Below are positions 1 to 64,000 of a stretch of DNA of 64,000 nt, piece by piece. The notes under the pieces were generated by a model. It saw only the letters and a list, made by a program, of their open reading frames with translations. It was not told the origin of the DNA and searched no databases. Each line of letters starts with the position of its first letter. Positions within the stretch are counted from its first letter, which is position 1. Made by a program: the position numbers and the translations under genes. Source of the stretch: Alteromonas australica (lineage in GTDB: Bacteria; Pseudomonadota; Gammaproteobacteria; Enterobacterales; Alteromonadaceae); the NCBI RefSeq assembly GCF_000730385.1, contig NZ_CP008849.1, positions 3,100,001-3,164,000 on the forward strand. Reading direction: 5' to 3'.

Positions 1-1372
1 AGGCCACAGAATTGTTATGGATCCCTTCGGGAAATACACCAAAACCGGTCAACGCGCCTTTTTTAATAGAGCTTGTCACCACGTCCAGCTGCTCAACATA
101 GTCTGCAAAATCAGCGTATACAGGGTCAGAACCACCATAATTGTGAATGAAGCCAAATACCCACGGCTTGCCTTTAAAGCCTTCTGTTCGCTGCCACACG
201 TGGTATCTATCATTGCCGATGTCGTGGATCATTGCTTTTTGATCAGGAACATCTTTTAAGAAAGCTTCAATAGACGCGAGGTCCCAGAACTCTTCGTCTG
301 CACCAAACATCCATCCTTGCATTACCCATACAGCATCAGGTGCAACCTGCGCGATAGATTCATAGATGCGTTTTCCATAAGATGCTAGCTCAGCGTGTCG
401 GTTCTCTTCAGAAACCGGCGGTAGCATTTCGTTAAATGCGTCAGATAGGTAATATTTTTGCTCACCGTAAATCTCGGTATAAAGCTCAATAAATCGCTTA
501 GCTACCGTCTTAAAAAGCGGGTCAGCAGGGTCTAACCAATAGGTAGCATTTTCAAATCCAGTCCAGCGTGGCATTTCATAAACCTTGGCGTCGGGAAAAC
601 GCTCAACAAACGCTTTAGGTACATAGCCACTAAACGCAGGTACAACGGGCTGCATACCCAACGCTTTCATGCGCTTGAGGATTTGTTTTTGCAGTTGATG
701 TTTTTTGTTTATCCAACTTTGCGGCAGAGGCCCCTCGTGCCCTTCGATATTCCCCATGCGTTGCCATGGCGTGAATGCTGGGCCAGAAAAGTAATCGGCT
801 AGTTCTTTATCGGTAACGTCGAAATCCTTCCATAATGCTTGCCATACAAATTCTTGCCCTTCCATGGCTACAGGATTGTTTACTCCGTGAAGCGCCATCC
901 AGTCTATTTCTTTCTCCCAACGCTCCCAGCCCCACCAAGGTGTTGTATAGCCGTAAGCACAAACATTCAGGTAAGTGCGTTGCTCAAATGGGGTTGTTGT
1001 TTTTGCACCATCAAAGTCTTCAAACACATCAGGGAACGCAACGCGCTTTCCTTCCCAACTTACTGACAAAGCGCCCTGTTCTCGCAAGTATTGATAAGCG
1101 CCATACGCTAGTGCGGTATGACTATTTGCCAGCACTTCTGCTTGTCCATCAATGACGTTTACTTCAAACCATTCTGGCTCATCATCAGCCACTTTAATTG
1201 TTGATATATTTTTTACTTGTCCTTGCGTAACTCGCTCTAACACAGCGCTTACCGCTGGTTCTGCTTGTTTAGGGGCAACGTCTGAAACGTCTTGCTGCTT
1301 GTCGCAGCCAACTAATACAGCAGATAAGCTTAGGCATAAGGCGCTTATCGAGAGTGACCACGTTTTTTTCAT
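1..1372 (-). CDS. Alpha-N-acetylglucosaminidase, GH89 family, lipoprotein (3' end outside window)
   Basis: Partial gene, 457 codons, running off the left edge. It starts with ATG at 1372. Residues 1-23 form a lipoprotein signal peptide with lipobox LVGC (Cys23), so the enzyme should be anchored in the cell envelope. The body matches GH89 (the NAGLU family), which removes terminal alpha-linked GlcNAc. Residues 132-180 carry the hallmark NVCAYGYTTPWWGWERW followed by EIDWMALHGVNNP. The probable acid/base is Glu315 in LSDAFNEM and the probable nucleophile is Glu449 in FPEGIHNN; both lie inside the window, close to the human numbering (316 and 446, from memory). It follows a TonB receptor by 59 bp on the same strand, so the two probably form an operon supplying GlcNAc to the nag genes. 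Family assignment is firm; the natural substrate is inferred. Confidence 0.93.
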   Translation of the reverse strand, partial: MKKTWSLSISALCLSLSAVLVGCDKQQDVSDVAPKQAEPAVSAVLERVTQGQVKNISTIKVADDEPEWFEVNVIDGQAEVLANSHTALAYGAYQYLREQGALSVSWEGKRVAFPDVFEDFDGAKTTTPFEQRTYLNVCAYGYTTPWWGWERWEKEIDWMALHGVNNPVAMEGQEFVWQALWKDFDVTDKELADYFSGPAFTPWQRMGNIEGHEGPLPQSWINKKHQLQKQILKRMKALGMQPVVPAFSGYVPKAFVERFPDAKVYEMPRWTGFENATYWLDPADPLFKTVAKRFIELYTEIYGEQKYYLSDAFNEMLPPVSEENRHAELASYGKRIYESIAQVAPDAVWVMQGWMFGADEEFWDLASIEAFLKDVPDQKAMIHDIGNDRYHVWQRTEGFKGKPWVFGFIHNYGGSDPVYADFADYVEQLDVVTSSIKKGALTGFGVFPEGIHNNSVA

Positions 1373-1431
1373 TACTTAATATCCTGATAAATCGTAGAAA
1401 AAATGCTGCGGTTACCCGCAGCACCTTTGAC

Positions 1432-4077
1432 TTAAAATGAGTACACCGCACTCAAATAGTAGCTAGAACCTATAATACTTGTTGTCTGCCAAACCGGCTT
1501 TTCTTCCGTGAAATAGGCTTCTTCGTTGTTACCATTGAGATTTAGTGCACCAAAACGAAGATTAAGAGCTTCAGTAACGTTATAGCTCAATAGAATATCA
1601 ACTTGATTTCTACCATCGACTACCCTTCCCTCGCGAGCAAAAAACGCATCGGTATTATCTTGGACGTAAGGGCTTCGATTATTTACAGCGACCCGTGCAC
1701 TGAAGGTGTCGTTTTCCCAATATCCAATGAAATTCCACGTTTCTTCTGAAGAATTGGTTAGCACGAAGTCTTCACTGTCTTCTGCATCAATGAAGGTATA
1801 GTTTGCCGAGAAACCGAAACCATCGATAGGTAACAATGCGTCAAGGCTCTGGTTCCAACCTAGCTCATACCCTTTGATAGTCGTACCGCTATCATCGTTG
1901 TAGGTGCTGGTGATTTCATAGATGTTACCTTGCGTGTCCACGCAGTCTTCCGGCGTTCCACTTAGGGCAACATCACTGTAGCTATCAGGGCAAACAAACT
2001 CAGAAACCGACCCATTCTTAATTTCTTTCCAGAAAAGAGTAAGTGCTACGCTATCCCCTTCGCCGTAATACCATTCTATCCCTAAGTCGGCTTGATCAGC
2101 TGTCAACGCTTTCATGTTAGGCTGGCCAAGGTCTACGGTGTAGGTTCGCGTACCGAAAGAGTTGTTTACTGACGTTTCCGAGGCCGCTATTTGTGTGCGA
2201 GATGTCAATAGTGGACGAACTAATACTTTAGCGGCAGCAAATCGCGCTTGTACTTCATCTGTCAATTCAAGCACAAGGTTTACACTCGGTAAAAAATTGT
2301 TGTAATCGTAGTCGAATGCCGTTTCGCCAATCACTAAACTGATTTCAGAGTTAGTCGGGTCATCCTCTCCGGTCAAATAGGTATTAATCGTTCTATCGGT
2401 AGTTTCATAACGACCACCAATATTTCCTCTCAACGTCATTTCACCTACGTAACTTTCAAAATCAACTTTTCCGTAAACCGATAGAATATCTCGCTCTATC
2501 GAATATGAAGATTGAGCAGCGAATAAAGTGGGAACCGTTACCCCCTCAGCTACAAGCGCATCTCGGTAGGCCTGAATATCAGGTGCCACCCAGCCATGCT
2601 CTATAGACATTTGGTTGTCTAAGAAATCAGTGACCATATAGTTAAAGTCACTCATTAACGGAAGGTCGCTTGGGTCAGCTTCACCAATGGCAAACCTGTC
2701 AGTACGAAAAACTTCTCTGTTGAATTCTTCTTTACGGAATTTTCCTCCAAAAGCAAAACCAGTAAAGAAGTCGCCTTCAAGCGAGCGAATTGCATCAAAT
2801 TGAAGCGCGCTTTCAGAAGAATCCATATATCGAGTTGCACCATTCGGGTACTCGTTTCTTGGCATATCAGCAGGGTATAAAGAAGGGTCGGTTAGATCCT
2901 CATCCACATTAAACACAACGTTATTGCGGTCTGATATATCCATGTTCGCAGACACTGTAGTCGCTAAGATTACCGCCTCTTCTGCGTGTACAGCCTCACC
3001 TTTTGTGTAGTGAGCGATACCGAATAAAGTCCAATTATCTGTCTCGTACTTCGTTTCAAGCGTAAATGCTTTACTCGTAGCTTGTTTGTCTTCAGCTTGT
3101 CGGTTATTTTCAAGTGTAAAGTCTTCAATACGTACTTGATTGTATACGCCATTTACTGGTTCGCCGAGTAGCGTGATATCGTCGCGATCGAACAAGAAAA
3201 CCTGCTGGTTCAAATCTTGTACCGTGTCGTCATCGGCATAAATTGCCGTAAACGTTGTTTCGAAATTATCGCTAGGACGCCACTGTAATGCGCCGTTCAT
3301 CAGATAGCGTTTGGTTTCGCGATCAATACGGCGGTAACGTGGACGGCGAGGGATATCATTGCCGTCATCGTCGCTAAACCATCTCCCCATCCAAAAGTTA
3401 TCTACCCTATCGTCAAGTTCTTGATAACCTGCGTTCAAAAATAAACCTACTGTGTCATCAACAAATTGATCGATATAGGTAATATTACCTTTAGGAGTTA
3501 CATCATCGGTTGGTGAAAATTCCGAATATTGTCCCTTAACGGAAGCAACCACTTTACGCTCACTGTAAGATAGAGGCTTCGTGGTGTCGATATTAATGGT
3601 ACCTGACAAACCGCCAGTATCCATGTCCGCACTGGGAGATTTAATTACCGAGATACTTGAAGCAAGTTCAGACTGAATAATGTCGTAACGAAAGCCACCA
3701 GTAAAATCCGCACTTGCCATAGTTTGGCCATTCACCGTCGTTCTGGCATATTGCGAGCCTAAACCGCGAACACTGATTGTAGACCCCCTACCATTGATAT
3801 TTGATATCTGTACTCCAGGGATTCGTTGGATTGCTTCTGCAATATTCTCGGTAGGAAACTTGCCGATATCTTCTGATGTAATAATGTCTGCAACTTTCGT
3901 TTCATCGCGCTTTAGTGCCGCAGCTTGGACCAAACTGGAACGATAAGTCACGTCAATGCGTTCAACTTCAGTGCTATTAGCATCTGGAGCAGCTTGAGCG
4001 AAAACTAGCGTGGGAGAGCTAAGAACTCCTACGATAGCACTGGCGAGTAACGTTTTCTTTGGGCGAGCGTTATTCAT
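1432..4077 (-). CDS. TonB-dependent outer-membrane receptor (GlcNAc-oligosaccharide locus)
   Basis: An 881-residue TonB-dependent receptor. A signal peptide ends near VFAQAA (about residue 29), followed by a TonB-box-like VERIDVTYR. The plug domain spans roughly residues 60-180 (IAEAIQRIPGVQIS, then ISVRGLGSQYARTTVNG), and a long beta-barrel ends in the terminal aromatic YLSAVYSF. Receptors of this marine type import oligosaccharides across the outer membrane using TonB energy. The gene is followed on the same strand by the GH89 enzyme. A NagR-type operator copy lies about 120 bp upstream of its start, so it should be induced with the nag operon. The likely ligand is a GlcNAc-containing saccharide, inferred only from context. 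Confidence 0.9.
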   Translation of the reverse strand: MNNARPKKTLLASAIVGVLSSPTLVFAQAAPDANSTEVERIDVTYRSSLVQAAALKRDETKVADIITSEDIGKFPTENIAEAIQRIPGVQISNINGRGSTISVRGLGSQYARTTVNGQTMASADFTGGFRYDIIQSELASSISVIKSPSADMDTGGLSGTINIDTTKPLSYSERKVVASVKGQYSEFSPTDDVTPKGNITYIDQFVDDTVGLFLNAGYQELDDRVDNFWMGRWFSDDDGNDIPRRPRYRRIDRETKRYLMNGALQWRPSDNFETTFTAIYADDDTVQDLNQQVFLFDRDDITLLGEPVNGVYNQVRIEDFTLENNRQAEDKQATSKAFTLETKYETDNWTLFGIAHYTKGEAVHAEEAVILATTVSANMDISDRNNVVFNVDEDLTDPSLYPADMPRNEYPNGATRYMDSSESALQFDAIRSLEGDFFTGFAFGGKFRKEEFNREVFRTDRFAIGEADPSDLPLMSDFNYMVTDFLDNQMSIEHGWVAPDIQAYRDALVAEGVTVPTLFAAQSSYSIERDILSVYGKVDFESYVGEMTLRGNIGGRYETTDRTINTYLTGEDDPTNSEISLVIGETAFDYDYNNFLPSVNLVLELTDEVQARFAAAKVLVRPLLTSRTQIAASETSVNNSFGTRTYTVDLGQPNMKALTADQADLGIEWYYGEGDSVALTLFWKEIKNGSVSEFVCPDSYSDVALSGTPEDCVDTQGNIYEITSTYNDDSGTTIKGYELGWNQSLDALLPIDGFGFSANYTFIDAEDSEDFVLTNSSEETWNFIGYWENDTFSARVAVNNRSPYVQDNTDAFFAREGRVVDGRNQVDILLSYNVTEALNLRFGALNLNGNNEEAYFTEEKPVWQTTSIIGSSYYLSAVYSF

Positions 4078-4198
4078 GATGTGGTTCCCATTTTCTTTGT
4101 AGTGGTTGTTGTTCAGCTCCAGGCAACCAGCTGATTAGTTAAATTTCTTATTATTTGCGGTGATTTTTTCATCACCTGCCATTGACGCTATCAACCAA

Positions 4199-4214
4199 TG
4201 TCAACGTTGTCAAC
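4199..4214 (-). promoter_or_regulatory. Candidate NagR operator upstream of the TonB receptor
   Basis: On the minus strand this reads GTTGACAACGTTGACA. It shares the 15-mer TTGACAACGTTGACA with the site in front of nagX (5448-5463). The core is the palindrome CAACGTTG with symmetric outer TTG arms, as expected of a LacI-family operator. Its TTGACA could also act as a -35 element. Confidence 0.7.
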
Positions 4215-4282
4215 AAAAAATAAAAACTAAATATGGTTAAATTGAGTAAAAAGAAAGTTGAAACTACGGCAGGATAAAAACG

Positions 4283-5317
4283 CTAAACTGCGCTTTCAAG
4301 CGAATATCTACAAGCCGATTCTCTTATCACAACATCAAGAGAAAATCCTTTTGAATCAACAGCATGAATGTCATTAGATTTCATCATTTCGATAACCATT
4401 GCTGCAGCGGTTGCTGCAATATCAAAGTTGGGCTGGTCAATCGTGGTAAGGTGAGGCCACGTTTGCATGGCGAAAGGACTGTTTTCGAATCCGACAATCG
4501 AAATGTCTTCTGGAACTTTAAGATTATTAAGACGTGCCATGAATACAGCACCCGCGGCAATTTCATCATTACATGCAAAAATAGCGGTAGGTCGTTTGGA
4601 CATGGCAAGCACTTGTTTGGCCATTTCCATACCAGATTCAAAGGTAAACTCCCCATCAATGATAAAATTCTTATCGAAGGGGAAATTTGCGATTTCGTGA
4701 GCCTTTTTAAAACCTTTTACTCGCCCTAAACTAGACTCATGCGAGGCATGAAAACCAAGAAAAGCAATATCTCTATGGCCTAACTCCAGCAAATATTGCG
4801 TTATCTTGAATCCCGCATCTATGTCGTCTATGTGTAAAACTGGGGCGAGTTTATCAGGCGGTTGCTCACCAGATAAGATCCTCACAACTTTCGCATCCCT
4901 ACTGAGTAAAAACGTAACAAGCTCTTTATTTTCCGATAATGGCGGGGTGAGAATAATTCCGCCAATCTGATTTGAACCAATCATAGCCGCCAACTCATTT
5001 CCTACGTCATCAGAGTGAGAATCGGTGGGGTGAATGACTAATTCAAAGCCTTTTTTCCTGCATTCAGAAATAATTCCGTTTTGCATTTCAATCACATAAT
5101 GGCTGTTGGGATTGTCATAAACAAACGCAAGAGAAAATGGTGCTTTACGCATAACCCTTGCTGTATGGTTTGGCTGGTAGTTCAATTGTTTTATTGACTC
5201 AAGCACTTTTTTCTTTACCGATTCACTTACATTTGGCTCTTGGTTAACCACTCGCGAAACCGTTTTAAACGATACTCCCGCTAGTTTCGCGACATCCTTA
5301 ATAGTTGGTTTTTTCAT
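4283..5317 (-). CDS. nagR: LacI-family transcriptional regulator (NagR-like)
   Basis: A 344-residue LacI/GalR regulator. The start is taken as the ATG at 5317, because MKKPTIKDVAKLAGVSFKT begins exactly where LacI helix-turn-helix domains begin; an in-frame ATG at 5428 would add 37 unlikely residues. The N-terminal HTH (residues 3-50) has TVSRVVNQEPNVS, followed by a periplasmic-binding-protein-like sensor domain (about 60-335). It lies between the TonB receptor/GH89 pair and the divergent nag operon, both preceded by the same 15-mer. It is therefore the likely repressor of both, with GlcNAc or GlcNAc-6-P as a plausible effector. The name rests on context, not on a diagnostic residue. Confidence 0.85.
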   Translation of the reverse strand: MKKPTIKDVAKLAGVSFKTVSRVVNQEPNVSESVKKKVLESIKQLNYQPNHTARVMRKAPFSLAFVYDNPNSHYVIEMQNGIISECRKKGFELVIHPTDSHSDDVGNELAAMIGSNQIGGIILTPPLSENKELVTFLLSRDAKVVRILSGEQPPDKLAPVLHIDDIDAGFKITQYLLELGHRDIAFLGFHASHESSLGRVKGFKKAHEIANFPFDKNFIIDGEFTFESGMEMAKQVLAMSKRPTAIFACNDEIAAGAVFMARLNNLKVPEDISIVGFENSPFAMQTWPHLTTIDQPNFDIAATAAAMVIEMMKSNDIHAVDSKGFSLDVVIRESACRYSLESAV

Positions 5318-5447
5318 GAAATTCTTTTTCGGTGAGAGGTATTGAGTGCTAGAAAGAATAAAGTGAACCCCACCTTTAAGCAAATTTCCTAGTCTTCGTA
5401 AACCAATGAGTAGCAAATAGAATTTCACTATTGTTCAAAAAACAGTA

Positions 5448-5463
5448 TTGACAACGTTGACAA
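5448..5463 (+). promoter_or_regulatory. Candidate NagR operator upstream of the nag operon
   Basis: TTGACAACGTTGACAA is palindromic at 7 of 8 half-site positions and lies 70 bp before nagX, between nagX and the divergent regulator gene. A second internal TTGACA (5458-5463) has a weak -10-like TAATGT 17 bp downstream, so repressor binding would cover the -35 region. Confidence 0.7.
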
Positions 5464-5517
5464 CAATTAAAGAAAAGGGTTAATGTTAAAGAACTGATCA
5501 TAAAAAAAGCAACAAAC

Positions 5518-6603
5518 ATGAAATCAAACACGACATCTGCACGACTTTTGTCTCTCGATGTATTTCGCGGGCTCACCATAATCGCAATGATTGTGGTAAA
5601 CAGTCCGAATACTTACGGTGAACTCTCGCACGCACACTGGGTAGGCATTAACTTCGCCGATTTAGTGTTTCCTTTTTTCATTCTCATTGTGGGTGTAGCG
5701 ATAAGCTTGGGGTTCAAGAATATTGATTCATCTTCACCACAATTGCCCAGTATTTTGAAAAAAGTGTGGCGAAGAGGCTTTACACTCATTGGACTTGGGC
5801 TCATTGTTAATTTGTTCTACACCCACTTCGAACAAATAAGATTACTGGGGGTGTTACAACGGATTGGTATTGTTTACCTTGTTTGCTGTTATTTGGCAAT
5901 TTACTGCAAACCAAAGACCGTGGTTAAAGTGGGCATGAGTATTTTGCTTCTGTACTGGATATTTATCCTGCTGGTTCCCGCTCCAGGCCTCCCTAGCGGC
6001 CACCTTGCTCGTGGAGAGAATATTATAAATTGGTTCGATCAATTTGTACCAGGTATGTTATGGCGTGGCACTTGGGATCCTGAAGGACTGCTCAGTACTT
6101 TTCCTGCCATTGTTACCGGTATTATGGGTATGCTCATTGGCCAGATTATAGTTAAAGGCAAGAACGACTTACCTACCACGGTGATGAATTTATTTGTATT
6201 CGGCTTTGTTACTTTTTCTCTAGGATGTATTTGGAGCCTAGGTTTTCCTTTCATCAAACAGGCGTGGACCAGCTCATTTGTATTAGCCACCGGCGGCATG
6301 GCTGCCATGATATTGGCCTGTATGATGTGGTACACCGATGTCAAAGGTTTCAGAAGCGGCACTCAAATAGCCACCATCTTTGGGGCCAACGCGATCACCG
6401 CGTACATCCTGCACGTAATCATAGAAAAACTTCTTGATTGGGAGGTAGCTGGTGTATCTATACACAACAGCTATACCGTATTGATGACCAATATGGGAGC
6501 AAGTGATTTTATAAGTGCAACGCTGTGGGTCATTCTGTTTCTCTGCGTATGCTTTATCCCTGTATATGCCCTTTATCGCAAACAAATTTTCATAAAGATT
6601 TAA
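5518..6603 (+). CDS. nagX: NagX: membrane protein related to heparan-alpha-glucosaminide N-acetyltransferase
   Basis: A 361-residue polytopic inner-membrane protein with about ten hydrophobic segments. The N-terminus (LLSLDVFRGLTIIAMIVVN, then GINFADLVFPFFILIVGV) is the DUF5009/HGSNAT-type signature. His38 in LSHAHWVG aligns with the region that, from memory, holds the catalytic His of human HGSNAT, an enzyme that acetylates terminal glucosamine using cytosolic acetyl-CoA. Related proteins recur in bacterial GlcNAc operons as NagX, but their reaction is not firmly established. It is the first gene of nagX-nagK-nagB-nagA and starts 55 bp after the NagR-type operator. A role in acetylating or transporting amino sugars is inferred. 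Confidence 0.85.
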   Translation: MKSNTTSARLLSLDVFRGLTIIAMIVVNSPNTYGELSHAHWVGINFADLVFPFFILIVGVAISLGFKNIDSSSPQLPSILKKVWRRGFTLIGLGLIVNLFYTHFEQIRLLGVLQRIGIVYLVCCYLAIYCKPKTVVKVGMSILLLYWIFILLVPAPGLPSGHLARGENIINWFDQFVPGMLWRGTWDPEGLLSTFPAIVTGIMGMLIGQIIVKGKNDLPTTVMNLFVFGFVTFSLGCIWSLGFPFIKQAWTSSFVLATGGMAAMILACMMWYTDVKGFRSGTQIATIFGANAITAYILHVIIEKLLDWEVAGVSIHNSYTVLMTNMGASDFISATLWVILFLCVCFIPVYALYRKQIFIKI

Positions 6604-6613
6604 GGTGGAACCT

Positions 6614-7492
6614 GTGACTCGGAATTACTATGTCGGCATTGACGGCGGTGGCACTAAATGCAAAGCGCGACTTGAAAATGCACAAGGCGAATTGCTGGGC
6701 GAAGGATTGTCAGGTCCATGCAACCCTGCTCAATCAGCAGAAACCGCGTTCGCTTCAATAATTGAAGCTACGACACTGGCACTAGAGGCTGCCTCATTGC
6801 CAGCAACAAAAATGAGCGACCTTAATGTTTGTATGGGTCTTGCCGGTGTAAACGTTGCGCGTTATCGAGAAACTGCACAACGTTGGATCTTTCCATTTAA
6901 GCACACACATATAACGACCGATCTACACATTGCTTGTTTAGGTGCTCATGCAGGTCAAGATGGTGCAATTATAATAACCGGTACCGGTAGTTCAGCACTT
7001 GCAAGTGTAGGTGAGAATTTATCCAGCATCGGTGGCCACGGCTTCCCCTTAGGCGATAAAGCGGGGGGCGCATGGCTTGGCCTGCGGGCGTTGCAATACA
7101 CCCTTGAAGCACTCGATGCATTGGTGCCTACATCTCGACTCGTCAAAGATATGTGCGAAGCTCTGGGTACAGACGAACCTCAAGCAATAGTCGGTAAATC
7201 GCTGCATTACAAGTCGAGTGATTTCGGTAAGTTTGCGCCAATTGTTGTGAAGTGTGCTAACGACAATGAACCCGTTTCTCTTAGTATTGTGAACGAAGGA
7301 AAGCAATACCTTACTGGTGTTATTTCTCAACTAGAGAAACTCGGCGCTAAACGCATTTCAATGATTGGTGGCATATCTTCGCAATGGGCTAAGTGGCTAC
7401 CTGACAATATTCAACAACGTTTACAGCCCGCGAAGTGCTCACCTGAATTTGGTGCAATTTCATTAGTAAAACATCTGGTAAAGGAGAGTTGA
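6614..7492 (+). CDS. nagK: N-acetylglucosamine kinase (BadF/BadG ATPase family)
   Basis: ATP-dependent sugar kinase of the BadF/BadG/BcrA/BcrD superfamily that would make GlcNAc-6-phosphate in the cytoplasm, replacing PTS phosphorylation. Near the N-terminus is the phosphate-binding GIDGGGTKCKARL, and further on is the second ATPase motif ITGTGSSALA. A GTG at 6605 would follow the nagX stop by one base, but the GTG at 6614 is preferred because AGGTG (6603-6607) lies 6 bases in front of it, giving 292 residues. Its place between nagX and the deaminase gene fits a non-PTS GlcNAc pathway. Family and role are well supported; the exact start is less certain. Confidence 0.88.
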   Translation: MTRNYYVGIDGGGTKCKARLENAQGELLGEGLSGPCNPAQSAETAFASIIEATTLALEAASLPATKMSDLNVCMGLAGVNVARYRETAQRWIFPFKHTHITTDLHIACLGAHAGQDGAIIITGTGSSALASVGENLSSIGGHGFPLGDKAGGAWLGLRALQYTLEALDALVPTSRLVKDMCEALGTDEPQAIVGKSLHYKSSDFGKFAPIVVKCANDNEPVSLSIVNEGKQYLTGVISQLEKLGAKRISMIGGISSQWAKWLPDNIQQRLQPAKCSPEFGAISLVKHLVKES

Positions 7493-7493
7493 T

Positions 7494-8495
7494 ATGGCTT
7501 ATGTGACCAAAATGGCGTCTGAAGCTGCAGAAACGCCACAAGTACTGAAACGACAACTGGATAACAATAGCCATATTTATAACAAACTATCTGAAGAGAT
7601 AGAAAAGCATGACCCAGAATTTGTGTATATTATTGGCCGCGGCACCTCAGATCATGCCGGCGTGTTTGGAAAATACCTGATTGAAACCGAAATGGGTCTG
7701 CCTGTTGCTTCTGCCGCGCCATCGGTAAACAGCGTTTTCGGTAAATCGCTTCGATTAAATAGAGCGCTGGTTTTTATCATTTCTCAATCTGGTAGAAGCC
7801 CAGATATACTCGCGCAAGCCAAAATGGCAAAAGAGAAAGGTGCGCTGTGTGTTGCGCTGGTAAATGATGAGTCATCACCAGTTAAAGATATCGTAGATAT
7901 ATTTATACCACTTTGTGCCGGGCCAGAAATTGCCGTTGCCGCAACTAAAAGCTATCTGGCGACCTTGTATGCACTTTTAAGCATTGTTGCAAACTTCACT
8001 AAACGTAGCGACCTTCACGAAGCTTTACTTGCCTTACCTACACAATTAGAGTCGGTAATAGCGTCCTCCTTTGTACTTACTGCAGAGCACCTAGCTCCGC
8101 TTGAACGATGCGTTGTACTAGGCCGCGCTTTTGGTTACGCCATATCCAGAGAAATAGCGCTTAAAATGAAGGAAGTCTGTGGAATACAGGCTGAGGCTTT
8201 CAGTAGTGCTGAATTCCTTCACGGGCCCATATCCCTTCTAAACCGCAAAACCGCGGTTATCGATGCCCATATTCCTGACGCATCAAGTAGCGTGCATAAG
8301 TCACAAATTGAAGAAGTGATCCGCAGAGGAGCCCAAGTTTTCCCTTTAATTGAGGTGCCATTGGATGTACATCCTCTCACATCGGCGCTCATCGTTATGC
8401 AACGCTTTTACTTAGATATTGAAAAAGCTGCGCGCGAGATGAATATGGATCCAGACAGCCCTATCGGGCTTAAAAAAGTGACGGAAACCCTCTAG
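7494..8495 (+). CDS. nagB-II: Glucosamine-6-phosphate deaminase, SIS-domain type (NagB-II)
   Basis: A 333-residue protein with two SIS (sugar isomerase) domains, related to the isomerase half of GlmS but lacking the glutaminase half. Visible motifs are IIGRGTSDHAG, IISQSGRSPD, AATKSYLATLYALL and SAEFLHGP. In Alteromonadales and xanthomonads such proteins (NagB-II) convert glucosamine-6-P to fructose-6-P and ammonia in place of the unrelated classical NagB. The start is the ATG at 7494, preceded by AAAGGAGAG. It lies one base after the nagK stop and two bases before nagA, a tight operon arrangement matching consecutive pathway steps. Confidence 0.9.
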   Translation: MAYVTKMASEAAETPQVLKRQLDNNSHIYNKLSEEIEKHDPEFVYIIGRGTSDHAGVFGKYLIETEMGLPVASAAPSVNSVFGKSLRLNRALVFIISQSGRSPDILAQAKMAKEKGALCVALVNDESSPVKDIVDIFIPLCAGPEIAVAATKSYLATLYALLSIVANFTKRSDLHEALLALPTQLESVIASSFVLTAEHLAPLERCVVLGRAFGYAISREIALKMKEVCGIQAEAFSSAEFLHGPISLLNRKTAVIDAHIPDASSSVHKSQIEEVIRRGAQVFPLIEVPLDVHPLTSALIVMQRFYLDIEKAAREMNMDPDSPIGLKKVTETL

Positions 8496-8497
8496 CA

Positions 8498-9625
8498 ATG
8501 AAATCTTACTTTGCCAAACACCTGTTTGACGGCTTTTCATTTCATTCAAACGTGCGTTTTGAAGTGAGTAACAACCGAGTGACCGCTTTCAGCTCGGACA
8601 GTGAAGATGATAGCAATGCTGAGGTCATCCATGAGCTAGTCATACCCGCCATGGTAGATGTTCAGGTAAACGGTGGAGGCGGCGTTCAGTTTAACGAAAC
8701 GCCTACACTGTGTACGCTTCAGCAAATGGCAGAAGCCTTCTTAAAAGTGGGTACGGGCAGCTTAATGCCAACCATTATCACTGACGACATCGACGTTATG
8801 AATAAAGGCGCTGATGCTATAGCTTTAGGTCACAAATGGGATCCAGGTGCTATCCCGGGTGTCCACTTCGAAGGGCCTCATCTCAGCGTAACCAAGAAGG
8901 GCATGCATAGTTCAAAGCACATCCGTACACTTAGCGACAAAGAATTGGCCTTATTTACTCGAAATGATCTTGGTAAAGTCATTGTCACGCTAGCACCAGA
9001 AGCGGTCTCACCCTTAGATATTGAGACCCTAACCAATGCAGGCGTAATTGTGTCTATAGGCCACACGAACGCCACTTCCCAAGACTGCTTTGCCGCTTTT
9101 GACGCAGGGGCTACCGGTGCTACACATCTTTTCAATGCCATGTCACCGTTTACCAGCAGAGAACCTGGTGTGGTTGGGGCCTCACTTTATAGAGACGACG
9201 TCTACTGCGGGTTAATTGTTGACCATCATCACGTTCATCTTGTGTCAGCAAAGCTAGCGATAAAGCTTAAAGGTGATGAACGCTTGATGCTGGTAACAGA
9301 TGCTATGGCACCGGCAGCGAGTGACGTCGACCACTTTGTGTATCAAGGCGTTAAAGTCATGCGTAAAAATGATGCATTACGTCTTAACGACGGTACCTTG
9401 GCGGGTTCACTTTTAACCATGGAAAAAGCCATACAGCATACGCATTTCGACCTAAGCGTTGACCTGCTCGCCACGCTTCGAATGGCAACGTCTACCCCCG
9501 CTGCGTTCATTAATTGCGAAGAGAATATTGGAACGCTGCGCACAGGTGCTATCGCTAATTTCTTAACGTTGAGTAAGGAGCTAAAAGTGACTCGCTGTTG
9601 GCGCAACGGCGAGCTTGTTTGTTGA
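8498..9625 (+). CDS. nagA: N-acetylglucosamine-6-phosphate deacetylase
   Basis: A 375-residue amidohydrolase that removes acetate from GlcNAc-6-P in the cytoplasm. The metal and catalytic residues of NagA are visible at the expected spacing: Glu125 in GVHFEGPHL, His189 in SIGHTNA, His210 in GATHLFNAMSP and the catalytic Asp268 in LVTDAMAP. The VDVQVNGGGG motif near residue 55 and the VDHHHVH substrate loop are also present. Length is close to that of E. coli NagA (about 382). It is the fourth gene of the nag operon, two bases after nagB-II, and feeds glucosamine-6-P to that deaminase. Confidence 0.95.
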   Translation: MKSYFAKHLFDGFSFHSNVRFEVSNNRVTAFSSDSEDDSNAEVIHELVIPAMVDVQVNGGGGVQFNETPTLCTLQQMAEAFLKVGTGSLMPTIITDDIDVMNKGADAIALGHKWDPGAIPGVHFEGPHLSVTKKGMHSSKHIRTLSDKELALFTRNDLGKVIVTLAPEAVSPLDIETLTNAGVIVSIGHTNATSQDCFAAFDAGATGATHLFNAMSPFTSREPGVVGASLYRDDVYCGLIVDHHHVHLVSAKLAIKLKGDERLMLVTDAMAPAASDVDHFVYQGVKVMRKNDALRLNDGTLAGSLLTMEKAIQHTHFDLSVDLLATLRMATSTPAAFINCEENIGTLRTGAIANFLTLSKELKVTRCWRNGELVC

Positions 9626-9748
9626 GTAAGCACCCGAAATGAAAAGCCTGTTGTTTTATAAATAACAAGCAAGACGTACTTTGAAAAATTAAACATTATG
9701 TAAGCAAGACAATACAGCGAAATAAAAACATTATAAGAAGGAAACGTG

Positions 9749-11065
9749 ATGCAAACTGCAGTTAAGCCCCCCCCGTCAACAATGCTCCCCATGGTGATAA
9801 TAGGCACATTGTTTTTCGTTTTTGGTTTTATCACATGGTTGAATGGAGCACTCATCCCCTTCTTGCAAATTGTTTGCAATTTGAACGGAGCAGAGGCACT
9901 GCTAATCGCGTTTAGTTTTTATATCGCGTATGTTGTTATGGCGCTTCCTATGTCATTCGTGCTTAATAAGTTGGGCTATAAAAATGCCATGACTTTTGGG
10001 CTTTTATTGATTGCTGCAGGTTGCTGTTTATTTGTTCCTGCCGCTAAAACGCAAACATTCATATTGTTTATCACAGCTCAATTCGTTGTCGGTTCTGGGT
10101 TAACTATCTTACAAACTGCATCGAACCCGTATTTGGTAAAAATTGGGCCGTCAGAAAGTGCGGCCGCAAGAATATCAATTATGGGACTCCTGAATAAAGG
10201 GGCAGGTTGGCTCGCACCTATGGTGTTTATTGCTCTTGTGCTCGGAGACTTATCAGGTATCACCGAACAAAGTATTGCTGCCCTGCCAGAAGCTGAACGT
10301 AGTGCACAAATACAACAGTTAGCGCAAAGTCTTATCATGCCCTACTTAGGCATGGCCGCAGCGTTAGTATTGCTTGCAATAGCGCTAAGTTTTTCAGGCT
10401 TGCCTGAACTCGATCTGGATGTGGAGGATAAAAAACTCGCAGAACGCGAAAAAAGCAAAGGCTCGGTATTACAATTCCCTCAACTCGTATTAGGTGTGAT
10501 TGCGCTTTTTTGTTATGTGGGTGTTGAGGTTATTGCAGGGGATACTATTGGCCTAGCGGGCTCACAATTAGGCGTGCCCGGAGCACTTGGTCTTACTTCC
10601 TATACCATGTTTTTTATGGTTGTCGGGTATAGCCTAGGTTTAGTACTAGTGCCGAGAGTCTGCACACAGCACCAATTACTCACTCTTTCTTCGGTTTTGG
10701 GTATTGCTCTGTCCATCGGTATACCTTTCACTAACGCTGAAAGTCATTTCTTTGCGAGTGTTTTATGGGGCTGGACTGGTATTACAACGCTACCAGACCC
10801 TATCACCTTTATCGCACTATTGGGTCTTGCTAACGCCATTGTTTGGCCTGCTGTTTGGCCTTTAGCATTAGAAGGGCTAGGTAAATTCACCGCGCGCGGT
10901 TCTGCACTTTTGATAATGGGCATAGCCGGAGGAGCAATTATTCCGTTACTCTTCGGGTTTGCGGCTGATCACTTTGGCGTTTTAAATGCTTACTGGACAA
11001 CGATACCTTGCTATGCATTTATTCTTTTTTACGCTCTGAAGGGGTGGCGCCTAAGAGAATGGTGA
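9749..11065 (+). CDS. nagP: GlcNAc transporter, MFS sugar permease (NagP)
   Basis: A 438-residue major facilitator of the FucP/NagP group with about 12 membrane segments. Typical features are the N-terminal VFGFITWLNGALIPFLQ, the helix LTILQTASNPYLVKIGPSES and the late IVWPAVWPLALEGLGKFT followed by a Gly-rich GIAGGAIIPLLFG. NagP carries GlcNAc through the inner membrane, probably by proton symport. The ATG at 9749 is chosen over the GTG at 9746 because AAGGA ends 6 bases in front of it. A 120-bp gap after nagA contains no NagR-type site, so it is either read through from the operon or has its own promoter. Confidence 0.9.
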   Translation: MQTAVKPPPSTMLPMVIIGTLFFVFGFITWLNGALIPFLQIVCNLNGAEALLIAFSFYIAYVVMALPMSFVLNKLGYKNAMTFGLLLIAAGCCLFVPAAKTQTFILFITAQFVVGSGLTILQTASNPYLVKIGPSESAAARISIMGLLNKGAGWLAPMVFIALVLGDLSGITEQSIAALPEAERSAQIQQLAQSLIMPYLGMAAALVLLAIALSFSGLPELDLDVEDKKLAEREKSKGSVLQFPQLVLGVIALFCYVGVEVIAGDTIGLAGSQLGVPGALGLTSYTMFFMVVGYSLGLVLVPRVCTQHQLLTLSSVLGIALSIGIPFTNAESHFFASVLWGWTGITTLPDPITFIALLGLANAIVWPAVWPLALEGLGKFTARGSALLIMGIAGGAIIPLLFGFAADHFGVLNAYWTTIPCYAFILFYALKGWRLREW

Positions 11066-11158
11066 TTTAGGCGACGAGGTTGTGGGTTTACCATACGCTT
11101 AAGTGTTATTCTTTAAAGACGTGTTTAATACCGGTGATGTCGGACCCCATATTCAACA

Positions 11159-12007
11159 ATGAAACAGCTTTCTTTAGATACCTTGCGCACCTTTGTTAGC
11201 GTTATTGAGCTTGGAGGCTACGCCAAAGCGGGCGACTTTTTAGGTCGCTCTCAACCCGCTATTAGCTTGCAAATTAAAAAGCTTGAGTCGCAATTAGACC
11301 GAAAGCTATTTACCAAAGTAGGTCAGCGCCATGTTCCTAGTGCCGACGGTAATTGGCTTTACCCAAAAGCCAAAGAATTGCTAGAGCTTAACGACAATAT
11401 CTTTAAAAGCCTAACACCTGCCCCATTAAGTGGCCGCTTACGGTTAGGCATACCTAACGAATTTGCCTCTACCCTTTTGCCGGGCTTAATTGGGGAGTTT
11501 TCAAAACGTTACCCCGATGTATCACTTGAGGTCACGTCGGCGTTAAGCCGCGATCTACTTCACCCCAGTCAGCGCAATCATTTCGATTTAATATTGGCGC
11601 TGGTAAACCCCAGTGAAGATACGGAAGGGGAAGTGGTACTTGAAGATGAAGTGGTATGGGTAGGTGATGCTAGCCACACACTAGTGGGTAACAATATTCC
11701 CTTGGTACTGGCCCCTGATGGCTGTATGTACAGAAGCCGGGTTATTGAGCAATTAAAGCAGCAAACCTATGCGTGGAAAATTACTTACACGAACGCCGAT
11801 TTAGGGGGCTTGGTGGCCGCTATTCAGCAAGGGCTGGGCATTACCGCCCTCGCCCGCTCTAGTTTGCCGCTAAACCTATCGCCCCTTAACCACCCCAAAC
11901 TCCCTAAATTAGGCAGGGTGAATATCTGCCTATTTAACCAAGACACTCAACACCCGGTTATCAGTAAAACGCTGGCTGAGTTTTTTAAAGCGAGGCTTAC
12001 CGAATAG
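11159..12007 (+). CDS. LysR-family transcriptional regulator
   Basis: A 282-residue LysR-type regulator. The winged HTH is at residues 1-62 (LDTLRTFVSVIELGGYAKAG, then SQPAISLQIKKLESQL), and the effector domain follows from about residue 90 (GRLRLGIPNEFASTLLPGL). The C-terminal half resembles the LrhA/HdfR-like subgroup. No strong ribosome-binding site precedes the ATG at 11159. It is convergent with the M24 peptidase gene and lies 93 bp after nagP, so its target cannot be read from position alone. No function beyond DNA-binding regulation is claimed. Confidence 0.85.
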   Translation: MKQLSLDTLRTFVSVIELGGYAKAGDFLGRSQPAISLQIKKLESQLDRKLFTKVGQRHVPSADGNWLYPKAKELLELNDNIFKSLTPAPLSGRLRLGIPNEFASTLLPGLIGEFSKRYPDVSLEVTSALSRDLLHPSQRNHFDLILALVNPSEDTEGEVVLEDEVVWVGDASHTLVGNNIPLVLAPDGCMYRSRVIEQLKQQTYAWKITYTNADLGGLVAAIQQGLGITALARSSLPLNLSPLNHPKLPKLGRVNICLFNQDTQHPVISKTLAEFFKARLTE

Positions 12008-12036
12008 CCACTAGGGCAACTCAGCCAGCCCATATA

Positions 12037-13317
12037 TTATGCTTGCAGTGGCATAAGCTTGCCCAACGGGCTAGCTAAACTGTCTGGTGGAGACGTAAAG
12101 TAAACAGGCGCTTTGTCGGTCATGTACAGGCAATCTTCTAACCGCACGCCGAACTCACCCGGAATATATAACCCGGGTTCGTTAGAAAAACACATGCCTT
12201 TGTTAAGTGGCGTGGTTTCACCCCTTACGAAGTTCACGCTTTCGTGCCCTTCCATACCTATACCATGGCCGGTTCTGTGGCTTAACCCAGGTAAGGCATA
12301 ATTTTTGTCATACCCTTTACTTGCGTAGTATTGGCGAACCGCGTCGTCAACACCACCGGCAGGTGCGCCCACTTTAGCGGCGGCAAAAGCAACATTTTGG
12401 CCCTCGCGTACGGTATTCCACACGTCTTCCACTTTTTGCGACGCTTTGCCAAATACCAAGGTGCGGCTTATATCACTTTGATACCCGTGTACACTGCATC
12501 CGCTATCAAGCAAAATAACAGAGCCTTCTTGAATAACTTGTTTCGCATTGGTGCCGTGGGGGTACGCACTGGCGTCATTAAATAACGCTAAACACCAGGT
12601 GCCACTGCCGCCTAATTTTCGTTGCGCCGCATTCATTAAGCCTTTTACATCAGCTTGGCTCATGCCTTCTTTAAGCTGGCTGAACACATACTCATAGGCG
12701 CGCAGCGTTACTTCATTTGCTTTATGCATTAGGGTTAATTCGGCGGCGGTTTTGTACATTCTACAGCCTAGGGTTACAGGCTCAGCGGGCACAATGTTCA
12801 TATTGGGCAATGCGTTTGCGATCCCCGTAACCACAAAGTAGCGTACGCTACTTTCAAAACCAATGTTACCGCTTGTTATACCGCGAGATTTTAATATTGC
12901 CGATACTACCTCAAACGGGCTTTCGTGCTCTTGCCATACCCGCACATCGTCGCCCACCTTTAAGCTTTCTAGCACGCTGGGCTTTTCAAAAAACGGGGTT
13001 ACCACGGCAATGTCGCCTTTTTGAGGAATCACTAACGCAGTTAAGCGTTCGCTGCGCCACCACTGTATTCCTGAAAAGTAGTCCATGGCTGCGCCGGGTT
13101 CAATTAACAGGGCAGCCATGTTGTACTGCTTCATAAGTTGCTGCGCCTTTTCGATACGCGCCTTTCGCTCTGCAACAGAAATAGGGTTTACCGAGCCTGT
13201 TATATTGCTTAAAGATTCAGTCACATTTTTACCTGAATCACTGCCAGCGGCCATGCCAGCCAATGGCGTCAACGCCAGACTTGCGCCGGTAAACTTCAAA
13301 AAATCACGTTTATTCAT
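12037..13317 (-). CDS. Exported M24-family metallopeptidase (Xaa-Pro dipeptidase-like)
   Basis: A 426-residue creatinase/aminopeptidase-P type protein. The N-terminus NKRDFLKFTGASLALTPLAG resembles a Tat signal with a KR instead of RR pair, so export is likely but the route is uncertain. An N-terminal creatinase-like domain (about 45-190) precedes the pita-bread catalytic domain. Metal-ligand motifs are LLDSGCSVHGYQSDIS (two Asp), RTGHGIGMEGHE (His), FSNEPGLY (Glu) and VRLEDC (Glu). The family cleaves dipeptides or N-terminal residues before proline. DddP (a DMSP lyase) is also an M24 relative, but nothing seen here favours that. The downstream DMT permease gene starts divergently from nothing obvious, so no partner is assigned. 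Confidence 0.85.
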   Translation of the reverse strand: MNKRDFLKFTGASLALTPLAGMAAGSDSGKNVTESLSNITGSVNPISVAERKARIEKAQQLMKQYNMAALLIEPGAAMDYFSGIQWWRSERLTALVIPQKGDIAVVTPFFEKPSVLESLKVGDDVRVWQEHESPFEVVSAILKSRGITSGNIGFESSVRYFVVTGIANALPNMNIVPAEPVTLGCRMYKTAAELTLMHKANEVTLRAYEYVFSQLKEGMSQADVKGLMNAAQRKLGGSGTWCLALFNDASAYPHGTNAKQVIQEGSVILLDSGCSVHGYQSDISRTLVFGKASQKVEDVWNTVREGQNVAFAAAKVGAPAGGVDDAVRQYYASKGYDKNYALPGLSHRTGHGIGMEGHESVNFVRGETTPLNKGMCFSNEPGLYIPGEFGVRLEDCLYMTDKAPVYFTSPPDSLASPLGKLMPLQA

Positions 13318-13359
13318 GGTTGTTCCCTGTCGTTTTTCATTTATCGTTTTTATAAGTGC

Positions 13360-14289
13360 TTAAGCCCACATCACCATAGTAGCGGCTACGCCAATAAGCA
13401 GAAGGCCAATAATCTCACGTTTCGACACTTTATCGTTTAACCAAAAATGTGCCAGCAGCAAGGTAAGCAATACCTCTATTTGACCGAGTGTTTTTACATA
13501 GGCTACATGCTGTAGCGCCATAGCGGTGAACCAACACACAGAGCCCAAACAACTGACGGTACTAATCACCAGAACGGTATGAACATTGGCTAGCATTTGT
13601 TTAAGTATGTTGGGTTTACGAATGAAAATGTAGAGGCTAAGGCCTGCGGCTTGAATGCTTACCACCCAAAGTAGCACCCAGGCTGCCGCCTGTTTAAGCG
13701 GCAAAGCTAATAAGTGCGAGGCTTCACGAACAAAGAGCGACGTAAGCGCAAAACACGCGCCGCTGGCCAAACCAATACACAAGGTTTTTGTGCTTAAGCT
13801 ACGGGTTGCACCCTGTTGAACGCTTTTACCTGCACTTAATACAAATACCGCCACGCCCCCCAGTACAATCCCTAACCAGCCGATAACACTCAAATAGCTG
13901 CCAAAAAACAAAGTCCCTAAAATGCCCGCCACTAAGGCTTCACTTTTTGCCAAGCCTGCACCTATGGCAAAGTTACGCTGCTTAAAAAGCATGACCATAA
14001 ACGATGTGGCGGCAATTTGGAGAAGCGCTGCAAGTATCACCACCAGTACGAAAGAAAGGGAAAACTGAGGCAGTTCTAGCCAGGCTGGCTGAACATTAGC
14101 GTGGCTGTCAAAAGATGGTTGAGATAAATAGGAAAGCAACAGCAGGTACGCTAATGCAATAGGGGGCGCAAATAAAAAGCGCGACAAGGTTACACCTAAG
14201 GTGTCTACCTTATCGCTAAGTTTACTTTGCAGGGCATTGCGTCCGGTTTGGAGAAAAACTGCACCTAAGGTAAATAGCACCCAACTCAC
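13360..14289 (-). CDS. EamA/DMT-superfamily membrane permease
   Basis: A 309-residue membrane protein with about ten hydrophobic helices arranged as two EamA repeats, typical of drug/metabolite transporters. The start is GTG at 14289, supported by GAAGGA seven bases upstream; no ATG is available near the first helix. The C-terminal repeat contains AYVKTLGQIEVLLTLLLAHF, the usual EamA loop-helix pattern. Substrate is unknown: family members export amino acids, nucleosides or other small metabolites. It lies 69 bp downstream of ubiI on the same strand and may be read as the tail of that operon. Confidence 0.85.
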   Translation of the reverse strand: MSWVLFTLGAVFLQTGRNALQSKLSDKVDTLGVTLSRFLFAPPIALAYLLLLSYLSQPSFDSHANVQPAWLELPQFSLSFVLVVILAALLQIAATSFMVMLFKQRNFAIGAGLAKSEALVAGILGTLFFGSYLSVIGWLGIVLGGVAVFVLSAGKSVQQGATRSLSTKTLCIGLASGACFALTSLFVREASHLLALPLKQAAAWVLLWVVSIQAAGLSLYIFIRKPNILKQMLANVHTVLVISTVSCLGSVCWFTAMALQHVAYVKTLGQIEVLLTLLLAHFWLNDKVSKREIIGLLLIGVAATMVMWA

Positions 14290-14358
14290 TTAGCGTTCCT
14301 TCTCTATGTCTTCACTTGTAGGTTGCAAAGAGGGCTTACGTCGTTTCCCGCAAGCCCG

Positions 14359-15531
14359 TTAAAGCCCCATAGCATGCGCTACGAAGGCCTGCTTTACCGT
14401 AGTGAGTTTGTCGGTGGCGGCTAGCCCAACTCCACGAATAAGTTTCTTCACAGGGTCGTTACCGTCGAATAAAAACTTAAACCCGTCCATAGCCGCTATC
14501 ATTTTCACCGCTTCGGTTTTGCGCGCTCGCTCGTAGGGGCGCAAATAACGATGTTGCGCAATGTCTTTTTGACGGTTTAATGATGCAGAGAGTGTGTCGG
14601 CTAAGGCCAATGCGTCTTGCATGCCTAAATTGGCGCCCTGCCCCGCCAGTGGATGAATGGTGTGTGCGGCGTCGCCCACTAACACCACCCCATCTTTCGC
14701 CCAGCTTCGCGCGTAACGCATGGTTAACGGAAAAGTATGGCGCGAGGTCTGTAAGCTAACGTTTCCCAAGGCAGCGTCGCTCGCCACAGTTAGGGCGTGA
14801 CAGAAATCGTCATCGTTGCATTGTTGCAGCTTACTTGCAGCATCCGGTGTCTGCGACCAAACAATTGAACAAACATGCGGGTTAGCCATAGGCAAAAGTG
14901 CTAGCGGCCCTGTTGGCGTAAAGGCTTGGCGCGCAACATTATTGTGTGGATGCTCGGTTTGAATATTGGCCACAATGGCCGTGTGTTCGTAATCACGAAA
15001 GGTAATGGGAAAGTTGGCCTGCTTTCGCACAGAGGAGTTAGCGCCGTCTGCGCCTACTAACAACCTACAACTGATGGCGTCATTATTATCTAGCATAAGC
15101 ATGCTTTGCGACGGCCCCACTAACATGCGTTCAATACTTTGAGTCACTATCGTCACGTTCGCTTGTTGCATTACGCTTTCTGCCAGACCGTTCACTAACG
15201 CGGCATTTTCCGCAATCACGCCTAAGCTGTCGTTACCCATGTCGTCGCAATTAAAATGTATATCACCAAAACTGTCTTTATCCCACACATGCATTGCCTT
15301 GTATGGGTTAACTCTGTCTTGTTGAACAAACTGCCAAACACCGAGTGAATCCAAAGCCTCAATATTGGCCTGATTAATGGCGCTTACTCTGGGGCTTGGT
15401 GTGTCTAACAACGGCACAACGAGAGGGTGTTTGTTTATCACAGCAATACTACATGGGGCATCTTTTAGTGCTGCGGCTAATGTTAAGCCAACTATTCCAC
15501 CACCAATTATTGCTATATCAACATGTTGCAT
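14359..15531 (-). CDS. ubiI: Ubiquinone biosynthesis FAD-dependent hydroxylase (UbiI/VisC-like)
   Basis: A 390-residue flavoprotein monooxygenase of the UbiH/UbiF/UbiI family. The N-terminal dinucleotide motif is AIIGGGIVGLTLAAAL, the middle motif is LLVGADGANSSVRKQ, and the C-terminal FAD motif is LVGDAAHTIHPLAGQG. These enzymes hydroxylate the aromatic ring during ubiquinone synthesis at the inner membrane; UbiI acts at C5. It is the last of ygfB-pepP-ubiH-ubiI, the same order as in E. coli, which supports UbiI for this copy. It is 54 bp from ubiH. Paralogue assignment within the family is from synteny. Confidence 0.85.
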   Translation of the reverse strand: MQHVDIAIIGGGIVGLTLAAALKDAPCSIAVINKHPLVVPLLDTPSPRVSAINQANIEALDSLGVWQFVQQDRVNPYKAMHVWDKDSFGDIHFNCDDMGNDSLGVIAENAALVNGLAESVMQQANVTIVTQSIERMLVGPSQSMLMLDNNDAISCRLLVGADGANSSVRKQANFPITFRDYEHTAIVANIQTEHPHNNVARQAFTPTGPLALLPMANPHVCSIVWSQTPDAASKLQQCNDDDFCHALTVASDAALGNVSLQTSRHTFPLTMRYARSWAKDGVVLVGDAAHTIHPLAGQGANLGMQDALALADTLSASLNRQKDIAQHRYLRPYERARKTEAVKMIAAMDGFKFLFDGNDPVKKLIRGVGLAATDKLTTVKQAFVAHAMGL

Positions 15532-15585
15532 AAAAGCTCTCTCATTGTGTTATTTGTTTTTGCCAATAATAACGGCTTGCTCGCA

Positions 15586-16812
15586 TTAGCTAGCGTGCTT
15601 GGTTTTTACTGAAGGCGCAAAACCTGTGGTTTGTTTTACAAAGCGGCGCTTTAAACTTGGTACAATATTTAACGTTAACAACGCGGCATTTCTTGCCAAT
15701 ACTAATGGGAAATAGGTATTTGAAAATGTGCGCACTAGGGTATCGGTAAGCGCTATGGTATTTTCACGATCCCGCTGGCGGTTTTGCCCATATTCACGTA
15801 ATAGCGAATAGTCGCCTGGATCCTTGCACTGGGTTAGGTGCCCCACTAAGGTGACAATATCTCGTAGCGCCAGGTTAAACCCCTGCCCTGCAATAGGGTG
15901 TAGGGTTTGCGCGGCATTCCCCACCACCACGGTGCGGTGGGAATAAAGGCTGTCTGTCACGCGCAACGAAAGCGGGTAACTCACGCGATCGCTGATGGCA
16001 TTAATGACACCTTGCCTGAATCCAAAGTCTTGTTGAAGCTGGGCCAAAAACTGCTTATCAGATAACGAAAGCAATGCCTTGGCTTTATCTGGGCTGACTG
16101 TCCATACCACTGAAAATCCATTCCCCTTGGCCGTTTCACCGTTAATACTGCTGTCGAAGGGTAAAAACGCTAACGGCCCGTTGGGGGTAAAACGTTCGTA
16201 AGCTTTGTTATTATGTGGCAGTTGGGTATGTACATTGGCCACCACGGCCACTTGGTTGTAAGGGGTTTGCGTTCGGCTAATTCCCACTTGTTCAATGAGT
16301 GAAGATTGCCCCCCGTCGGCCATTATCACCAGTTTGGCTTGCCAACACTCGCCAGAATCCAATGTCACCTGCGCATCATTGGCAGTTCGCTCAATGGCAA
16401 ACACGCTAGCGGGTGCAATATGGGTAATGCCTTCACTGGTAGTGTGCTGTTCAACTAACGACGCTAATGCCGATAGCGACACCACTTGCCCAAATGCATC
16501 TAAATTGAAGTCGTTACAGTGCAGCTGAGTCATGCCCAGCCACCCTTTATCGCTAACTTCAATGTGCTCTATTTTACCGGGGTTTTGCTGAGCTAAGTCG
16601 TGCAGTGGCACGCCCATCGCGGTTAATTCATTGACGGTGCGCTTTGCCAGGGCAATAACTCGCTTATCTTCACGAGGATGAATACCGTCGGTTTGTGCGC
16701 TATCTTGGGCATCAACCAATACCACCGAGAAACCGGTAAGTTGGCTAAGCCCCTTGGCCAACACAGTACCTACAATACCGCCACCCACTATCACTATGTC
16801 AGTTTGATTCAC
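15586..16812 (-). CDS. ubiH: 2-octaprenyl-6-methoxyphenol hydroxylase (UbiH)
   Basis: A 408-residue FAD-dependent ring hydroxylase of ubiquinone biosynthesis. It carries IVGGGIVGTVLAKGLSQL at the N-terminus, VIMADGGQSSLIEQVG in the middle and VVVGNAAQTLHPIAGQGF near residue 290. Note GNAAQ, as in UbiH, where UbiI has GDAAH. Its start is three bases after the pepP stop, so the two are translationally linked as in E. coli. Acts on 2-octaprenyl-6-methoxyphenol (C1 hydroxylation) with O2 and NADPH. The motif difference plus gene order make the UbiH call good. Confidence 0.88.
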   Translation of the reverse strand: MNQTDIVIVGGGIVGTVLAKGLSQLTGFSVVLVDAQDSAQTDGIHPREDKRVIALAKRTVNELTAMGVPLHDLAQQNPGKIEHIEVSDKGWLGMTQLHCNDFNLDAFGQVVSLSALASLVEQHTTSEGITHIAPASVFAIERTANDAQVTLDSGECWQAKLVIMADGGQSSLIEQVGISRTQTPYNQVAVVANVHTQLPHNNKAYERFTPNGPLAFLPFDSSINGETAKGNGFSVVWTVSPDKAKALLSLSDKQFLAQLQQDFGFRQGVINAISDRVSYPLSLRVTDSLYSHRTVVVGNAAQTLHPIAGQGFNLALRDIVTLVGHLTQCKDPGDYSLLREYGQNRQRDRENTIALTDTLVRTFSNTYFPLVLARNAALLTLNIVPSLKRRFVKQTTGFAPSVKTKHAS

Positions 16813-16815
16813 CTG

Positions 16816-18129
16816 CTATGCGCCCTTCATTAATGCTTCTATGGCGTCCACCGTTTTGGGTACATCGGCAGTAAGTACATCAACACCGGTAGCGGTTACC
16901 ACCACGTTGTCTTCAATTCTTACCCCAATACCTTTGTATTGTTCATCTACATCTAGGTGGCTGCCGATATAAATACCCGGTTCTATGGTCAATACCATGC
17001 CGGGTTTCAAGGGTCTGTCTTGGCCATCAATTTTGTAGTCGCCCACATCATGTACGTCTAACCCCAAGAAATGACCCACACCATGCATATAAAACTGTCG
17101 CCAGGTTTCTTGCTGAAGGTTTTCTGCAATAGTGCCGCCAAGCAATCCTAGCGACACCAAGCCTTCTGTTATTACCTCGGCACTTTGTTGCATGGCTTCG
17201 CCTAGGGTGCTGCCTGGCCCCAGCGTGGTTAGTACTGCTTCCTGTGCTTTTAGCACCCATTCATAAATGTCTCTTTGGGGTTTGCTAAATGTCCCGTTGG
17301 CAGGAAAAGTGCGCGTAATATCTGCAGCATAGCCTTGGTATTCACACCCCGCATCCACCAGTACCAGGTCGCCGTCTTTAATTTGCGCGCTGTTTTCGGT
17401 GTAATGCAAGATACATCCGTTTTCCCCACTTCCCACTATGGTGCTATAAGCTGGGGTGCGTGCACCTTGCATGGCAAAACTATGGTGCAGCTCCGCTTCT
17501 AGGTGATATTCATAGCAGCCAGGCTTTACAAATTGCATGGCACGTTTATGTGCCGCAGCAGATATTCGACCTGCCGTTTTCATCACTGCCACTTCGCATG
17601 CCGACTTAAATACACGCATTTCATGCAACATGGGCCGGGTGTCATGCATGCTATAAGGCGCGAGTGACGCTTTAGGCGCCTCACGCAATGCTTGTAATGC
17701 ATCAAGCACAAGTGCATCGGCTTGTTTATTTTCGCCCAATGCAAAATAAAGGTTGTCGTGACCTAGCAATGTTTCAAGTAATGCTTCGTTTAATTCAGAC
17801 AACTCAAACGCTTCATCTAAGCTAAATACCGATAACGCTGCCTCTGCACCTACCCGTCGCCCTTGCCATACTTCAGCGTCGGGATCTTTATCTTGCACCA
17901 CCATCGCACGGTAGCTTTCGCCATAGCGTGGGTGATTTGATAGCAGAAGCCATGCCTCTGGTTCGTGAAATCCAGTGAGATACCAAAAGTCGCTATTTTG
18001 GCGAAACACATATTCGGTATCTCGACTGCGAGTTACCACTGATGCCGCGGGCACTAAGCACACGCTATTAGGTAAGCACTGAGCTAATAACCTATCTTGG
18101 CGAGCAATAAACTCTTGCGCACTAATCAT
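16816..18129 (-). CDS. pepP: Xaa-Pro aminopeptidase P
   Basis: A 437-residue cytoplasmic M24B metallopeptidase that removes an N-terminal residue preceding proline. The AMP_N domain (about 1-135, with FRQNSDFWYLTGFHEPEA) is followed by the catalytic domain. Dinuclear manganese ligands are in LVDAGCEYQGYAADITRTF (two Asp), HGVGHFLGLDVHD (His), LTIEPGIYIG (Glu) and VRIEDN (Glu). Length equals that of E. coli PepP (about 440). It lies between ygfB and ubiH, the conserved gammaproteobacterial order. Confidence 0.94.
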   Translation of the reverse strand: MISAQEFIARQDRLLAQCLPNSVCLVPAASVVTRSRDTEYVFRQNSDFWYLTGFHEPEAWLLLSNHPRYGESYRAMVVQDKDPDAEVWQGRRVGAEAALSVFSLDEAFELSELNEALLETLLGHDNLYFALGENKQADALVLDALQALREAPKASLAPYSMHDTRPMLHEMRVFKSACEVAVMKTAGRISAAAHKRAMQFVKPGCYEYHLEAELHHSFAMQGARTPAYSTIVGSGENGCILHYTENSAQIKDGDLVLVDAGCEYQGYAADITRTFPANGTFSKPQRDIYEWVLKAQEAVLTTLGPGSTLGEAMQQSAEVITEGLVSLGLLGGTIAENLQQETWRQFYMHGVGHFLGLDVHDVGDYKIDGQDRPLKPGMVLTIEPGIYIGSHLDVDEQYKGIGVRIEDNVVVTATGVDVLTADVPKTVDAIEALMKGA

Positions 18130-18173
18130 ATTATTGGCCTTATCACGCTACGTTAATGGTCTTGGGTTGGTAT

Positions 18174-18740
18174 TTAATGTACGGATGGCTTTTCTTGTTG
18201 ATCATCTAAAAGCGACTGTCCTAATTCGCTGTAGCACAAAATGGCCGATATTTTTACGTATTCCATGACTTCGAATAAGGCCTTTTCAGACTCTTCATCA
18301 GCGTCCATGGGTTCTTCCATACGCGAAATATCGGCAAAGTCTTCAAGTGCTTCTTTAACGTCTTCAGAACACTGCATTAAGTCTTGTTGGTGCAAACCAA
18401 ACCCTAACATAAACCCTTGAACCCAATTAATTAACGCAGTACCTCGGTCGTTAATAGGCGTTTGATCGTCAGGTACCATTAATTGCAAAGCAAATTCTGG
18501 CTCTAGAAGCTGCTGGCATACCTGATTGAATAAGCTAGTCAGCAAATATTCTGTTGCGTCGTTAAACTTGTCGCCTTGGTTAATCGTTTCACTTAGCGCC
18601 GTTAACCAGTTGCGATCGGTCAGTGACATACCGCCACACAACATGCCCACGAGTATGCCGTGCACTTCAGCGCCATCCACAATAATACCGTGCTGTGACA
18701 ATTTATTGCTTACGCTGTCATAATCGAGCTGTTTTTCCAC
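18174..18740 (-). CDS. ygfB: YgfB/UPF0149 family protein
   Basis: A 188-residue acidic, mostly helical protein of the UPF0149 (YgfB/YecA) family. Conserved pieces are AEVHGILVGMLCGGMS near residue 22-37 and NWVQGFMLGFGLH near 104-116. It heads the operon with pepP, ubiH and ubiI, as in E. coli and Haemophilus. The molecular role of the family is not settled. In E. coli zapA is divergent from ygfB, but no zapA-like reading frame is found in the next 350 bp here. Confidence 0.9.
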   Translation of the reverse strand: MEKQLDYDSVSNKLSQHGIIVDGAEVHGILVGMLCGGMSLTDRNWLTALSETINQGDKFNDATEYLLTSLFNQVCQQLLEPEFALQLMVPDDQTPINDRGTALINWVQGFMLGFGLHQQDLMQCSEDVKEALEDFADISRMEEPMDADEESEKALFEVMEYVKISAILCYSELGQSLLDDQQEKPSVH

Positions 18741-18926
18741 AAATACTGTTCCTTTTTCGGTGATACTTCATACTAGCAAATTCATGCTTTAAAACCTACT
18801 TTTAGCAAATTGGTTAATGTGTATTCGAACGTGTAGTAAATAAAGGGTTTAGGGTGGTAAGGCTGATGTAATTGCTCTATGATCCCCGACACAGGATAAG
18901 GATTTCCCCACGTAACAGTACAATGA

Positions 18927-18954
18927 TTGAGCTTCGTTCAATTGCGTGTATAAT
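18927..18954 (+). promoter_or_regulatory. Candidate distal promoter of the 6S RNA transcript
   Basis: TTGAGC (18927-18932), a 16-bp spacer and a perfect TATAAT (18949-18954). Transcription would begin near 18961, about 130 bases before the mature 6S RNA. E. coli ssrS also has a distal promoter giving a longer precursor. Confidence 0.6.
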
Positions 18955-19042
18955 TGCTGACCATCTGGTCAAGAAACTTACCTTTCTTGCTTAGCAGTGA
19001 TGAATAACTTCGCAAAGGTTTGAAAGGCGTCTTAGTGATCCA

Positions 19043-19070
19043 CTTCACGAAGTACCGCGTTTGATATACC
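19043..19070 (+). promoter_or_regulatory. Candidate proximal promoter of 6S RNA
   Basis: TATACC at 19065-19070 with a poor -35 (TTCACG, near 19044) at about 15-16 bp. It would start transcription near 19077, about ten bases before the mature 5' end, the position expected for the proximal ssrS promoter. Weak on sequence alone; supported mainly by spacing to the RNA. Confidence 0.4.
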
Positions 19071-19087
19071 CTGTTGCGTTACACAAC

Positions 19088-19277
19088 AACAATGTCTCCT
19101 GGGATGTACGCCAGTTCATTCATGTCCCTGGCCGATGCTTTAAAACTAGGAAGTTGAAACGATGGCTATTGTGCAAGCTCGGCGCGTATCGAGAAGCCTA
19201 CGGCTATTGTGATTCTTCCGCCCTGAACTTTTCGGTTCACGGGCGAACGATGAACAGCGGCATTCTGGGAGACGCCC
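19088..19277 (+). ncRNA. ssrS: 6S RNA
   Basis: A roughly 185-190 base RNA that mimics an open promoter and binds the sigma70 RNA polymerase holoenzyme in stationary phase. The closing helix is clear: GTCTCCTGGGATG (19094-19106) pairs along all 13 positions with CATTCTGGGAGAC (19261-19273), counting three G-U pairs. Internal conserved pieces include CCCTGGCCGATG, GCTTTAAAACTAGGAAG, the AGCTCGG near 19179 and CGAGAAGCCTACGG. The position before fau, downstream of ygfB, is where gammaproteobacteria carry ssrS. Ends are approximate by a few bases. An 82-codon open frame across it is a shadow. Confidence 0.93.
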
Positions 19278-19296
19278 TCTTTCGACGGAAGAAGAA

Positions 19297-20190
19297 ATGG
19301 CAATTATAAATTTTGGCTCTATTAATATCGATCATGTTTATCAGGTAGATCATTTTGTTCAACCTGGTGAAACCTTGGCTTCTACCCACTACCAACAGCT
19401 TCTAGGTGGTAAAGGCGCCAATCAATCTATTGCCCTTGCACAAGCTGGTGCTGATGTATGCCATGTTGGCAGCATTCACGAAAATGACGCGGCATTTAAA
19501 CAAGCGCTAATTAAAAAAGGCGTTGATTGTCGTGGCGTTAAGTGTTCTGAAACCCCATCTGGCCATGCCATTATTCAAGTTACGCCAAGTGGCGAAAACG
19601 CGATAGTGTTGTTTGGCGGTGCTAATCAAACCATTACCGCAAAAACTGTCATGCAGGCGCTTGATGGCACTAAGCCGTCTGACTGGGTTTTAACACAAAA
19701 TGAAACCAGCAGTATTGACCAAGTATTGCGTCAGGCAAAAGAAAAGCAGTTAAAAGTTGCCTTTAACCCTGCCCCTATGAGCGAATCAGTAAAATCGCTT
19801 CCACTTGAATGTATCGATTTACTTATTGTGAACGAAACGGAAGCGGCCGCCCTTACTGAAAAAGATTCACTCGATGATATTGTGGCGGTGTTTAAAGAGC
19901 AGTGGTCAGAGTGCGAAGTTATCATTACACTAGGCAAAGCCGGTGTCATGATGCTAAAAAATAACGACTGCATTAAAGTCGACGCATTTTTAGTAGACGC
20001 AGTTGATACCACGGCAGCGGGCGACACCTTTATCGGTTATTTCTTGTCGGCTTACAGCAATCACACTGACGCAAAGCGCGCGCTTATTCGTGGCTGCGCG
20101 GCATCAGCTATTGCCGTAACGAGAGAAGGCGCAGCTCAAAGTATTCCCACTCAAAAAGAAGTGGATCGTTTTTTAGCAAAACACAGCTAA
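19297..20190 (+). CDS. rbsK: Ribokinase
   Basis: A 297-residue PfkB-family kinase that phosphorylates ribose to ribose-5-P. Both family signatures are present: LLGGKGANQSIALAQAGAD near residue 37-55 and DAVDTTAAGDTFIGYFLSAY near residue 237-256, with the catalytic Asp in AAGDTF. NPAPMS in the middle matches RbsK. The ATG at 19297 follows GGAAGAAG and begins only about 20 bases after the 6S RNA, so it is probably co-transcribed with it. The nucleoside hydrolase 26 bp downstream would produce the ribose it uses. The ribokinase call is firm within the PfkB family. Confidence 0.9.
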   Translation: MAIINFGSINIDHVYQVDHFVQPGETLASTHYQQLLGGKGANQSIALAQAGADVCHVGSIHENDAAFKQALIKKGVDCRGVKCSETPSGHAIIQVTPSGENAIVLFGGANQTITAKTVMQALDGTKPSDWVLTQNETSSIDQVLRQAKEKQLKVAFNPAPMSESVKSLPLECIDLLIVNETEAAALTEKDSLDDIVAVFKEQWSECEVIITLGKAGVMMLKNNDCIKVDAFLVDAVDTTAAGDTFIGYFLSAYSNHTDAKRALIRGCAASAIAVTREGAAQSIPTQKEVDRFLAKHS

Positions 20191-20215
20191 TTGCAGAACG
20201 CACAGAGTATTTTTA

Positions 20216-21157
20216 ATGGCACATAAAATCATTTTAGACACGGATCCTGGCATTGATGATGCCATGGCTATCTTTTTCGCGTTTCAATCACCCGATATCG
20301 ACGTACTGGGTTTAACTACGGTTTATGGTAACGTGCCTGTGACGATGGCAGCCCAAAACGCGCTAACCCTTTGTGAGTTTGCAGGTAAAGATATTCCTGT
20401 AACAAAAGGCGTTGGCATGCCTTGGGTAGGTCCAGAATCTACTTATGCGCACTTCGTACATGGTGATTACGGTTTCGGTCATATGAAACCTGAAGCCCCT
20501 AAGGGCGAGCTTGACCCTCGTAGTGCAGCACAGTTTATTGTAGATACCGCACGCAAGTACCCAGGCGAAGTCACTATCGTGGCTATTGGCCCTTTAGGTA
20601 ATCTAGCGCTAGCACTTCGCTTAGAGCCTGACTTACCTAAATTAGTGAAAGGTGTAAGCATTATGGGTGGCGCAGCATTTGTTCGTGGTAATGTCACGCC
20701 GGTGGCTGAAGCCAACATTTGGAATGATGCCCACGCTGCAGAAATTGTGTTTGGTGCCGATTGGAACTTAACCATGTTTGGTTTAGACGTCACCAATGAT
20801 GTGCCATTTAAGCCATCATTCGTTGACGTTCTTGCTGAGAAAAACCCTAAACTAGGTGGTTTTGTTCAGGAAAGCGCGCAGTTCTATATGGATTTCTATT
20901 CTCAGAACCGCGAAGATCGTGTGTGTTTCTTCCACGATGCCTTCCCTATCGCTCACTTACGTCACCCAGAGCTCTTTGAGTTAACTGAAGGTCACGTCCG
21001 TGTAGGTACAGGCCCTCTAGACCGCGGTCAAACCGTGGTTGCGCCTTTAGGTACTACGCCAAGTCCGCTGTGGACTGAAGCAAATACCATTAAGGTTGCC
21101 ACCAAAGTTGACCACGCTAAGTTGGAACAATTGTTTGTTGATACTTACGCGTTGTAG
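20216..21157 (+). CDS. Inosine/uridine-preferring nucleoside hydrolase
   Basis: A 313-residue IU-NH family enzyme that splits ribonucleosides into base and ribose. The calcium-binding aspartate cluster LDTDPGIDDAMAI is at residues 6-18, and SIMGGAAFVRGNVTPVAEAN with the later Asp of FFHDAF completes the active-site pattern. Usual family length is 310-320. Base preference (RihA, RihB or RihC type) cannot be told from sequence here. With the ribokinase before it and rpiA nearby it forms a nucleoside-ribose salvage route. A strong terminator follows. Confidence 0.9.
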   Translation: MAHKIILDTDPGIDDAMAIFFAFQSPDIDVLGLTTVYGNVPVTMAAQNALTLCEFAGKDIPVTKGVGMPWVGPESTYAHFVHGDYGFGHMKPEAPKGELDPRSAAQFIVDTARKYPGEVTIVAIGPLGNLALALRLEPDLPKLVKGVSIMGGAAFVRGNVTPVAEANIWNDAHAAEIVFGADWNLTMFGLDVTNDVPFKPSFVDVLAEKNPKLGGFVQESAQFYMDFYSQNREDRVCFFHDAFPIAHLRHPELFELTEGHVRVGTGPLDRGQTVVAPLGTTPSPLWTEANTIKVATKVDHAKLEQLFVDTYAL

Positions 21158-21163
21158 TGCATG

Positions 21164-21192
21164 AAAAAAGGTGGCAATAGGCCACCTTTTTT
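21164..21192 (+). terminator. Rho-independent terminator after the nucleoside hydrolase
   Basis: AAAAAAGGTGGC, loop AATAG, then GCCACCTTTTTT: a 12-bp stem whose GC core runs into a T tract. It ends the 6S RNA-ribokinase-hydrolase transcript just before fau. Confidence 0.9.
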
Positions 21193-21225
21193 ATTCATTT
21201 AATTCCCATTGTCGAATGGCCTTTT

Positions 21226-21834
21226 ATGCAGCGCTCTGAATTACGAAAGCAACTAAGGCTAGCGCGTCAGCAGCTAACACGCGCTCAGCAAGACAAGGCC
21301 GCAGAAGCTGTGCTTCAGCGCTTGTGTGACCTTCCACTATTATCCCACGCTACCTACGCAGCCTGTTATTTACCCAACGATGGGGAAGTTTCGCTTACCC
21401 CGTTTATTAAGCATTGTTGGCAGAGCAAAGCCACCTCTCACCCTATGCGATGCAACACCACCTTGCCTGTGCTTCATCCAGTGTGTAAGGGCCATCTGTT
21501 GTTTCTTGGCTATGATGCGCAAACTCACATGGTGAAAAACACCTTTGCCATTCCCGAGCCTGAACTGGCGTGCCAAAATATTGTTCCTATGCGACACCAT
21601 AGCGTTATTTTTATGCCGCTGGTGGGCTTTGACAGTCAAGGTAACCGATTGGGCATGGGCGGCGGCTTTTACGATAGAACCCTTGCCTCGGTGCGCGAAG
21701 CACACACCCGTCCAGCCCTTGTCGGTATTGCCCACGACTGTCAACACGTTGATAGGTTACCTGTACAATCTTGGGATGTTCCCCTTGATGCAATTGTTAC
21801 TCCTACGCAAACCATTACCTTCAATCAGAAATAA
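21226..21834 (+). CDS. fau: 5-formyltetrahydrofolate cyclo-ligase (YgfA/Fau)
   Basis: A 202-residue cytoplasmic enzyme that uses ATP to convert 5-formyl-THF to 5,10-methenyl-THF. Family features are the basic N-terminus RSELRKQLRLARQQLTRAQQ, CYLPNDGEVSLTPFI, and the substrate/ATP loop GNRLGMGGGFYDRTLA near residue 140-155, followed by LVGIAHDCQ. It is usually directly downstream of 6S RNA; here two inserted genes and a terminator separate them, so fau must have its own promoter in the short gap at 21193-21225 or within the hydrolase gene. Confidence 0.92.
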   Translation: MQRSELRKQLRLARQQLTRAQQDKAAEAVLQRLCDLPLLSHATYAACYLPNDGEVSLTPFIKHCWQSKATSHPMRCNTTLPVLHPVCKGHLLFLGYDAQTHMVKNTFAIPEPELACQNIVPMRHHSVIFMPLVGFDSQGNRLGMGGGFYDRTLASVREAHTRPALVGIAHDCQHVDRLPVQSWDVPLDAIVTPTQTITFNQK

Positions 21835-21914
21835 AACCTGCAATTGCTAAATTGAGCCATAGGTGAAAAGGTGGCTTTTTGTTAGACTCTAACAAAACCC
21901 ACTGGAGAGTAACG

Positions 21915-22571
21915 ATGGATCAAAACGCAAAAAAACTGGCCGTAGCTAAAGCCGCTATTGAATACGTTGAAAACGACAGCATTGTGGGCGTAGGTACAGG
22001 TTCTACCGTGAACTTTTTTATCGACGAGCTTGGTAAAATTAAGCATAAAATTGAAGGTGCCGTGTCTAGCTCTGAAGCATCTACTGAAAGGCTGAAGGCA
22101 CTTGGCATTGAGGTATTTGAACTCAATGAAGTCAGCCAGCTTTCAGTATACATCGACGGTGCGGACGAAGTGACCGAGCACAAACATATGATTAAAGGCG
22201 GTGGCGCAGCGCTGACGCGCGAAAAAATAGTCGCCGGCGCAGCAACTACCTTTGTTTGCATTGTCGATGAGAGCAAACGGGTACCCGTGTTAGGCAAATT
22301 TCCACTACCGGTGGAAGTTATCCCGATGGCACGCTCATTTGTAGCCAGAGAGTTAGTTAAGCTGGGCGGAGACCCTGAGTACCGCCAAGGCGTGGTCACT
22401 GACAACGGGAATGTCATACTTGACGTGCACAACTTAGAAATACTGAATCCTCGTGAGTTAGAACAAGCCATTAATAACATTCCAGGCGTTGTTACAAACG
22501 GTATATTTGCCTTACGGGGCGCAGACATTGTACTTTCTGCCACCAACACTGGGGTAGATACCTTTAAGTAA
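21915..22571 (+). CDS. rpiA: Ribose-5-phosphate isomerase A
   Basis: A 218-residue enzyme interconverting ribose-5-P and ribulose-5-P. The ATG at 21915, preceded by TGGAGAGT, gives the family's usual length; an upstream in-frame start would add 12 unmatched residues. Signature motifs are [15 protein letters not shown] (phosphate loop), YIDGADEV and the [12 protein letters not shown] segment with the catalytic acid and lysine region. It lies before serA on the same strand, whereas E. coli has the two genes adjacent as well. Firm call. Confidence 0.96.
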
Positions 22572-22614
22572 AATTCTTCTTTTAAGTTAGCCCATTTTCT
22601 GTTAACTTCCGTTT

Positions 22615-22630
22615 AGACGTCTAGATGGCC
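22615..22630 (+). promoter_or_regulatory. Possible MetJ (met-box) operator upstream of serA
   Basis: AGACGTCT (22615-22622) is identical to the consensus met box and is followed in register by AGATGGCC (5 of 8 matches), making a degenerate tandem of two boxes. It lies about 90 bp before serA. One perfect 8-mer can occur by chance, so this is tentative. Confidence 0.35.
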
Positions 22631-22635
22631 TTTTG

Positions 22636-22687
22636 AGAGCGAAAGGTGGAGTGTGCATCGGTAGATGGAATGCCCACCTTTCGCTCT
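22636..22687 (+). promoter_or_regulatory. Long perfect inverted repeat in the serA leader
   Basis: AGAGCGAAAGGTGG (22636-22649) and CCACCTTTCGCTCT (22674-22687) are exact reverse complements: a 14-bp stem with a 24-base loop, ending 33 bases before the serA ATG. The nearest T run is about 12 bases after the stem, so it is a poor terminator unless attenuated. It may be a leader-RNA regulatory hairpin or a protein site; no known riboswitch class is recognised. Confidence 0.6.
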
Positions 22688-22720
22688 GTAAATACTAATT
22701 TTTTAAGAGATAGCGAATCC

Positions 22721-23950
22721 ATGAGCAAAGTTTCACTAGAGAAGGATAAGATCCGAATATTGTTGTTAGAGGGAGTTCACAAAAGTGCGCTGGAAACCCT
22801 AGAGAATAACGGTTATACGAATATTGAGTATCTCAAAACCTCTCTGCCCGAAGACGAGCTAATTGAGAAAATTAAAGATGCTCACTTTGTTGGAATTCGA
22901 TCTCGTACACAAATTACTGAAAAAGTGGTGGATGCAGCGAAGAAATTGGTTGCCGTTGGCTGCTTCTGTATTGGTACAAACCAAGTAGACCTAGAAGCCA
23001 CGCAACGTCGTGGTATCCCTGTCTTTAACGCCCCTTTTTCTAACACGCGTTCTGTCGCCGAATTAGTGCTGGGGCAAATCATTCTGCTACTTCGCCAAGT
23101 GCCAAGCAAAAACGCGAAAGCACACCGTGGTGAGTGGGAAAAAACTGCCGACGGTTCATACGAAGCCCGTGGTAAAACCCTGGGGATTATTGGTTACGGT
23201 CATATCGGTACGCAGCTTAGCATTCTGGCAGAGCACCTTGGTATGCGCGTGCAGTTTTTTGATATTGAAGACAAACTAGTATTAGGTAACTCTACGCAAG
23301 TTAAGTCGCTAGAAAAGCTGTTAAACACCGCTGATGTTATTTCTTTGCATGTACCTGAAACCCCGCAGACACAGAATATGTTTGGCGCTAAAGAATTTGC
23401 ACAAATGAAGAAAGGTAGCATATTCATTAATGCTTCTCGCGGAACAGTGGTAGACATAGACGCGCTGGCAGACGCGCTTGAAAGCGGCCAATTAAACGGC
23501 GCAGCCATTGACGTATTCCCTGTTGAGCCAAAATCGAATAAAGAAGAGTTTCAATCTCCTCTACGTAAATTCGATAACTGTATTCTTACTCCTCATGTGG
23601 GCGGAAGCACCCAAGAAGCGCAAGAAAACATTGGTATTGAAGTGGCCGGAAAACTGGCGAAGTACAGCGACAATGGCTCTACCCTGTCTGCGGTGAACTT
23701 CCCTGAGGTATCATTACCTGAGCATATCTCACGTTCTCGCTTGCTGCACATTCACAGAAACCAGCCAGGTATTCTTACTCAAATTAACCAAGCGTTTGCG
23801 GAAAAAGGCATTAACATTGAAGCCCAGTATCTACAAACGACTGCAGAAATTGGTTATGTGGTGGTTGATGTTCAACAAGACCGAGCTTACGACGCCTTAG
23901 CCCAGCTGCAGCAAATTGACGGCACAATTAAAACCCGCATTTTGCACTAA
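22721..23950 (+). CDS. serA: D-3-phosphoglycerate dehydrogenase
   Basis: A 409-residue NAD-dependent enzyme, first step of serine synthesis. The start is the ATG at 22721 (MSKVSLEKDKIRILLLEGV), which aligns with E. coli SerA almost residue by residue; the in-frame ATG at 22646 lies inside the leader hairpin region. Motifs are CFCIGTNQVDL, the nucleotide fold LGIIGYGHIGTQL, NASRGTVVDIDALA and the catalytic His in LTPHVGGSTQEAQENIG. The C-terminal ACT domain (about 335-409, HIHRNQPGILTQINQAFAEK) is the site of serine feedback inhibition in the E. coli-type enzyme. Confidence 0.97.
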   Translation: MSKVSLEKDKIRILLLEGVHKSALETLENNGYTNIEYLKTSLPEDELIEKIKDAHFVGIRSRTQITEKVVDAAKKLVAVGCFCIGTNQVDLEATQRRGIPVFNAPFSNTRSVAELVLGQIILLLRQVPSKNAKAHRGEWEKTADGSYEARGKTLGIIGYGHIGTQLSILAEHLGMRVQFFDIEDKLVLGNSTQVKSLEKLLNTADVISLHVPETPQTQNMFGAKEFAQMKKGSIFINASRGTVVDIDALADALESGQLNGAAIDVFPVEPKSNKEEFQSPLRKFDNCILTPHVGGSTQEAQENIGIEVAGKLAKYSDNGSTLSAVNFPEVSLPEHISRSRLLHIHRNQPGILTQINQAFAEKGINIEAQYLQTTAEIGYVVVDVQQDRAYDALAQLQQIDGTIKTRILH

Positions 23951-23973
23951 GCAAAAAGCCGACTAATTAGGCA

Positions 23974-24007
23974 TAAAAAAACGCTGCAATGTGCAGCGTT
24001 TTTTTTT
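23974..24007. terminator. Bidirectional terminator between serA and DUF481 gene
   Basis: AAAAAAACGCTGC, short loop, GCAGCGTTTTTTTTT: A and T tracts on both sides let it end the plus-strand serA transcript and the minus-strand transcript arriving from 24057. Confidence 0.9.
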
Positions 24008-24056
24008 GCTTTTTGCCTGCGCTTAGGTGTTAGAACCTAGCTTTATCTCGCAGGGT

Positions 24057-24800
24057 TTAAAAGAAGTTATACACTAAGCTAACCGCTGTTTCAGTATCTA
24101 GCTTTTCTACATCGTCTTCTACGTCGGTGTTGTGATCAAGTTTGAACGACAAACGCATAGACAAGTTGCCACTAATGGTGGCGGTAAGTGCTGATTCAGC
24201 ACGCGACTTGGTGTTTTCAGACCCTACTTCTGTACTTACCGTTTGGGTAAATTTAGCTGTGTCTGAAATTTTCCACGTATAAGCACTTGATGCACGAACA
24301 ATGGCACTGCTTTGGTCTTCACCGTCTTGTGTTTCAGCCCATGAATAACCAGGACCAATTGAGTACTCAAGCGTGTGGCGCTGGTTTTCTAGCACCTTTT
24401 GGTTCCAACCCGCTGCGAGGGTTGCTTGGTAATCAAAGTTACTTAAACGGTCGTCTTCGTATGAAGCAAATCCGAACAAACGGTTATCAGGGTTTTCTAG
24501 CTTGTAATTGCCCTGTGCAGAACCGTAGAACTTTTGTGCTGATGTGTACTCTTCTTCTGTACCATCGTCATTATCTACCGTTTCTTCTTTATACAAACCT
24601 TCGATTGCGTAATCGTTGCTCCATTTCTCAAGCTCTTGGTGAGCAGTAATGCCTGCACTGATTGAGGTAGTCTTGGTGTTACCTGTTGTAGAGATAAAGC
24701 CGAGCTCGCCGTCCATTGTGAAAGGCTTTATTTCGTCTTGCGCAAAGGCTGCTGAAGAAGCTGATAAGGCGATAAGTGTTGCAAGAAGCTGTTTATTCAT
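24057..24800 (-). CDS. DUF481 outer-membrane protein (YdiY-like), copy 1
   Basis: A 247-residue protein with a signal peptide (cleavage near SSAAFA) and a beta-strand-rich body of the DUF481 family, including GELGFISTTGNTKTTSISAG at the start and SLVYNFF as a C-terminal aromatic barrel ending. The ATG at 24800 follows AGGAT and is preferred over the TTG two codons before it. E. coli YdiY belongs to this family, which is described as salt-induced outer-membrane protein; the function is unknown. It is a close paralogue of the next upstream gene. Confidence 0.85.
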   Translation of the reverse strand: MNKQLLATLIALSASSAAFAQDEIKPFTMDGELGFISTTGNTKTTSISAGITAHQELEKWSNDYAIEGLYKEETVDNDDGTEEEYTSAQKFYGSAQGNYKLENPDNRLFGFASYEDDRLSNFDYQATLAAGWNQKVLENQRHTLEYSIGPGYSWAETQDGEDQSSAIVRASSAYTWKISDTAKFTQTVSTEVGSENTKSRAESALTATISGNLSMRLSFKLDHNTDVEDDVEKLDTETAVSLVYNFF

Positions 24801-24986
24801 TGGCAATCCTAGTGGTTTACTATCCTTTACCGTAGCAGGCCAGTGAACTGTTACACACGGGCTGTACGGCGCAAATTTACTGCGGGCAATAGTACCTACC
24901 TCACATTCTCAGTCAATGAAGGTTAGCCTAAAAAATCGCCAAAAAACGCAATATTTACACTAAAAGATAAGATAAATCGGGCTGTT

Positions 24987-25790
24987 TTAAAAAAACTGGT
25001 ATACCAACGCCACCGATGTCTCGGTGCTTAACGGGTCAATATCTTCTGCCGTGTCACTTTCGTGACTTAAAATAAACGACAATTTCATCGCAAGTGAGCC
25101 AAAGACATTGGCCGACAACGACGTTTCAGAGCGAGATTTGGTATTTTCAGCGCCCGCTTCTGTGCTTAAAAACTGACGAAGCTTGGCCCCTGAATTCCAA
25201 TGATATTTATATTCGGCGGAGGCGCGAACAATCACCCCGTCGTTCACCGAGTCGGTGGTTTCTTCTTCAGGTTCAACAAATGCGTAGCCAGGCCCAATGC
25301 TGTACCTGAACTCACTTTCTTCGTCACGCCATAAGCGTTGCGACCAACCCGCCGCCAATGAGGCTCGTTGATCGTAGCCATTGAAGTCATCATCTTCATA
25401 GTCGCCGTACATGAAAAGGCGACGGCCGGGTATGTTGAGTTTGTAATCGAACTGAGCACTGCCATAAAGACGCTTTGCGGTCACTTCTCTTTCGCCTGAA
25501 TCAACGGTACTTTCTTTGTACAGCATTTCGGCAAAATACAAGCTGCTCCAGTTTTCTGTTTCGTGATCGGCATTGACGCCCGCTTTAACGCTGGCAGCAG
25601 AAGTATTTCCCGTATTCACCAATACCCCAAGCTCTCCATCTAACGAAAAGCGGGGAATTTCATCATCGGTATCTGGCGTAAAATCGGCATGATATAGCGT
25701 TTGAATGAGGTCTCTATCGGTGGCCAAGGCACCAAAAGAAACACTCATCAGCGTGAAAAACAACCAGCCACGGGAAAACGTATTAAGCAT
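24987..25790 (-). CDS. DUF481 outer-membrane protein, copy 2
   Basis: A 267-residue paralogue of the preceding DUF481 protein. It has a signal peptide (to about GALA, residue 23), then GELGVLVNTGNTSAASVKAG in the same position as the copy-1 motif, and the C-terminal VALVYQFF. Shared landmarks include AAGWSQRL versus AAGWNQKV, YSIGPGY in both, and TEAGAENTKSRSETSLSA versus TEVGSENTKSRAESALTA. The two genes are 186 bp apart in tandem, so a local duplication is likely. Function unknown; beta-barrel localisation is inferred from the family and C-terminal Phe. Confidence 0.83.
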   Translation of the reverse strand: MLNTFSRGWLFFTLMSVSFGALATDRDLIQTLYHADFTPDTDDEIPRFSLDGELGVLVNTGNTSAASVKAGVNADHETENWSSLYFAEMLYKESTVDSGEREVTAKRLYGSAQFDYKLNIPGRRLFMYGDYEDDDFNGYDQRASLAAGWSQRLWRDEESEFRYSIGPGYAFVEPEEETTDSVNDGVIVRASAEYKYHWNSGAKLRQFLSTEAGAENTKSRSETSLSANVFGSLAMKLSFILSHESDTAEDIDPLSTETSVALVYQFF

Positions 25791-25923
25791 AATTTAAATT
25801 AGGTTTAGTCTATTTAATTGGTTTTGTTTACTGAGCGGGGTCAATAAACACCTTATTATGCCCTTCCGTGGGAGGCGCTACATTCGCTGCACGCAGCTTT
25901 TAGCTAAGTTTGTACCTTATTGC

Positions 25924-26748
25924 TTAGTGTATCAACATTGCAACTTTTGTGGTTTCAATATCCGCAAAAGTGATCGCATTTGAAATAGCATCCATATCGG
26001 CACTTACACTATTGGCTATTTCTTTAGAGAAAAGTTCAATTTCACCGTAACATTCTTTATTGTGCTGCATGGCGGTAATGCGTGAGGCCAATGCTAAAAT
26101 GCCGATGTCAGTGTCTGCATCCTGTTTGGTAGGGTCGTTTGCGTTCATTACAGGGTAGTAAAGCACAAGCGGCAACTTCCAATTTTCCAATATAGTACCG
26201 CTACATTCTGAAAAGGTAAATCCGAAGTGTCTGATTTGCCTTACATAGGGCAGTTCACAAACCTTATCATCTTGGTAAACCTTATAAAGATCTGAAGAAT
26301 GTTTAGCTACAACTAATTCACTCAAGTTCTGCAAAATCCCCATGACAAAGAATCGTTCGCTGCCGCGAATGCCAAGGTGACGTGCAAGGCATTTAGCCAC
26401 CATGCCGCAATATACAGCTTGATACCAATGCTTATCTAAATCGATATGAGGGGTATTGAAAGACTTGAATGCAGAGTTAGCGGTTTCTGCAACCACCAGA
26501 TTGTACAACGCTTCGCCACCAATCACGCTTATGGCTTTAGAAATTGACTCTACCTGCGAGGGAAAACGGAACAAGGCACTGTTGGCAAGCCTTAACACTT
26601 TGGCAGTTAAGGATGGATCTACACTGATTAGCGCACCTAAATCCTCCGCGCTAGAACGCGGGTCGTCTAATACGGCTCTAATACGAATACAAACCTCAGG
26701 CAAAGCAAAGGATTTAGCTGCCAAGGCCACGTACTTATTTAACGTCAT
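25924..26748 (-). CDS. HDOD-domain protein
   Basis: A 274-residue cytoplasmic protein consisting mostly of an HDOD domain (about 15-215): LPEVCIRIRAVLDDPRSSAE, then VDPSLTAKVLRLANSALFRF and ISVIGGEALYNLVVAETAN. HDOD is a degenerate HD-hydrolase fold that usually lacks the catalytic metal ligands and works as a signalling module, often with cyclic-di-GMP proteins. No second domain is attached here. The genomic neighbours give no clue to a partner. Confidence 0.85.
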   Translation of the reverse strand: MTLNKYVALAAKSFALPEVCIRIRAVLDDPRSSAEDLGALISVDPSLTAKVLRLANSALFRFPSQVESISKAISVIGGEALYNLVVAETANSAFKSFNTPHIDLDKHWYQAVYCGMVAKCLARHLGIRGSERFFVMGILQNLSELVVAKHSSDLYKVYQDDKVCELPYVRQIRHFGFTFSECSGTILENWKLPLVLYYPVMNANDPTKQDADTDIGILALASRITAMQHNKECYGEIELFSKEIANSVSADMDAISNAITFADIETTKVAMLIH

Positions 26749-26815
26749 GAATAGACCTACTTAATTTCTAATAATCAACTACAGAGGCTACCGTGAGTAC
26801 CCGGCTTATCTGCTA

Positions 26816-27118
26816 TTAGGTTGAGCCTGTATCGTCGGATCCGTCGAACATACCTAGCTGCTCACCCACTCCACTGGCGTTTTGCTGCTCTTTGTCTTTA
26901 CGTCGCGCCCGCGCGTAGGCCGCCGCTTTTCGTTTATGGCACGCAGAGATAATTTTCCTACGGGTACCATCGTCAATTTTTAGCCAATACAAGCGTTCTT
27001 CACGACTACGAAAACAGCCTTTACAAAATCCTCGGGGGCCTGATTCACACACACCAATGCACGGGCTAGGGATAGCAAAAAACTCGAGTTGTTGCCCTTG
27101 ATTTGAATGATCCGTCAT
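26816..27118 (-). CDS. DUF1289 small cysteine-rich protein
   Basis: A 100-residue protein with the DUF1289 motif PSPCIGVCESGPRGFCKGC at residues 17-35: four cysteines spaced like a small metal-binding site (C-x3-C-x7-C-x2-C). It is followed by RSREERLYWLKIDDGTRRKI and an Arg/Lys-rich tail. Similar proteins are widespread in proteobacteria without a proven role; an Fe-S or zinc site is a reasonable guess. It lies 67 bp upstream of the HDOD gene on the same strand and may be co-transcribed. Confidence 0.82.
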   Translation of the reverse strand: MTDHSNQGQQLEFFAIPSPCIGVCESGPRGFCKGCFRSREERLYWLKIDDGTRRKIISACHKRKAAAYARARRKDKEQQNASGVGEQLGMFDGSDDTGST

Positions 27119-27218
27119 CGTTCATTAGTGCCGTAATGAATGTGCTTAGGGACAATTAAACCCCAGGTCACGTATTTGTGCCAGTAGACATTAGCCGCAG
27201 CTGTACTCTATATGGTGG

Positions 27219-27232
27219 ATTTACCGGTAAAT
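27219..27232. promoter_or_regulatory. 14-bp perfect palindrome ATTTACCGGTAAAT
   Basis: Lies in the 285-bp space between the DUF1289 gene and the RND operon terminator, about 100 bp upstream of the DUF1289 start. The symmetry fits a dimeric repressor site (TetR or MarR type, for example), but no matching regulator is nearby. The rest of this gap shows nothing else recognisable. Confidence 0.4.
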
Positions 27233-27333
27233 ATCAACTCTGTATCTATACACGGGTATAAACCATCGGTGTGTCATGACCATTTCCCACGTAGGCGCTG
27301 GCGCATTGTAGATAGCAAAAACATAGGCCAAAC

Positions 27334-27360
27334 AAAAAAAGGCCACTCAATTGAGTGGCC
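27334..27360 (-). terminator. Terminator of the RND efflux operon
   Basis: The 20-bp palindrome GGCCACTCAATTGAGTGGCC (27341-27360) is followed on the minus strand by TTTTTTT (27340-27334). It lies 45 bp after the RND gene stop. Confidence 0.9.
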
Positions 27361-27404
27361 TAAAAATGCCCCTTAAGAGGGCAACGCTTGGGTAGACGGG
27401 AGAG

Positions 27405-30400
27405 TTAACCTTTGCGTTTTAGCAAGTAGTAGAAGACCGGTGTAAGAATTAAGCCAAAGAAGGTCACACCTATCATGCCGGAGAATACGGCAACCCCCAT
27501 GGCTTGACGCATTTCCGCCCCCGCTCCGGTTGAGAGAACCATTGGCAATACCCCCATAATAAAGGCAATAGAGGTCATCAAAATAGGGCGTAAACGCAAG
27601 CGACTGGCTTCTTTAATCGCCGACAGAGCATCCATACCACTGTCTTGTAGCTCTTTGGCAAATTCCACAATAAGAATGGCGTTTTTGGTGGCAAGCCCAA
27701 CCAATACAATCAGCCCTATTTGGGTAAAGATATTGTTATCGCCGCCATAAATTTGCACACCAATAAGGGCACTTAACAGAGTCATAGGTACAATAAGAAT
27801 AATGGCCAATGGCAAGCGTAGGCTTTCATACTGCGCCGCTAACACCAAGAACACCAACAGCACCACCAATGGGAAAACAAAGGCTGAGGCATTACCCGCC
27901 AGTATTTGCTGGTAGGTTAGTTCGGTCCATTCGTAGGTCATACCCAGTGGTAGGGTTTCTGCCAAAATTTCTTCAATGGCCGCTTTGGCTTGGTCAGAGG
28001 AATAGCCCGCTGCTGGCGCGCCATTCACTTCCGCCGTCACATACCCGTTGTAGTGCATAACACGGTCTGGGCCGGCGCTGTGCTCAACATTTAAAAATGA
28101 GCCTAAGGGGATCATCTCGCCTTGTGAATTACGCACTTTAAATTGCGTAATATCGCCAATTTCCTGTCGATATTGCGCATCGGCCTGCACGTTCACCTGG
28201 TATGTTCTGCCAAATAAGTTGAAGTCGTTGACATACAACGAACCTAGGTACGCCTGCATAGTAGTAAACAAGGTGTCTATATTTACTCCTTGGCTTACCG
28301 CTTTTTCGCGGTCTACGTCTACATCAAGCTGAGGCACCGCCACGGTAAAGCTGGTGAACGACCCGGTTAAGGCTGGGTGTGCCCACGCTTTGCCAATCAC
28401 TTCCTGAGTGACCCGCTCTAGTTCTTGAAAGCCAAGATTACCTCTGTCTTCAATTTGCAGTCTAAAGCCGCCAATAGTCCCTAGCCCCATCACTGGCGGA
28501 GGCGGAAATATAGCCACGTAAGCCCCTTTGATTGCGCCAAACTGCTGATTTAGCTTTGCTGCAATGGCCCCTGCTGATAACTCGGGTGACTGGCGTTCAT
28601 TAAAGGGTTTAAGTGGCGTAAACAAAATACCTGAGCTTGGACTGTTAGTGAAACCGTTGATATTAAGCCCGGGAAACGCCACGGCGTCAGACACACCGGG
28701 GTGCGCCATGGCAATCCGTGACATTTCACGAATGACCTCTTCGGTTCTGTCTAAGCTTGCCGCATTGGGTAACTGTGCAAACGCCACCAAATATTGCTTG
28801 TCTTGCCCTGGCACATAACCGGTGGGCGTAGACGCAAATTGGTTATAGGTAAGCGCAATTAAACCTGCATACAACACCAATACAATACCGCTTTTACGAA
28901 TTAACCCACCCACAGCGCCGGTGTATTTTTTTGAGCCTCGCTCGAATACGCGGTTAAACGGGGCAAACACGAAACGGCCAAACACTTTGTCCATGCCACG
29001 GGTTAACCAATCATTGGCTTTACCATGAGGCTTAAGCAATAGCGCAGACAGTGCCGGGCTAAGGGTTAACGAGTTAATCGCAGATATGACTGTGGATATA
29101 GTGATAGTAAGGGCAAACTGCTTATAGAATTGCCCGGTTAAGCCACTCATAAATGCAGTAGGAATAAATACCGCGGCAAGCACTAAAGTTGTGGCAATAA
29201 TAGGGCCAGTCACCTCTTTCATGGCTTGCACGGTGGCATCAAAAGGAGACTTACCCTCTGCAATATTTCGCTCTACGTTTTCCACCACCACAATAGCGTC
29301 ATCTACCACAATACCTATTGCCAACACCAAACCAAACAATGATAAAGCGTTAAGTGAAAAGCCCATAAGTTGCATGAACGCAAAGGTCCCCACTAATGAA
29401 ATAGGCACTGCAACAAGGGGAATGATAGACGCACGCCAGGTTTGTAAGAACAGCACTACCACTAATACAACCAGCAATACGGCTTCCAGCAAGGTGTCGA
29501 CTACGGCTTCAATAGAGCCTCGAACAAACACCGTGGGGTCGTAAACAATGTCGTACTCCAAACCATCGGGAAACATTGTCGACAGCTCAGCCATACGGGC
29601 GCGCACGTCATCAGAAATTTGAATAGCATTTGAACCCGGCGCTTGAAATATAGGTAAAGCCGCGGCCGGTTTATTATTTAACAGCGAGCGCAATGAATAG
29701 TTGTCTGCCCCTAACTCCACACGGGCCACGTCCTTAAGACGGGTTATTTCCCCATTTTCGCCGGTTTTGACAATAATATTTTCAAACTCGGTTTCATCTT
29801 TTAATCGCCCGCGAACGTTAATCAGTAACTGAAATTCGCTTTTACCCGTGGGTTGAGAGCCCAAGCTTCCTGCTGCCGCCTGCTGGTTTTGATCGGCAAT
29901 AGCTGCGGCCACATCGCCAGGATTTAGTTGTAGCGCGGCAAGTTTATTCGGGTCTAGCCACACACGCATGCTGAACTCACCGGCGCCAAACATACGCACC
30001 TGCCCTACTCCGTTAATACGAGCCAGCTCGTCTTTTACAAACTGATCAGCATAGTTAGACAAATACAGCATGTCGTAACGGTTATCTGGCGAGGTTAAAT
30101 GCACCACCATGGTTAAATCTGGTGATGATTTTTCGGTAACAACCCCTAAGCGCTGTACCTCTTCGGGCAAGCGGGGCGTGGCGCGGTTCACACGGTTTTG
30201 AACGAGCGTAGTGGCATCATCAGGATCGGTGCCGATAGCAAAGGTGATAGTAAGGGTCATGGTGCCATCGCTGGTTGCCTGCGACGACATATACAGCATA
30301 TCTTCAACACCGTTAATTTCTTGCTCTAACGGCGTTGCAACAGTAGCTGCGATAACTTCTGGGTTGGCACCAGGGTAACTTGCCGTCACGACAACGGTGG

Positions 30401-30527
30401 GCGGTACCACTTCAGGGTATTCTGTAATAGGCAATTGCCACACCGCAATGGCCCCGCCGATGAAAATAAGCAACGACAGCACACCCGCAAATATCGGGCG
30501 GCTAATGAAGAATTGCGAAATGTTCAT
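27405..30527 (-). CDS. RND-family multidrug efflux transporter, inner-membrane subunit (HAE1/AcrB type)
   Basis: A 1040-residue proton-driven efflux pump with the usual 12 membrane helices and two large periplasmic loops. The N-terminus ISQFFISRPIFAGVLSLL and QLPITEYPEVVPPTVVVTAS is typical of HAE1 pumps. The proton-relay aspartates are in GLVLAIGIVVDDAIVVVEN (around residue 405), and the second half has VGLATKNAILIVEFAKE. The start overlaps the upstream fusion-protein stop by one base (TAATG), giving translational coupling. It needs an outer-membrane channel such as TolC/OprM, not encoded here. Substrates are unknown; MexF-like drugs are possible given the LysR neighbour. Confidence 0.94.
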   Translation of the reverse strand: MNISQFFISRPIFAGVLSLLIFIGGAIAVWQLPITEYPEVVPPTVVVTASYPGANPEVIAATVATPLEQEINGVEDMLYMSSQATSDGTMTLTITFAIGTDPDDATTLVQNRVNRATPRLPEEVQRLGVVTEKSSPDLTMVVHLTSPDNRYDMLYLSNYADQFVKDELARINGVGQVRMFGAGEFSMRVWLDPNKLAALQLNPGDVAAAIADQNQQAAAGSLGSQPTGKSEFQLLINVRGRLKDETEFENIIVKTGENGEITRLKDVARVELGADNYSLRSLLNNKPAAALPIFQAPGSNAIQISDDVRARMAELSTMFPDGLEYDIVYDPTVFVRGSIEAVVDTLLEAVLLVVLVVVLFLQTWRASIIPLVAVPISLVGTFAFMQLMGFSLNALSLFGLVLAIGIVVDDAIVVVENVERNIAEGKSPFDATVQAMKEVTGPIIATTLVLAAVFIPTAFMSGLTGQFYKQFALTITISTVISAINSLTLSPALSALLLKPHGKANDWLTRGMDKVFGRFVFAPFNRVFERGSKKYTGAVGGLIRKSGIVLVLYAGLIALTYNQFASTPTGYVPGQDKQYLVAFAQLPNAASLDRTEEVIREMSRIAMAHPGVSDAVAFPGLNINGFTNSPSSGILFTPLKPFNERQSPELSAGAIAAKLNQQFGAIKGAYVAIFPPPPVMGLGTIGGFRLQIEDRGNLGFQELERVTQEVIGKAWAHPALTGSFTSFTVAVPQLDVDVDREKAVSQGVNIDTLFTTMQAYLGSLYVNDFNLFGRTYQVNVQADAQYRQEIGDITQFKVRNSQGEMIPLGSFLNVEHSAGPDRVMHYNGYVTAEVNGAPAAGYSSDQAKAAIEEILAETLPLGMTYEWTELTYQQILAGNASAFVFPLVVLLVFLVLAAQYESLRLPLAIILIVPMTLLSALIGVQIYGGDNNIFTQIGLIVLVGLATKNAILIVEFAKELQDSGMDALSAIKEASRLRLRPILMTSIAFIMGVLPMVLSTGAGAEMRQAMGVAVFSGMIGVTFFGLILTPVFYYLLKRKG

Positions 30528-31798
30528 TACTTAAGACCTGCCGTAACCGTAGGCGCTGACACTGAACCACCAGCAAGCACATCATCAAACTGCGCCATGT
30601 TTTGTGTCAGCTCGGTGGCATTATCCACACGAGACTGCCAATTAGACAAATTAGCCAAAGCGTCTTCATCACCCATAGGCACTTCGTTTGCTGCCACCAA
30701 CGCACCAGGGCGAACACGCTGCAAGCCGTCCACAACAATGCTGTCGTTAGCGTTTAAGCCACGTTTAATAATACGCATGCTACCCACTTTATCGCCTAAT
30801 GTTACTGGGCGGTATTCCACTTTATTTTCTTCATTTACTACAAGGACAAACTTGTTGTTTAAATCTGTACCTATGGCTTTTTCTTTAATAAGAATGCCTT
30901 GCTCCTGGGTGTCGCCTGCCAGTTTAAGGTGGGCAAACAAACCGGGGATTAAACGACCCTCGTCATTGTTAAATACGGCGCGCACGCGAAGCGTGCCTGT
31001 ACTGCTATTCACTTGATTGTCGATAAAATCAATTTGCCCCCAGTGATGATAGTCAGACTCATTTGCCAAACGCATAGCAACAGGCTGCTCACTAACGGCC
31101 GTTGACGCCTTATTAGTAGAAGATAGGTAGTTAAGATACGTTTGTTCATCTATGTCGAAGTACGCGTAAAGACGATCTGTTGACACGATACGCGTTAACT
31201 CGGTTTGCCCTGCCGTGACGAAGTTACCTTCGGTTATATTCGCGCGAGAAATACGCCCTGAAATTGGCGCTTCAACACGGGCAAAACCACGGTTTAAACG
31301 CGCTACGTCAAGCTCCGCTTGGGTTTGATTTAAACTGGCTAACGCCTGATTCTTTTCTGCTAAACGGGCATCTAGCACTTCTTCAGACACCGCTTGGGTT
31401 TTGCGAAGTTTGAAGGCGCGATTATAGTTCTGCTCAGCAAGTTGAACGCGGCTTTTCGCTTCTTCAAGTTGCGCAGTTAAACGAGAAACTTCAGCCTTAA
31501 ACGTACGGTTATCAATAAGGAACAAGGTTTGACCTTGTTCAACATATTCACCTTCATCAAAAGCCACAAAATCGATATAGCCGGACACGCGAGGACGCAA
31601 CGCAACAATATGTGGAGACTCTAAACGACCTGTAAAGTTATCCCATTCGGTTAACCGCTGAGATACCACTTTTGCCACATCAACAGGCACACCAGTATTT
31701 GCCTGCATGGTCTGAGCTGGCCCTTTTTCATCGCCGCCACATGCAGCGACCAGCAAAGTAAGGCTTACCATTGCCAATAAACGGGTAAAAGTTTTCAT
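30527..31798 (-). CDS. RND efflux periplasmic adaptor (membrane fusion lipoprotein)
   Basis: A 423-residue MFP/HlyD-type adaptor linking the RND pump to an outer-membrane channel. Lipoprotein signal with lipobox LVAAC (Cys20), followed by a lipoyl/barrel-sandwich half VALRPRVSGYIDFVAFDEGE near residue 66-85. A coiled-coil hairpin spans about residues 100-165 (SRLTAQLEEAKSRVQLAEQN), then APISGRISRANITEGNFV. Encoded first, one base overlapping the pump gene. A 208-bp gap separates it from the divergent LysR gene, which probably controls it. Confidence 0.93.
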   Translation of the reverse strand: MKTFTRLLAMVSLTLLVAACGGDEKGPAQTMQANTGVPVDVAKVVSQRLTEWDNFTGRLESPHIVALRPRVSGYIDFVAFDEGEYVEQGQTLFLIDNRTFKAEVSRLTAQLEEAKSRVQLAEQNYNRAFKLRKTQAVSEEVLDARLAEKNQALASLNQTQAELDVARLNRGFARVEAPISGRISRANITEGNFVTAGQTELTRIVSTDRLYAYFDIDEQTYLNYLSSTNKASTAVSEQPVAMRLANESDYHHWGQIDFIDNQVNSSTGTLRVRAVFNNDEGRLIPGLFAHLKLAGDTQEQGILIKEKAIGTDLNNKFVLVVNEENKVEYRPVTLGDKVGSMRIIKRGLNANDSIVVDGLQRVRPGALVAANEVPMGDEDALANLSNWQSRVDNATELTQNMAQFDDVLAGGSVSAPTVTAGLK

Positions 31799-31890
31799 TG
31801 CAAGATACTCTTAAAAATTGAACTAAAGTTTGATGCCGTGCATTATGCACACCCTCAAACAATAAAAATAATTATCTTTTAATATGCAAC

Positions 31891-31904
31891 ACATCACATG
31901 ATGT
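31891..31904. promoter_or_regulatory. Candidate LysR-type operator in the efflux/LysR divergent promoter
   Basis: ACATCA-CA-TGATGT, a 6-bp inverted repeat in the 208-bp space between the fusion-protein gene and the LysR gene. Its place between divergent genes is where LysR regulators normally bind. Low information content. Confidence 0.35.
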
Positions 31905-32006
31905 TATATATTAGGAAGCAGATTTATTGATGAAGTTATGAACAACTCACCGTTCGTGGTATCAATGCGTTACGTCCACGCCCCGTTTTGACCAAAGGAG
32001 ACGAAG

Positions 32007-33062
32007 ATGCGTCCACATGATTTAAATTTACTCATGATATTTGATGCCATCATGACAGAAGGTGCGATTACGCGCGCTGCCGATAGACTGTCGATGACAC
32101 AGCCTGCTGTATCTAATGCCCTTTCGCGCATGCGTACAGCATGGAACGATGAGCTGTTTGTGAAGGACGGTCGCGGTATTCAACCCACCTCCTTTGCTAA
32201 AAACCTGTGGAGCCAAATTCAAGGTCCCTTAGGTGAGCTTGAAGTGGCCGTCAACCCTACCGACTTCAACCCTGCTACCGCTAAACGTACCTTTCGTATT
32301 GCCGCCACCGACAGTATCGTTTCTATTGTGTGGGGACCCCTTCGTAAAGTGATTGAAAACGAAGCACCGGGTATCAACATCCACGCTATTCCCAACTACG
32401 ATATGGAAAGCCATAAAATTCTCAAAGATGCTGAAGCCGAGCTTACGTTTTCAAAATATCTTGAACCTGGCTCAGTCATTCGCGCAGAACACGTGCTCGA
32501 CCCAAGCTGGGTGGTGGTAATGCGCCCCGATCACCCGCTGGCAAAATCGCAACTCACATTAGAAGACTTTGTGGCTGCCGATCACTTATTGGTGTCGGTT
32601 ACCGGTGATGTGACTGGTCCTACCGATCAAGTGCTTGCAAACCTTGGTTTAAAGCGCCGCGTGGCCATGTCGGTTAATCAATTCTATAACGCCACACCAC
32701 TACTGAGGGAAAGCGATCTCATTTGCGTGGCGCCTTCTCTTGTCTTGGAAAGAGAAATATTTTCCGGCGAATTAGCGGTGTTTGAAACGCCCATTGAAAT
32801 CGTCAGCTCTCCCCTTTCTGTTATGTGGCATAAACGTCAAGATCAAGATGCAGGCTTGCAGTGGTTGCGTGGCTTAGTGGTGAAATTTATTCGGGAACGC
32901 GCTCAACGCCATGAAATGCTGCTTTCCCAGTGTTGCCGAAAAGCCTATTGCGCAGATACGGTTAAACGCTTTATGGACCAGCGTAATATGGACTGTAGCG
33001 AATTTTCGCCAGCCCACTTAAACGTGCCAAGTAACGATGAAATCAGCAAGGTAAAAGCATAG
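32007..33062 (+). CDS. LysR-family regulator with cysteine-rich C-terminal extension (probable efflux regulator)
   Basis: A 351-residue LysR protein of the NodD/LeuO/MexT-like branch: LNLLMIFDAIMTEGAITRAA then TQPAVSNALSRMRTAWNDEL, and LTFSKYLEPGSV in the sensor domain. It is preceded by AAAGGAGACG before the ATG. Typical members have about 300-310 residues; this one has some 40 extra at the C-terminus, including CCRKAYCADT and a further Cys in MDCSEF. It is divergent from the RND operon, the arrangement seen with MexT and its pump, so local control of efflux is likely. The role of the cysteine tail is unknown. Confidence 0.87.
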   Translation: MRPHDLNLLMIFDAIMTEGAITRAADRLSMTQPAVSNALSRMRTAWNDELFVKDGRGIQPTSFAKNLWSQIQGPLGELEVAVNPTDFNPATAKRTFRIAATDSIVSIVWGPLRKVIENEAPGINIHAIPNYDMESHKILKDAEAELTFSKYLEPGSVIRAEHVLDPSWVVVMRPDHPLAKSQLTLEDFVAADHLLVSVTGDVTGPTDQVLANLGLKRRVAMSVNQFYNATPLLRESDLICVAPSLVLEREIFSGELAVFETPIEIVSSPLSVMWHKRQDQDAGLQWLRGLVVKFIRERAQRHEMLLSQCCRKAYCADTVKRFMDQRNMDCSEFSPAHLNVPSNDEISKVKA

Positions 33063-33108
33063 GTTCAGCTGCTGATTTCAACGTTATTATTAGCGCAGTA
33101 TAGGGTTT

Positions 33109-34317
33109 CTACCAATTATACATAGTGCCATCTTCAAGTCGGTTCACAGGTAAGTAAGCTGGCTTATAGGGATACTTGGCCGCTAACGACTCATCAATAT
33201 CTACACCATGTCCGGGCTTTTCACCCACCTTCATAACCCCCTCTTCGAAACGATAGTCATGGGGGAATACAGCGTCGGTTTCTTCGGTATGACGCATGTA
33301 TTCTTGAATACCAAAATTAGGAACCCAGGTATCAAAATGTACCGCAGCTCCCATGGTAATTGGACTTAAGTCGGTAGCACCATGGAATCCAGTGCGAACA
33401 TGGTAAAGCTCGGCTAAATGCGCAATTCTGCGCAAGTGTGAAATTCCGCCAGCGTGTACAATTGTAGTGCGAATGTAGTCGATTAATTGTTCACTAATAA
33501 GCTGTTGGCAGTCATGAATAGAGGAGAATACCTCCCCAACGGCAATTGGGGTAGTGGTATGTTGTCGGAATAACCTAAACCCTTCTTGCAGTTCAGCGGG
33601 AACGGCGTCTTCTAGCCAAAACAACTTGTAAGGTTCTAGAGACTTACCTAATTGAGCCGCCTCTAGTGGTGTGCAACGGTGATGGGCATCGTGTAACAAA
33701 TGGTGATCGTACCCATAGGTATCACGCAATGTCTCAAATAATTTAGGGACACTGTTTAGGTACTTAGTGGTAGACCAAATATTTTCCGACGGTAAATTAG
33801 CGTCAGCGGGTTCATAAAACAGTTTATCCTTGGAAACACCATACGTGCTACTAAGGCCAGGAACACCTGTTTGCGCACGAATGGCTTTATAACCCATATC
33901 AATATACCTGCCCACTTCCTCGACGGTTTCTTCAATGGTGTTGCCATTTGCATGGCCATAGACCATTACCCCATCACGGCTGCGGCCGCCGAGTAATTGA
34001 TACAATGGCATATTAGCGGCTTTCGCTTTGATGTCCCATAGTGCGACGTCAATTGCCGCGATGGCTGTCATTCCAACAGGCCCTCTGCGCCAGTACGCTC
34101 CTCTATAGAAGTACTGCCAAATATCCTCTATACGGCTAGCATCTTTGCCTAACAAACAAGGTATTAAATGATCTTCAAGGTAACTAACAACCGCGAGTTC
34201 ACGACCATTTAACGTAGCATCACCAATTCCATAAATCCCTTCATCGGTAACAATTTTTAACGTCACAAAGTTACGACTGGGGCAAGTAACAATCACTTTT
34301 GCTTCAATTATTTTCAT
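33109..34317 (-). CDS. manD: D-mannonate dehydratase, enolase superfamily (ManD)
   Basis: A 402-residue enolase-superfamily dehydratase, nearly collinear with the characterised ManD of Novosphingobium as I recall it. It converts D-mannonate to 2-keto-3-deoxy-D-gluconate. Landmarks are [53 protein letters not shown], the metal-ligand glutamates in [10 protein letters not shown] and VGEVFSS, and the catalytic HGATDLSP and [15 protein letters not shown]. The ATG at 34317 has AAAGGT just upstream, which excludes the in-frame ATG at 34335. Divergent from a GntR regulator. It completes the glucuronate route with uxaC and uxuB of this window. Confidence 0.93.
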
Positions 34318-34390
34318 ACGAGTACCTTTAAGCATTAACGTACACCAATCTAGGGGAGAGTAACTTGAAGTTACTAAGGGAAACCTTTAA

Positions 34391-34435
34391 ATTGGTCTGG
34401 ACTATTAACTCTAGAGTATAATCGGCTTGACCAAT
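34391..34435. promoter_or_regulatory. Candidate GntR operator/promoter region between manD and gntR
   Basis: ATTGGTC (34391-34397) and GACCAAT (34429-34435) form an inverted repeat flanking a perfect -10 hexamer TATAAT (34417-34422). ATTGGTCTGGAC resembles sequence near 35177, and ATCGGCTTGACCAAT (34421-34435) recurs exactly at 63435-63449. Both divergent genes would be controlled from here. Confidence 0.5.
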
Positions 34436-35155
34436 TTACAAGATCAATTTTCATCCGTTGACAATACAGGTGCTAAACGTCTGTATTTGCAAATTGCGGA
34501 CAAACTCGCTCAACTTATCAGTGATGGAATAATAAAACCTGGCGAACGCTTGCCAGCAGAGCGTGAATTAGCCAGCCGCTATGATGTGAGCAGACAAACC
34601 GTACGCGAGGCATTAATTGCATTAGAAGTGTCAGGCATTGTCGCAATACGCCCTAGTTCTGGCATTTACGTATTAAAGAAATCAACCCTAAGCCCCGCCC
34701 TAATTACCGAAGATGCCCCTGGCCCTTTAGAAATTATGGAAGCGAGACGGCTACTAGAAGGGCAAGCGTGCGAAATGGCGGCTTCACGTATCAGCAACGA
34801 GGAACTACGTAAGCTTCAAGCTTATATCGAACAAATGTCGGTGTTAGTTGGTAAGCAAGATTTAACCGGGGCAGAACAGTTTGATGGTAGGTTTCACCGG
34901 TTAATTGCGCACGCAACACGAAACAGTGCTATTTACACTATGGTTGATTGGCTGTGGACCTTGCGAGATTCATCTGAAATTAGTCGTCTCTTTGCTGAAA
35001 AAATGCGAAGACATGGCGCCAACCCCAACATTGAAGCCCATCAGGCTATATACGAAAATTTATGTAGGCGCGACGGAGATGGAGCAAGGCAAGCAATGGA
35101 AAGCCATCTCAAACACGTAGAAGACATGTTTATAATTATGATTGGAGACGCTTAA
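34427..35155 (+). CDS. GntR-family regulator, FadR subfamily (uronate-type)
   Basis: A 242-residue GntR/FadR-type repressor. The winged HTH spans about residues 18-85 (LYLQIADKLAQLISDGIIKP, LPAERELASRYDVSRQTVRE) and an all-helical FCD sensor domain about 100-225 (EIMEARRLLEGQACEMAASR, GRFHRLIAHATRN). The only usable start is TTG at 34427. It has no ribosome-binding site and lies four bases after TATAAT, so the mRNA could be leaderless or the true promoter is elsewhere. Relatives include ExuR/UxuR, matching the divergent mannonate dehydratase gene. Control of manD and of the GH92 gene downstream is inferred. Confidence 0.87.
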   Translation: MTNLQDQFSSVDNTGAKRLYLQIADKLAQLISDGIIKPGERLPAERELASRYDVSRQTVREALIALEVSGIVAIRPSSGIYVLKKSTLSPALITEDAPGPLEIMEARRLLEGQACEMAASRISNEELRKLQAYIEQMSVLVGKQDLTGAEQFDGRFHRLIAHATRNSAIYTMVDWLWTLRDSSEISRLFAEKMRRHGANPNIEAHQAIYENLCRRDGDGARQAMESHLKHVEDMFIIMIGDA

Positions 35156-35156
35156 T

Positions 35157-35169
35157 TTGGACGGTCCAA
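35157..35169. promoter_or_regulatory. Palindrome TTGGACGGTCCAA upstream of GH92
   Basis: A perfect 13-bp palindrome just after the gntR stop and 65 bp before the GH92 start. It is followed at 35177 by TTGGTCTGCAATATT, similar to TTGGTCTGGACTATT at 34392. These are the best candidates for the GntR regulator's binding sites in front of the downstream genes. Confidence 0.5.
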
Positions 35170-35234
35170 TTTGACATTGGTCTGCAATATTGATATTTCT
35201 GTGCGTCCAGATTTTGATAACGCAGAGCATTGTC

Positions 35235-37577
35235 ATGAAAAAAAATTTTAAATGTATGGTGGCTTTATTGGCCGTTACATTGTCGTTGTGTTGGCAAACA
35301 CCGTCTTTCGCCAACCAGCAACCCGTCGATTTGGTTTATCCTTTTGCCGATACGGCAAACAGTCGCTGGTTTTTCTTTGACTCTGCATCGTTACCTTTTG
35401 GTATGGTTAACTTAAACCCTGATACAGAAACGGGCGGCGCATGGGGAAGCGGTTATCGCTACAATTCCAGCGAAGTAAAAGGTTTTAGCCATGTTCACGC
35501 GTGGCAGCTTGCAGGCTTGTCAGTTATGCCCGTATCAACCAAGCTCCCCATTACACAATTAAAATCGGACTACTATTCTGCGTTCAATCACAATGATGAA
35601 ATTGTAAAACCTGGGTTTCATCAGCTACAGTTATCCCGCTATAACATCGATGTAAAATTAACGGCCACAACACGGGTGGGATTTCATAGTTATCAATTCG
35701 CTAACAGCGAAAACCAGCAGGTTTTGTTTAATTTAGGTGGGCAACTGGGCCCTAGTCATCTTGGCCATGCTGAAGCGCATAAGGTTTCGCAGACGTCTAT
35801 TAATGGCTATATAACGAATTTACCCACTTACCGTCGATCCCGTCCAACCAAAGTCTTTTTTCACGTTGAATTCAGCCGTCCTATTGAGGATATGGATAGT
35901 TGGCGCGGCGAGCACCATTTTGAAAAAGTAGATTTTATTAATGGCATAGACGCAGGCCTACTGGTCAATATATCACCGTCAAAACAACCGCTGCTAATGA
36001 AAGTAGGGATATCCTACGTGTCAGAAGAAAATGCAAAATCGAACATTGATATTGAACTCCCACACTGGGAATTCGATAAAGTGAAAGAAGACGCTTTTGC
36101 AATTTGGAATCAACAGCTGAGTAAAATTTCGGTGTCTGGTGGAACCCGCCAGCAGCAGCGCAGGTTCTACACTGATCTTTGGCACGCATTACAGGGGCGA
36201 CGCATCATTTCTGATGCCAATGGTCAGTATATGGATCAAACTTCTAGTACCCCCAGAGTGAAACAGATACCGCTTTTAGACAGTGGAGAGCCCCTGTTTA
36301 ATCACTACAATTCAGACTCTTTCTGGGGAGCTCAATGGACAATATCAACGTTGTGGCCACTTGCTTATCCAAAAATTGCTTCAGAAATGACAAATAGCTT
36401 ACTCAACTATTACAAAGACGGCGGTATGATTGCACGTGGTCCATCAGGCGGAAATTACACCTATGTGATGACTGGCGCGTCTTCCACCCCTTTTATCGTG
36501 TCAAATTATATGAAAGGCATTCAAGACTTTGATGTTGAACTTGCCTATGAAGGACTCAAGAAGAACCACAGCACTGCTGGCATGATGGCAAAAGCGGGTT
36601 ACGAGCATTACACCAATACTGGCGGCGGCATGCGCTTTTATGAGAATGATGGCTATGTTCCATTCCCACTTCCTACAGGCGAAAGTATGTATGGTAATCA
36701 CAAACGTGGCCCAGGAATGACGCTGGAATACGCTTTCCAGGATCATGCTCTAGCACAATTAGCCGGTGCACTAGGCTATAACGACGACTATGATATGTAC
36801 GCTAAGCGCTCAAAAAATTACCGTCACGTATTCGATGCAAGTAGCGGTTATATGAGACCAAGAAATCCAGATGGTTCGTGGCAAACCCCTTTCGATCCAT
36901 TTCAATATGAAAATGGATTCGTTGAATCTAACCCAGCACAAGGTACGTGGAATGTGGCGCATGACATTGATGGCCTCGCGTCCTTAATGGGCGGAAAAAC
37001 AACGCTGATTGAAAGGCTCGACAACGCCTTTAACGAGGCTGAAAAGCAAGGATTTACTGCAGGTAACGCACATGCAGATGAAGCGAAAGACGAGTATAGA
37101 AGAATTCCTATTAACTATGGTAATCAACCAAGTATGCAAACCGCATTCATTTTTAGCGCGGCTGGCGCACCTTGGAAGACCCAATATTGGTCGCGAAAAG
37201 TCGTCAATAAAGTCTACTCTGATTTGTCACCACAGCGTGGTTACAGTGGTGACGAAGACCAAGGACTAATGGGTAGCTTGGCCGTACTGATGAAAATTGG
37301 ACTTTTCCAGCTTACCGGGGGGGTAGAAAAGGATCCTATTTATTATATTGGTAGCCCTCTTTTTGACACTATTACCATTACGTTGGATGACCACTATTAC
37401 ACCGGAAAAACCTTTACTATTCGAACGCGTAACAACAGTGCAGACAATGTATATGTCAGCGCCATAACACTGAACGGCAAGCCATTGACTCGCACCTATC
37501 TGCTCCACAGTGAAATAGTTAACGGTGGAACACTTGTTCTAGATATGTCTGACCGACCCAATAAGCAGCTTCATTAA
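35235..37577 (+). CDS. GH92-family glycosidase, divergent member (exported)
   Basis: A 780-residue secreted protein of glycoside hydrolase family 92 (calcium-dependent exo-alpha-mannosidases). The start is taken as ATG 35235, where a signal peptide begins (cleavage near PSFA, residue 26); the in-frame ATG at 35190 lies 15 codons earlier. The N-terminal domain reads LPFGMVNLNPDTETGGAWGSGYRY and KGFSHVHAWQLAG. The catalytic-base motif GDEDQG is kept near residue 672. However, the usual WDTFRT segment is replaced by FWGAQWTISTLWPL, so substrate preference may differ from ordinary alpha-mannosidases. It lies behind gntR and is immediately followed by a phosphatase gene. Confidence 0.82.
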   Translation: MKKNFKCMVALLAVTLSLCWQTPSFANQQPVDLVYPFADTANSRWFFFDSASLPFGMVNLNPDTETGGAWGSGYRYNSSEVKGFSHVHAWQLAGLSVMPVSTKLPITQLKSDYYSAFNHNDEIVKPGFHQLQLSRYNIDVKLTATTRVGFHSYQFANSENQQVLFNLGGQLGPSHLGHAEAHKVSQTSINGYITNLPTYRRSRPTKVFFHVEFSRPIEDMDSWRGEHHFEKVDFINGIDAGLLVNISPSKQPLLMKVGISYVSEENAKSNIDIELPHWEFDKVKEDAFAIWNQQLSKISVSGGTRQQQRRFYTDLWHALQGRRIISDANGQYMDQTSSTPRVKQIPLLDSGEPLFNHYNSDSFWGAQWTISTLWPLAYPKIASEMTNSLLNYYKDGGMIARGPSGGNYTYVMTGASSTPFIVSNYMKGIQDFDVELAYEGLKKNHSTAGMMAKAGYEHYTNTGGGMRFYENDGYVPFPLPTGESMYGNHKRGPGMTLEYAFQDHALAQLAGALGYNDDYDMYAKRSKNYRHVFDASSGYMRPRNPDGSWQTPFDPFQYENGFVESNPAQGTWNVAHDIDGLASLMGGKTTLIERLDNAFNEAEKQGFTAGNAHADEAKDEYRRIPINYGNQPSMQTAFIFSAAGAPWKTQYWSRKVVNKVYSDLSPQRGYSGDEDQGLMGSLAVLMKIGLFQLTGGVEKDPIYYIGSPLFDTITITLDDHYYTGKTFTIRTRNNSADNVYVSAITLNGKPLTRTYLLHSEIVNGGTLVLDMSDRPNKQLH

Positions 37578-38216
37578 ATGTCGAAATCTTGTCTGTTATT
37601 CGATAATGACGGTACGTTGGTAGACAGTGAGTATCTTTGTAATTTAGGTATTGCCCACGCGTTTCTTGAACTCGACGTAACACTAGATGCAGATGACTTG
37701 GTAAAACACTATCGCGGTATGAAACTGTCTGAAATAATGGCATCTATTTCACGGCAGTATTCTGTAGAATTGCCTGACGATTTTATCTCGTCTTATCGTA
37801 AGCGTGTTGCGTCTTTGTTCGATAAGCACTTAACACCTATTGAAGGTGTCGTTTACGCACTTGACCACCTCCATCATCGAAAAGCCGTAGTATCTAATGG
37901 CCCACGGCAGAAAATTGAGCATGCCCTAAATGTTTGCCAACTTCGCGGTTACTTTAACGACAACATTTTTAGTGCCTACGACATAGGCTACTACAAACCC
38001 AATCCTCAGATATACCTTGATGTGGCCGCTATGATGAAGGTATCGCCTAATCAATGTGTGGTTATTGAAGACAGTAAAGTGGGCGCAGAGGCGGGCAGCC
38101 GCGCTGGGATTACTACCCTGTTTTATAATCGCTACAATGAAACGCTTTCATTACCCCACGTGACCAGCTTTAACGACATGAAACAATTGCCTAAAATGAT
38201 TGCTAACGTAAGTTAG
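37578..38216 (+). CDS. HAD-family phosphatase, YieH-like (6-phosphogluconate phosphatase type)
   Basis: A 212-residue HAD-IA hydrolase. The nucleophile motif is FDNDGTLVDSE (residues 8-18), motif II is AVVSNGPRQKIEHAL, and motif IV is VVIEDSKVGAEAG. The body is close to E. coli YieH (KLSEIMAS, LFDKHLTPIEGV, FSAYDIGYYKPNPQIY), an enzyme reported to dephosphorylate 6-phosphogluconate and similar sugar phosphates. Its ATG directly follows the GH92 stop codon, so the two are co-translated. A strong terminator follows. Exact substrate unknown. Confidence 0.83.
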   Translation: MSKSCLLFDNDGTLVDSEYLCNLGIAHAFLELDVTLDADDLVKHYRGMKLSEIMASISRQYSVELPDDFISSYRKRVASLFDKHLTPIEGVVYALDHLHHRKAVVSNGPRQKIEHALNVCQLRGYFNDNIFSAYDIGYYKPNPQIYLDVAAMMKVSPNQCVVIEDSKVGAEAGSRAGITTLFYNRYNETLSLPHVTSFNDMKQLPKMIANVS

Positions 38217-38254
38217 TATTCACTTACCATCATTCACACTGTTAAGCAAAAAAA

Positions 38255-38280
38255 CCAGTCAGGAGAAACTGACTGGCTTT
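38255..38280. terminator. Terminator between the phosphatase gene and mmsA
   Basis: CCAGTCAG, loop GAGAAA, CTGACTGG followed by CTTTT; on the other strand the stem is followed by TTTTTTTGC. It can end both converging transcripts. Confidence 0.87.
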
Positions 38281-38304
38281 TAATAGATGATAAATGCCCG
38301 GGTT

Positions 38305-39807
38305 TTACTTCATAGTAGGCATCGTAAAGTGATTGATGTTTTGCTGACCTTTGGGCCAACGTGCCGTCACCGTTTTCATTTTAGTGTAAAAACGAACGCC
38401 ATCTGGCCCGTGCATATTTAGTGGGCCAAAAATAGATCTTTTCCAACCACCAAAGCTATGGAACGCCATTGGCACTGGTATAGGCACATTAACGCCTACC
38501 ATACCCACCTGCACTTTGTGATAGTAAGCGTGGGCTGCTTCACCATTTGCAGTGAAAATAGAGGTGCCATTACCATACTCATGACGGTTAACCAGTGCTA
38601 GCGCTTCTTCAAAACTACTCACTCGAACAACGCTGAGTACTGGCCCAAATATTTCTTCATTATAAATACGCATTTTAGGGGTCACGTTATCAAACAGTGT
38701 CGGCCCCACAAAATAGCCTTTTTCGCATCCAGACACGCGATAGTTTCGGCCATCAGCAACTAGTGTGGCCCCTTCTTCCACACCATCTGAGATATACTCT
38801 TGCACCTTAGCGGCGTGTTCCCGGCTGATTAGCGGCCCCATATGAGGTTCGTCACCTTCACCTAAACCCGGGCCTACTCGCATTTGCGCTATTTCTTGCT
38901 GCAATTTTGCAATTAATGCATCTGCGGCTTCGTCACCCACACACACAGCAACTGAAATTGCCATACAGCGCTCGCCGGCTGAACCATACGCCGCGCCCAT
39001 CAGTGCACCGCTAACCAACTCAAGATCGGCATCGGGCATTACAACCAAGTGATTTTTTGCGCCACCTAATGCTTGTACTCGCTTACCGTGCTGATTTCCC
39101 ACATTGTAAACATATTCAGCAATGGGGGTTGAGCCGACAAAGCTAATAGCATCAACATCTTCATTTGTAATTAGTACGTCGACCGATGTTTTGTCACCGT
39201 TGACGACATTGAATACGCCATCGGGTAAACCGGCCTCGGTAAGTAATTCGGCAATTCTTAATATAGTACTGGGGTCTTTTTCTGACGGCTTCATGACAAA
39301 CGTATTTCCGCAGGCAATCGCTACAGGAAACATCCAAAGTGGTACCATCGCAGGAAAATTAAAAGGGGAAATGCCGGCACAAACACCTACAGGCTGCATT
39401 AGACTAAAACTGTCTACGCCTCGCCCCACATTCATCGACTGCTCACCTTTGAGTAAATGTGGAATGCCGCAGGCAAATTCCACCACCTCGATACCCCGCG
39501 TTAACTCACCTTGAGCATCAGAGAACACTTTGCCGTGCTCTTTGGTAATTAAGGTAGCAAGTTCATCTTTGTGCGTTTCTAACAACGCCTTAAACTTGAA
39601 CATAACTCGGGCTCTGTTTAGCGGAGTTACTTCACTCCATGTCACAAACGCCTGCTTAGCGGCAGTAATGGCCGCTTGGGTTTCTTCAACTGTAGATAGG
39701 CTTACTTTTCTGATTACCTCACCTGTGGCCGGATCGTAAACTGAATTATCGCGATCACTTGTGCTGTCGACCCGCTCACCATTTATATAATTACCTAACG
39801 TTTGCAT
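38305..39807 (-). CDS. mmsA: CoA-acylating methylmalonate-semialdehyde dehydrogenase (MmsA/IolA)
   Basis: A 500-residue aldehyde dehydrogenase that turns malonate semialdehyde or methylmalonate semialdehyde into acetyl-CoA or propionyl-CoA. The catalytic Cys281 is in GSAGERCMAIS, the NAD fold has ISFVGSTPIAEYV, and the MmsA-specific C-terminal stretch is PVPMAFHSFGGWKRSIFG. As the last gene of iolC-iolD-mmsA it performs the final step of inositol breakdown, so it is IolA in function here, though the enzyme also serves valine catabolism. Confidence 0.94.
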   Translation of the reverse strand: MQTLGNYINGERVDSTSDRDNSVYDPATGEVIRKVSLSTVEETQAAITAAKQAFVTWSEVTPLNRARVMFKFKALLETHKDELATLITKEHGKVFSDAQGELTRGIEVVEFACGIPHLLKGEQSMNVGRGVDSFSLMQPVGVCAGISPFNFPAMVPLWMFPVAIACGNTFVMKPSEKDPSTILRIAELLTEAGLPDGVFNVVNGDKTSVDVLITNEDVDAISFVGSTPIAEYVYNVGNQHGKRVQALGGAKNHLVVMPDADLELVSGALMGAAYGSAGERCMAISVAVCVGDEAADALIAKLQQEIAQMRVGPGLGEGDEPHMGPLISREHAAKVQEYISDGVEEGATLVADGRNYRVSGCEKGYFVGPTLFDNVTPKMRIYNEEIFGPVLSVVRVSSFEEALALVNRHEYGNGTSIFTANGEAAHAYYHKVQVGMVGVNVPIPVPMAFHSFGGWKRSIFGPLNMHGPDGVRFYTKMKTVTARWPKGQQNINHFTMPTMK

Positions 39808-39839
39808 ATCTCTACCTTTTAAACCTAGATCCTGAAGAA

Positions 39840-41678
39840 TTAGTACGGTTGTTTAACTTGCTGCTGTGTATAGTTTTCATGCGCATCAGCAACAGCTTTT
39901 CTTTTAGACGTTTGGGGTATTGCGACATCCCACCAACTGCCATTGACGGTGCTGATATGTGGGTCTGTATTAATCGCGATTAACGTGCTGGTGGTATTAC
40001 TCTTAGCTTTGGTTAACGCTGCTTCTAATTCACCTAATGAGTGAACATGTTCGGCATTCGCGCCCATTGAACGAGCATGTTGAGCGAAATCAATTTGCAT
40101 CAACTCAGGCGCACCTTCACAATCGTCCAATAAATTGTTGAACGGTGCATTGCCCGTTCCTTGCTGCAATCGGTGGATACAACCAAAACCTCGGTTGTCT
40201 AACAAAATGACGATAATCTTTTGCTTAAGCATCACAGATGTTGCTAATTCGGCATTAAGCATCATGTATGAGCCATCACCAACCACCACTATGACGTCAT
40301 TGTTTGGCTTGGCTAATTTAACGCCTAAACCGCCCGCTATTTCATACCCCATGCAAGAAAAACCATACTCTACGTGATAACTACCGGGTCCTTCTGCTCG
40401 CCATAGTTTGTGAAGTTCGCCGGGTAATCCACCTGCTGCACACACAATCGTATCGCCAGCATTTGAACCGCGCTTTACCGCCCCTAATACTTGCGCATCG
40501 GATGGTAAACCTTCGGTGTCTGAAGTCACATCTTCATAATGTTGCTGCCACTTTATATTGAGTACTTGGGCTTTTTCCAACCATGTTGTTGGCGCCGACC
40601 ATTGCGCTAGCGCGCTATGCAGCTGTGTTAACGTTTGCGTCGCATCACCTACCAAAGACACCGCATCGTGTTTATTGGCATCGAAAGCCCCTATGTTTAA
40701 TTGAAGTAACACTGTATTGTCGCGGTTCCAAAGGGTTCGAGATGACGTGGTGAAATCTTGTAGCCGAGTGCCTATCGCAATAATTAAATCTGCTTCAGCG
40801 GCAATTTTATTTGCAGCTTCACTTCCTGTCACACCTACCCCACCCAATGCACAAGGATGTTGCCAAGATAGGCAGCCTTTACCCGCTTGGGTTTCTGCAA
40901 CCGGAATCTGATGAGTTTCAGCAAATTCTGATAGGGCTGCTGCTGCGCCAGAATACAGCACTCCACCACCGGCAATAATTAACGGCTTTTGCGATTTCTT
41001 TATCGCAGACACGGCTTGTTCAACTTCAAAAAGCTCAGCCAAAGGCTGACGAATTCTATGCACTCTTTTAGTGAACAATGAGACTGGGTAATCGAATGCC
41101 TCTGCCTGAACATCTTGCGGAAATGCCAAAGTAACGGGCCCACAATTCACCGGGTCGAGCAGTGTTTGCATGGCCACCGGTAAACTATTAATAAGCTGTT
41201 CGGGTCGATTAATACGATCGAAATAGCGACTTACCGGTTTAAAACAATCATTCACTGAAATATTCGGGTCACTGAAGTGCTCAATTTGTTGTAAAACAGG
41301 ATCAGGTTTACGGTTCGCAAAGTTGTCGCCCGGCACAAATAACACCGGTAAGCGATTTGCGTGAGCAAGCCCAGCGGCGGTCACCATATTGGTTGCGCCG
41401 GGCCCAATTGATGACGTACACATCATCATTCTTCGACGGTTATTAGCTTTTGCATACGCAATTGCGGCATGCGCCATGCCTTGTTCGTTATGCGCTCGGT
41501 ATGTTGGAAAAGTCGCTTTGTTGTCGTGTAGTGCTTCACCTAGGCCAGCCACGTTCCCATGACCAAAAATAGCAAAGGCTCCGGCAAATATAGGGAACTC
41601 TTCGTGATCAATTACAATGTACTGCTGTGTAAGAAATGCCAACATTGCTTGCGCAGCAGTGTATCTAATGGTCTTCAT
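39840..41678 (-). CDS. iolD: 3D-(3,5/4)-trihydroxycyclohexane-1,2-dione hydrolase (IolD)
   Basis: A 612-residue thiamine-diphosphate enzyme that opens the inositol-derived ring to give 5-deoxyglucuronate. Three ThDP domains are visible: the N-terminal part with YRAHNEQGMAHAAIAYAKAN (conserved Glu) and CTSSIGPGATNMVTAAGLA, the middle domain VSLVGDATQTL, and the C-terminal PP domain with VVVGDGSYMMLNAELATSV (GDG and the downstream Asn of the cofactor motif). Its ATG directly abuts the iolC stop (TAGATG), so the pair is translationally linked. Length is usual for IolD (about 610-640). Confidence 0.95.
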   Translation of the reverse strand: MKTIRYTAAQAMLAFLTQQYIVIDHEEFPIFAGAFAIFGHGNVAGLGEALHDNKATFPTYRAHNEQGMAHAAIAYAKANNRRRMMMCTSSIGPGATNMVTAAGLAHANRLPVLFVPGDNFANRKPDPVLQQIEHFSDPNISVNDCFKPVSRYFDRINRPEQLINSLPVAMQTLLDPVNCGPVTLAFPQDVQAEAFDYPVSLFTKRVHRIRQPLAELFEVEQAVSAIKKSQKPLIIAGGGVLYSGAAAALSEFAETHQIPVAETQAGKGCLSWQHPCALGGVGVTGSEAANKIAAEADLIIAIGTRLQDFTTSSRTLWNRDNTVLLQLNIGAFDANKHDAVSLVGDATQTLTQLHSALAQWSAPTTWLEKAQVLNIKWQQHYEDVTSDTEGLPSDAQVLGAVKRGSNAGDTIVCAAGGLPGELHKLWRAEGPGSYHVEYGFSCMGYEIAGGLGVKLAKPNNDVIVVVGDGSYMMLNAELATSVMLKQKIIVILLDNRGFGCIHRLQQGTGNAPFNNLLDDCEGAPELMQIDFAQHARSMGANAEHVHSLGELEAALTKAKSNTTSTLIAINTDPHISTVNGSWWDVAIPQTSKRKAVADAHENYTQQQVKQPY

Positions 41679-43589
41679 CTAAATATCCTTACGCGTGTTC
41701 CATGCTGAGACTAAAGTAAGATAGTTTTCAGCTACCACCTTCATCAGCACCTCGTCATCGATTTTTCCCGCCAACCAGTCTTTGCTGGGTGCGGAAAATA
41801 TAGAGCGGCCTACTGCAAAGCCTTTACATAGCGGATATTTAGCACTATTAGAAAACCCTTCTATAAGTGCATCAATTGGCGCATCTAAACCTAAAAGAAT
41901 AATGCCTCTACAATGTGGCGAACGCTTATTCACCAGGTCACTAATGCACTTCCATGCGGCAGGCGAAGGGGGAGGCAGCTTCCACCAATCGGGCCTTACA
42001 TTGAGGTCGTAAATCATTTCCATTGCCCTTACGACAGACGTATCGTCAGCGGGAATATCACTAGGCGGAATTATTTCTAGTAGCAGTTCATGACCACTTT
42101 GACAACACGCGGCATAAAGCTCTTCAATCTGCTTAGATTGTGCTTCCCACATGGCAGCGTCGTCATCTGGATGCATAAACACTAAACATTTAACGATATG
42201 CTCCTGTGGCCAACTGACCAAGCGAGAGCCTATAGAACGCCCGCCTTCTAGCTCGATAGGACGGGAACCCGGCACTTCCACTGGACGCCCCACCCACCAG
42301 CGTTTTCCGGTAACAGCGTTCAATGCATCTTGACCGAAGGTATCATCTATCAAAACCCCCACTTGATTATTACCTTGTACGCCAGTCTGCTCTAACGCCT
42401 GTAAAATAAGCGCTTTTAGGGTTCTTATTTTTGACAAATCGGCACCCGCTTCATTTGCCATTTCGACAAATTGTTTACGATGGTCGAATGCTAAAATACA
42501 CAAGTCTTGCCACTGCGAAGTTTGACGCGTGGTAACCCTATGTAAATAGTTAAGCTCTGGATGAATATCGGGGCGCTCAATGGAATGTTGATTGGCAATG
42601 TAATAGTCAAGCTCGTCAGCCGAAGGAATGGCGGGGGCACAACCATGGCGAGATACCACAAGTGCACCAGCGGCGTTGCCGTAGGCACATGCTTTTTTAA
42701 ACCCTTCTTCACGCAACCATCCTCGCAAGAAACCAGACATGAAAGCGTCGCCCGCACCAAGCACATTAAGGACATCAACCCTCACCCCTGGTGCAAAAAA
42801 AGCATCATCAATGTGGGGGGGAATGGCGTCATCGAAAATAGAACATCCTTTCTCGCCGCGCTTTAGCACGATGGTGGCGTCAGTAAGTTGCCTCACGTTT
42901 TGAAGTGCTGCTAATGTATCTGTCACACCACCAGCAATATGTATTTCTTCTTCCGTACCAACAATTAAATCGCACAGTGGAATAATAGACTGTAAATGCT
43001 CAGAAACGCTGCTATTGGAGACAAATCTATTGTCGCCTTCACCTGGGCGGGTTAACCCCCAAAGCACCGGTCGGTAGTCAACATCCAAAATAACTTTAGT
43101 ATTGTTTTTTCGTGCATATTCAATTGCTTTACGAGCAACAGCGTCAACATGGGGAGTTGAAAAATGTGTTCCGGTAATCAATAAAGCCTTTGCTGATGCA
43201 ATATACTGCTCATCAAAATCACTGATATCTACTGCCATATCGGCGCAATCAGCACGATAAAATAGTAACGGAAATTCTTCCTTACTTTTTATTGATAAAA
43301 TGGCCAACGCTGTGAGACGCTGTTTATCGGTAACAACGTGGCTTGTGTCTACGCCAACTCGGTCTAATTCTTCACGAATGAATTGCCCAAACTGCTCATC
43401 GCCTACACGGGTAAGCATAGAAGATTTCAATCCTAAGCGGGCTGCACCAAAGCAAATATTGCACGAAGAACCACCCAGAGATTTTGCAAACGTAGAGATA
43501 TCTTGAAGGCGGTTACCGATTTGCTGTCCGTACAGATCCACAGACGCTCTACCTAGGCAGATCAGATCTAATGTTTTAGCATCTTGCAT
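41679..43589 (-). CDS. iolC: Bifunctional 5-dehydro-2-deoxygluconokinase / DUF2090 aldolase-like fusion (IolC)
   Basis: A 636-residue fusion. Residues 1-330 are a PfkB-family kinase (LICLGRASVDLYGQQIG; GGSSCNICFGAARLG; NVLGAGDAFMSGFLRGW with the catalytic Asp) that phosphorylates 5-dehydro-2-deoxygluconate. Residues about 345-636 are a DUF2090 domain (LCILAFDHRKQFVEMANEAG; GIILLGLDAP; KGFAVGRSIF), often annotated as the 5-dehydro-2-deoxyphosphogluconate aldolase (IolJ role) though less well proven. The ATG at 43589 is used; a TTG at 43607 would add six residues. First gene of the minus-strand iol operon, preceded by two GGAA-N6-TTCC-type sites. Confidence 0.92.
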   Translation of the reverse strand: MQDAKTLDLICLGRASVDLYGQQIGNRLQDISTFAKSLGGSSCNICFGAARLGLKSSMLTRVGDEQFGQFIREELDRVGVDTSHVVTDKQRLTALAILSIKSKEEFPLLFYRADCADMAVDISDFDEQYIASAKALLITGTHFSTPHVDAVARKAIEYARKNNTKVILDVDYRPVLWGLTRPGEGDNRFVSNSSVSEHLQSIIPLCDLIVGTEEEIHIAGGVTDTLAALQNVRQLTDATIVLKRGEKGCSIFDDAIPPHIDDAFFAPGVRVDVLNVLGAGDAFMSGFLRGWLREEGFKKACAYGNAAGALVVSRHGCAPAIPSADELDYYIANQHSIERPDIHPELNYLHRVTTRQTSQWQDLCILAFDHRKQFVEMANEAGADLSKIRTLKALILQALEQTGVQGNNQVGVLIDDTFGQDALNAVTGKRWWVGRPVEVPGSRPIELEGGRSIGSRLVSWPQEHIVKCLVFMHPDDDAAMWEAQSKQIEELYAACCQSGHELLLEIIPPSDIPADDTSVVRAMEMIYDLNVRPDWWKLPPPSPAAWKCISDLVNKRSPHCRGIILLGLDAPIDALIEGFSNSAKYPLCKGFAVGRSIFSAPSKDWLAGKIDDEVLMKVVAENYLTLVSAWNTRKDI

Positions 43590-43640
43590 TGATACAGGTA
43601 CTCTCAATTGATTGGATAATTAACTTTCTAAAAACAAAAT

Positions 43641-43654
43641 AGAACAAATATTCC
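43641..43654. promoter_or_regulatory. IolR-type operator, copy 1 (AGAA-N6-TTCC)
   Basis: AGAACAAATATTCC matches the GGAA-N6-TTCC motif described for RpiR-type IolR regulators at 7 of 8 fixed positions. It lies in the iolC/iolR divergent promoter, and its right arm also belongs to the perfect 10-bp inverted repeat AAATATTCCA (43646-43655) with TGGAATATTT (43668-43677). Confidence 0.7.
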
Positions 43655-43668
43655 AATTTATCAACACT

Positions 43669-43682
43669 GGAATATTTATTCC
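43669..43682. promoter_or_regulatory. IolR-type operator, copy 2 (GGAA-N6-TTCC)
   Basis: GGAATATTTATTCC is an exact GGAA-N6-TTCC match and a near-complete palindrome (GGAATA-TT-TATTCC). Its centre is 28 bp from the centre of copy 1, between the divergent iolC and iolR genes. Confidence 0.8.
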
Positions 43683-43737
43683 TTACATGCTAAATTTAGA
43701 ACACCTAGTATGAAATTATGATGACACCATCAAACCA

Positions 43738-44559
43738 ATGGCAGAAGATCAGTTAACGTTAGAACACCGAATCGAACAGGAATTTGCTTCGTTGAGCAAT
43801 CGGCTTCAGCAAGTTGCTCGGTTTATCTTAGATAATCCTAATAGTATTGCCTTTGGGACTGCGGCGAGTATCGCAGAAGCTGCGGGGGTACATGGTTCTA
43901 CGCTAGTTCGATTCGCCCATGCGTTCGATTTCGAAGGTTTTAGCGACATGCAGCAGGTCTTCAAACATAAGCTCATTTCTTCCACTCCTACCTATGAATC
44001 TCGAGTGCAATCGGTATTAGATGCGCCAGAAACCCATGATGACCAGTGTGGGCTGAGTTGGCTTAAAAAAATTACAGCGGCAAACGAGGCTGCACAAAAA
44101 AGTGCGTTAGATAAGATTGACCCTGAAGCCTTAAACTTAGCCATAGTAGAACTACAAAAGGCAAGTATTATTCATGTACAAGGGGTAAGACGTGCGTTCC
44201 CAATTGCGAGTTACTTCAGCTATGTTCTTGGAAATTTAGGTTATCGAGCACACCTTCTCGACAGTGTGGGGCAAATGGACAGAGCCCAATGTGGATTAAT
44301 GACAAAAGACGACGCGTTATTTGCTATTAGTTTCGCACCTTATGCCCCTGAAACAATCGAAACGGTCACTCAAGCCAAATCAAAAGGCGTAAAAATAATT
44401 GCCTTAACCGATAGTGTATTAAGCCCTATGGTAGAAATTGCTGATGTATGCATAAAAGTTAAAGAAGCGGAGATCCACTCATTTCGTTCGCTTAATAGCA
44501 GCTTTAATATTATTCAAGCATTAATGCTTGGTCTTATTCACCACCCATCTCAAACCTGA
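43738..44559 (+). CDS. iolR: RpiR-family regulator of inositol catabolism (IolR-like)
   Basis: A 273-residue RpiR/HexR-type regulator with an N-terminal HTH_6 domain (about 5-80: LSNRLQQVARFILDNP, then ASIAEAAGVHGSTLVRFAHA) and a C-terminal SIS sugar-phosphate-binding domain (about 125-260: IIHVQGVRRAFPIASYF, ALFAISFAPYAPET). It is divergent from iolC and followed 11 bases later by iolB. The GGAA-N6-TTCC sites in the divergent promoter are the motif reported for IolR repressors of this family in rhizobia, so it is very probably the iol repressor, responding to a phosphorylated inositol intermediate. Confidence 0.9.
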   Translation: MAEDQLTLEHRIEQEFASLSNRLQQVARFILDNPNSIAFGTAASIAEAAGVHGSTLVRFAHAFDFEGFSDMQQVFKHKLISSTPTYESRVQSVLDAPETHDDQCGLSWLKKITAANEAAQKSALDKIDPEALNLAIVELQKASIIHVQGVRRAFPIASYFSYVLGNLGYRAHLLDSVGQMDRAQCGLMTKDDALFAISFAPYAPETIETVTQAKSKGVKIIALTDSVLSPMVEIADVCIKVKEAEIHSFRSLNSSFNIIQALMLGLIHHPSQT

Positions 44560-44570
44560 TAGGAATTGGC

Positions 44571-45374
44571 ATGTCTCATTTACATATACGCCCTAAAGAA
44601 GCAGGCGCAGACAAACGTATTATTAATATAACCCCTGAATCGGCGAACTGGCAGTTTGTTGGTTTTGAGGTGGTGATGCTTGAAGCTGATGATACCCTGG
44701 TGGTCAACACCCAAAATACTGAGCTTTGTGCAGTTATTATCTCTGGAGTCGCAGACGTTACGACACAAGAGCAATTGTTTAGTAATATCGGCCATAGAGC
44801 TTCAGCATTTGATGGTATAGCCCCTTACGCCGTTTATGCTCCGCCAAAACAGGAATTGACGATAAACGCGCTAACCTCATTAGAGGTAGCCCTTTGCCGT
44901 GCCCCCGCAAAGGGCCTTTACCCTGTAAAGCTTATTACGCCTCAAGATTGTGTTACGATGACAAGGGGAAGTGGCACTAATTTACGTCACATTCGCAATA
45001 TAATGATGGACAATGTAGATGCAGAACGTTTACTGATCACTGAAGTCATTACCCCCAGTGGTCATTGGTCAAGCTATCCACCTCATAAACATGACACCGA
45101 CGCAATACCACAAGAGAGTGCATTAGAAGAAACGTATTATCACAAGCTTAACCCTAAACAAGGCTTTGCTTTTCAACGGGTTTATACCGACGATAGAAGC
45201 ATTGATGAAACCATTAGTGTAGAGCATAACAGCGTAGTTACCGTTCCTAAAGGGTATCACCCAGTCGGAACTCCGCATGGATACGAGCTGTATTATTTAA
45301 ACGTAATGGCGGGTCCAAAAAGAGAATGGATCTTTCACAATGATCCCGATCACGCTTGGATTGTTAACCCGTAA
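44571..45374 (+). CDS. iolB: 5-deoxy-glucuronate isomerase (IolB)
   Basis: A 267-residue KduI/IolB-type cupin that isomerises 5-deoxy-glucuronate to 5-dehydro-2-deoxygluconate, linking IolD to IolC. The metal-binding motif is SSYPPHKHDTD (two His) with the following EETYYHKL (Glu), and a third His lies in PKGYHPVGTPHGYELYYLN. The ATG at 44571 follows ATAGGAATTGGC. It is co-transcribed with iolR. Its 3' end overlaps the convergent LacI gene by 11 bp, leaving no room for a conventional terminator. Confidence 0.93.
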   Translation: MSHLHIRPKEAGADKRIINITPESANWQFVGFEVVMLEADDTLVVNTQNTELCAVIISGVADVTTQEQLFSNIGHRASAFDGIAPYAVYAPPKQELTINALTSLEVALCRAPAKGLYPVKLITPQDCVTMTRGSGTNLRHIRNIMMDNVDAERLLITEVITPSGHWSSYPPHKHDTDAIPQESALEETYYHKLNPKQGFAFQRVYTDDRSIDETISVEHNSVVTVPKGYHPVGTPHGYELYYLNVMAGPKREWIFHNDPDHAWIVNP

Positions 45375-46401
45375 ACAAAGTGGTTGATTCTCGAATAACA
45401 AGGTCACAATGAAAGGTCTCATTGCTCTCGCTGATATTCACACTACTATTAGCGCCAGCATGCTTGTGCTTTAAACGGCCAATTAAAAACGTAGCTGCGC
45501 GATACCCAATGCTGGTTAGTGGGTGGCGCATAGTAGTAATATTAGGCCATACTTTTGTTACGATGGGCGTATCATCGATACTGGCTATTGAAAGCTGCTT
45601 AGGTACGCTAATCCCGCGACTTTGCGCTGTATACAATACACCAACGGCCATCTCGTCATTCGATGCAAATATTGCCGATGGTGGAGTGTTTCTGTTGAGT
45701 AACACGGAAGCGGCATCTACACCTGACTGATACGTGTAGTAGCCCTGGACAATAAGTGACTCATCCACTTTTAAGTTTGCGTCTGCAAACGCCATTCTAT
45801 AGCCTTGCTCACAACGCTGACTGGTGTACTGGTCTGGATGGCCTAAAATAAAGCCTATATCGCGATGCTTTAAGTGCAACAGGTAACTTGTCATATCGTA
45901 GGCCGCTTTTACAGCGTCCATATCAACAAAATCCCCTCGCGTTTTGTCTTTAGCTCCTATTTGAACGTAACTGATATTTTTGCGATCTAACATATCCAAT
46001 AACTCAGATTTATCGCTCAAGGGAGGAGCTAGAATAAGACCATCTGCCAAGGTATTATCAATAAATGATTCTATCTCTTCAACCAGTGTGGGGGAGCGAT
46101 AGCTGCAGTCATATAAAAACACCCCCATTTGCTCTTCTCTACAGCCTTTCATAATTCCCTTCTGTAAGTTCATTATGTAGCCAGGACTGGGGTTATCTGC
46201 TAGCAACGCGATAAAAAACGAACGGTTCTTAGCTAAGGCCATTCCTAATGGATTACGTTTGAAGCCGAGATGATCAATAGCCTCCTGCACTTTTTGACGC
46301 GTTTCATCTTTAACGTTCGCTTCTTTATTAATAACGCGAGACACCGTTTTTTTTGAAACTCCAGCATGTAGAGCTACATCCTTTATAGTAACCGAACGCA
46401 T
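45364..46401 (-). CDS. LacI-family regulator of the uronate/mannoside locus
   Basis: A 345-residue LacI/GalR protein. The HTH is at residues 3-50 (VTIKDVALHAGVSKKTVSRV) and the sensor domain has FIALLADNPSPGYIMNLQKG and IFASNDEMAVGVLYTAQSRG. It resembles the first LacI protein of this window overall, with a different recognition helix (SKKT versus SFKT). It is divergent from uxaC, in front of which lies a 24-bp perfect palindrome, one of four TTGACACCGGTGTCAA-type sites on this side of the window. It is the natural candidate for the repressor that binds them; the effector is unknown. Confidence 0.87.
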   Translation of the reverse strand: MRSVTIKDVALHAGVSKKTVSRVINKEANVKDETRQKVQEAIDHLGFKRNPLGMALAKNRSFFIALLADNPSPGYIMNLQKGIMKGCREEQMGVFLYDCSYRSPTLVEEIESFIDNTLADGLILAPPLSDKSELLDMLDRKNISYVQIGAKDKTRGDFVDMDAVKAAYDMTSYLLHLKHRDIGFILGHPDQYTSQRCEQGYRMAFADANLKVDESLIVQGYYTYQSGVDAASVLLNRNTPPSAIFASNDEMAVGVLYTAQSRGISVPKQLSIASIDDTPIVTKVWPNITTMRHPLTSIGYRAATFLIGRLKHKHAGANSSVNISESNETFHCDLVIRESTTLFTG

Positions 46402-46866
46402 AAGTTTTAAGTTATATTCCTATTTTAATTTCGAGCTATATCGCTAAAGCCTAAACATTAACGACAATGACGTTTCGATTGAGAGTTATTTACCCTTACG
46501 ATTAAACGAAAATGAAAGTACCGCTGATAAGCATTGTTACCTTACTTCAATTTTACACAAGGCTAAAGTGTGCACCTCGACTATATTTCATTGTCCCCTC
46601 ACGAAACACCGATGACCGTTTCACTTTACCCTTGCGCCAACCGTGTTTTACGTACCTATCTAACTGGCCACACCATATTGAATAACACAGCGTTTGTAAG
46701 ACGCAAAGCAGAACCTACTGGCACCGCTTTATTATTGCACTATATTTGACACCGGTGTCAAATATCTTTATAACACACACATATCGTTAAATTTACTGTT
46801 TACTGACTTTCCTACTTTTTCAAAGTGAAAGCCAATGAACCAATAAATAAAAGTTTTGGAGACTCT
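46402..46866. other. Long intergenic region between the LacI gene and uxaC
   Basis: 465 bp without a supported gene. The right part holds the uxaC operator and promoter (annotated separately). The remaining 300-odd bases next to the LacI start contain only short frames without ribosome-binding sites and no hairpin of note. Confidence 0.6.
46742..46774 (+). promoter_or_regulatory. LacI operator (24-bp perfect palindrome) with uxaC promoter
   Basis: 46742-46765 is a perfect 24-bp palindrome with the core TTTGACACCGGTGTCAAA. Its TTGACA (46746-46751) is a consensus -35, and after exactly 17 bp comes TATAAC (46769-46774), a good -10. Repressor bound here would block polymerase. Transcription should start near 46781, about 85 bases before uxaC. 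Confidence 0.88.
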
Positions 46867-48279
46867 ATGGCCAGCACGTTAACTATGCACCCTGACCGCC
46901 TCTTTTCATCGAATAAGATCGAGCGAGATATCGCAAGAAATCTATACCAACACGTTGAAAAATTGCCAATAGTTAGTCCTCATGGACACACTGATCCTGC
47001 TTGGTTTGCTGAGAACAAAAACTTTTCAAACCCTACAGAATTACTCATTCACCCCGACCATTATGTGTTTAGAATGCTGTATAGCCAGGGGGTTGATTTA
47101 GACCAATTGGGCATTCCTAGAAAAGATGGCAGCCATGCCAACGCCGACCCCGAAAAAGCTTGGCAAATTTTCGCCGATCACTATCACCTATTTCAAGGCA
47201 CGCCTTCACGGATATGGTTAGACTATGTATTTGTGAATACTTTCAATATTACCGAAAAACTAAACAGTAGCACAGCTTCGCACTACTATCAGGTCATTAA
47301 CGATGCCCTTCAAACAGAAGCTTTCAAACCAAGAAGCTTATTCGATCGTTATAATATTGAAGTCATTGCCACAACAGAATGTGCGACTGATAACCTTAAA
47401 CACCACCAGAAAATAAAAAACAGTGATTGGTCAGGCAAGGTTATTACCGCTTTTAGACCCGATGCAGTGGTAGATCCTGAGCATGAAAAATTCAATGCCA
47501 AATTAGTTCAACTCAGCGAATTAACTAATTTAGATTGTCAAGAGTATTCACAGTATTTGGATGCACTTCGCCAACGCCGTCTATTTTTCAAGGAGATGGG
47601 CGCTACATCAACGGATCATGGTCACCCAACTGCTGCAACAGCCAATCTAAGCGATGAACAAGCAAGCGTACTATTTCAAAAAGTACAAGACACCCCAACC
47701 GCTAGCGATGCCGAGCTTTTCCGCGCCCACATGTTAGTGAAAATGGCAGAGATGTCATTGGATGACGGACTCGTTATGCAGATACATCCTGGCTCTCATC
47801 GAAATCATAACCAGCAACTCTTTGCACACTATGGGAGAGATAAAGGGGCGGACATTCCAGCCAACACAGAGTATGTCAATGCGTTAAAACCACTTCTTAG
47901 CAAATTCGGTAACAACACTGATCTGAGTATCATTCTGTTTACTCTTGATGAAACAGTGTACAGCCGTGAGTTAGCACCATTAGCTGGCCACTACCCAAGT
48001 TTAAAGCTGGGCCCGGCATGGTGGTTCCATGATAGTCCAGAAGGTATGATGCGCTTTAGGCGCTCAGTAACCGAAACGGCGGGGTTTTATAACACGGTAG
48101 GCTTTAACGACGACACCCGTGCGTTTTTGTCTATTCCAGCAAGACATGATGTTGCGCGACGCATGGACTGCACCTATTTAGCTGAATTGGTTGCACGACA
48201 CATGTTAGATGAATCAGAAGCCGTGACATTGGCCAAAGATTTAGCCTACAACCTAGCGAAGGAAGCATACAAACTGTGA
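46867..48279 (+). CDS. uxaC: Glucuronate/uronate isomerase (UxaC)
   Basis: A 470-residue amidohydrolase-fold isomerase converting D-glucuronate to D-fructuronate (or galacturonate to tagaturonate). The N-terminal zinc-site motif is IVSPHGHTDPAWFAEN; later landmarks are VMQIHPGSHRNHNQQL and LGPAWWFHDSPEGMMRFR. The ATG at 46867, with TTTGGAGAC upstream, gives precisely the E. coli length; the GTG at 46825 would add 14 residues. First gene of uxaC-uxuB-thuA, driven by the LacI-operator promoter. Glucuronate rather than galacturonate is favoured by UxuB and ManD in the same window. Confidence 0.95.
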   Translation: MASTLTMHPDRLFSSNKIERDIARNLYQHVEKLPIVSPHGHTDPAWFAENKNFSNPTELLIHPDHYVFRMLYSQGVDLDQLGIPRKDGSHANADPEKAWQIFADHYHLFQGTPSRIWLDYVFVNTFNITEKLNSSTASHYYQVINDALQTEAFKPRSLFDRYNIEVIATTECATDNLKHHQKIKNSDWSGKVITAFRPDAVVDPEHEKFNAKLVQLSELTNLDCQEYSQYLDALRQRRLFFKEMGATSTDHGHPTAATANLSDEQASVLFQKVQDTPTASDAELFRAHMLVKMAEMSLDDGLVMQIHPGSHRNHNQQLFAHYGRDKGADIPANTEYVNALKPLLSKFGNNTDLSIILFTLDETVYSRELAPLAGHYPSLKLGPAWWFHDSPEGMMRFRRSVTETAGFYNTVGFNDDTRAFLSIPARHDVARRMDCTYLAELVARHMLDESEAVTLAKDLAYNLAKEAYKL

Positions 48280-48287
48280 GGGAAACA

Positions 48288-49799
48288 ATGGCTACGAACA
48301 GACTTAACGACGCACTACTCACCACGCTAGATATAGCTAACTATCGTAGTAAAAATGCCCCGATTAGTATTGTGCATTTAGGTATTGGTGCCTTCCATCG
48401 CGCACACCAAGCCTGGTATACCGACAATGTAAACCTAACGAGCAAGAGCGCTCCATGGTATATCGCGGGGGTATCTTTGCGTAGCGCCAGTGTCCGCGAA
48501 CAACTTGCCCCACAAGATGGGCTTTATCACGTTATTGAGTCGGACAAAAACGGAAAATCTGCAACGCTTATACAAGCAGTAAAGCAACTACTTGTCGCCC
48601 CAGAAAACCCTGAAGCTGTACTTACTTTAATGACGAAGCCTGACACTAAAATTGTCTCGTTAACCGTAACAGAGAAAGGATATTGCCACGACCCCGCGAC
48701 CAATAAACTAGACTTCAGCAATCCAAGTATTGTGCATGATTTAGAAAACCTAGATAAGCCTAAATCGGCAATAGGCTTTATTGCATCAAGCTTGCAGAAA
48801 AGATTCACTTCTCATGGACAAGGGCTCACAGTGTTGTGCTGCGATAACTTACCGCAAAATGGGACAACGTTAAAAGGTTTGATTTGCGAATTTGCTGAAC
48901 AACTGAATCCCAATTTAGTAGCATGGATAAAGCTTCATGTTTCGTTTCCAAATAGCATGGTAGATAGAATTGTACCTGCTACTACCCCCCAGGATATTGA
49001 AGACTTTCAGCAAGACGGTATCCAGGATTTGGGCCTAGTGAAATCAGAACGGTTTAGCCAATGGGTGATTGAAGATAACTTTGTGGCCGGTCGACCAGCG
49101 TGGGAAGACGTTGGTGTTACCCTTGTTGAAGATGTGGAACCTTTTGAAAACGCTAAGTTGAGATTACTTAACGGTGCTCATTCTGCTTTAGCATACATTG
49201 GCTTCCTTAGCGGCTATCAGTACGTGCATGAAGTCATGGCTGATGAGTATTTAACAAAGTACTTAAAGCATGTGATGCACAATGAGATCATGCCTACATT
49301 ATCCGCCCCACCCGGCTTAGATTTAACGCAGTACATCAATGATCTATTGGAAAGATTTCGCAACCCCGTGCTACATCACAGTACGTATCAAATCGCGATG
49401 GATGGCTCACAAAAACTGCCTCAACGCCTTCTTAATACCGTTATTGATAGGATTGCAAGCCAGGAGTCAATTGAAGGCTTGAGCTTTGCAATAGCAAGTT
49501 GGCTGCGCTATACCATGGCATTTGATCAAAAAGGCGACACCATTGAAGTACAAGATCCTTTAGCCGACACGCTGCTAATTATTCGCCAACAACATTGGGA
49601 TCATATTGATGAATTAATTCGCCAATATCTTGATGTCAGTAGCGTGTTCCCAGCAAGCCTATCGCAATCCGATATTTTCAGTCAGCGCGTCACGTATTGG
49701 TTAAGTTATATTTTGGCGAATGGCGTGCAAACCGCACTACAAAGCCTGCTACTGGAAGTACAAGATTACAGTATCAAACCGTTAGGAGCGCTATCATGA
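48288..49799 (+). CDS. uxuB: D-mannonate oxidoreductase / fructuronate reductase (UxuB)
   Basis: A 503-residue long-chain polyol dehydrogenase that reduces fructuronate to mannonate with NADH. Landmarks are IVHLGIGAFHRAHQAWYTDN, VSLTVTEKGYCHDP, KPKSAIGFI, SFPNSMVDRIVPATT and the catalytic KLRLLNGAHSALAYIGFL; these agree closely with E. coli UxuB, better than with mannitol dehydrogenase. The ATG at 48288 follows GAGGGAAACA; a GTG at 48276 overlapping the uxaC stop is less likely. It supplies mannonate to ManD. Tagaturonate reductase (UxaB) is the main alternative within the family. Confidence 0.9.
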   Translation: MATNRLNDALLTTLDIANYRSKNAPISIVHLGIGAFHRAHQAWYTDNVNLTSKSAPWYIAGVSLRSASVREQLAPQDGLYHVIESDKNGKSATLIQAVKQLLVAPENPEAVLTLMTKPDTKIVSLTVTEKGYCHDPATNKLDFSNPSIVHDLENLDKPKSAIGFIASSLQKRFTSHGQGLTVLCCDNLPQNGTTLKGLICEFAEQLNPNLVAWIKLHVSFPNSMVDRIVPATTPQDIEDFQQDGIQDLGLVKSERFSQWVIEDNFVAGRPAWEDVGVTLVEDVEPFENAKLRLLNGAHSALAYIGFLSGYQYVHEVMADEYLTKYLKHVMHNEIMPTLSAPPGLDLTQYINDLLERFRNPVLHHSTYQIAMDGSQKLPQRLLNTVIDRIASQESIEGLSFAIASWLRYTMAFDQKGDTIEVQDPLADTLLIIRQQHWDHIDELIRQYLDVSSVFPASLSQSDIFSQRVTYWLSYILANGVQTALQSLLLEVQDYSIKPLGALS

Positions 49800-50602
49800 T
49801 TAATGTTACCGTTTGGAACGAATGTCGGCATGAAAAAGAAGATGAAGACGTTCAAGAAGTATACCCAGAAACCATTGGTGGCTGTATCGTTGACGCGCTT
49901 AAACCCTTTGGTTTTAATTTAACGTTGTCCACGTTAGATGATCCTCATCAAGGTTGGCCTGATGAGCTGATCGAAAAAACTGACGTGGCCATTTGGTGGG
50001 GCCACCGGTATCACGATGAGCTCGATGACGCCATTATTGATAAACTACAAGCCCGTGTGCTCGCCGGAATGGGGTTAATTGTTTTGCACAGTGGTCACCA
50101 CAGCAAGATATTCAAACGCTTAATGGGAACAAGTTGTAACTTGAGTTGGCGAGAAGCCGATGGCGGAGAACGTGAACGGGTTTGGTGTTTGAAGCCCTCT
50201 CACCCAATCGCCTTTAATATTCCACCTCAAGTGGAGCTACCGCAATCGGAAATGTACGGTGAGCCTTTTGATATTCCTGAGCCCGATGAATTGGTTTTCA
50301 CCTCATGGTATCAAGGGGGTGAGATACTAAGAAGTGGCTGCACATTTCAACGTGGAAGAGGGCGTATATTCTTTTTCTCGCCAGGCCATGAAACGTTCCC
50401 CATTTACCGAAACCCAACCATTACTCAGATTTTAGCCAATGCGGTCGCTTGGGCACAGCAACCCCACGAAAGTGGCTGGACAATGCAAAATTGGGGGCGC
50501 CCAGTTCCGTTAGAAACAGGAGCCCCGAAGCAAACTTACTTCAAGAAGCCACGTAAATTAATGATTGCCGAAAAAACCGAAAAGAAAAATAGCCAGCGCT
50601 AA
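49796..50602 (+). CDS. ThuA-like (trehalose utilisation) domain protein
   Basis: A 268-residue cytoplasmic protein of the ThuA/glutamine-amidotransferase-like fold: VTVWNECRHEKEDEDVQEVY, DVAIWWGHRYHDELD, GLIVLHSGHHSKIF and RGRIFFFSPGHETFPIYRNP. The ATG at 49796 overlaps the uxuB stop (ATGA), with AGGAG seven bases upstream, so coupling is certain. ThuA of rhizobia acts in 3-keto-disaccharide metabolism together with a Gfo/Idh/MocA dehydrogenase (ThuB). Such a dehydrogenase gene ends 23 bp away on the other strand. A role in modifying an imported glycoside is therefore inferred. Confidence 0.85.
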   Translation: MINVTVWNECRHEKEDEDVQEVYPETIGGCIVDALKPFGFNLTLSTLDDPHQGWPDELIEKTDVAIWWGHRYHDELDDAIIDKLQARVLAGMGLIVLHSGHHSKIFKRLMGTSCNLSWREADGGERERVWCLKPSHPIAFNIPPQVELPQSEMYGEPFDIPEPDELVFTSWYQGGEILRSGCTFQRGRGRIFFFSPGHETFPIYRNPTITQILANAVAWAQQPHESGWTMQNWGRPVPLETGAPKQTYFKKPRKLMIAEKTEKKNSQR

Positions 50603-50610
50603 CGCTGGCT
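50591..50610. terminator. Terminator between thuA-like gene and mocA-like gene
   Basis: AGCCAGCG-CTAA-CGCTGGCT, overlapping the ThuA stop codon. On the minus strand it is followed by ATTTTTCTTTT, a good terminator for the oxidoreductase gene. The plus-strand tail (TATACCTTATT) is weaker. Confidence 0.75.
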
Positions 50611-50624
50611 TATACCTTATTAGG

Positions 50625-51617
50625 TTAATCAACAGTAACCATTGCACCTTGCTGGGATGCAGAAAGCTTGATTGCATCCCACAGCTTTGCCATCGCTAAA
50701 CCTTGGCGCACATCTGAAGGGTTATCAATTTCACCCGTTATGGTTTGCTGGAAAACGTTCATTAGGTTATTCGCAGACTCCTGCTCCTTTCTAACCACTT
50801 TGCCATCACTGTCCTCTATTTCCATCCAGCGTCCCCAGGCGCAAACTCTCACCACGTAATCGGTAAAGTAACATTCAATGCGTGAAGTACAACGAATGCT
50901 GTTACCGCAGGCATGCAAATTGAACAAAGTCCCATTTTCAAGTTCACCGCTTACCGTGGTAACAATGTCTACCGGATAATCAAGATTGCGCATACTTGCC
51001 GTTACGTTGGTTAGCGGGCTATTGGCTAACATTGAGACGGTATTCATCATATGCGCGCCAGTGTCAAACATAAAGCCCCCTCCTGAAACAGCAGGAATTT
51101 GCTTCCAATGGCCAGCGTATGTGGTGGCCCAGTTTTCCCATATAGACGCTGTAATACTCACCAACTCTCCATATGTATTAGCCAAAATATCTTGTTTTAG
51201 CTGCTGTACTAGAGGCGAAAGCCCGCCTTGATAAGCAACCACTAAGGCCTTACCTGAAGACTCTTGTGCCGCGATGAGTCGATTCGCTTCATCTACGCTG
51301 GTTACCATTGGTTTTTCCAATAACACATCCAGACCAAGTGTAAGCGCCATCTCAGCTTGTTCAGCATGACTAGCATGGGGAGTGCAAATATAAACAGCAT
51401 CTAGATTGTCACTCTGACTTTGTAACAAGGTCTCCCAACTTGAGAAGCACGCAGGCTGAGGTTGGCCTTGCTGATCGGCGATACTTTTGACCAACGTCAT
51501 GGCATCTTCGTTTGGATCCATTACTGCATCTATTGACACATCAGAACGTGAAATCCACGTTTCAATGTACTGAGAGGCTTTTTTACCACAACCAATTACC
51601 GCTAACTTAAGCGCCAT
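50625..51617 (-). CDS. Gfo/Idh/MocA-family sugar oxidoreductase
   Basis: A 330-residue NAD(P)-dependent oxidoreductase. The Rossmann motif is LAVIGCGKKASQYIETW, the cofactor/catalytic segment is DVLLEKPMVTSVDEANRL (EKP), and the conserved GGGFMFDTGAHMMNTV carries the active-site Asp-x3-His. The ATG at 51617 follows AAGGAG. It shares its promoter region with the divergent ABC importer operon, with a LacI operator between them. Members include inositol dehydrogenase and 3-keto-forming disaccharide dehydrogenases; pairing with a ThuA gene favours the latter. It could in principle supply an inositol dehydrogenase, which the iol cluster lacks. Confidence 0.87.
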   Translation of the reverse strand: MALKLAVIGCGKKASQYIETWISRSDVSIDAVMDPNEDAMTLVKSIADQQGQPQPACFSSWETLLQSQSDNLDAVYICTPHASHAEQAEMALTLGLDVLLEKPMVTSVDEANRLIAAQESSGKALVVAYQGGLSPLVQQLKQDILANTYGELVSITASIWENWATTYAGHWKQIPAVSGGGFMFDTGAHMMNTVSMLANSPLTNVTASMRNLDYPVDIVTTVSGELENGTLFNLHACGNSIRCTSRIECYFTDYVVRVCAWGRWMEIEDSDGKVVRKEQESANNLMNVFQQTITGEIDNPSDVRQGLAMAKLWDAIKLSASQQGAMVTVD

Positions 51618-51742
51618 CTATTATCTCCTTGAATTTCTCATCACCAAGCTAGCCGTTATTGGCTAATGCGTTATAACCTTACCGGATTTAACGTGTTGGC
51701 TTTCGGTTAAATTTAACAAACTTTGTTATATTAAATTTTATC

Positions 51743-51771
51743 TTGACACCGGTGTCAATATTCGTGATATT
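51743..51771. promoter_or_regulatory. LacI operator between mocA-like gene and ABC operon
   Basis: TTGACACCGGTGTCAA at 51743-51758, a perfect 16-bp palindrome. For the plus strand TTGACA is followed after 17 bp by GATATT (51766-51771), a moderate -10, so the ABC operon promoter overlaps it. It is nearly equidistant (about 120 bp) from both divergent starts. Confidence 0.85.
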
Positions 51772-51876
51772 AAAAATGTAAATTATATGTAATGCAGGCA
51801 AATAATATTGTTATGATTTTGACGAACAATGTAATTAAATTAGCACTCTTTATTCTCAGTTCAGGGGTTACGCGCG

Positions 51877-53214
51877 ATGAAAGGTAGTTTTGCACATCGT
51901 GTCGCTATTATTGTTTTTAGTTGTTTTATGTGCGATTGCGCAATGGTTCAAGCTTCACAAAAAAGTCATCCCACCAAACCAACTCTCGTAATTGCCGAAC
52001 ATAGATCAGCCAGGCTAAACGCGCTCTATCAGTTAAAAGAGGGACTTGAAGCGCGCCTAGAAATCAACTTGAAAATTGTAGAATATCCAGCTCCAGCACA
52101 AGATTATTTCACCAAACTCGTTACTGAGCTACGAGCAGGAAACGCCCCAGACATTTTTTCTATCCCCCGCGATGTGCAACTAGACGATTTAGCCGCAGCT
52201 GGGTATTTAGCCGATTTAACGACGGCGATGCACAACTGGGATGGCTATTCACAATTACCCAAGCTGGTCAGTTCGCTGGCAAAAGGGAGTTTCGACAATC
52301 GCACCTATGCCGTGCCTTCCATTGTAGCGATTGAACAACTTTATTATCGTCATGATTTACTTGAGGCTGCCGGTATAGACACTACCCAACCGAAAAGCTG
52401 GCAAGAATTACTTCACCGCGCGCGTACGATTAAACAGGTAACCGGTCAATTCCCTCTATTGTTTCCAGCAGGTTTAACGTGGGGAATGGGTTCCTATACC
52501 GAAGGGCTACGCTACCTGTTGGCTGGCTTTTCAGATTACCGCTTGATAAACCAACAGGGGCAATACCAACTTAACGACAGCGCTGTCCTTGAGGCCTTTA
52601 GTTTCTATCAAACGCTGGTACAAGAAGAACTGCTTCCCGTGACTCCGCTGCTCAACCCAGAACCTTGGGTTATTCCCAAGTACGAAATGTTTCCCAAAGG
52701 GGAGCTTATGATCACAACCTGTGGTACTTGGTGCCGGGTTTTCGATTGGGGAGCCAGTAGTCGTAATCCTATTAAGAACGTGGAACAGGCAGTAGGCAAT
52801 TGGAAAATACCCACAGCCGATGGCTCGCCACCTTTCGTGCTGGCATCTATGGTTTATGCTTGGGCCGTTAATGCAAAAAGCCGCCAGCTCGACATGGCAA
52901 CAGAGCTAGCACTTGCGCTAGGGTCGGTTGATGTAGCGCTCACCTACGCGAGAAACTTAGGTAATGTTCCCGCCCGCATGGATGCACGAGAGCACGCAGA
53001 TTTTCATCAGCTAGGTGCTTTAATGGAAGCACATGCTCAACTACCAGAGGCCCGCGCTTTGCGCTCCACCGTAGGAGCGAATGCAGTAATGGCTGGGGTA
53101 GCAAGGTCAACAGAAGCAGTTTTAATTGGTCGAGAAGATGCAAAAGGAGCGCAACAATTATTGAAAGCGTACGTGGCAAGTGTGTTGGGTGACAACGCGG
53201 TAAGTGAGGATTAG
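51877..53214 (+). CDS. ABC transporter sugar-binding protein (CUT1 family)
   Basis: A 445-residue exported solute-binding protein of the family-1 (MalE/UgpB-like) type. The signal peptide ends around MVQAS (residue 27). The body has AEHRSARLNALYQLKEGLEA, LVTELRAGNAPDIFSIPRDV, YAVPSIVAIEQLYYRHDLLE and PKSWQELLHRARTIKQ, all usual in this family. It delivers an oligosaccharide or glycoside in the periplasm to the two permeases downstream. The LacI operator upstream and the TonB receptor behind the operon suggest a disaccharide or small oligosaccharide containing uronate or mannose; ligand not determinable from sequence. Confidence 0.88.
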   Translation: MKGSFAHRVAIIVFSCFMCDCAMVQASQKSHPTKPTLVIAEHRSARLNALYQLKEGLEARLEINLKIVEYPAPAQDYFTKLVTELRAGNAPDIFSIPRDVQLDDLAAAGYLADLTTAMHNWDGYSQLPKLVSSLAKGSFDNRTYAVPSIVAIEQLYYRHDLLEAAGIDTTQPKSWQELLHRARTIKQVTGQFPLLFPAGLTWGMGSYTEGLRYLLAGFSDYRLINQQGQYQLNDSAVLEAFSFYQTLVQEELLPVTPLLNPEPWVIPKYEMFPKGELMITTCGTWCRVFDWGASSRNPIKNVEQAVGNWKIPTADGSPPFVLASMVYAWAVNAKSRQLDMATELALALGSVDVALTYARNLGNVPARMDAREHADFHQLGALMEAHAQLPEARALRSTVGANAVMAGVARSTEAVLIGREDAKGAQQLLKAYVASVLGDNAVSED

Positions 53215-53216
53215 GT

Positions 53217-54101
53217 ATGGCAATGAGTTTCGAATCAAAAAGGCAATTGGGCTATCGCATTATGATGGCTCCCGCGCTACTCCTAATGGGTGCATTTATT
53301 GTTTTTCCTGCTTTTTACGCGTTTTCGTTAAGCTTAACCAATGATGCACTTCTTGGCTTTGCAGCAAAAGAGTCATCGTTTGTGGGGCTTCGAAATTTCA
53401 GCCGCTTATTTAGCGACCCACTATTTTGGAACTCGCTCAAAGTTACACTTATCTTTGTAATAGGTTCTGCGGTTATTGGGCAATTTGTATTGGGCTTTGC
53501 GTCGGCCATCTGTCTTCAGCGCCCTGTAAAATACAAATCTATTTTTAATGCCATCATATGCCTACCTAATGCGGTGCCAGAAATGGTCGTAGGCTTTTTA
53601 TGGATATCTATGTTTGCCAGTGGTGAATATGGCACGTTAAACCGTATCGTAACTTCTTTTGGCATTGAGCCGCAGCAGTGGCTTTATAGCTTTCCTTTGT
53701 TTTCAATTATTATCGTGAACACATGGCGAGGTATAGCCTTTTCGATGATCTTGTTAACCTCAGGTTTGGCATCTATTCCTAAAGATATTTACGAAGCGGC
53801 CAAAGTGGATGGCGCCTCAGACAGACAAATTTTCACCCGTATTACGTTACCGCTTATGATGCCGACCATATTTCTCTACATGTTTATCTCTACGGTAACC
53901 ACTTTTGCAATATTCGGGCTTGTCTACACCCTCAGCCGAGGGGGACCTGCAAATAGCACCGAAATATTGGGTATCTATATTTACAATCAGTCATTCACTT
54001 CTTTTCAACTAGGCTATGGCGCAGCGGTAGCCGTGGTGAGTTTGGTGGTATCTATGATTCTAGGTGCAGTCTACGTGCGCGCATTGAAGGTAGAAGTATA
54101 G
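53217..54101 (+). CDS. ABC sugar transporter permease, MalF-like
   Basis: A 294-residue inner-membrane subunit with six helices. The start is typical (YRIMMAPALLLMGAFIVFPA), and the EAA loop that contacts the ATPase is IYEAAKVDGASDRQIFTRIT around residue 188-207. Starts two bases after the binding-protein stop. Forms the channel with the next gene product. Confidence 0.92.
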   Translation: MAMSFESKRQLGYRIMMAPALLLMGAFIVFPAFYAFSLSLTNDALLGFAAKESSFVGLRNFSRLFSDPLFWNSLKVTLIFVIGSAVIGQFVLGFASAICLQRPVKYKSIFNAIICLPNAVPEMVVGFLWISMFASGEYGTLNRIVTSFGIEPQQWLYSFPLFSIIIVNTWRGIAFSMILLTSGLASIPKDIYEAAKVDGASDRQIFTRITLPLMMPTIFLYMFISTVTTFAIFGLVYTLSRGGPANSTEILGIYIYNQSFTSFQLGYGAAVAVVSLVVSMILGAVYVRALKVEV

Positions 54102-54102
54102 T

Positions 54103-55032
54103 ATGAAAACTGGAGTGACTATTATGACTCACACACACAGCCTGCCAGAGAGTGCTTCAAATCGAAAAGCCTACATGACACTTATCATGATTTCGTTTTT
54201 CTGTTTAATTCCTTTCTTTTGGGTGTTACTTGCCGCTTTCGACCCGAATGCAACGCAATTTCTCGCGATCCCTAAGGACGTTACCGTCGCCCATTTTTGG
54301 AACCTGTTTGCTAATGAAAGTGGCCTGCGTTGGATTGTTAACTCGGTGCTGATTGTTGGGTTGGCCACGCTACTTACCTTAATATTCGCCGGCTTTGGTG
54401 GCTATGCGTTATCTCGAACAAAAGCCTGGTGGAAACGCCCTTTGCTATACGCCATTATTCTCGTTCGAATAGTGCCACCTCCGGCGCTCATCGTTCCTGT
54501 TTACAAGGTTATGCTAGCGTTAAATGACATGGTAAACAGCGTTATTATCTCGATTACCGATAACGTTGAACACCAGTTAGTATTGAGTCGAATTTTTTCT
54601 TTTGTTGATGGCTATCTAGGACTGATACTCATCCATACAGCCATGCAGCTGCCACTGGCTATTTGGATAATGAAAACATTTTTTGACGCTATCCCTAAAG
54701 ATTACGAAGAAGCCGCTGCACTTGATGGTGCCAGCCAAATTCAGACGGTACGTCATGTACTTATCCCACTTGCACTCCCAGGATTCGCCGCCGCTGGCTT
54801 ATTTGCATTTATTAATGCATGGGGAGATTTTCTGATGCCATTAATGTTTACGTCTTCTCCAGAACTGCAAACGTTACCACTGGGTATGTTTAGAGCCTTT
54901 CTGCGGGTTGATGCCATTGATTATGGCTTTCTTACCGCCCTTGCGGTTATTTACACACTCCCCGCTGTTATTGCATTTTCGTTTGCCAGAAAGTTTCTAA
55001 CACAAACTTTTTCTGGCGGTGTAAAAGGATAG
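54103..55032 (+). CDS. ABC sugar transporter permease, MalG-like
   Basis: A 309-residue inner-membrane subunit. It has the MalG-type first helix LIMISFFCLIPFFWVLLAAF and the EAA loop DYEEAAALDGASQIQTVRHV. It starts one base after the previous stop. An alternative ATG at 54124 has a better Shine-Dalgarno (GGAG eight bases upstream) and would remove seven residues; either is possible. About 40 extra residues between helices (LALNDMVNSVIISITDNVEH) enlarge a loop relative to common MalG proteins. Partner of the MalF-like subunit. Confidence 0.92.
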   Translation: MKTGVTIMTHTHSLPESASNRKAYMTLIMISFFCLIPFFWVLLAAFDPNATQFLAIPKDVTVAHFWNLFANESGLRWIVNSVLIVGLATLLTLIFAGFGGYALSRTKAWWKRPLLYAIILVRIVPPPALIVPVYKVMLALNDMVNSVIISITDNVEHQLVLSRIFSFVDGYLGLILIHTAMQLPLAIWIMKTFFDAIPKDYEEAAALDGASQIQTVRHVLIPLALPGFAAAGLFAFINAWGDFLMPLMFTSSPELQTLPLGMFRAFLRVDAIDYGFLTALAVIYTLPAVIAFSFARKFLTQTFSGGVKG

Positions 55033-55045
55033 AAAGGTTACCAAC

Positions 55046-56134
55046 ATGTCACAAATTGAATTGATCAATATAAAAAAGCAATTTGAAAATACTGAAATTG
55101 TAAAAGGTGTGGATATTCACATTGAGAAAGGTGAATTCGCGGTCATTGTAGGCCCCAGCGGGTGTGGCAAGTCTACCCTACTGCGGATGATTGCTGGCCT
55201 TGAAGATATCTCTAGCGGAGAATTAAAAATTGGGGGACAGGTTGTTAACCATGTATCACCTGATAAACGCGGTATCGCCATGGTATTTCAATCTTATGCC
55301 CTATACCCACACATGACGGTAGCAGAAAATATTGGGTTTGCCCTTAGTCTTCAAAAAGTGGACAAGCAGGAAATTAAACAACGCGTGAAAGAAGCGGCAG
55401 AAATGCTAGAACTTACTGCGCTACTTAAACGCAAACCGGCTGAACTCTCTGGTGGTCAACGACAAAGGGTTGCCATCGGCCGTGCAATTGTAAAACGCCC
55501 GCAACTCATATTGTTTGATGAACCGTTATCTAACCTAGATGCCAAGCTTAGAGTTCAAATGCGCGCTGAACTTATGCGATTACATAGGGAATTCGGATCA
55601 ACGGTGATTTACGTTACACATGACCAAGTAGAAGCCATGACTATGGCACAAAAAATCATTGTGTTGAATCAAGGAAAAGTAGCACAAGTCGGCAAACCTA
55701 TGGCTCTGTACAAGCAGCCTGACAATCAATTTGTGGCACAATTTATCGGCATTCCTAAGATGAACTTGCTACCGGGGGCAATAAAAGATAATCGCTTCTT
55801 GGGAGAGTGTAATCAAGATGTCTCCTTAACCCAAACTTATCACAATGCCACTCTGGTGAATTTAGGTATTCGACCAGAGCATGTCAATATTGATCATCAG
55901 GGTAACGAATGGAACGTTATTCTAGTGGAACGTTTAGGCGTAGAAACATTCATCCATGTTAAAGCAAATAACGCGCAACAAGTGGTTGTGAGGCTAGAAG
56001 GAAATACCGACGTTGCAGAAGGTCAAAGGGTTGGATTGATAATAAATCCCGAAGTATGCTTTTTGTTTGACGAGAACGGCGAACGAATACACCCCAAGCT
56101 AGACGTTTTAAATGTTGTACAAAACTCAGCGTAA
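55046..56134 (+). CDS. ABC sugar transporter ATP-binding protein (MalK/UgpC type)
   Basis: A 362-residue ATPase energising the CUT1 importer. Walker A is VGPSGCGKSTLLRM (about residue 36-49), the Q-loop MVFQSYALYPHM, the signature LSGGQRQRVAIGRA, Walker B LILFDEPLSNLD and the switch His in YVTHDQVEAMTM. A C-terminal regulatory OB domain (about 240-360, LGIRPEHVNI) is of MalK type. Preceded by AGAAAGGTT. Completing the importer inside the locus shows that sugars are taken up unphosphorylated. Confidence 0.95.
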   Translation: MSQIELINIKKQFENTEIVKGVDIHIEKGEFAVIVGPSGCGKSTLLRMIAGLEDISSGELKIGGQVVNHVSPDKRGIAMVFQSYALYPHMTVAENIGFALSLQKVDKQEIKQRVKEAAEMLELTALLKRKPAELSGGQRQRVAIGRAIVKRPQLILFDEPLSNLDAKLRVQMRAELMRLHREFGSTVIYVTHDQVEAMTMAQKIIVLNQGKVAQVGKPMALYKQPDNQFVAQFIGIPKMNLLPGAIKDNRFLGECNQDVSLTQTYHNATLVNLGIRPEHVNIDHQGNEWNVILVERLGVETFIHVKANNAQQVVVRLEGNTDVAEGQRVGLIINPEVCFLFDENGERIHPKLDVLNVVQNSA

Positions 56135-56501
56135 ATGGTTCTACCTAGTAACACAATATCAGGCCTTAGTGCGACGCTAAGGCCACTTCATGTGAAGAGT
56201 TAACATAACGTTCAATTACCCAGACTTTTCAAACCGCCCCCTACTTTTAATGGCTTGCCCCCGGTATCATTAACCTTCAAAAAGTCGCCTCCCCGTACAA
56301 AAAATTAACAAAAAACAAGCCAAACAGGCGAATAAACACACACAAAAAGCCGAAATTTCAGACAAAAAAGAAAAAGCGGATTAAAAAACACACAAAAGTT
56401 AACAATGGAATAAAAAATAGTAAAAATTTTGATTACTTGTTGACACCGGTGTCATTGATCCTATAAATTCATGTTAGTTAATTGTTAATCAGGGGACGAC
56501 C
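56135..56501. other. Intergenic region upstream of the second TonB receptor
   Basis: 367 bp. A 10-bp hairpin (GGCCTTAG at 56162-56169 with CTAAGGCC at 56177-56184) without a T tract may mark the end of the ABC transcript. From 56290 to 56430 the plus strand is extremely A-rich and T-poor, with repeated A5-A6 runs and CACACA pieces. The LacI operator and promoter at the right end are listed separately. Confidence 0.6.
56440..56467 (+). promoter_or_regulatory. LacI operator with TonB-receptor promoter
   Basis: TTGACACCGGTGTCAT (14-bp perfect core 56441-56454). TTGACA (56440-56445), a 16-bp spacer and TATAAA (56462-56467) form a strong sigma70 promoter within the operator, about 35 bp before the receptor gene start. 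Confidence 0.86.
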
Positions 56502-59207
56502 ATGAATAAAAAAGTAAAAACCGCAATAGCTTTGGGTGTAATTACTGCCCTATCTACAACATATGCTATACCTGTCATCGCCCAAGAATCGGCTGATGAC
56601 ACGCTAGAAATAATTGAAGTAAAAGGATTTCGTGGCGCAGTAATAAAAGCCAAGGACTTAAAACGCGAATCATTAGTTGCACAAGATTCAATTGTTGCAG
56701 AAGACATCGCTGATTTTCCCGACTTAAACCTAGCTGATTCATTACAGCGTGTTCCCGGGATAGCAATTACCCGTGAAGGTGGAGAAGGACGACAAATATC
56801 ACTTCGCGGAATGGGCCCTCAATTCACGCGGGTTGAAGTTAACGGTATGGAAGCCTTAGGTTCGTCTTCATCTCCTATGGACAGCCGGGGCGCAGTTACC
56901 CGCTCAAGGGCTTTTGACTTTAACATTTTCGCATCTGAATTATTTAACCAAATTGATGTTAAGAAATCGTATTCTGCCGAAATCGAAGAAGGCGGTATCG
57001 GTGGTACTGTTAATTTGAAAACGGCCAAGCCTTTTGATTTCAGCGGCCCTAAAGGGGTGGTTGGTGTACAAGGTGGCACAAATACTAATACTGACAATTT
57101 TGACAATCGCTTTGTAGGCATGGTGTCTAATACGTGGGATAAGTTTGGCGCTCTGGCCTCTATTGCTTATAGTACAAGGAAGTCTAGCGAGCACGGCTAC
57201 AACACTTATAGATGGCGTAAAAAAAGCACTTCAGACTATAGTGATAGCATCGACTCAGGCACTGCTGCATTGCTTGAAAGCGGCGATTTATGGTTTTCTA
57301 GAGGTAACCGCTACTCTGTCTGGAATAACGAACAAGAACGCTTAGGTATTACTGCCTCTTTGCAGTACCGTCCATCAGATGACGTAGACTTAAGCCTAGA
57401 CTTCATGCGAGGCGAACTGAACAATACCTTAGATGAGCACCATATATCTACTGGCGGCTCAAGTAGTACCGCATTAGGTCGCGTGGAAGAGCTTGAATAT
57501 ATTGATAATAACGGTGATAAAGAAGTGGTATTCGCCCGTTATTCTGATACCACTGTACGAACAGAGTCGCGTGAAGATTATAATGAGTCAATCTTTACTC
57601 AGGTTACGTTCAATGCAGATTGGGTCATTTCAGATGCATTATCGGTAGAAGCACAAATAGGCACAAGTTCCTCTGAATACAATCAACCTAAGGTTAATAA
57701 AGCTAACCTTATGCGCGAAGGAAGCGGCATCACCACAGATTTCACCCAAGACCGTTTTTATGGCGTAAATACCTATGATTTCGATCCTACATCGACTGAC
57801 GGTTGGTTAGTTAAAGACTTGTACTTCCAAGAAGACTACATGAATACCGACTACGATAATGCCAAAGTTGATTTTAGGTACTTAGTTGGTGATTCTGGCA
57901 CAATCAGTTTTGGCGCAAACTATAAAAAATTCACTAACTCCGGTGAACGCAGACGTGATTCAGGCTATGTGCAAAGCAAAGATACTCCACTTAATACTGG
58001 CGTAAATACTATTTCTTCTGATATCACTGAAGTCTATTCTGATCACCCAGATCAAAGTTGGTTACAACTAGACATGGATGCAGTTAAAGCGTTTTACGGC
58101 TTATCTGATCTCTCGTTAGGAGACGATACTGTTGTAGAGACCTATGCCTTCGAAGTGCAAGAAGAAACCCAAGCACTTTACGGCTTATATAGCTGGGATA
58201 GCATACTGGGTGATTCGACCTTTAGAGGAAGTATAGGCTTGCGCTACTACAACACAGAACTGACTTCTAGCGGTGTTTCTAATGGTGAAGACATTACCAT
58301 GGTTCGCGACTACTCAGGCGTACTGCCTACCCTGAATGTGGTGTATGAGGTAAGCGAAGATGTACTGCTGCGCTTTAGTGCAAGTAAAAATCTAACTCGT
58401 CCCTCTTTAGGCGCGCTTTCGGTCTCAGCGAGTGTATCGCAAGCTACCTTGGCAGAAGGTGACATTGGTTCAGTATCAATAGGTAACCCTGATTTAGAAC
58501 CGTATTCATCAGTCAACATTGATACCTCTATTGAATCTTATTTTGAAGGCGTTGGTTACCTTTCTGCTGCGGTATTCTTCAAAGATATTGAAGATTTTAT
58601 AGTCACGGAAACAGCAGCTGAAACCAAAACCCTTGCAGAATTGTCGTTGCCTGAATCTTTGTTGCCAAACGGAGGCACTTCGGACACTCAATTTAATGTA
58701 ACCACACCGCAGAATGCCGACGCATCCACTATTAAAGGTTTTGAGTTATCTTTCCAACGTGATTTCGATTTCTTGCCCGAACCTTTCCACAATATGGGGA
58801 TGATTGCTAACTACACTTGGGCAGATGGCACAAGTAAGTACCGCAATGTACAAGGTAGCGGGGAAGATCAAGTTAAGGCATTCCAAGGGCTATCAAAAAG
58901 TAGCTACAACCTAACTGTCTATTATGAAACAGATACATGGGGCGCTCGCATTGCTGCAGCCTACCGTGACCGTTACATTAGTCGCGTTGAGTCTGGCCTT
59001 GGCGACGAAGACGAACGTGGATTCCATGAAACCACTTATGTCGATTTCTCGGCTTTCTATCAGCTCAGTGAAGCACTTAAGCTGAACATTGAAGGTATTA
59101 ACTTAACCAATCAACAAGAAGTTCAGTATAGTGACTCCAGTGATCGTCAATACAACACCACGACGAGCGGAAGAACCTATATGGCAGGTGTAACTTATAA
59201 GTTTTAA
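56502..59207 (+). CDS. TonB-dependent outer-membrane receptor (uronate/mannoside locus)
   Basis: A 901-residue TonB-dependent receptor. The signal peptide ends near VIAQ (residue 27), followed by a TonB-box-like LEIIEVKGF. The plug domain covers about residues 60-180 (NLADSLQRVPGIAITREGGE, ISLRGMGPQFTRVEVNGMEA, GGIGGTVNLKTAKPFDFSG), and the barrel ends in MAGVTYKF. It belongs to the long marine type found with carbohydrate loci. Preceded by GGGGACGACC and by the LacI operator promoter. It is followed by its own terminator, with the PHP lipoprotein gene 107 bp downstream. Substrate inferred as the same saccharide handled by GH92 and the ABC importer. Confidence 0.92.
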   Translation: MNKKVKTAIALGVITALSTTYAIPVIAQESADDTLEIIEVKGFRGAVIKAKDLKRESLVAQDSIVAEDIADFPDLNLADSLQRVPGIAITREGGEGRQISLRGMGPQFTRVEVNGMEALGSSSSPMDSRGAVTRSRAFDFNIFASELFNQIDVKKSYSAEIEEGGIGGTVNLKTAKPFDFSGPKGVVGVQGGTNTNTDNFDNRFVGMVSNTWDKFGALASIAYSTRKSSEHGYNTYRWRKKSTSDYSDSIDSGTAALLESGDLWFSRGNRYSVWNNEQERLGITASLQYRPSDDVDLSLDFMRGELNNTLDEHHISTGGSSSTALGRVEELEYIDNNGDKEVVFARYSDTTVRTESREDYNESIFTQVTFNADWVISDALSVEAQIGTSSSEYNQPKVNKANLMREGSGITTDFTQDRFYGVNTYDFDPTSTDGWLVKDLYFQEDYMNTDYDNAKVDFRYLVGDSGTISFGANYKKFTNSGERRRDSGYVQSKDTPLNTGVNTISSDITEVYSDHPDQSWLQLDMDAVKAFYGLSDLSLGDDTVVETYAFEVQEETQALYGLYSWDSILGDSTFRGSIGLRYYNTELTSSGVSNGEDITMVRDYSGVLPTLNVVYEVSEDVLLRFSASKNLTRPSLGALSVSASVSQATLAEGDIGSVSIGNPDLEPYSSVNIDTSIESYFEGVGYLSAAVFFKDIEDFIVTETAAETKTLAELSLPESLLPNGGTSDTQFNVTTPQNADASTIKGFELSFQRDFDFLPEPFHNMGMIANYTWADGTSKYRNVQGSGEDQVKAFQGLSKSSYNLTVYYETDTWGARIAAAYRDRYISRVESGLGDEDERGFHETTYVDFSAFYQLSEALKLNIEGINLTNQQEVQYSDSSDRQYNTTTSGRTYMAGVTYKF

Positions 59208-59223
59208 TCTGTTACTTATTGTC

Positions 59224-59256
59224 AAAGGCGCCTGAATTTTCTGGCGCCTTTTTTAT
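59224..59256 (+). terminator. Terminator after the TonB receptor
   Basis: AAAGGCGCC, ten-base loop, GGCGCCTTT followed by TTTT. The PHP gene downstream therefore needs read-through or its own promoter in the next 60 bp; no consensus promoter with normal spacing was found there. Confidence 0.87.
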
Positions 59257-59314
59257 TACTACATATATTGTAACGTTGACGTTTTTATTTTGGTCATAAT
59301 TTTAGGAGCCTGTA

Positions 59315-60766
59315 ATGCGCTACCCAGCATTGTACTCAGTGATTTTATCTTTCCCGCTTTTAGCGTCATGCAAAAGTACTGTTGACCAGCCCCAAAGTAA
59401 TATCCCGCCGAGCTCCACTCAGCAGGCAACAACACCAGAGTGGCTAGCAGGTGATCACCATATCCATGGTAAATATAGTGCTAGATGGGATTGGAGTACC
59501 ACCCCACCTACGCCTATTTTACGAGGAGATGCACAGTACGCCACCGCCATTTACGCGCAAATGGCAAAACATCACAATCTTAGTTGGATGGTTACCACAG
59601 ATCATGGTGGCCCTGCTCATAGTAAGGTAAATTTACATCAAGCCTATCCAGAGCTTGTTGCATCGCGCGAGGCCACACCTGAAGTATTGCAGTTTTACGG
59701 AATGGAATTTGACACACCAGGAGCACGCCACTGTAGTTTAATCATTCCACATACTGCGAATGAAGCTGAACAACTTTTTCGTATAGAAAAAAACTTTAAT
59801 CGACGTGAGGTTGAACCCAATTCCGTCCCCAGAGACACCAATGCCTTTATGTTAAAAGCGCTAAAGTCCATGCAAGCCGAGAAAGATAAACCGCTTTTAA
59901 TTGTAAACCACCCTGCTCGTTTAGCAGACAAGCTCGCTAGCTTCAAAAAGGTCACCCCCGAGAAACTAAAAGGTTGGCAAGATGCCGCACCTGATGTAGT
60001 GATAGGGATGGAGGGTGCGCCAGGACACCAGGCCAACGCGCTGAACCCTAATGGCTCAATAAAGAAATCTGGAAAGCGTGGCGGCTACGATCATTTCCCT
60101 ACTATGGGTGGCTTCGATCAGATGACCGCTATTGTAGGTGGTGTATGGGATCGTATGCTCAGTGAAGGTAGGCATTGGTGGATAACCGCAGCATCCGATA
60201 GCCATATGCATTACACAGAAGGGCGAACAGACTTTTGGCCGGGTGAATATTCAAAAACCTATGTTTTTGCTAACAAACAATACGCCGATATTATGCAAGC
60301 AATGCGCGACGGAAAAATATTTGTTACCACTGGCGATCTAATAGATTCATTGTCAGTTGAAGTGAAAAGTAACGCCAATCTGACTGCCAATATAGGAGAG
60401 ACAATCGCCATTACGTCGGGTGGCGATGCCACAGTAAGAATACGATTTCATGACCCTGACAATCACAATTTTGGCCGTCAGAACCCAAAGGTCGAACGTG
60501 TGGATGTGATTATTGGAAACGTAACGAGTGGCGATGAACCTGATGTAGCGCCGGTGGTTCATCGTTTTACACCCGATAAGTGGAGGGTAGATGGACAATA
60601 TGGGGTTATCGAAATATCACTTAACGATATTCAACAAGGGCATTACATTCGTGTTAGAGGCACCAACAATGCAGATGAACTTGAACCTGAAATAGACCCG
60701 CCAGGTGAAGATCCTTGGTCTGACTTATGGTTTTACAGTAACCCTGTATTTATTATTTTAAATTAG
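59315..60766 (+). CDS. Exported PHP-domain metal-dependent hydrolase, lipoprotein
   Basis: A 483-residue protein with a lipoprotein signal (lipobox LLASC, Cys19) and a PHP-type metal-dependent phosphoesterase domain (about 42-330). Metal-ligand motifs are GDHHIHGKYS (His-x-His), MVTTDHGGP (Asp96-His97), GMEFD (Glu), VNHPARLA and TAASDSHMHY. The last 150 residues (TANIGETIAITSGGDATVRI onward) look like a beta-sandwich. PHP enzymes mostly hydrolyse phosphoesters, and CehA/McbA relatives other ester bonds. The ATG at 59315 follows AGGAGCC. Location between a sugar receptor and GH92 suggests removal of a phosphate or phosphodiester substituent from the substrate. Substrate unknown. Confidence 0.83.
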   Translation: MRYPALYSVILSFPLLASCKSTVDQPQSNIPPSSTQQATTPEWLAGDHHIHGKYSARWDWSTTPPTPILRGDAQYATAIYAQMAKHHNLSWMVTTDHGGPAHSKVNLHQAYPELVASREATPEVLQFYGMEFDTPGARHCSLIIPHTANEAEQLFRIEKNFNRREVEPNSVPRDTNAFMLKALKSMQAEKDKPLLIVNHPARLADKLASFKKVTPEKLKGWQDAAPDVVIGMEGAPGHQANALNPNGSIKKSGKRGGYDHFPTMGGFDQMTAIVGGVWDRMLSEGRHWWITAASDSHMHYTEGRTDFWPGEYSKTYVFANKQYADIMQAMRDGKIFVTTGDLIDSLSVEVKSNANLTANIGETIAITSGGDATVRIRFHDPDNHNFGRQNPKVERVDVIIGNVTSGDEPDVAPVVHRFTPDKWRVDGQYGVIEISLNDIQQGHYIRVRGTNNADELEPEIDPPGEDPWSDLWFYSNPVFIILN

Positions 60767-60776
60767 CCCTATCGGC

Positions 60777-60808
60777 CTGCCAACATACTCACTATCGTAT
60801 GTTGGCAG
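60777..60808. terminator. Hairpin between PHP gene and GH92 (probable terminator)
   Basis: CTGCCAACATAC, loop of eight, GTATGTTGGCAG: a perfect 12-bp stem between two convergent genes. T-rich sequence follows only after a few bases on the plus strand, so efficiency is uncertain. Confidence 0.65.
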
Positions 60809-60817
60809 AGCCACTTA

Positions 60818-63103
60818 TTATTTTTGCATGGTCGACAACGAAGGGGGGAACTTACCCTTTCCCCAGTCAGATGGCTTAGATGCCATTTTTAATTTCAGCT
60901 CTCCTCCTTTTATTACATCTTCATGCGCTATCCAAGTGTTATTAAATGGCTTGCCGTTCAAGCTGGCAGAAACAATGTACCGATTCTTTTTACTAAGCTT
61001 ATCGGCGACCACTTTAAAGGTGTTCCCCCCTTCAAGATGCAAGGTAGCCGACTTCACTTGTGGCGTGTTAATTAAATAATATGGCTGTCCCGCATTGGGA
61101 AATAGGCCAATCATGTGAAAGGCCAGCCAAGATGACATGGCGCCCGAGTCGTCGTTACCCGGCAAACCGTCTCGCGCGCTGGTGTAATGTTCTTGGATGA
61201 TTTTATTAATTCTGTCAGAGCTTAAATGTGGCTTCCCTAACCAATGATAAAGCGTTGGTGTTAAAAACGAAGGTTCATTGGCTACATTGTAATAGTTGTG
61301 TTCAAAGAATGTGTTTAAGCGAGCTTCAAATGCACCGCTACCGCCACTCTTCTCTATCACTTGTGCAATATCATGAGGTACATAGAATGAGTATTCCCAT
61401 GAACTAGCTTCGTAGAAAAAACCACACCACCAGCACACACAATTTGGCCAGTCTTGCGCAAGCGGCGTGTACTCAATGTTCTGCGCTATACCATCTTTGA
61501 TAGTACAAGGAACTTCATCTACCCACTTTCCATCAGCATCTTTAGGCATAATGAAACCACGAGCGCCGTCGTGCTCGGTATCACGCCATAAGTTTTGCCA
61601 ATTATTTGATTGATCAATAAACCGGTAATATTCCCCCATGCGATGCAAACCTTTTGCAACGGTGGCTAACGCAAAGTCGTTGTATGCGTATTCTAGGGTG
61701 CGATTTCCCGCGCGCACGTAATCGGTAGATACATAACCTAAATGGTTGTAATCCTCTAAGCCCCCTCGCCCTTCTTTCTCGCTATTTCCACCAGGAGAAA
61801 CTGTGGCATTTTTTATCATCGCTTTAAGGGCTTGGTGGTAATTAACGCCGCTTAAATTTTTAGCGTAAGCATCTGCAATGACCACATCAGCGTTTGAACC
61901 GCCTTGAGTGCGACCATTTGTATTACCGCTGCGCCCTTCAGGTAAATAACCATCGTAGCGATAGATATTTAACATGCCATTGATAATATCAGCTTGGCGC
62001 TCTGGAGCAATTAAGGTGATGAGAGGTGAAGATGTACGAAAGGTATCCCAAATGGCGTAGAAGTCGTCATAGTAAGGTGTTGCCGTCCAAAGCGGGTTTT
62101 CACCGGAACGATCTACCGGCATCAACATCGTATGATATAACCCTGTATAGAACATGACGCGCTGTTCTCGGCTTGCTGATTTATCTAATTCGATTTGCGC
62201 AATTAACCGTTCCCACTTTTGTTCACTTTGCTCTCGTACCAGATTAAAGTTCCAATGCGGTATTTGACCTCGAAGATTCTCAGCTGCCTTGGCTTCGCTA
62301 ATAAATGAAATGCCTATTTTCAGCTTAACTGTTTTACTTTTATGGTCGCTAAACCGGCAAACTACGCCCGTTTTATCACCCGAGTCATATTGACTCTTTA
62401 TAGACGGATAAAGGGTGTCACCCTTGAACGTGCTAAAACTATCACAGGGTTGATTAACCTGGGCATGATAATACACCGTGTATGCATTACCATTATTCCA
62501 ACCGCCGCGAATTCGACTATAGCCTCGAATTTCAGTTGGCGAAATGACTTCTACCTGAGAACCAACAAATTGCTGTGCTTCCCTTGCATCAGGAACGGCT
62601 TTTTCACCTAGAAAAAATCCACCGTCTATTTTAATCGCATTGTTGCGATTATCACGAAACGTGTATTGATGAAATGCGGCTCTATCGGCGGTGGCTAGCT
62701 CTGCTTTTATTCCCCACTTAACCAAATCAGTCGCATAGTAACCTACGCTGGTATGCTCATTGGCACGTAAACTCGTTTGCGCAACCGACTCGAAATCTCC
62801 TGAATACGGCATAATAGAAATATTACCGTACTTAGGTCCGCCACCTGTACCGCTGACGTGTATTTGACTAAAGCCAACGAGGGGTTTGGTTAAATCTGGG
62901 TCGTAACCACTATTACTGTGAGTGCCAATATCTGGCCCTGGCTTCACCATGCCAAATGGGTTACTGGGGCCAACGAACACGTTCCCCAAACCTTCTGAAC
63001 CAATGAAGGGGTCGATATATTCATGGTAGTTGTCCTTAGCGAAACTCATCGAACAACAAAGCAATATTGAAAGAAATAAAGTAGATTTCAGCAAATTGAG
63101 CAT
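60818..63103 (-). CDS. GH92 alpha-mannosidase, exported
   Basis: A 761-residue secreted GH92 enzyme that should remove terminal alpha-mannose with calcium. The ATG at 63103 is preferred: AAAGG lies eight bases upstream and a signal peptide (to about SMSFA) follows; a TTG at 63124 would only add seven residues. N-terminal domain: YIDPFIGSEGLGNVFVGPSN, FGMVKPGPDIGTHSNSGYD, VGFSQIHVSGTGGGPKYG. Catalytic (alpha/alpha)6 domain: FYAIWDTFRTSSPLITLI, LPEGRSGNTNGRTQGGSNAD, and the catalytic-base motif PGNDDSGAMSSWLAFHMIGL near residue 648. This is a canonical family member, unlike the other GH92 of the window. The LacI operator lies 80 bp upstream. Confidence 0.93.
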   Translation of the reverse strand: MLNLLKSTLFLSILLCCSMSFAKDNYHEYIDPFIGSEGLGNVFVGPSNPFGMVKPGPDIGTHSNSGYDPDLTKPLVGFSQIHVSGTGGGPKYGNISIMPYSGDFESVAQTSLRANEHTSVGYYATDLVKWGIKAELATADRAAFHQYTFRDNRNNAIKIDGGFFLGEKAVPDAREAQQFVGSQVEVISPTEIRGYSRIRGGWNNGNAYTVYYHAQVNQPCDSFSTFKGDTLYPSIKSQYDSGDKTGVVCRFSDHKSKTVKLKIGISFISEAKAAENLRGQIPHWNFNLVREQSEQKWERLIAQIELDKSASREQRVMFYTGLYHTMLMPVDRSGENPLWTATPYYDDFYAIWDTFRTSSPLITLIAPERQADIINGMLNIYRYDGYLPEGRSGNTNGRTQGGSNADVVIADAYAKNLSGVNYHQALKAMIKNATVSPGGNSEKEGRGGLEDYNHLGYVSTDYVRAGNRTLEYAYNDFALATVAKGLHRMGEYYRFIDQSNNWQNLWRDTEHDGARGFIMPKDADGKWVDEVPCTIKDGIAQNIEYTPLAQDWPNCVCWWCGFFYEASSWEYSFYVPHDIAQVIEKSGGSGAFEARLNTFFEHNYYNVANEPSFLTPTLYHWLGKPHLSSDRINKIIQEHYTSARDGLPGNDDSGAMSSWLAFHMIGLFPNAGQPYYLINTPQVKSATLHLEGGNTFKVVADKLSKKNRYIVSASLNGKPFNNTWIAHEDVIKGGELKLKMASKPSDWGKGKFPPSLSTMQK

Positions 63104-63182
63104 TAATGTGACCTTTAAGCGCAAACTAATTGTGGAACTAGCCGCTATTAACGAAATTTTAACGAGTATTTTTTACCACGTC

Positions 63183-63213
63183 TTTGACACCGGTGTCAAA
63201 CCTAGCATATAGT
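63183..63213. promoter_or_regulatory. LacI operator between GH92 and the AGE-family gene
   Basis: TTTGACACCGGTGTCAAA at 63183-63200, a perfect 18-bp palindrome. On the plus strand TTGACA is followed after 18 bp by TATAGT (63208-63213); on the minus strand TTGACA is followed after 17-18 bp by a weaker TAAAAA. One operator can thus control both divergent genes. Confidence 0.85.
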
Positions 63214-63546
63214 AGTTAACAGTCGACACGTTGGCCTCAGTAAATTTGTTAACGCTCGACTAGTCACTTTAATTGGACAAACCAATAAAACCTGAATTCC
63301 TATAGCTTTTGTAAACCCGAAAATGTTTACCACTCAACGATAAAGCCATAATAAATAGACTTATACTGGTGAAAAAAAATGTTATATGAAAGTAAACATT
63401 GCGTTTCTGTACGAGCAAATGATACCTTTTACAAATCGGCTTGACCAATAAAATAGCATTAACAACTATTTTCAGCCATGCTTTAGCAATAACGCCAACA
63501 TCATCCTGTTGTGCTGTTATTTTAGACACGGTTTATAGGTAATAAT
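63201..63546. other. Intergenic region before the AGE-family gene
   Basis: 346 bp without a supported gene. It contains ATTGG-ACAAA-CCAAT (63272-63286) and ATCGGCTTGACCAAT (63435-63449). The latter 15-mer is identical to the one overlapping the gntR start at 34421-34435, so the GntR regulator may also act here. An 86-codon frame on the minus strand has no support. Confidence 0.55.
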
Positions 63547-64000
63547 ATGACCCCTCAACACATAGACAATTTTTACTCGCGCGCGTTCTTACTCAACCAC
63601 AGTGAAAAAATACTGGATTTTTACACGCCTCGGGTGATTGACCCTCAAGGAGGATATTTTCAAAATTATTTTGATGATGGAGAAATATTCGACCCTACAT
63701 ACAAACAGCTGGTGAGTAGTACACGAATTATTGTCAATTTTGCAAGGGCGAGCCAAGTCTTTAATAAACCCAATTATGCCGACATTGCACTGCACGGATT
63801 AGATTTTTTAGAGCAAGCGCATTGGCATGAAGAAACACAGTCGTATGCGTGGACCATTCGCAATCAACAAGCCGAAGACATGACCCAACAAGCTTATGGA
63901 TACGCATTTGTTTTGTTAGCTTATGCCGCTATTCAAAAAGCGGGTCTTAAAGAAGTGACGTCAAACATTGATGCTGTTTTCCAATTACTTGAACGTCGCT
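63547..64000 (+). CDS. AGE-family sugar epimerase/isomerase, mannose isomerase-like (3' end outside window)
   Basis: Partial, first 151 codons. N-acylglucosamine 2-epimerase family, an (alpha/alpha)6-barrel: DFYTPRVIDPQGGYFQNYFD, the conserved Arg in SSTRIIVNFARASQVF, LDFLEQAHWHEE and AEDMTQQAYGYAFVLLAYAA. Such proteins include GlcNAc 2-epimerase, cellobiose 2-epimerase, mannose isomerase and YihS. In this setting (divergent from a GH92 alpha-mannosidase across a shared operator), conversion of free mannose to fructose is the most sensible role. The residues that separate these activities lie partly beyond the window. Confidence 0.85.
   Translation, partial: MTPQHIDNFYSRAFLLNHSEKILDFYTPRVIDPQGGYFQNYFDDGEIFDPTYKQLVSSTRIIVNFARASQVFNKPNYADIALHGLDFLEQAHWHEETQSYAWTIRNQQAEDMTQQAYGYAFVLLAYAAIQKAGLKEVTSNIDAVFQLLERR

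Follow-up and report, generated by a model that had tools for sequence, protein, structure and literature searches.

The LacI-family protein encoded at positions 45364 to 46401 of the window (the whole stretch of 64,000 nucleotides that was analyzed) is very probably a local, self-linked repressor of a regulon with four operators, each of which overlaps a promoter −35 element. On the evidence of sequence, we assign a probability of about 0.88 to this reading, a value that covers the regulon and its mechanism and not the substrate. Its predicted target is the palindrome TTGACACCGGTGTCAA, present at four operators that would each hold the −35 element of the controlled promoter, and bound repressor would directly block RNA polymerase until effector binding releases it. 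The effector may be a glucuronate- or inositol-containing breakdown product. The controlled genes would be uxaC-uxuB-thuA, mocA, those of an ABC importer, a TonB receptor together with a CehA-like hydrolase, and GH92, perhaps joined by an AGE-MFS-GH28 run, and the regulon would serve uptake and breakdown of a molecule that contains glucuronate and mannose. In regulatory terms, it is a local LacI regulon of the ordinary kind, and what is new lies in the pathway.

45364–46401, minus strand: lacI, LacI-family regulator and proposed repressor, with recognition helix VSKKTVSRVIN
46742–46765: operator 1, 24-bp perfect palindrome between lacI and uxaC
46746–46751 and 46769–46774, plus strand: predicted operator 1 promoter, −35 TTGACA and −10 TATAAC
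51743–51758: operator 2, 16-bp perfect palindrome between mocA and the ABC operon
51766–51771, plus strand, and 51735–51730, minus strand: predicted operator 2 −10 elements GATATT and TTTAAT, each at 17 bp
56441–56454: operator 3, 14-bp perfect palindrome ahead of the TonB receptor gene
56440–56445 and 56462–56467, plus strand: predicted operator 3 promoter, TTGACA and TATAAA
63183–63200: operator 4, 18-bp perfect palindrome between GH92 and AGE
63184–63189 and 63208–63213, plus strand: predicted operator 4 promoter, TTGACA and TATAGT
56256–56269: TGCCCCCGGTATCA, degenerate possible auxiliary operator with three mismatches, 185 bp upstream of operator 3

LacI-family operators are palindromes with a central CG. 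The motif TGACACCGGTGTCA has this form, and its four copies lie in perfect palindromes of 14–24 bp. A preliminary description of the region had listed four palindromes, all of which are present at the places given, and its 24-bp perfect palindrome at operator 1 is borne out by measurement. At 56440–56455, the inner 14 bp are palindromic, but the outer pair is T/T, so the full 16 bp are not. That description had also put lacI at the edge of the gene set. Instead, lacI starts (46401) on the side of uxaC, with operator 1 in the gap that separates the two genes.

The genome-wide motif scan that had been proposed was carried out with a consensus, not a matrix. Four exact copies of TGACACCGGTGTCA were found in the genome of 4,308,833 bp, all of them within the cluster, whereas 0.012 copies are expected from the base composition of the window. 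With up to three mismatches allowed, the window holds 10 matches, compared to 1.68 on average over 100 shuffles. A single one-mismatch copy, at 1451832, falls within an open reading frame of 1034 amino acids (RND pump-like by eye) and was for that reason not accepted as a fifth operator. Chance occurrence and a repeated element were likewise rejected as origins of the palindromes: The genome has no other exact copies, and the four sites have different flanks, so they are not a copied element. As an auxiliary operator, the site at 56256 is only a weak candidate, and with three mismatches it is not significant alone. In several relatives, two sites are found 66–249 bp apart at the receptor gene; the helical phasing of these paired operators (6.3 to 23.7 turns) follows no consistent pattern.

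The preliminary description also held that the TTGACA of each palindrome is followed after 16–18 bp by a −10-like hexamer, and this is correct on the plus strand at all four sites (TTGACA-17-TATAAC, TTGACA-17-GATATT with a 4/6 match, TTGACA-16-TATAAA, and TTGACA-18-TATAGT). Comparison across relatives supports the placement of the −35 element within the predicted operators. At one-sided sites, which have a gene on a single side, a −10 element at 16–18 bp is present on 15 of 21 gene-facing strands versus 2 of 21 opposite strands. A spacing of exactly 17 bp is seen on 40 of 83 facing versus 0 of 21 opposite strands, a difference that comes mostly from two-sided sites; for one-sided sites alone the values are 3/21 and 0/21. 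The sites counted were those of the survey of ortholog genomes described below, minus the GH115 sites of genome G144 and sites without a recognized gene.

The 45364–46401 protein has an N-terminal helix–turn–helix (HTH; PF00356, 66.8 bits, cut-off 27) and a C-terminal effector domain resembling periplasmic binding proteins (PF13377, 108.5 bits, cut-off 26.5). Its NCBIfam equivalog matches all fall far below their cut-offs, the best being RbsR at 171 versus 382 bits. Among the 14 LacI HTHs of the genome that exceed the cut-off, it is the only one with a Lys-Lys recognition helix. A Lys-Arg LacI paralog is adjoined by TGCCACCGGTGGCA instead of TGACACCGGTGTCA. The two-mismatch matches of the TGCCACCGGTGGCA form were set apart from the regulon's own sites because the Lys-Arg LacI lies between two of the four.

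A survey of LacI loci indicates that the Lys-Lys helix goes with the operator. Exact sites lie within 1.5 kb of 27 of 50 distinct Lys-Lys LacI proteins, compared to 1 of 52 LacIs with other helices (IK 37, VK 6, FK 5, MK 4; three proteins with other residue pairs were left out), in a sample (loci L018–L206) that is biased, having been gathered partly by LacI similarity and partly by motif. Of the 23 Lys-Lys proteins without an exact site, one (G186) has a one-mismatch site; the other 22 came from a related-locus similarity search and belong mostly to sphingomonads and their relatives, in which the helix continues differently. The HTHs were found by a regular expression, and the 5 of 15 in this genome that it missed were read by eye. 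In genome G164, one exact site lies outside the LacI locus and adjoins a NagR-like LacI (L204) whose recognition helix is Ile-Lys.

The co-conservation check that had been suggested was performed on 295 Alteromonadaceae genomes, in which the motif scan and the LacI search covered the same genomes and thus constitute an unbiased test of co-occurrence. An ortholog of the LacI protein (62% identity or more) is encoded in 16 genomes spread over five genera. Three to seven exact sites are present in 15 of these; in the remaining one there are two sites with one mismatch each. At least three exact sites occur in only 17 of the 279 genomes without an ortholog (Fisher p = 1.4e-15), although these counts and the p value ignore kinship among related genomes that are not independent. 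A site with no or one mismatch lies just upstream of lacI in 16/16 ortholog genomes.

If the palindromes belonged to another regulator or to a repeated element, then the neighboring LacI gene would be coincidental. Different Lys-Lys LacIs, with about 35–42% identity, accompany the same motif in other genomes, and therefore the motif alone does not identify the 45364 protein as its regulator. However, this genome has the single Lys-Lys LacI noted above, the four flanks rule against a copied element, and the co-occurrence of the motif with the 45364 LacI is near complete. A coincidental neighbor is hardly credible on these grounds.

The genes proposed to belong to the regulon are listed below, with the profiles or solved relatives that identify them.

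46867–48279, plus strand: UxaC glucuronate isomerase (NF002794 equivalog, 580.6 bits, cut-off 387); the ATG start after GGAG was picked by eye, the listed open reading frame beginning with GTG at 46825
48276–49799, plus strand: UxuB-type fructuronate-reductase-like dehydrogenase (PF08125 and PF01232); best NCBIfam fructuronate reductase score 406 bits, under the cut-off of 603
49796–50602, plus strand: ThuA-domain protein (PF06283, 4.3e-28), start computed from a frame of 268 amino acids
50625–51617, minus strand: Gfo/Idh/MocA oxidoreductase (PF01408, 8.3e-23)
51877–56134, plus strand: ABC sugar importer, with solute-binding protein at 51877–53214 (SBP_bac_8, 5.5e-21), permeases at 53217–54101 and 54103–55032, and ATPase at 55046–56134 (permeases and ATPase named by eye)
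56502–59207, plus strand: TonB-dependent receptor of the TonB-Xanth-Caul type (TIGR01782, 631.7 bits)
59315–60766, plus strand: CehA/McbA-like metallohydrolase (NF038032, 61.7 bits, under the cut-off of 80)
60818–63124, minus strand: GH92 alpha-mannosidase-type glycosidase (PF07971, 473 bits; solved GH92 alpha-mannosidases)
63547–63999 and past the window end, plus strand: AGE-family sugar isomerase (solved relatives 3gt5 and 5x32, E below 1e-126)
L016:4683–5984 and 6047–7711, after AGE: MFS transporter (by eye) and GH28 gene (PF00295)

Profiles and solved relatives agree with the identities given earlier for UxaC, the UxuB-type dehydrogenase, ThuA, MocA, the solute-binding protein, the TonB receptor, GH92 and AGE. 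The CehA-like protein has no Pfam match, and its best solved match (E 0.0076) is uninformative. By eye, the N terminus of this protein is lipoprotein-like.

Similar genes stand behind sites in relatives. Among the 16 ortholog genomes, the genes behind a site include the TonB receptor (14), mocA (12), thuA (11), an importer (12, of which 10 are ABC and two GPH-type MFS) and UxaC and/or UxuB, whole or as a fragment (12). In several genera, sites front lacI/uxaC-uxuB-thuA, mocA/importer, TonB receptor, GH92, CehA-like and GH28 genes. Genome G186 is an exception, with no reference gene except lacI behind its two sites. Five exact sites have no recognized gene (L189:10403, L191:7275, L190:7391, L022:15985 and L196:19761); the first, in G051, is inside a receptor open reading frame. 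The survey covers genes similar to the reference set within fetched stretches, minus three exact sites, one each in G164 (C106 = L204), G144 (C30 = L192) and G117 (C53).

Together, the unique sites, the co-occurrence and the similar genes fronted in several genera support the reading of one LacI regulon. The earlier proposal that these genes form a single pathway is probably right for the set. AGE is its weakest member: Its start lies some 350 bp away from operator 4, and the corresponding site of two other Alteromonas genomes has GH92 and GH28 behind it, with AGE elsewhere. Membership of AGE and the MFS gene is uncertain.

Three further features of the window bear on the substrate.

38305–45374: myo-inositol catabolism cluster, with IolA, IolD and IolC on the minus strand (Aldedh, TPP enzyme, PfkB+DUF2090), and an RpiR-type regulator (by eye) and IolB (44601–45362, PF04962) on the plus strand
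33109–34335, minus strand: ManD D-mannonate dehydratase, the step after UxuB (NF043051 equivalog, 742 bits, cut-off 550)
2–1372, minus strand, off the window edge: GH89 alpha-N-acetylglucosaminidase in a NagR-type cluster (PF05089, 403.8 bits)

None of the three has a LacI site in the window, and we do not claim direct regulation of the inositol cluster; in relatives, GH89 sits downstream of an operator. Operators in the 16 relatives front genes for GH28 (6), GH92 (5, one of which, in G119, is counted at 26% identity), GH115 (5), GH89 (4, three of them after an intervening nagR) and PI-PLC-C1 proteins (4; PF16670). IolB adjoins lacI in 9/16 ortholog genomes, and a match at E 1e-100 or better is present in 11/16 versus 5/279 others. 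GH89, IolB and PI-PLC are all enriched in ortholog-bearing genomes. With UxaC/UxuB in 12/16 genomes and IolB in 9/16, both glucuronate and inositol catabolism are linked to the locus, by linkage only.

GH28, GH92, GH115, GH89, PI-PLC and IolB together resemble tools for the head group of GIPC (alpha-Man/GlcNAc-GlcA-inositol-P-ceramide). We therefore tentatively suggest, at somewhat less than even odds, that a GIPC-type glucuronosyl-inositol head group is the substrate and that the pathway scavenges sugar-inositol heads of plant-type sphingolipids. Chemical synthesis of a Man-GlcA-inositol has been reported (PMC12498067). Under this scheme, a secreted PI-PLC or CehA-type phosphoesterases would cut the head from ceramide, and the TonB receptor and ABC importer would take in the Man- or GlcNAc-GlcA-inositol head. 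GH92 and GH89 would take off the outer alpha-sugar, and the alpha-GlcA-inositol bond would be split by GH115 or a repurposed GH28 (or by MocA/ThuA inside the cell). UxaC/UxuB/ManD and the Iol enzymes would burn the products, and the regulator would sense a glucuronosyl-inositol. Candidate families for these bonds are GH92 and GH28, both part of the window set, together with GH89, GH115 and PI-PLC, which some relatives have behind sites. Near the PI-PLC gene that this genome does have, no site with two or fewer mismatches is present. Our estimate was lowered slightly because the PI-PLC-C1 gene, present in ten ortholog genomes, is in five of them confined to places far from the LacI locus.

The same regulon could instead act on a polysaccharide containing glucuronate and mannose, of which diatom-type glucuronomannan is an example, with the inositol genes as mere neighbors. 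GH92, AGE, UxaC/UxuB and ManD suit mannose plus glucuronate, and GH43 and GH2 genes lie near sites in the g50 genomes. This alternative also fits the inositol genes without a LacI site, the distant PI-PLC genes just noted, and the lack of PI-PLC in the window set. Against it stand the IolB linkage and enrichment, and a glucuronomannan needs neither the PI-PLC nor the GH89 found behind sites. Furthermore, no lyase or endomannanase family was found among the Pfam-scanned products, which are a part of all products, although GH28 includes endo-acting members. We consider a polysaccharide substrate rather unlikely.

Another possibility is a regulon for free glucuronate or galacturonate (pectin), paralogous to the usual UxuR/KdgR-type systems, in which GH28 would be a polygalacturonase. 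Hexuronates are usually handled by UxaC and UxuB, polygalacturonases are among the solved relatives of GH28, and the Lys-Arg LacI (G000:C1:2554321) is accompanied by a second uxaC in a hexuronate-type cluster. That cluster resembles the window locus in combining a LacI, UxaC and a mannitol-dehydrogenase-family reductase, and its operator (TGCCACCGGTGGCA) differs by one base per half-site. It differs in its free-hexuronate-type genes, already having uxaC/uxaB-like, altronate-dehydratase-, KduI/KduD- and TRAP-like genes (by eye); the two LacIs are 36% and the two UxaCs 61% identical. Since this second cluster exists, the window uxaC copy looks specialized. Moreover, UxaC is missing behind the operators of G279 and of the five genomes in which UxuB is reduced to a C-terminal fragment, yet the remaining genes of the set are retained. 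A free-hexuronate regulon would also leave the GH92 and inositol linkage unexplained, and we judge it improbable.

LacI regulators of inositol (IolR), glucuronate/galacturonate (ExuR, KdgR, UxaR, UxuR) and mannose (ManR) utilization are grouped in Table 1 of Ravcheev et al. (2014; PMC4052901). Like the regulons presented there, the one proposed here pairs an HTH with a periplasmic-binding-protein-like sensor and a palindromic operator for local control of uptake and catabolism. Unlike them, as summarized in that source, a single regulator here would span glucuronate enzymes, GH92, and the phospholipase and alpha-glucuronidase-type genes of relatives. A word-start search of the main text of that paper gave no matches to 'Alteromonadales' or 'CCGG'. 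The UxuR2 locus of Algoriphagus marincola HL-49 (PMC5507952) likewise has predicted LacI control of glucuronate/galacturonate genes and a glycosyl hydrolase; the account of that locus names a TRAP transporter and GH109, and no inositol, PI-PLC or GH92 link. Within the window, a NagR-type LacI (4283–5428) lies beside similarly built sites, TGTCAACGTTGTCA (4199) and TGACAACGTTGACA (5449), and a TonB receptor-like gene, but its helix is Phe-Lys and its operator center is AACGTT rather than ACCGGT. The NagR name and the GlcNAc-like neighboring genes were assigned by eye.

According to the text available for PMC11496612, a GIPC phospholipase C of Botrytis cinerea attacks plant GIPC and frees the inositol-phosphate glycan head. 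That case concerns a putative sphingomyelinase-type enzyme of a fungus and no bacterial uptake regulon, and the PI-PLC-C1 proteins that relatives have behind operators belong to PF16670. No bacterial GIPC catabolic locus appeared in titles or abstract starts among the open-license matches listed. The 14-mer motif was in no open-license paper text searched, its inner 12-mer being in one unrelated paper, and a literature search for an Alteromonas glucuronate/inositol LacI regulon led to general papers on regulons, to PMC5507952 and to a paper on a Cronobacter genome.

On the regulatory side, two LacIs in one genome provide an operator contrast of one base (TGACACC versus TGCCACC) that tracks the Lys-Lys/Lys-Arg difference between their helices. 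The metabolic side points to a specific, testable substrate. If the GIPC reading is true, it predicts roles for the GH28, CehA-like, ThuA and MocA proteins.

Four near-identical palindromes were proposed in the preliminary description to be operators of one regulon, each embedding a -35 element that is followed by a -10-like hexamer. All four carry the 14-mer TGACACCGGTGTCA with 0 mismatches and supply TTGACA, and -10-like hexamers (4 of 6 matches or better) follow on the plus strand as claimed. The features are as follows, each operator being placed by the first base of its 14-mer.

45364-46401, minus strand: lacI, the proposed repressor gene
46747: operator 1, between lacI and uxaC; perfect palindrome of 24 bp, spacer of 17 bp
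51744: operator; perfect palindrome of 16 bp, spacer of 17 bp
56441: operator, TonB receptor gene; perfect palindrome of 14 bp, spacer of 16 bp
63185: operator; perfect palindrome of 18 bp, spacer of 18 bp

The genome scan suggested as a check (one contig of 4,308,833 bases; the window is C1:3100001-3164000) finds exact TGACACCGGTGTCA at these four places only. From the base composition of the window, 0.012 exact copies are expected per genome. The single one-mismatch copy, at 1451832, is within a 1034-aa ORF.

Across 60 distinct site contexts from relatives and the window, read on both strands, TTGACA itself is present in 98 of 120 strand readings. At spacer 17, 38% of these readings have a -10-like hexamer; every other spacer between 9 and 39 gives 2-20%. 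For the 52 distinct sites with a gene direction, a -10 at exactly 17 bp is found on 40/83 gene-facing and 0/21 opposite strands (background 9%), a contrast that depends on two-sided sites, since one-sided sites give 3/21 facing versus 0/21 opposite. When a -10 at 16-18 bp is counted, one-sided sites give 15/21 facing versus 2/21 opposite. An operator over the -35 box is compatible with simple repression through RNA polymerase blocking. The receptor gene of several relatives has two sites 66-249 bp apart; the window receptor gene has only a degenerate candidate for a second site (56256, 3 mismatches).

As a regulator, the LacI is of a well-known kind: its Pfam domains are the LacI helix-turn-helix and a sensor domain resembling periplasmic binding proteins. 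Its start points toward uxaC, and the protein is 99% identical to that of Alteromonas lipotrueae MD_652, the closest named genome found. None of the open-licence paper texts searched contains the 14-mer, and a single unrelated one contains the inner 12-mer; a RegPrecise entry for this LacI may already exist. The Pfam LacI model matches 15 places in the genome, 14 of them above cut-off, and among these 14 proteins the window LacI is the only one with Lys-Lys at the two variable recognition-helix positions. A Lys-Arg LacI (C1:2554321) has TGCCACCGGTGGCA adjoining and is accompanied by a second uxaC, 61% identical to that of the window. TGACACCGGTGTCA and TGCCACCGGTGGCA are a natural one-base operator contrast inside one genome. 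The Lys-Arg LacI and its sites lie in a hexuronate-type cluster (C1:2547000-2560000, locus L224) with kdu-, TRAP-, uxaA-, uxaC- and uxaB-like genes by eye, and further exact TGCCACCGGTGGCA sites are at C1:4097928 and C1:4100141. Separately, a NagR-type cluster at window 2-11065 holds a GH89 alpha-N-acetylglucosaminidase (PF05089) and, by eye, a TonB receptor-like gene and GlcNAc-type genes; its LacI-type sites are TGTCAACGTTGTCA (4199) and TGACAACGTTGACA (5449).

Co-conservation of motif and LacI was examined in one set of 295 family genomes, own included, scanned for both; genera and kinship are assigned labels, and related genomes are not independent. The exact motif is present in 36 genomes, and a control with the reversed pattern matches in two. 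LacI matches at E 1e-60 or better occur in 159 genomes, and their identities fall into two separate groups, 62-100% in 16 genomes and 43% or less in the other matches listed. One of the 16, G279, is counted on a 171-residue stretch at 74% identity. The expected association is borne out, as 15 of these 16 orthologue genomes, five genera in all, carry 3-7 exact sites. The remaining one (G186) has none; its locus L193 has two one-mismatch sites, one adjoining lacI. Among the 279 other genomes, 21 have an exact site and 17 have at least three (Fisher p = 1.4e-15 for at least three, the genomes being related). Four genomes hold a single exact copy, where three or four are expected by chance at ~0.012 per genome.

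The 17 comprise 15 genomes of genus g19, with four exact sites each, plus G175 and G218. Both g19 loci that were read completely, L198 and L199, encode a Lys-Lys LacI that is ~40% identical to the window's and shares the exact motif, adjoined by edd-, eda-, gap- and glucokinase-like genes (by eye). Eight of the 15 g19 genomes, as well as G175 and G218, have an exact site at most 1.5 kb from a Lys-Lys LacI. Therefore, the same motif goes with different regulators in other species.

Genes similar to a reference set were counted behind sites of 0-1 mismatch in retrieved stretches of the 16 orthologue genomes; three exact sites fall outside this count, and behind five others none of the reference genes was recognised. 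A site precedes lacI in 16/16 genomes, the TonB receptor in 14, mocA in 12, thuA in 11 and the ABC importer in 10, with a GPH-type MFS transporter instead in two Alteromonas. Less frequent are CehA-like (7/16), GH28, UxaC and UxuB (6/16 each), GH92 (5/16, one at 26% identity), GH115 (5/16), GH89 and PI-PLC (4/16 each). Five other genomes retain only the C-terminal ~220-250 aa of uxuB at the lacI operator (L173:11663-12385, L175, L179, L187, L188), and uxaC is missing from their operons; the fragment scanned, that of L173, has PF08125 alone.

In G266, one operator precedes a co-directional run of receptor, GH89, NagX-like gene, PI-PLC, GH28 and CehA-like. Because a separate nagR lies within the run behind the receptor in G069, G023, G223 and G051, the GH89 of these four may answer to NagR, not the LacI. 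In G164, one of the three exact sites outside the count (TGACACCGGTGTCA at L204:12844) precedes nagK/nagB/nagA-like genes (by eye) and adjoins a NagR-like LacI whose helix has Ile-Lys; either the Lys-Lys LacI also controls this site, or the helix rule has an exception here. Genus g50 (L190, L191, L021, and L022 from Catenovulum sp. 2E275) has the regulon in rewired form: the orthologous LacI precedes PI-PLC and a metallophosphoesterase, GH115-like genes lie behind further sites, and each genome has 4-7 exact sites; no iol cluster adjoining lacI was seen in these four loci. Under the same operator type, CehA-like is joined by GH115 in some genomes (L180:4850-8403, L183:5701-9254) and by GH28 in others (L176:3351-6564, L186:15322-18587), hinting that the paired GH28 may act as an alpha-glucuronidase.

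UxaC and the UxuB-type reductase would turn glucuronate into mannonate; NCBIfam places UxaC above its cut-off and the reductase below its own. A mannonate dehydratase equivalog, ManD (33109-34335), has no site. Next to it, a second GH92-like gene (35190-37577) is flanked by genes for a GntR-type regulator and a HAD-type protein (these labels by eye), also with no LacI site. The regulon's GH92 product is related to solved alpha-mannosidases, and the product of the AGE gene, a possible regulon member, to solved AGE-family enzymes.

Relatives add PI-PLC-C1, metallophosphoesterase, GH115 and GH89. GH89 is present in 12/16 orthologue-bearing versus 6/279 other genomes (Fisher p 4e-14), IolB (E 1e-100 or better) in 11/16 versus 5/279 (p 6e-13) and PI-PLC-C1 in 10/16 versus 15/279 (p 2e-8). 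IolB adjoins lacI in nine of the 16 orthologue genomes; three more have iol genes no farther than ~16 kb from lacI. Linkage to the LacI locus is looser for PI-PLC than for GH89. Of the 12 genomes with GH89, 11 have it on the contig of an exact operator and at most 50 kb away from it. PI-PLC is behind an operator in 4 of its 10 (G119, G144, G164, G266), ~16 kb from lacI in G051, and >100 kb off or on another contig in G000 (own genome), G295, G117, G214 and G254.

The window's own regulon contains no PI-PLC. The genome's PI-PLC-C1 (PF16670; C1:3016368-3025176, L222:8369-17177) lies between a metallophosphoesterase-like gene, with 41% identity to its Catenovulum-type counterpart, and a pair of TonB receptors that share 47% and 33% identity with the window receptor; this cluster has no LacI site of two or fewer mismatches. 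Word searches of open-licence papers gave no bacterial locus for catabolism of glycosyl inositol phosphoceramide-type sphingolipids (GIPC) among the matches listed, and the consulted passages do not show GIPC in marine algae ('alga' occurs 0 times in PMC9113257). Judged from gene content, the relatives' pooled genes fit the structure of GIPC bond by bond, better than they fit glucuronomannan or pectin, and GIPC is by inference a candidate substrate.
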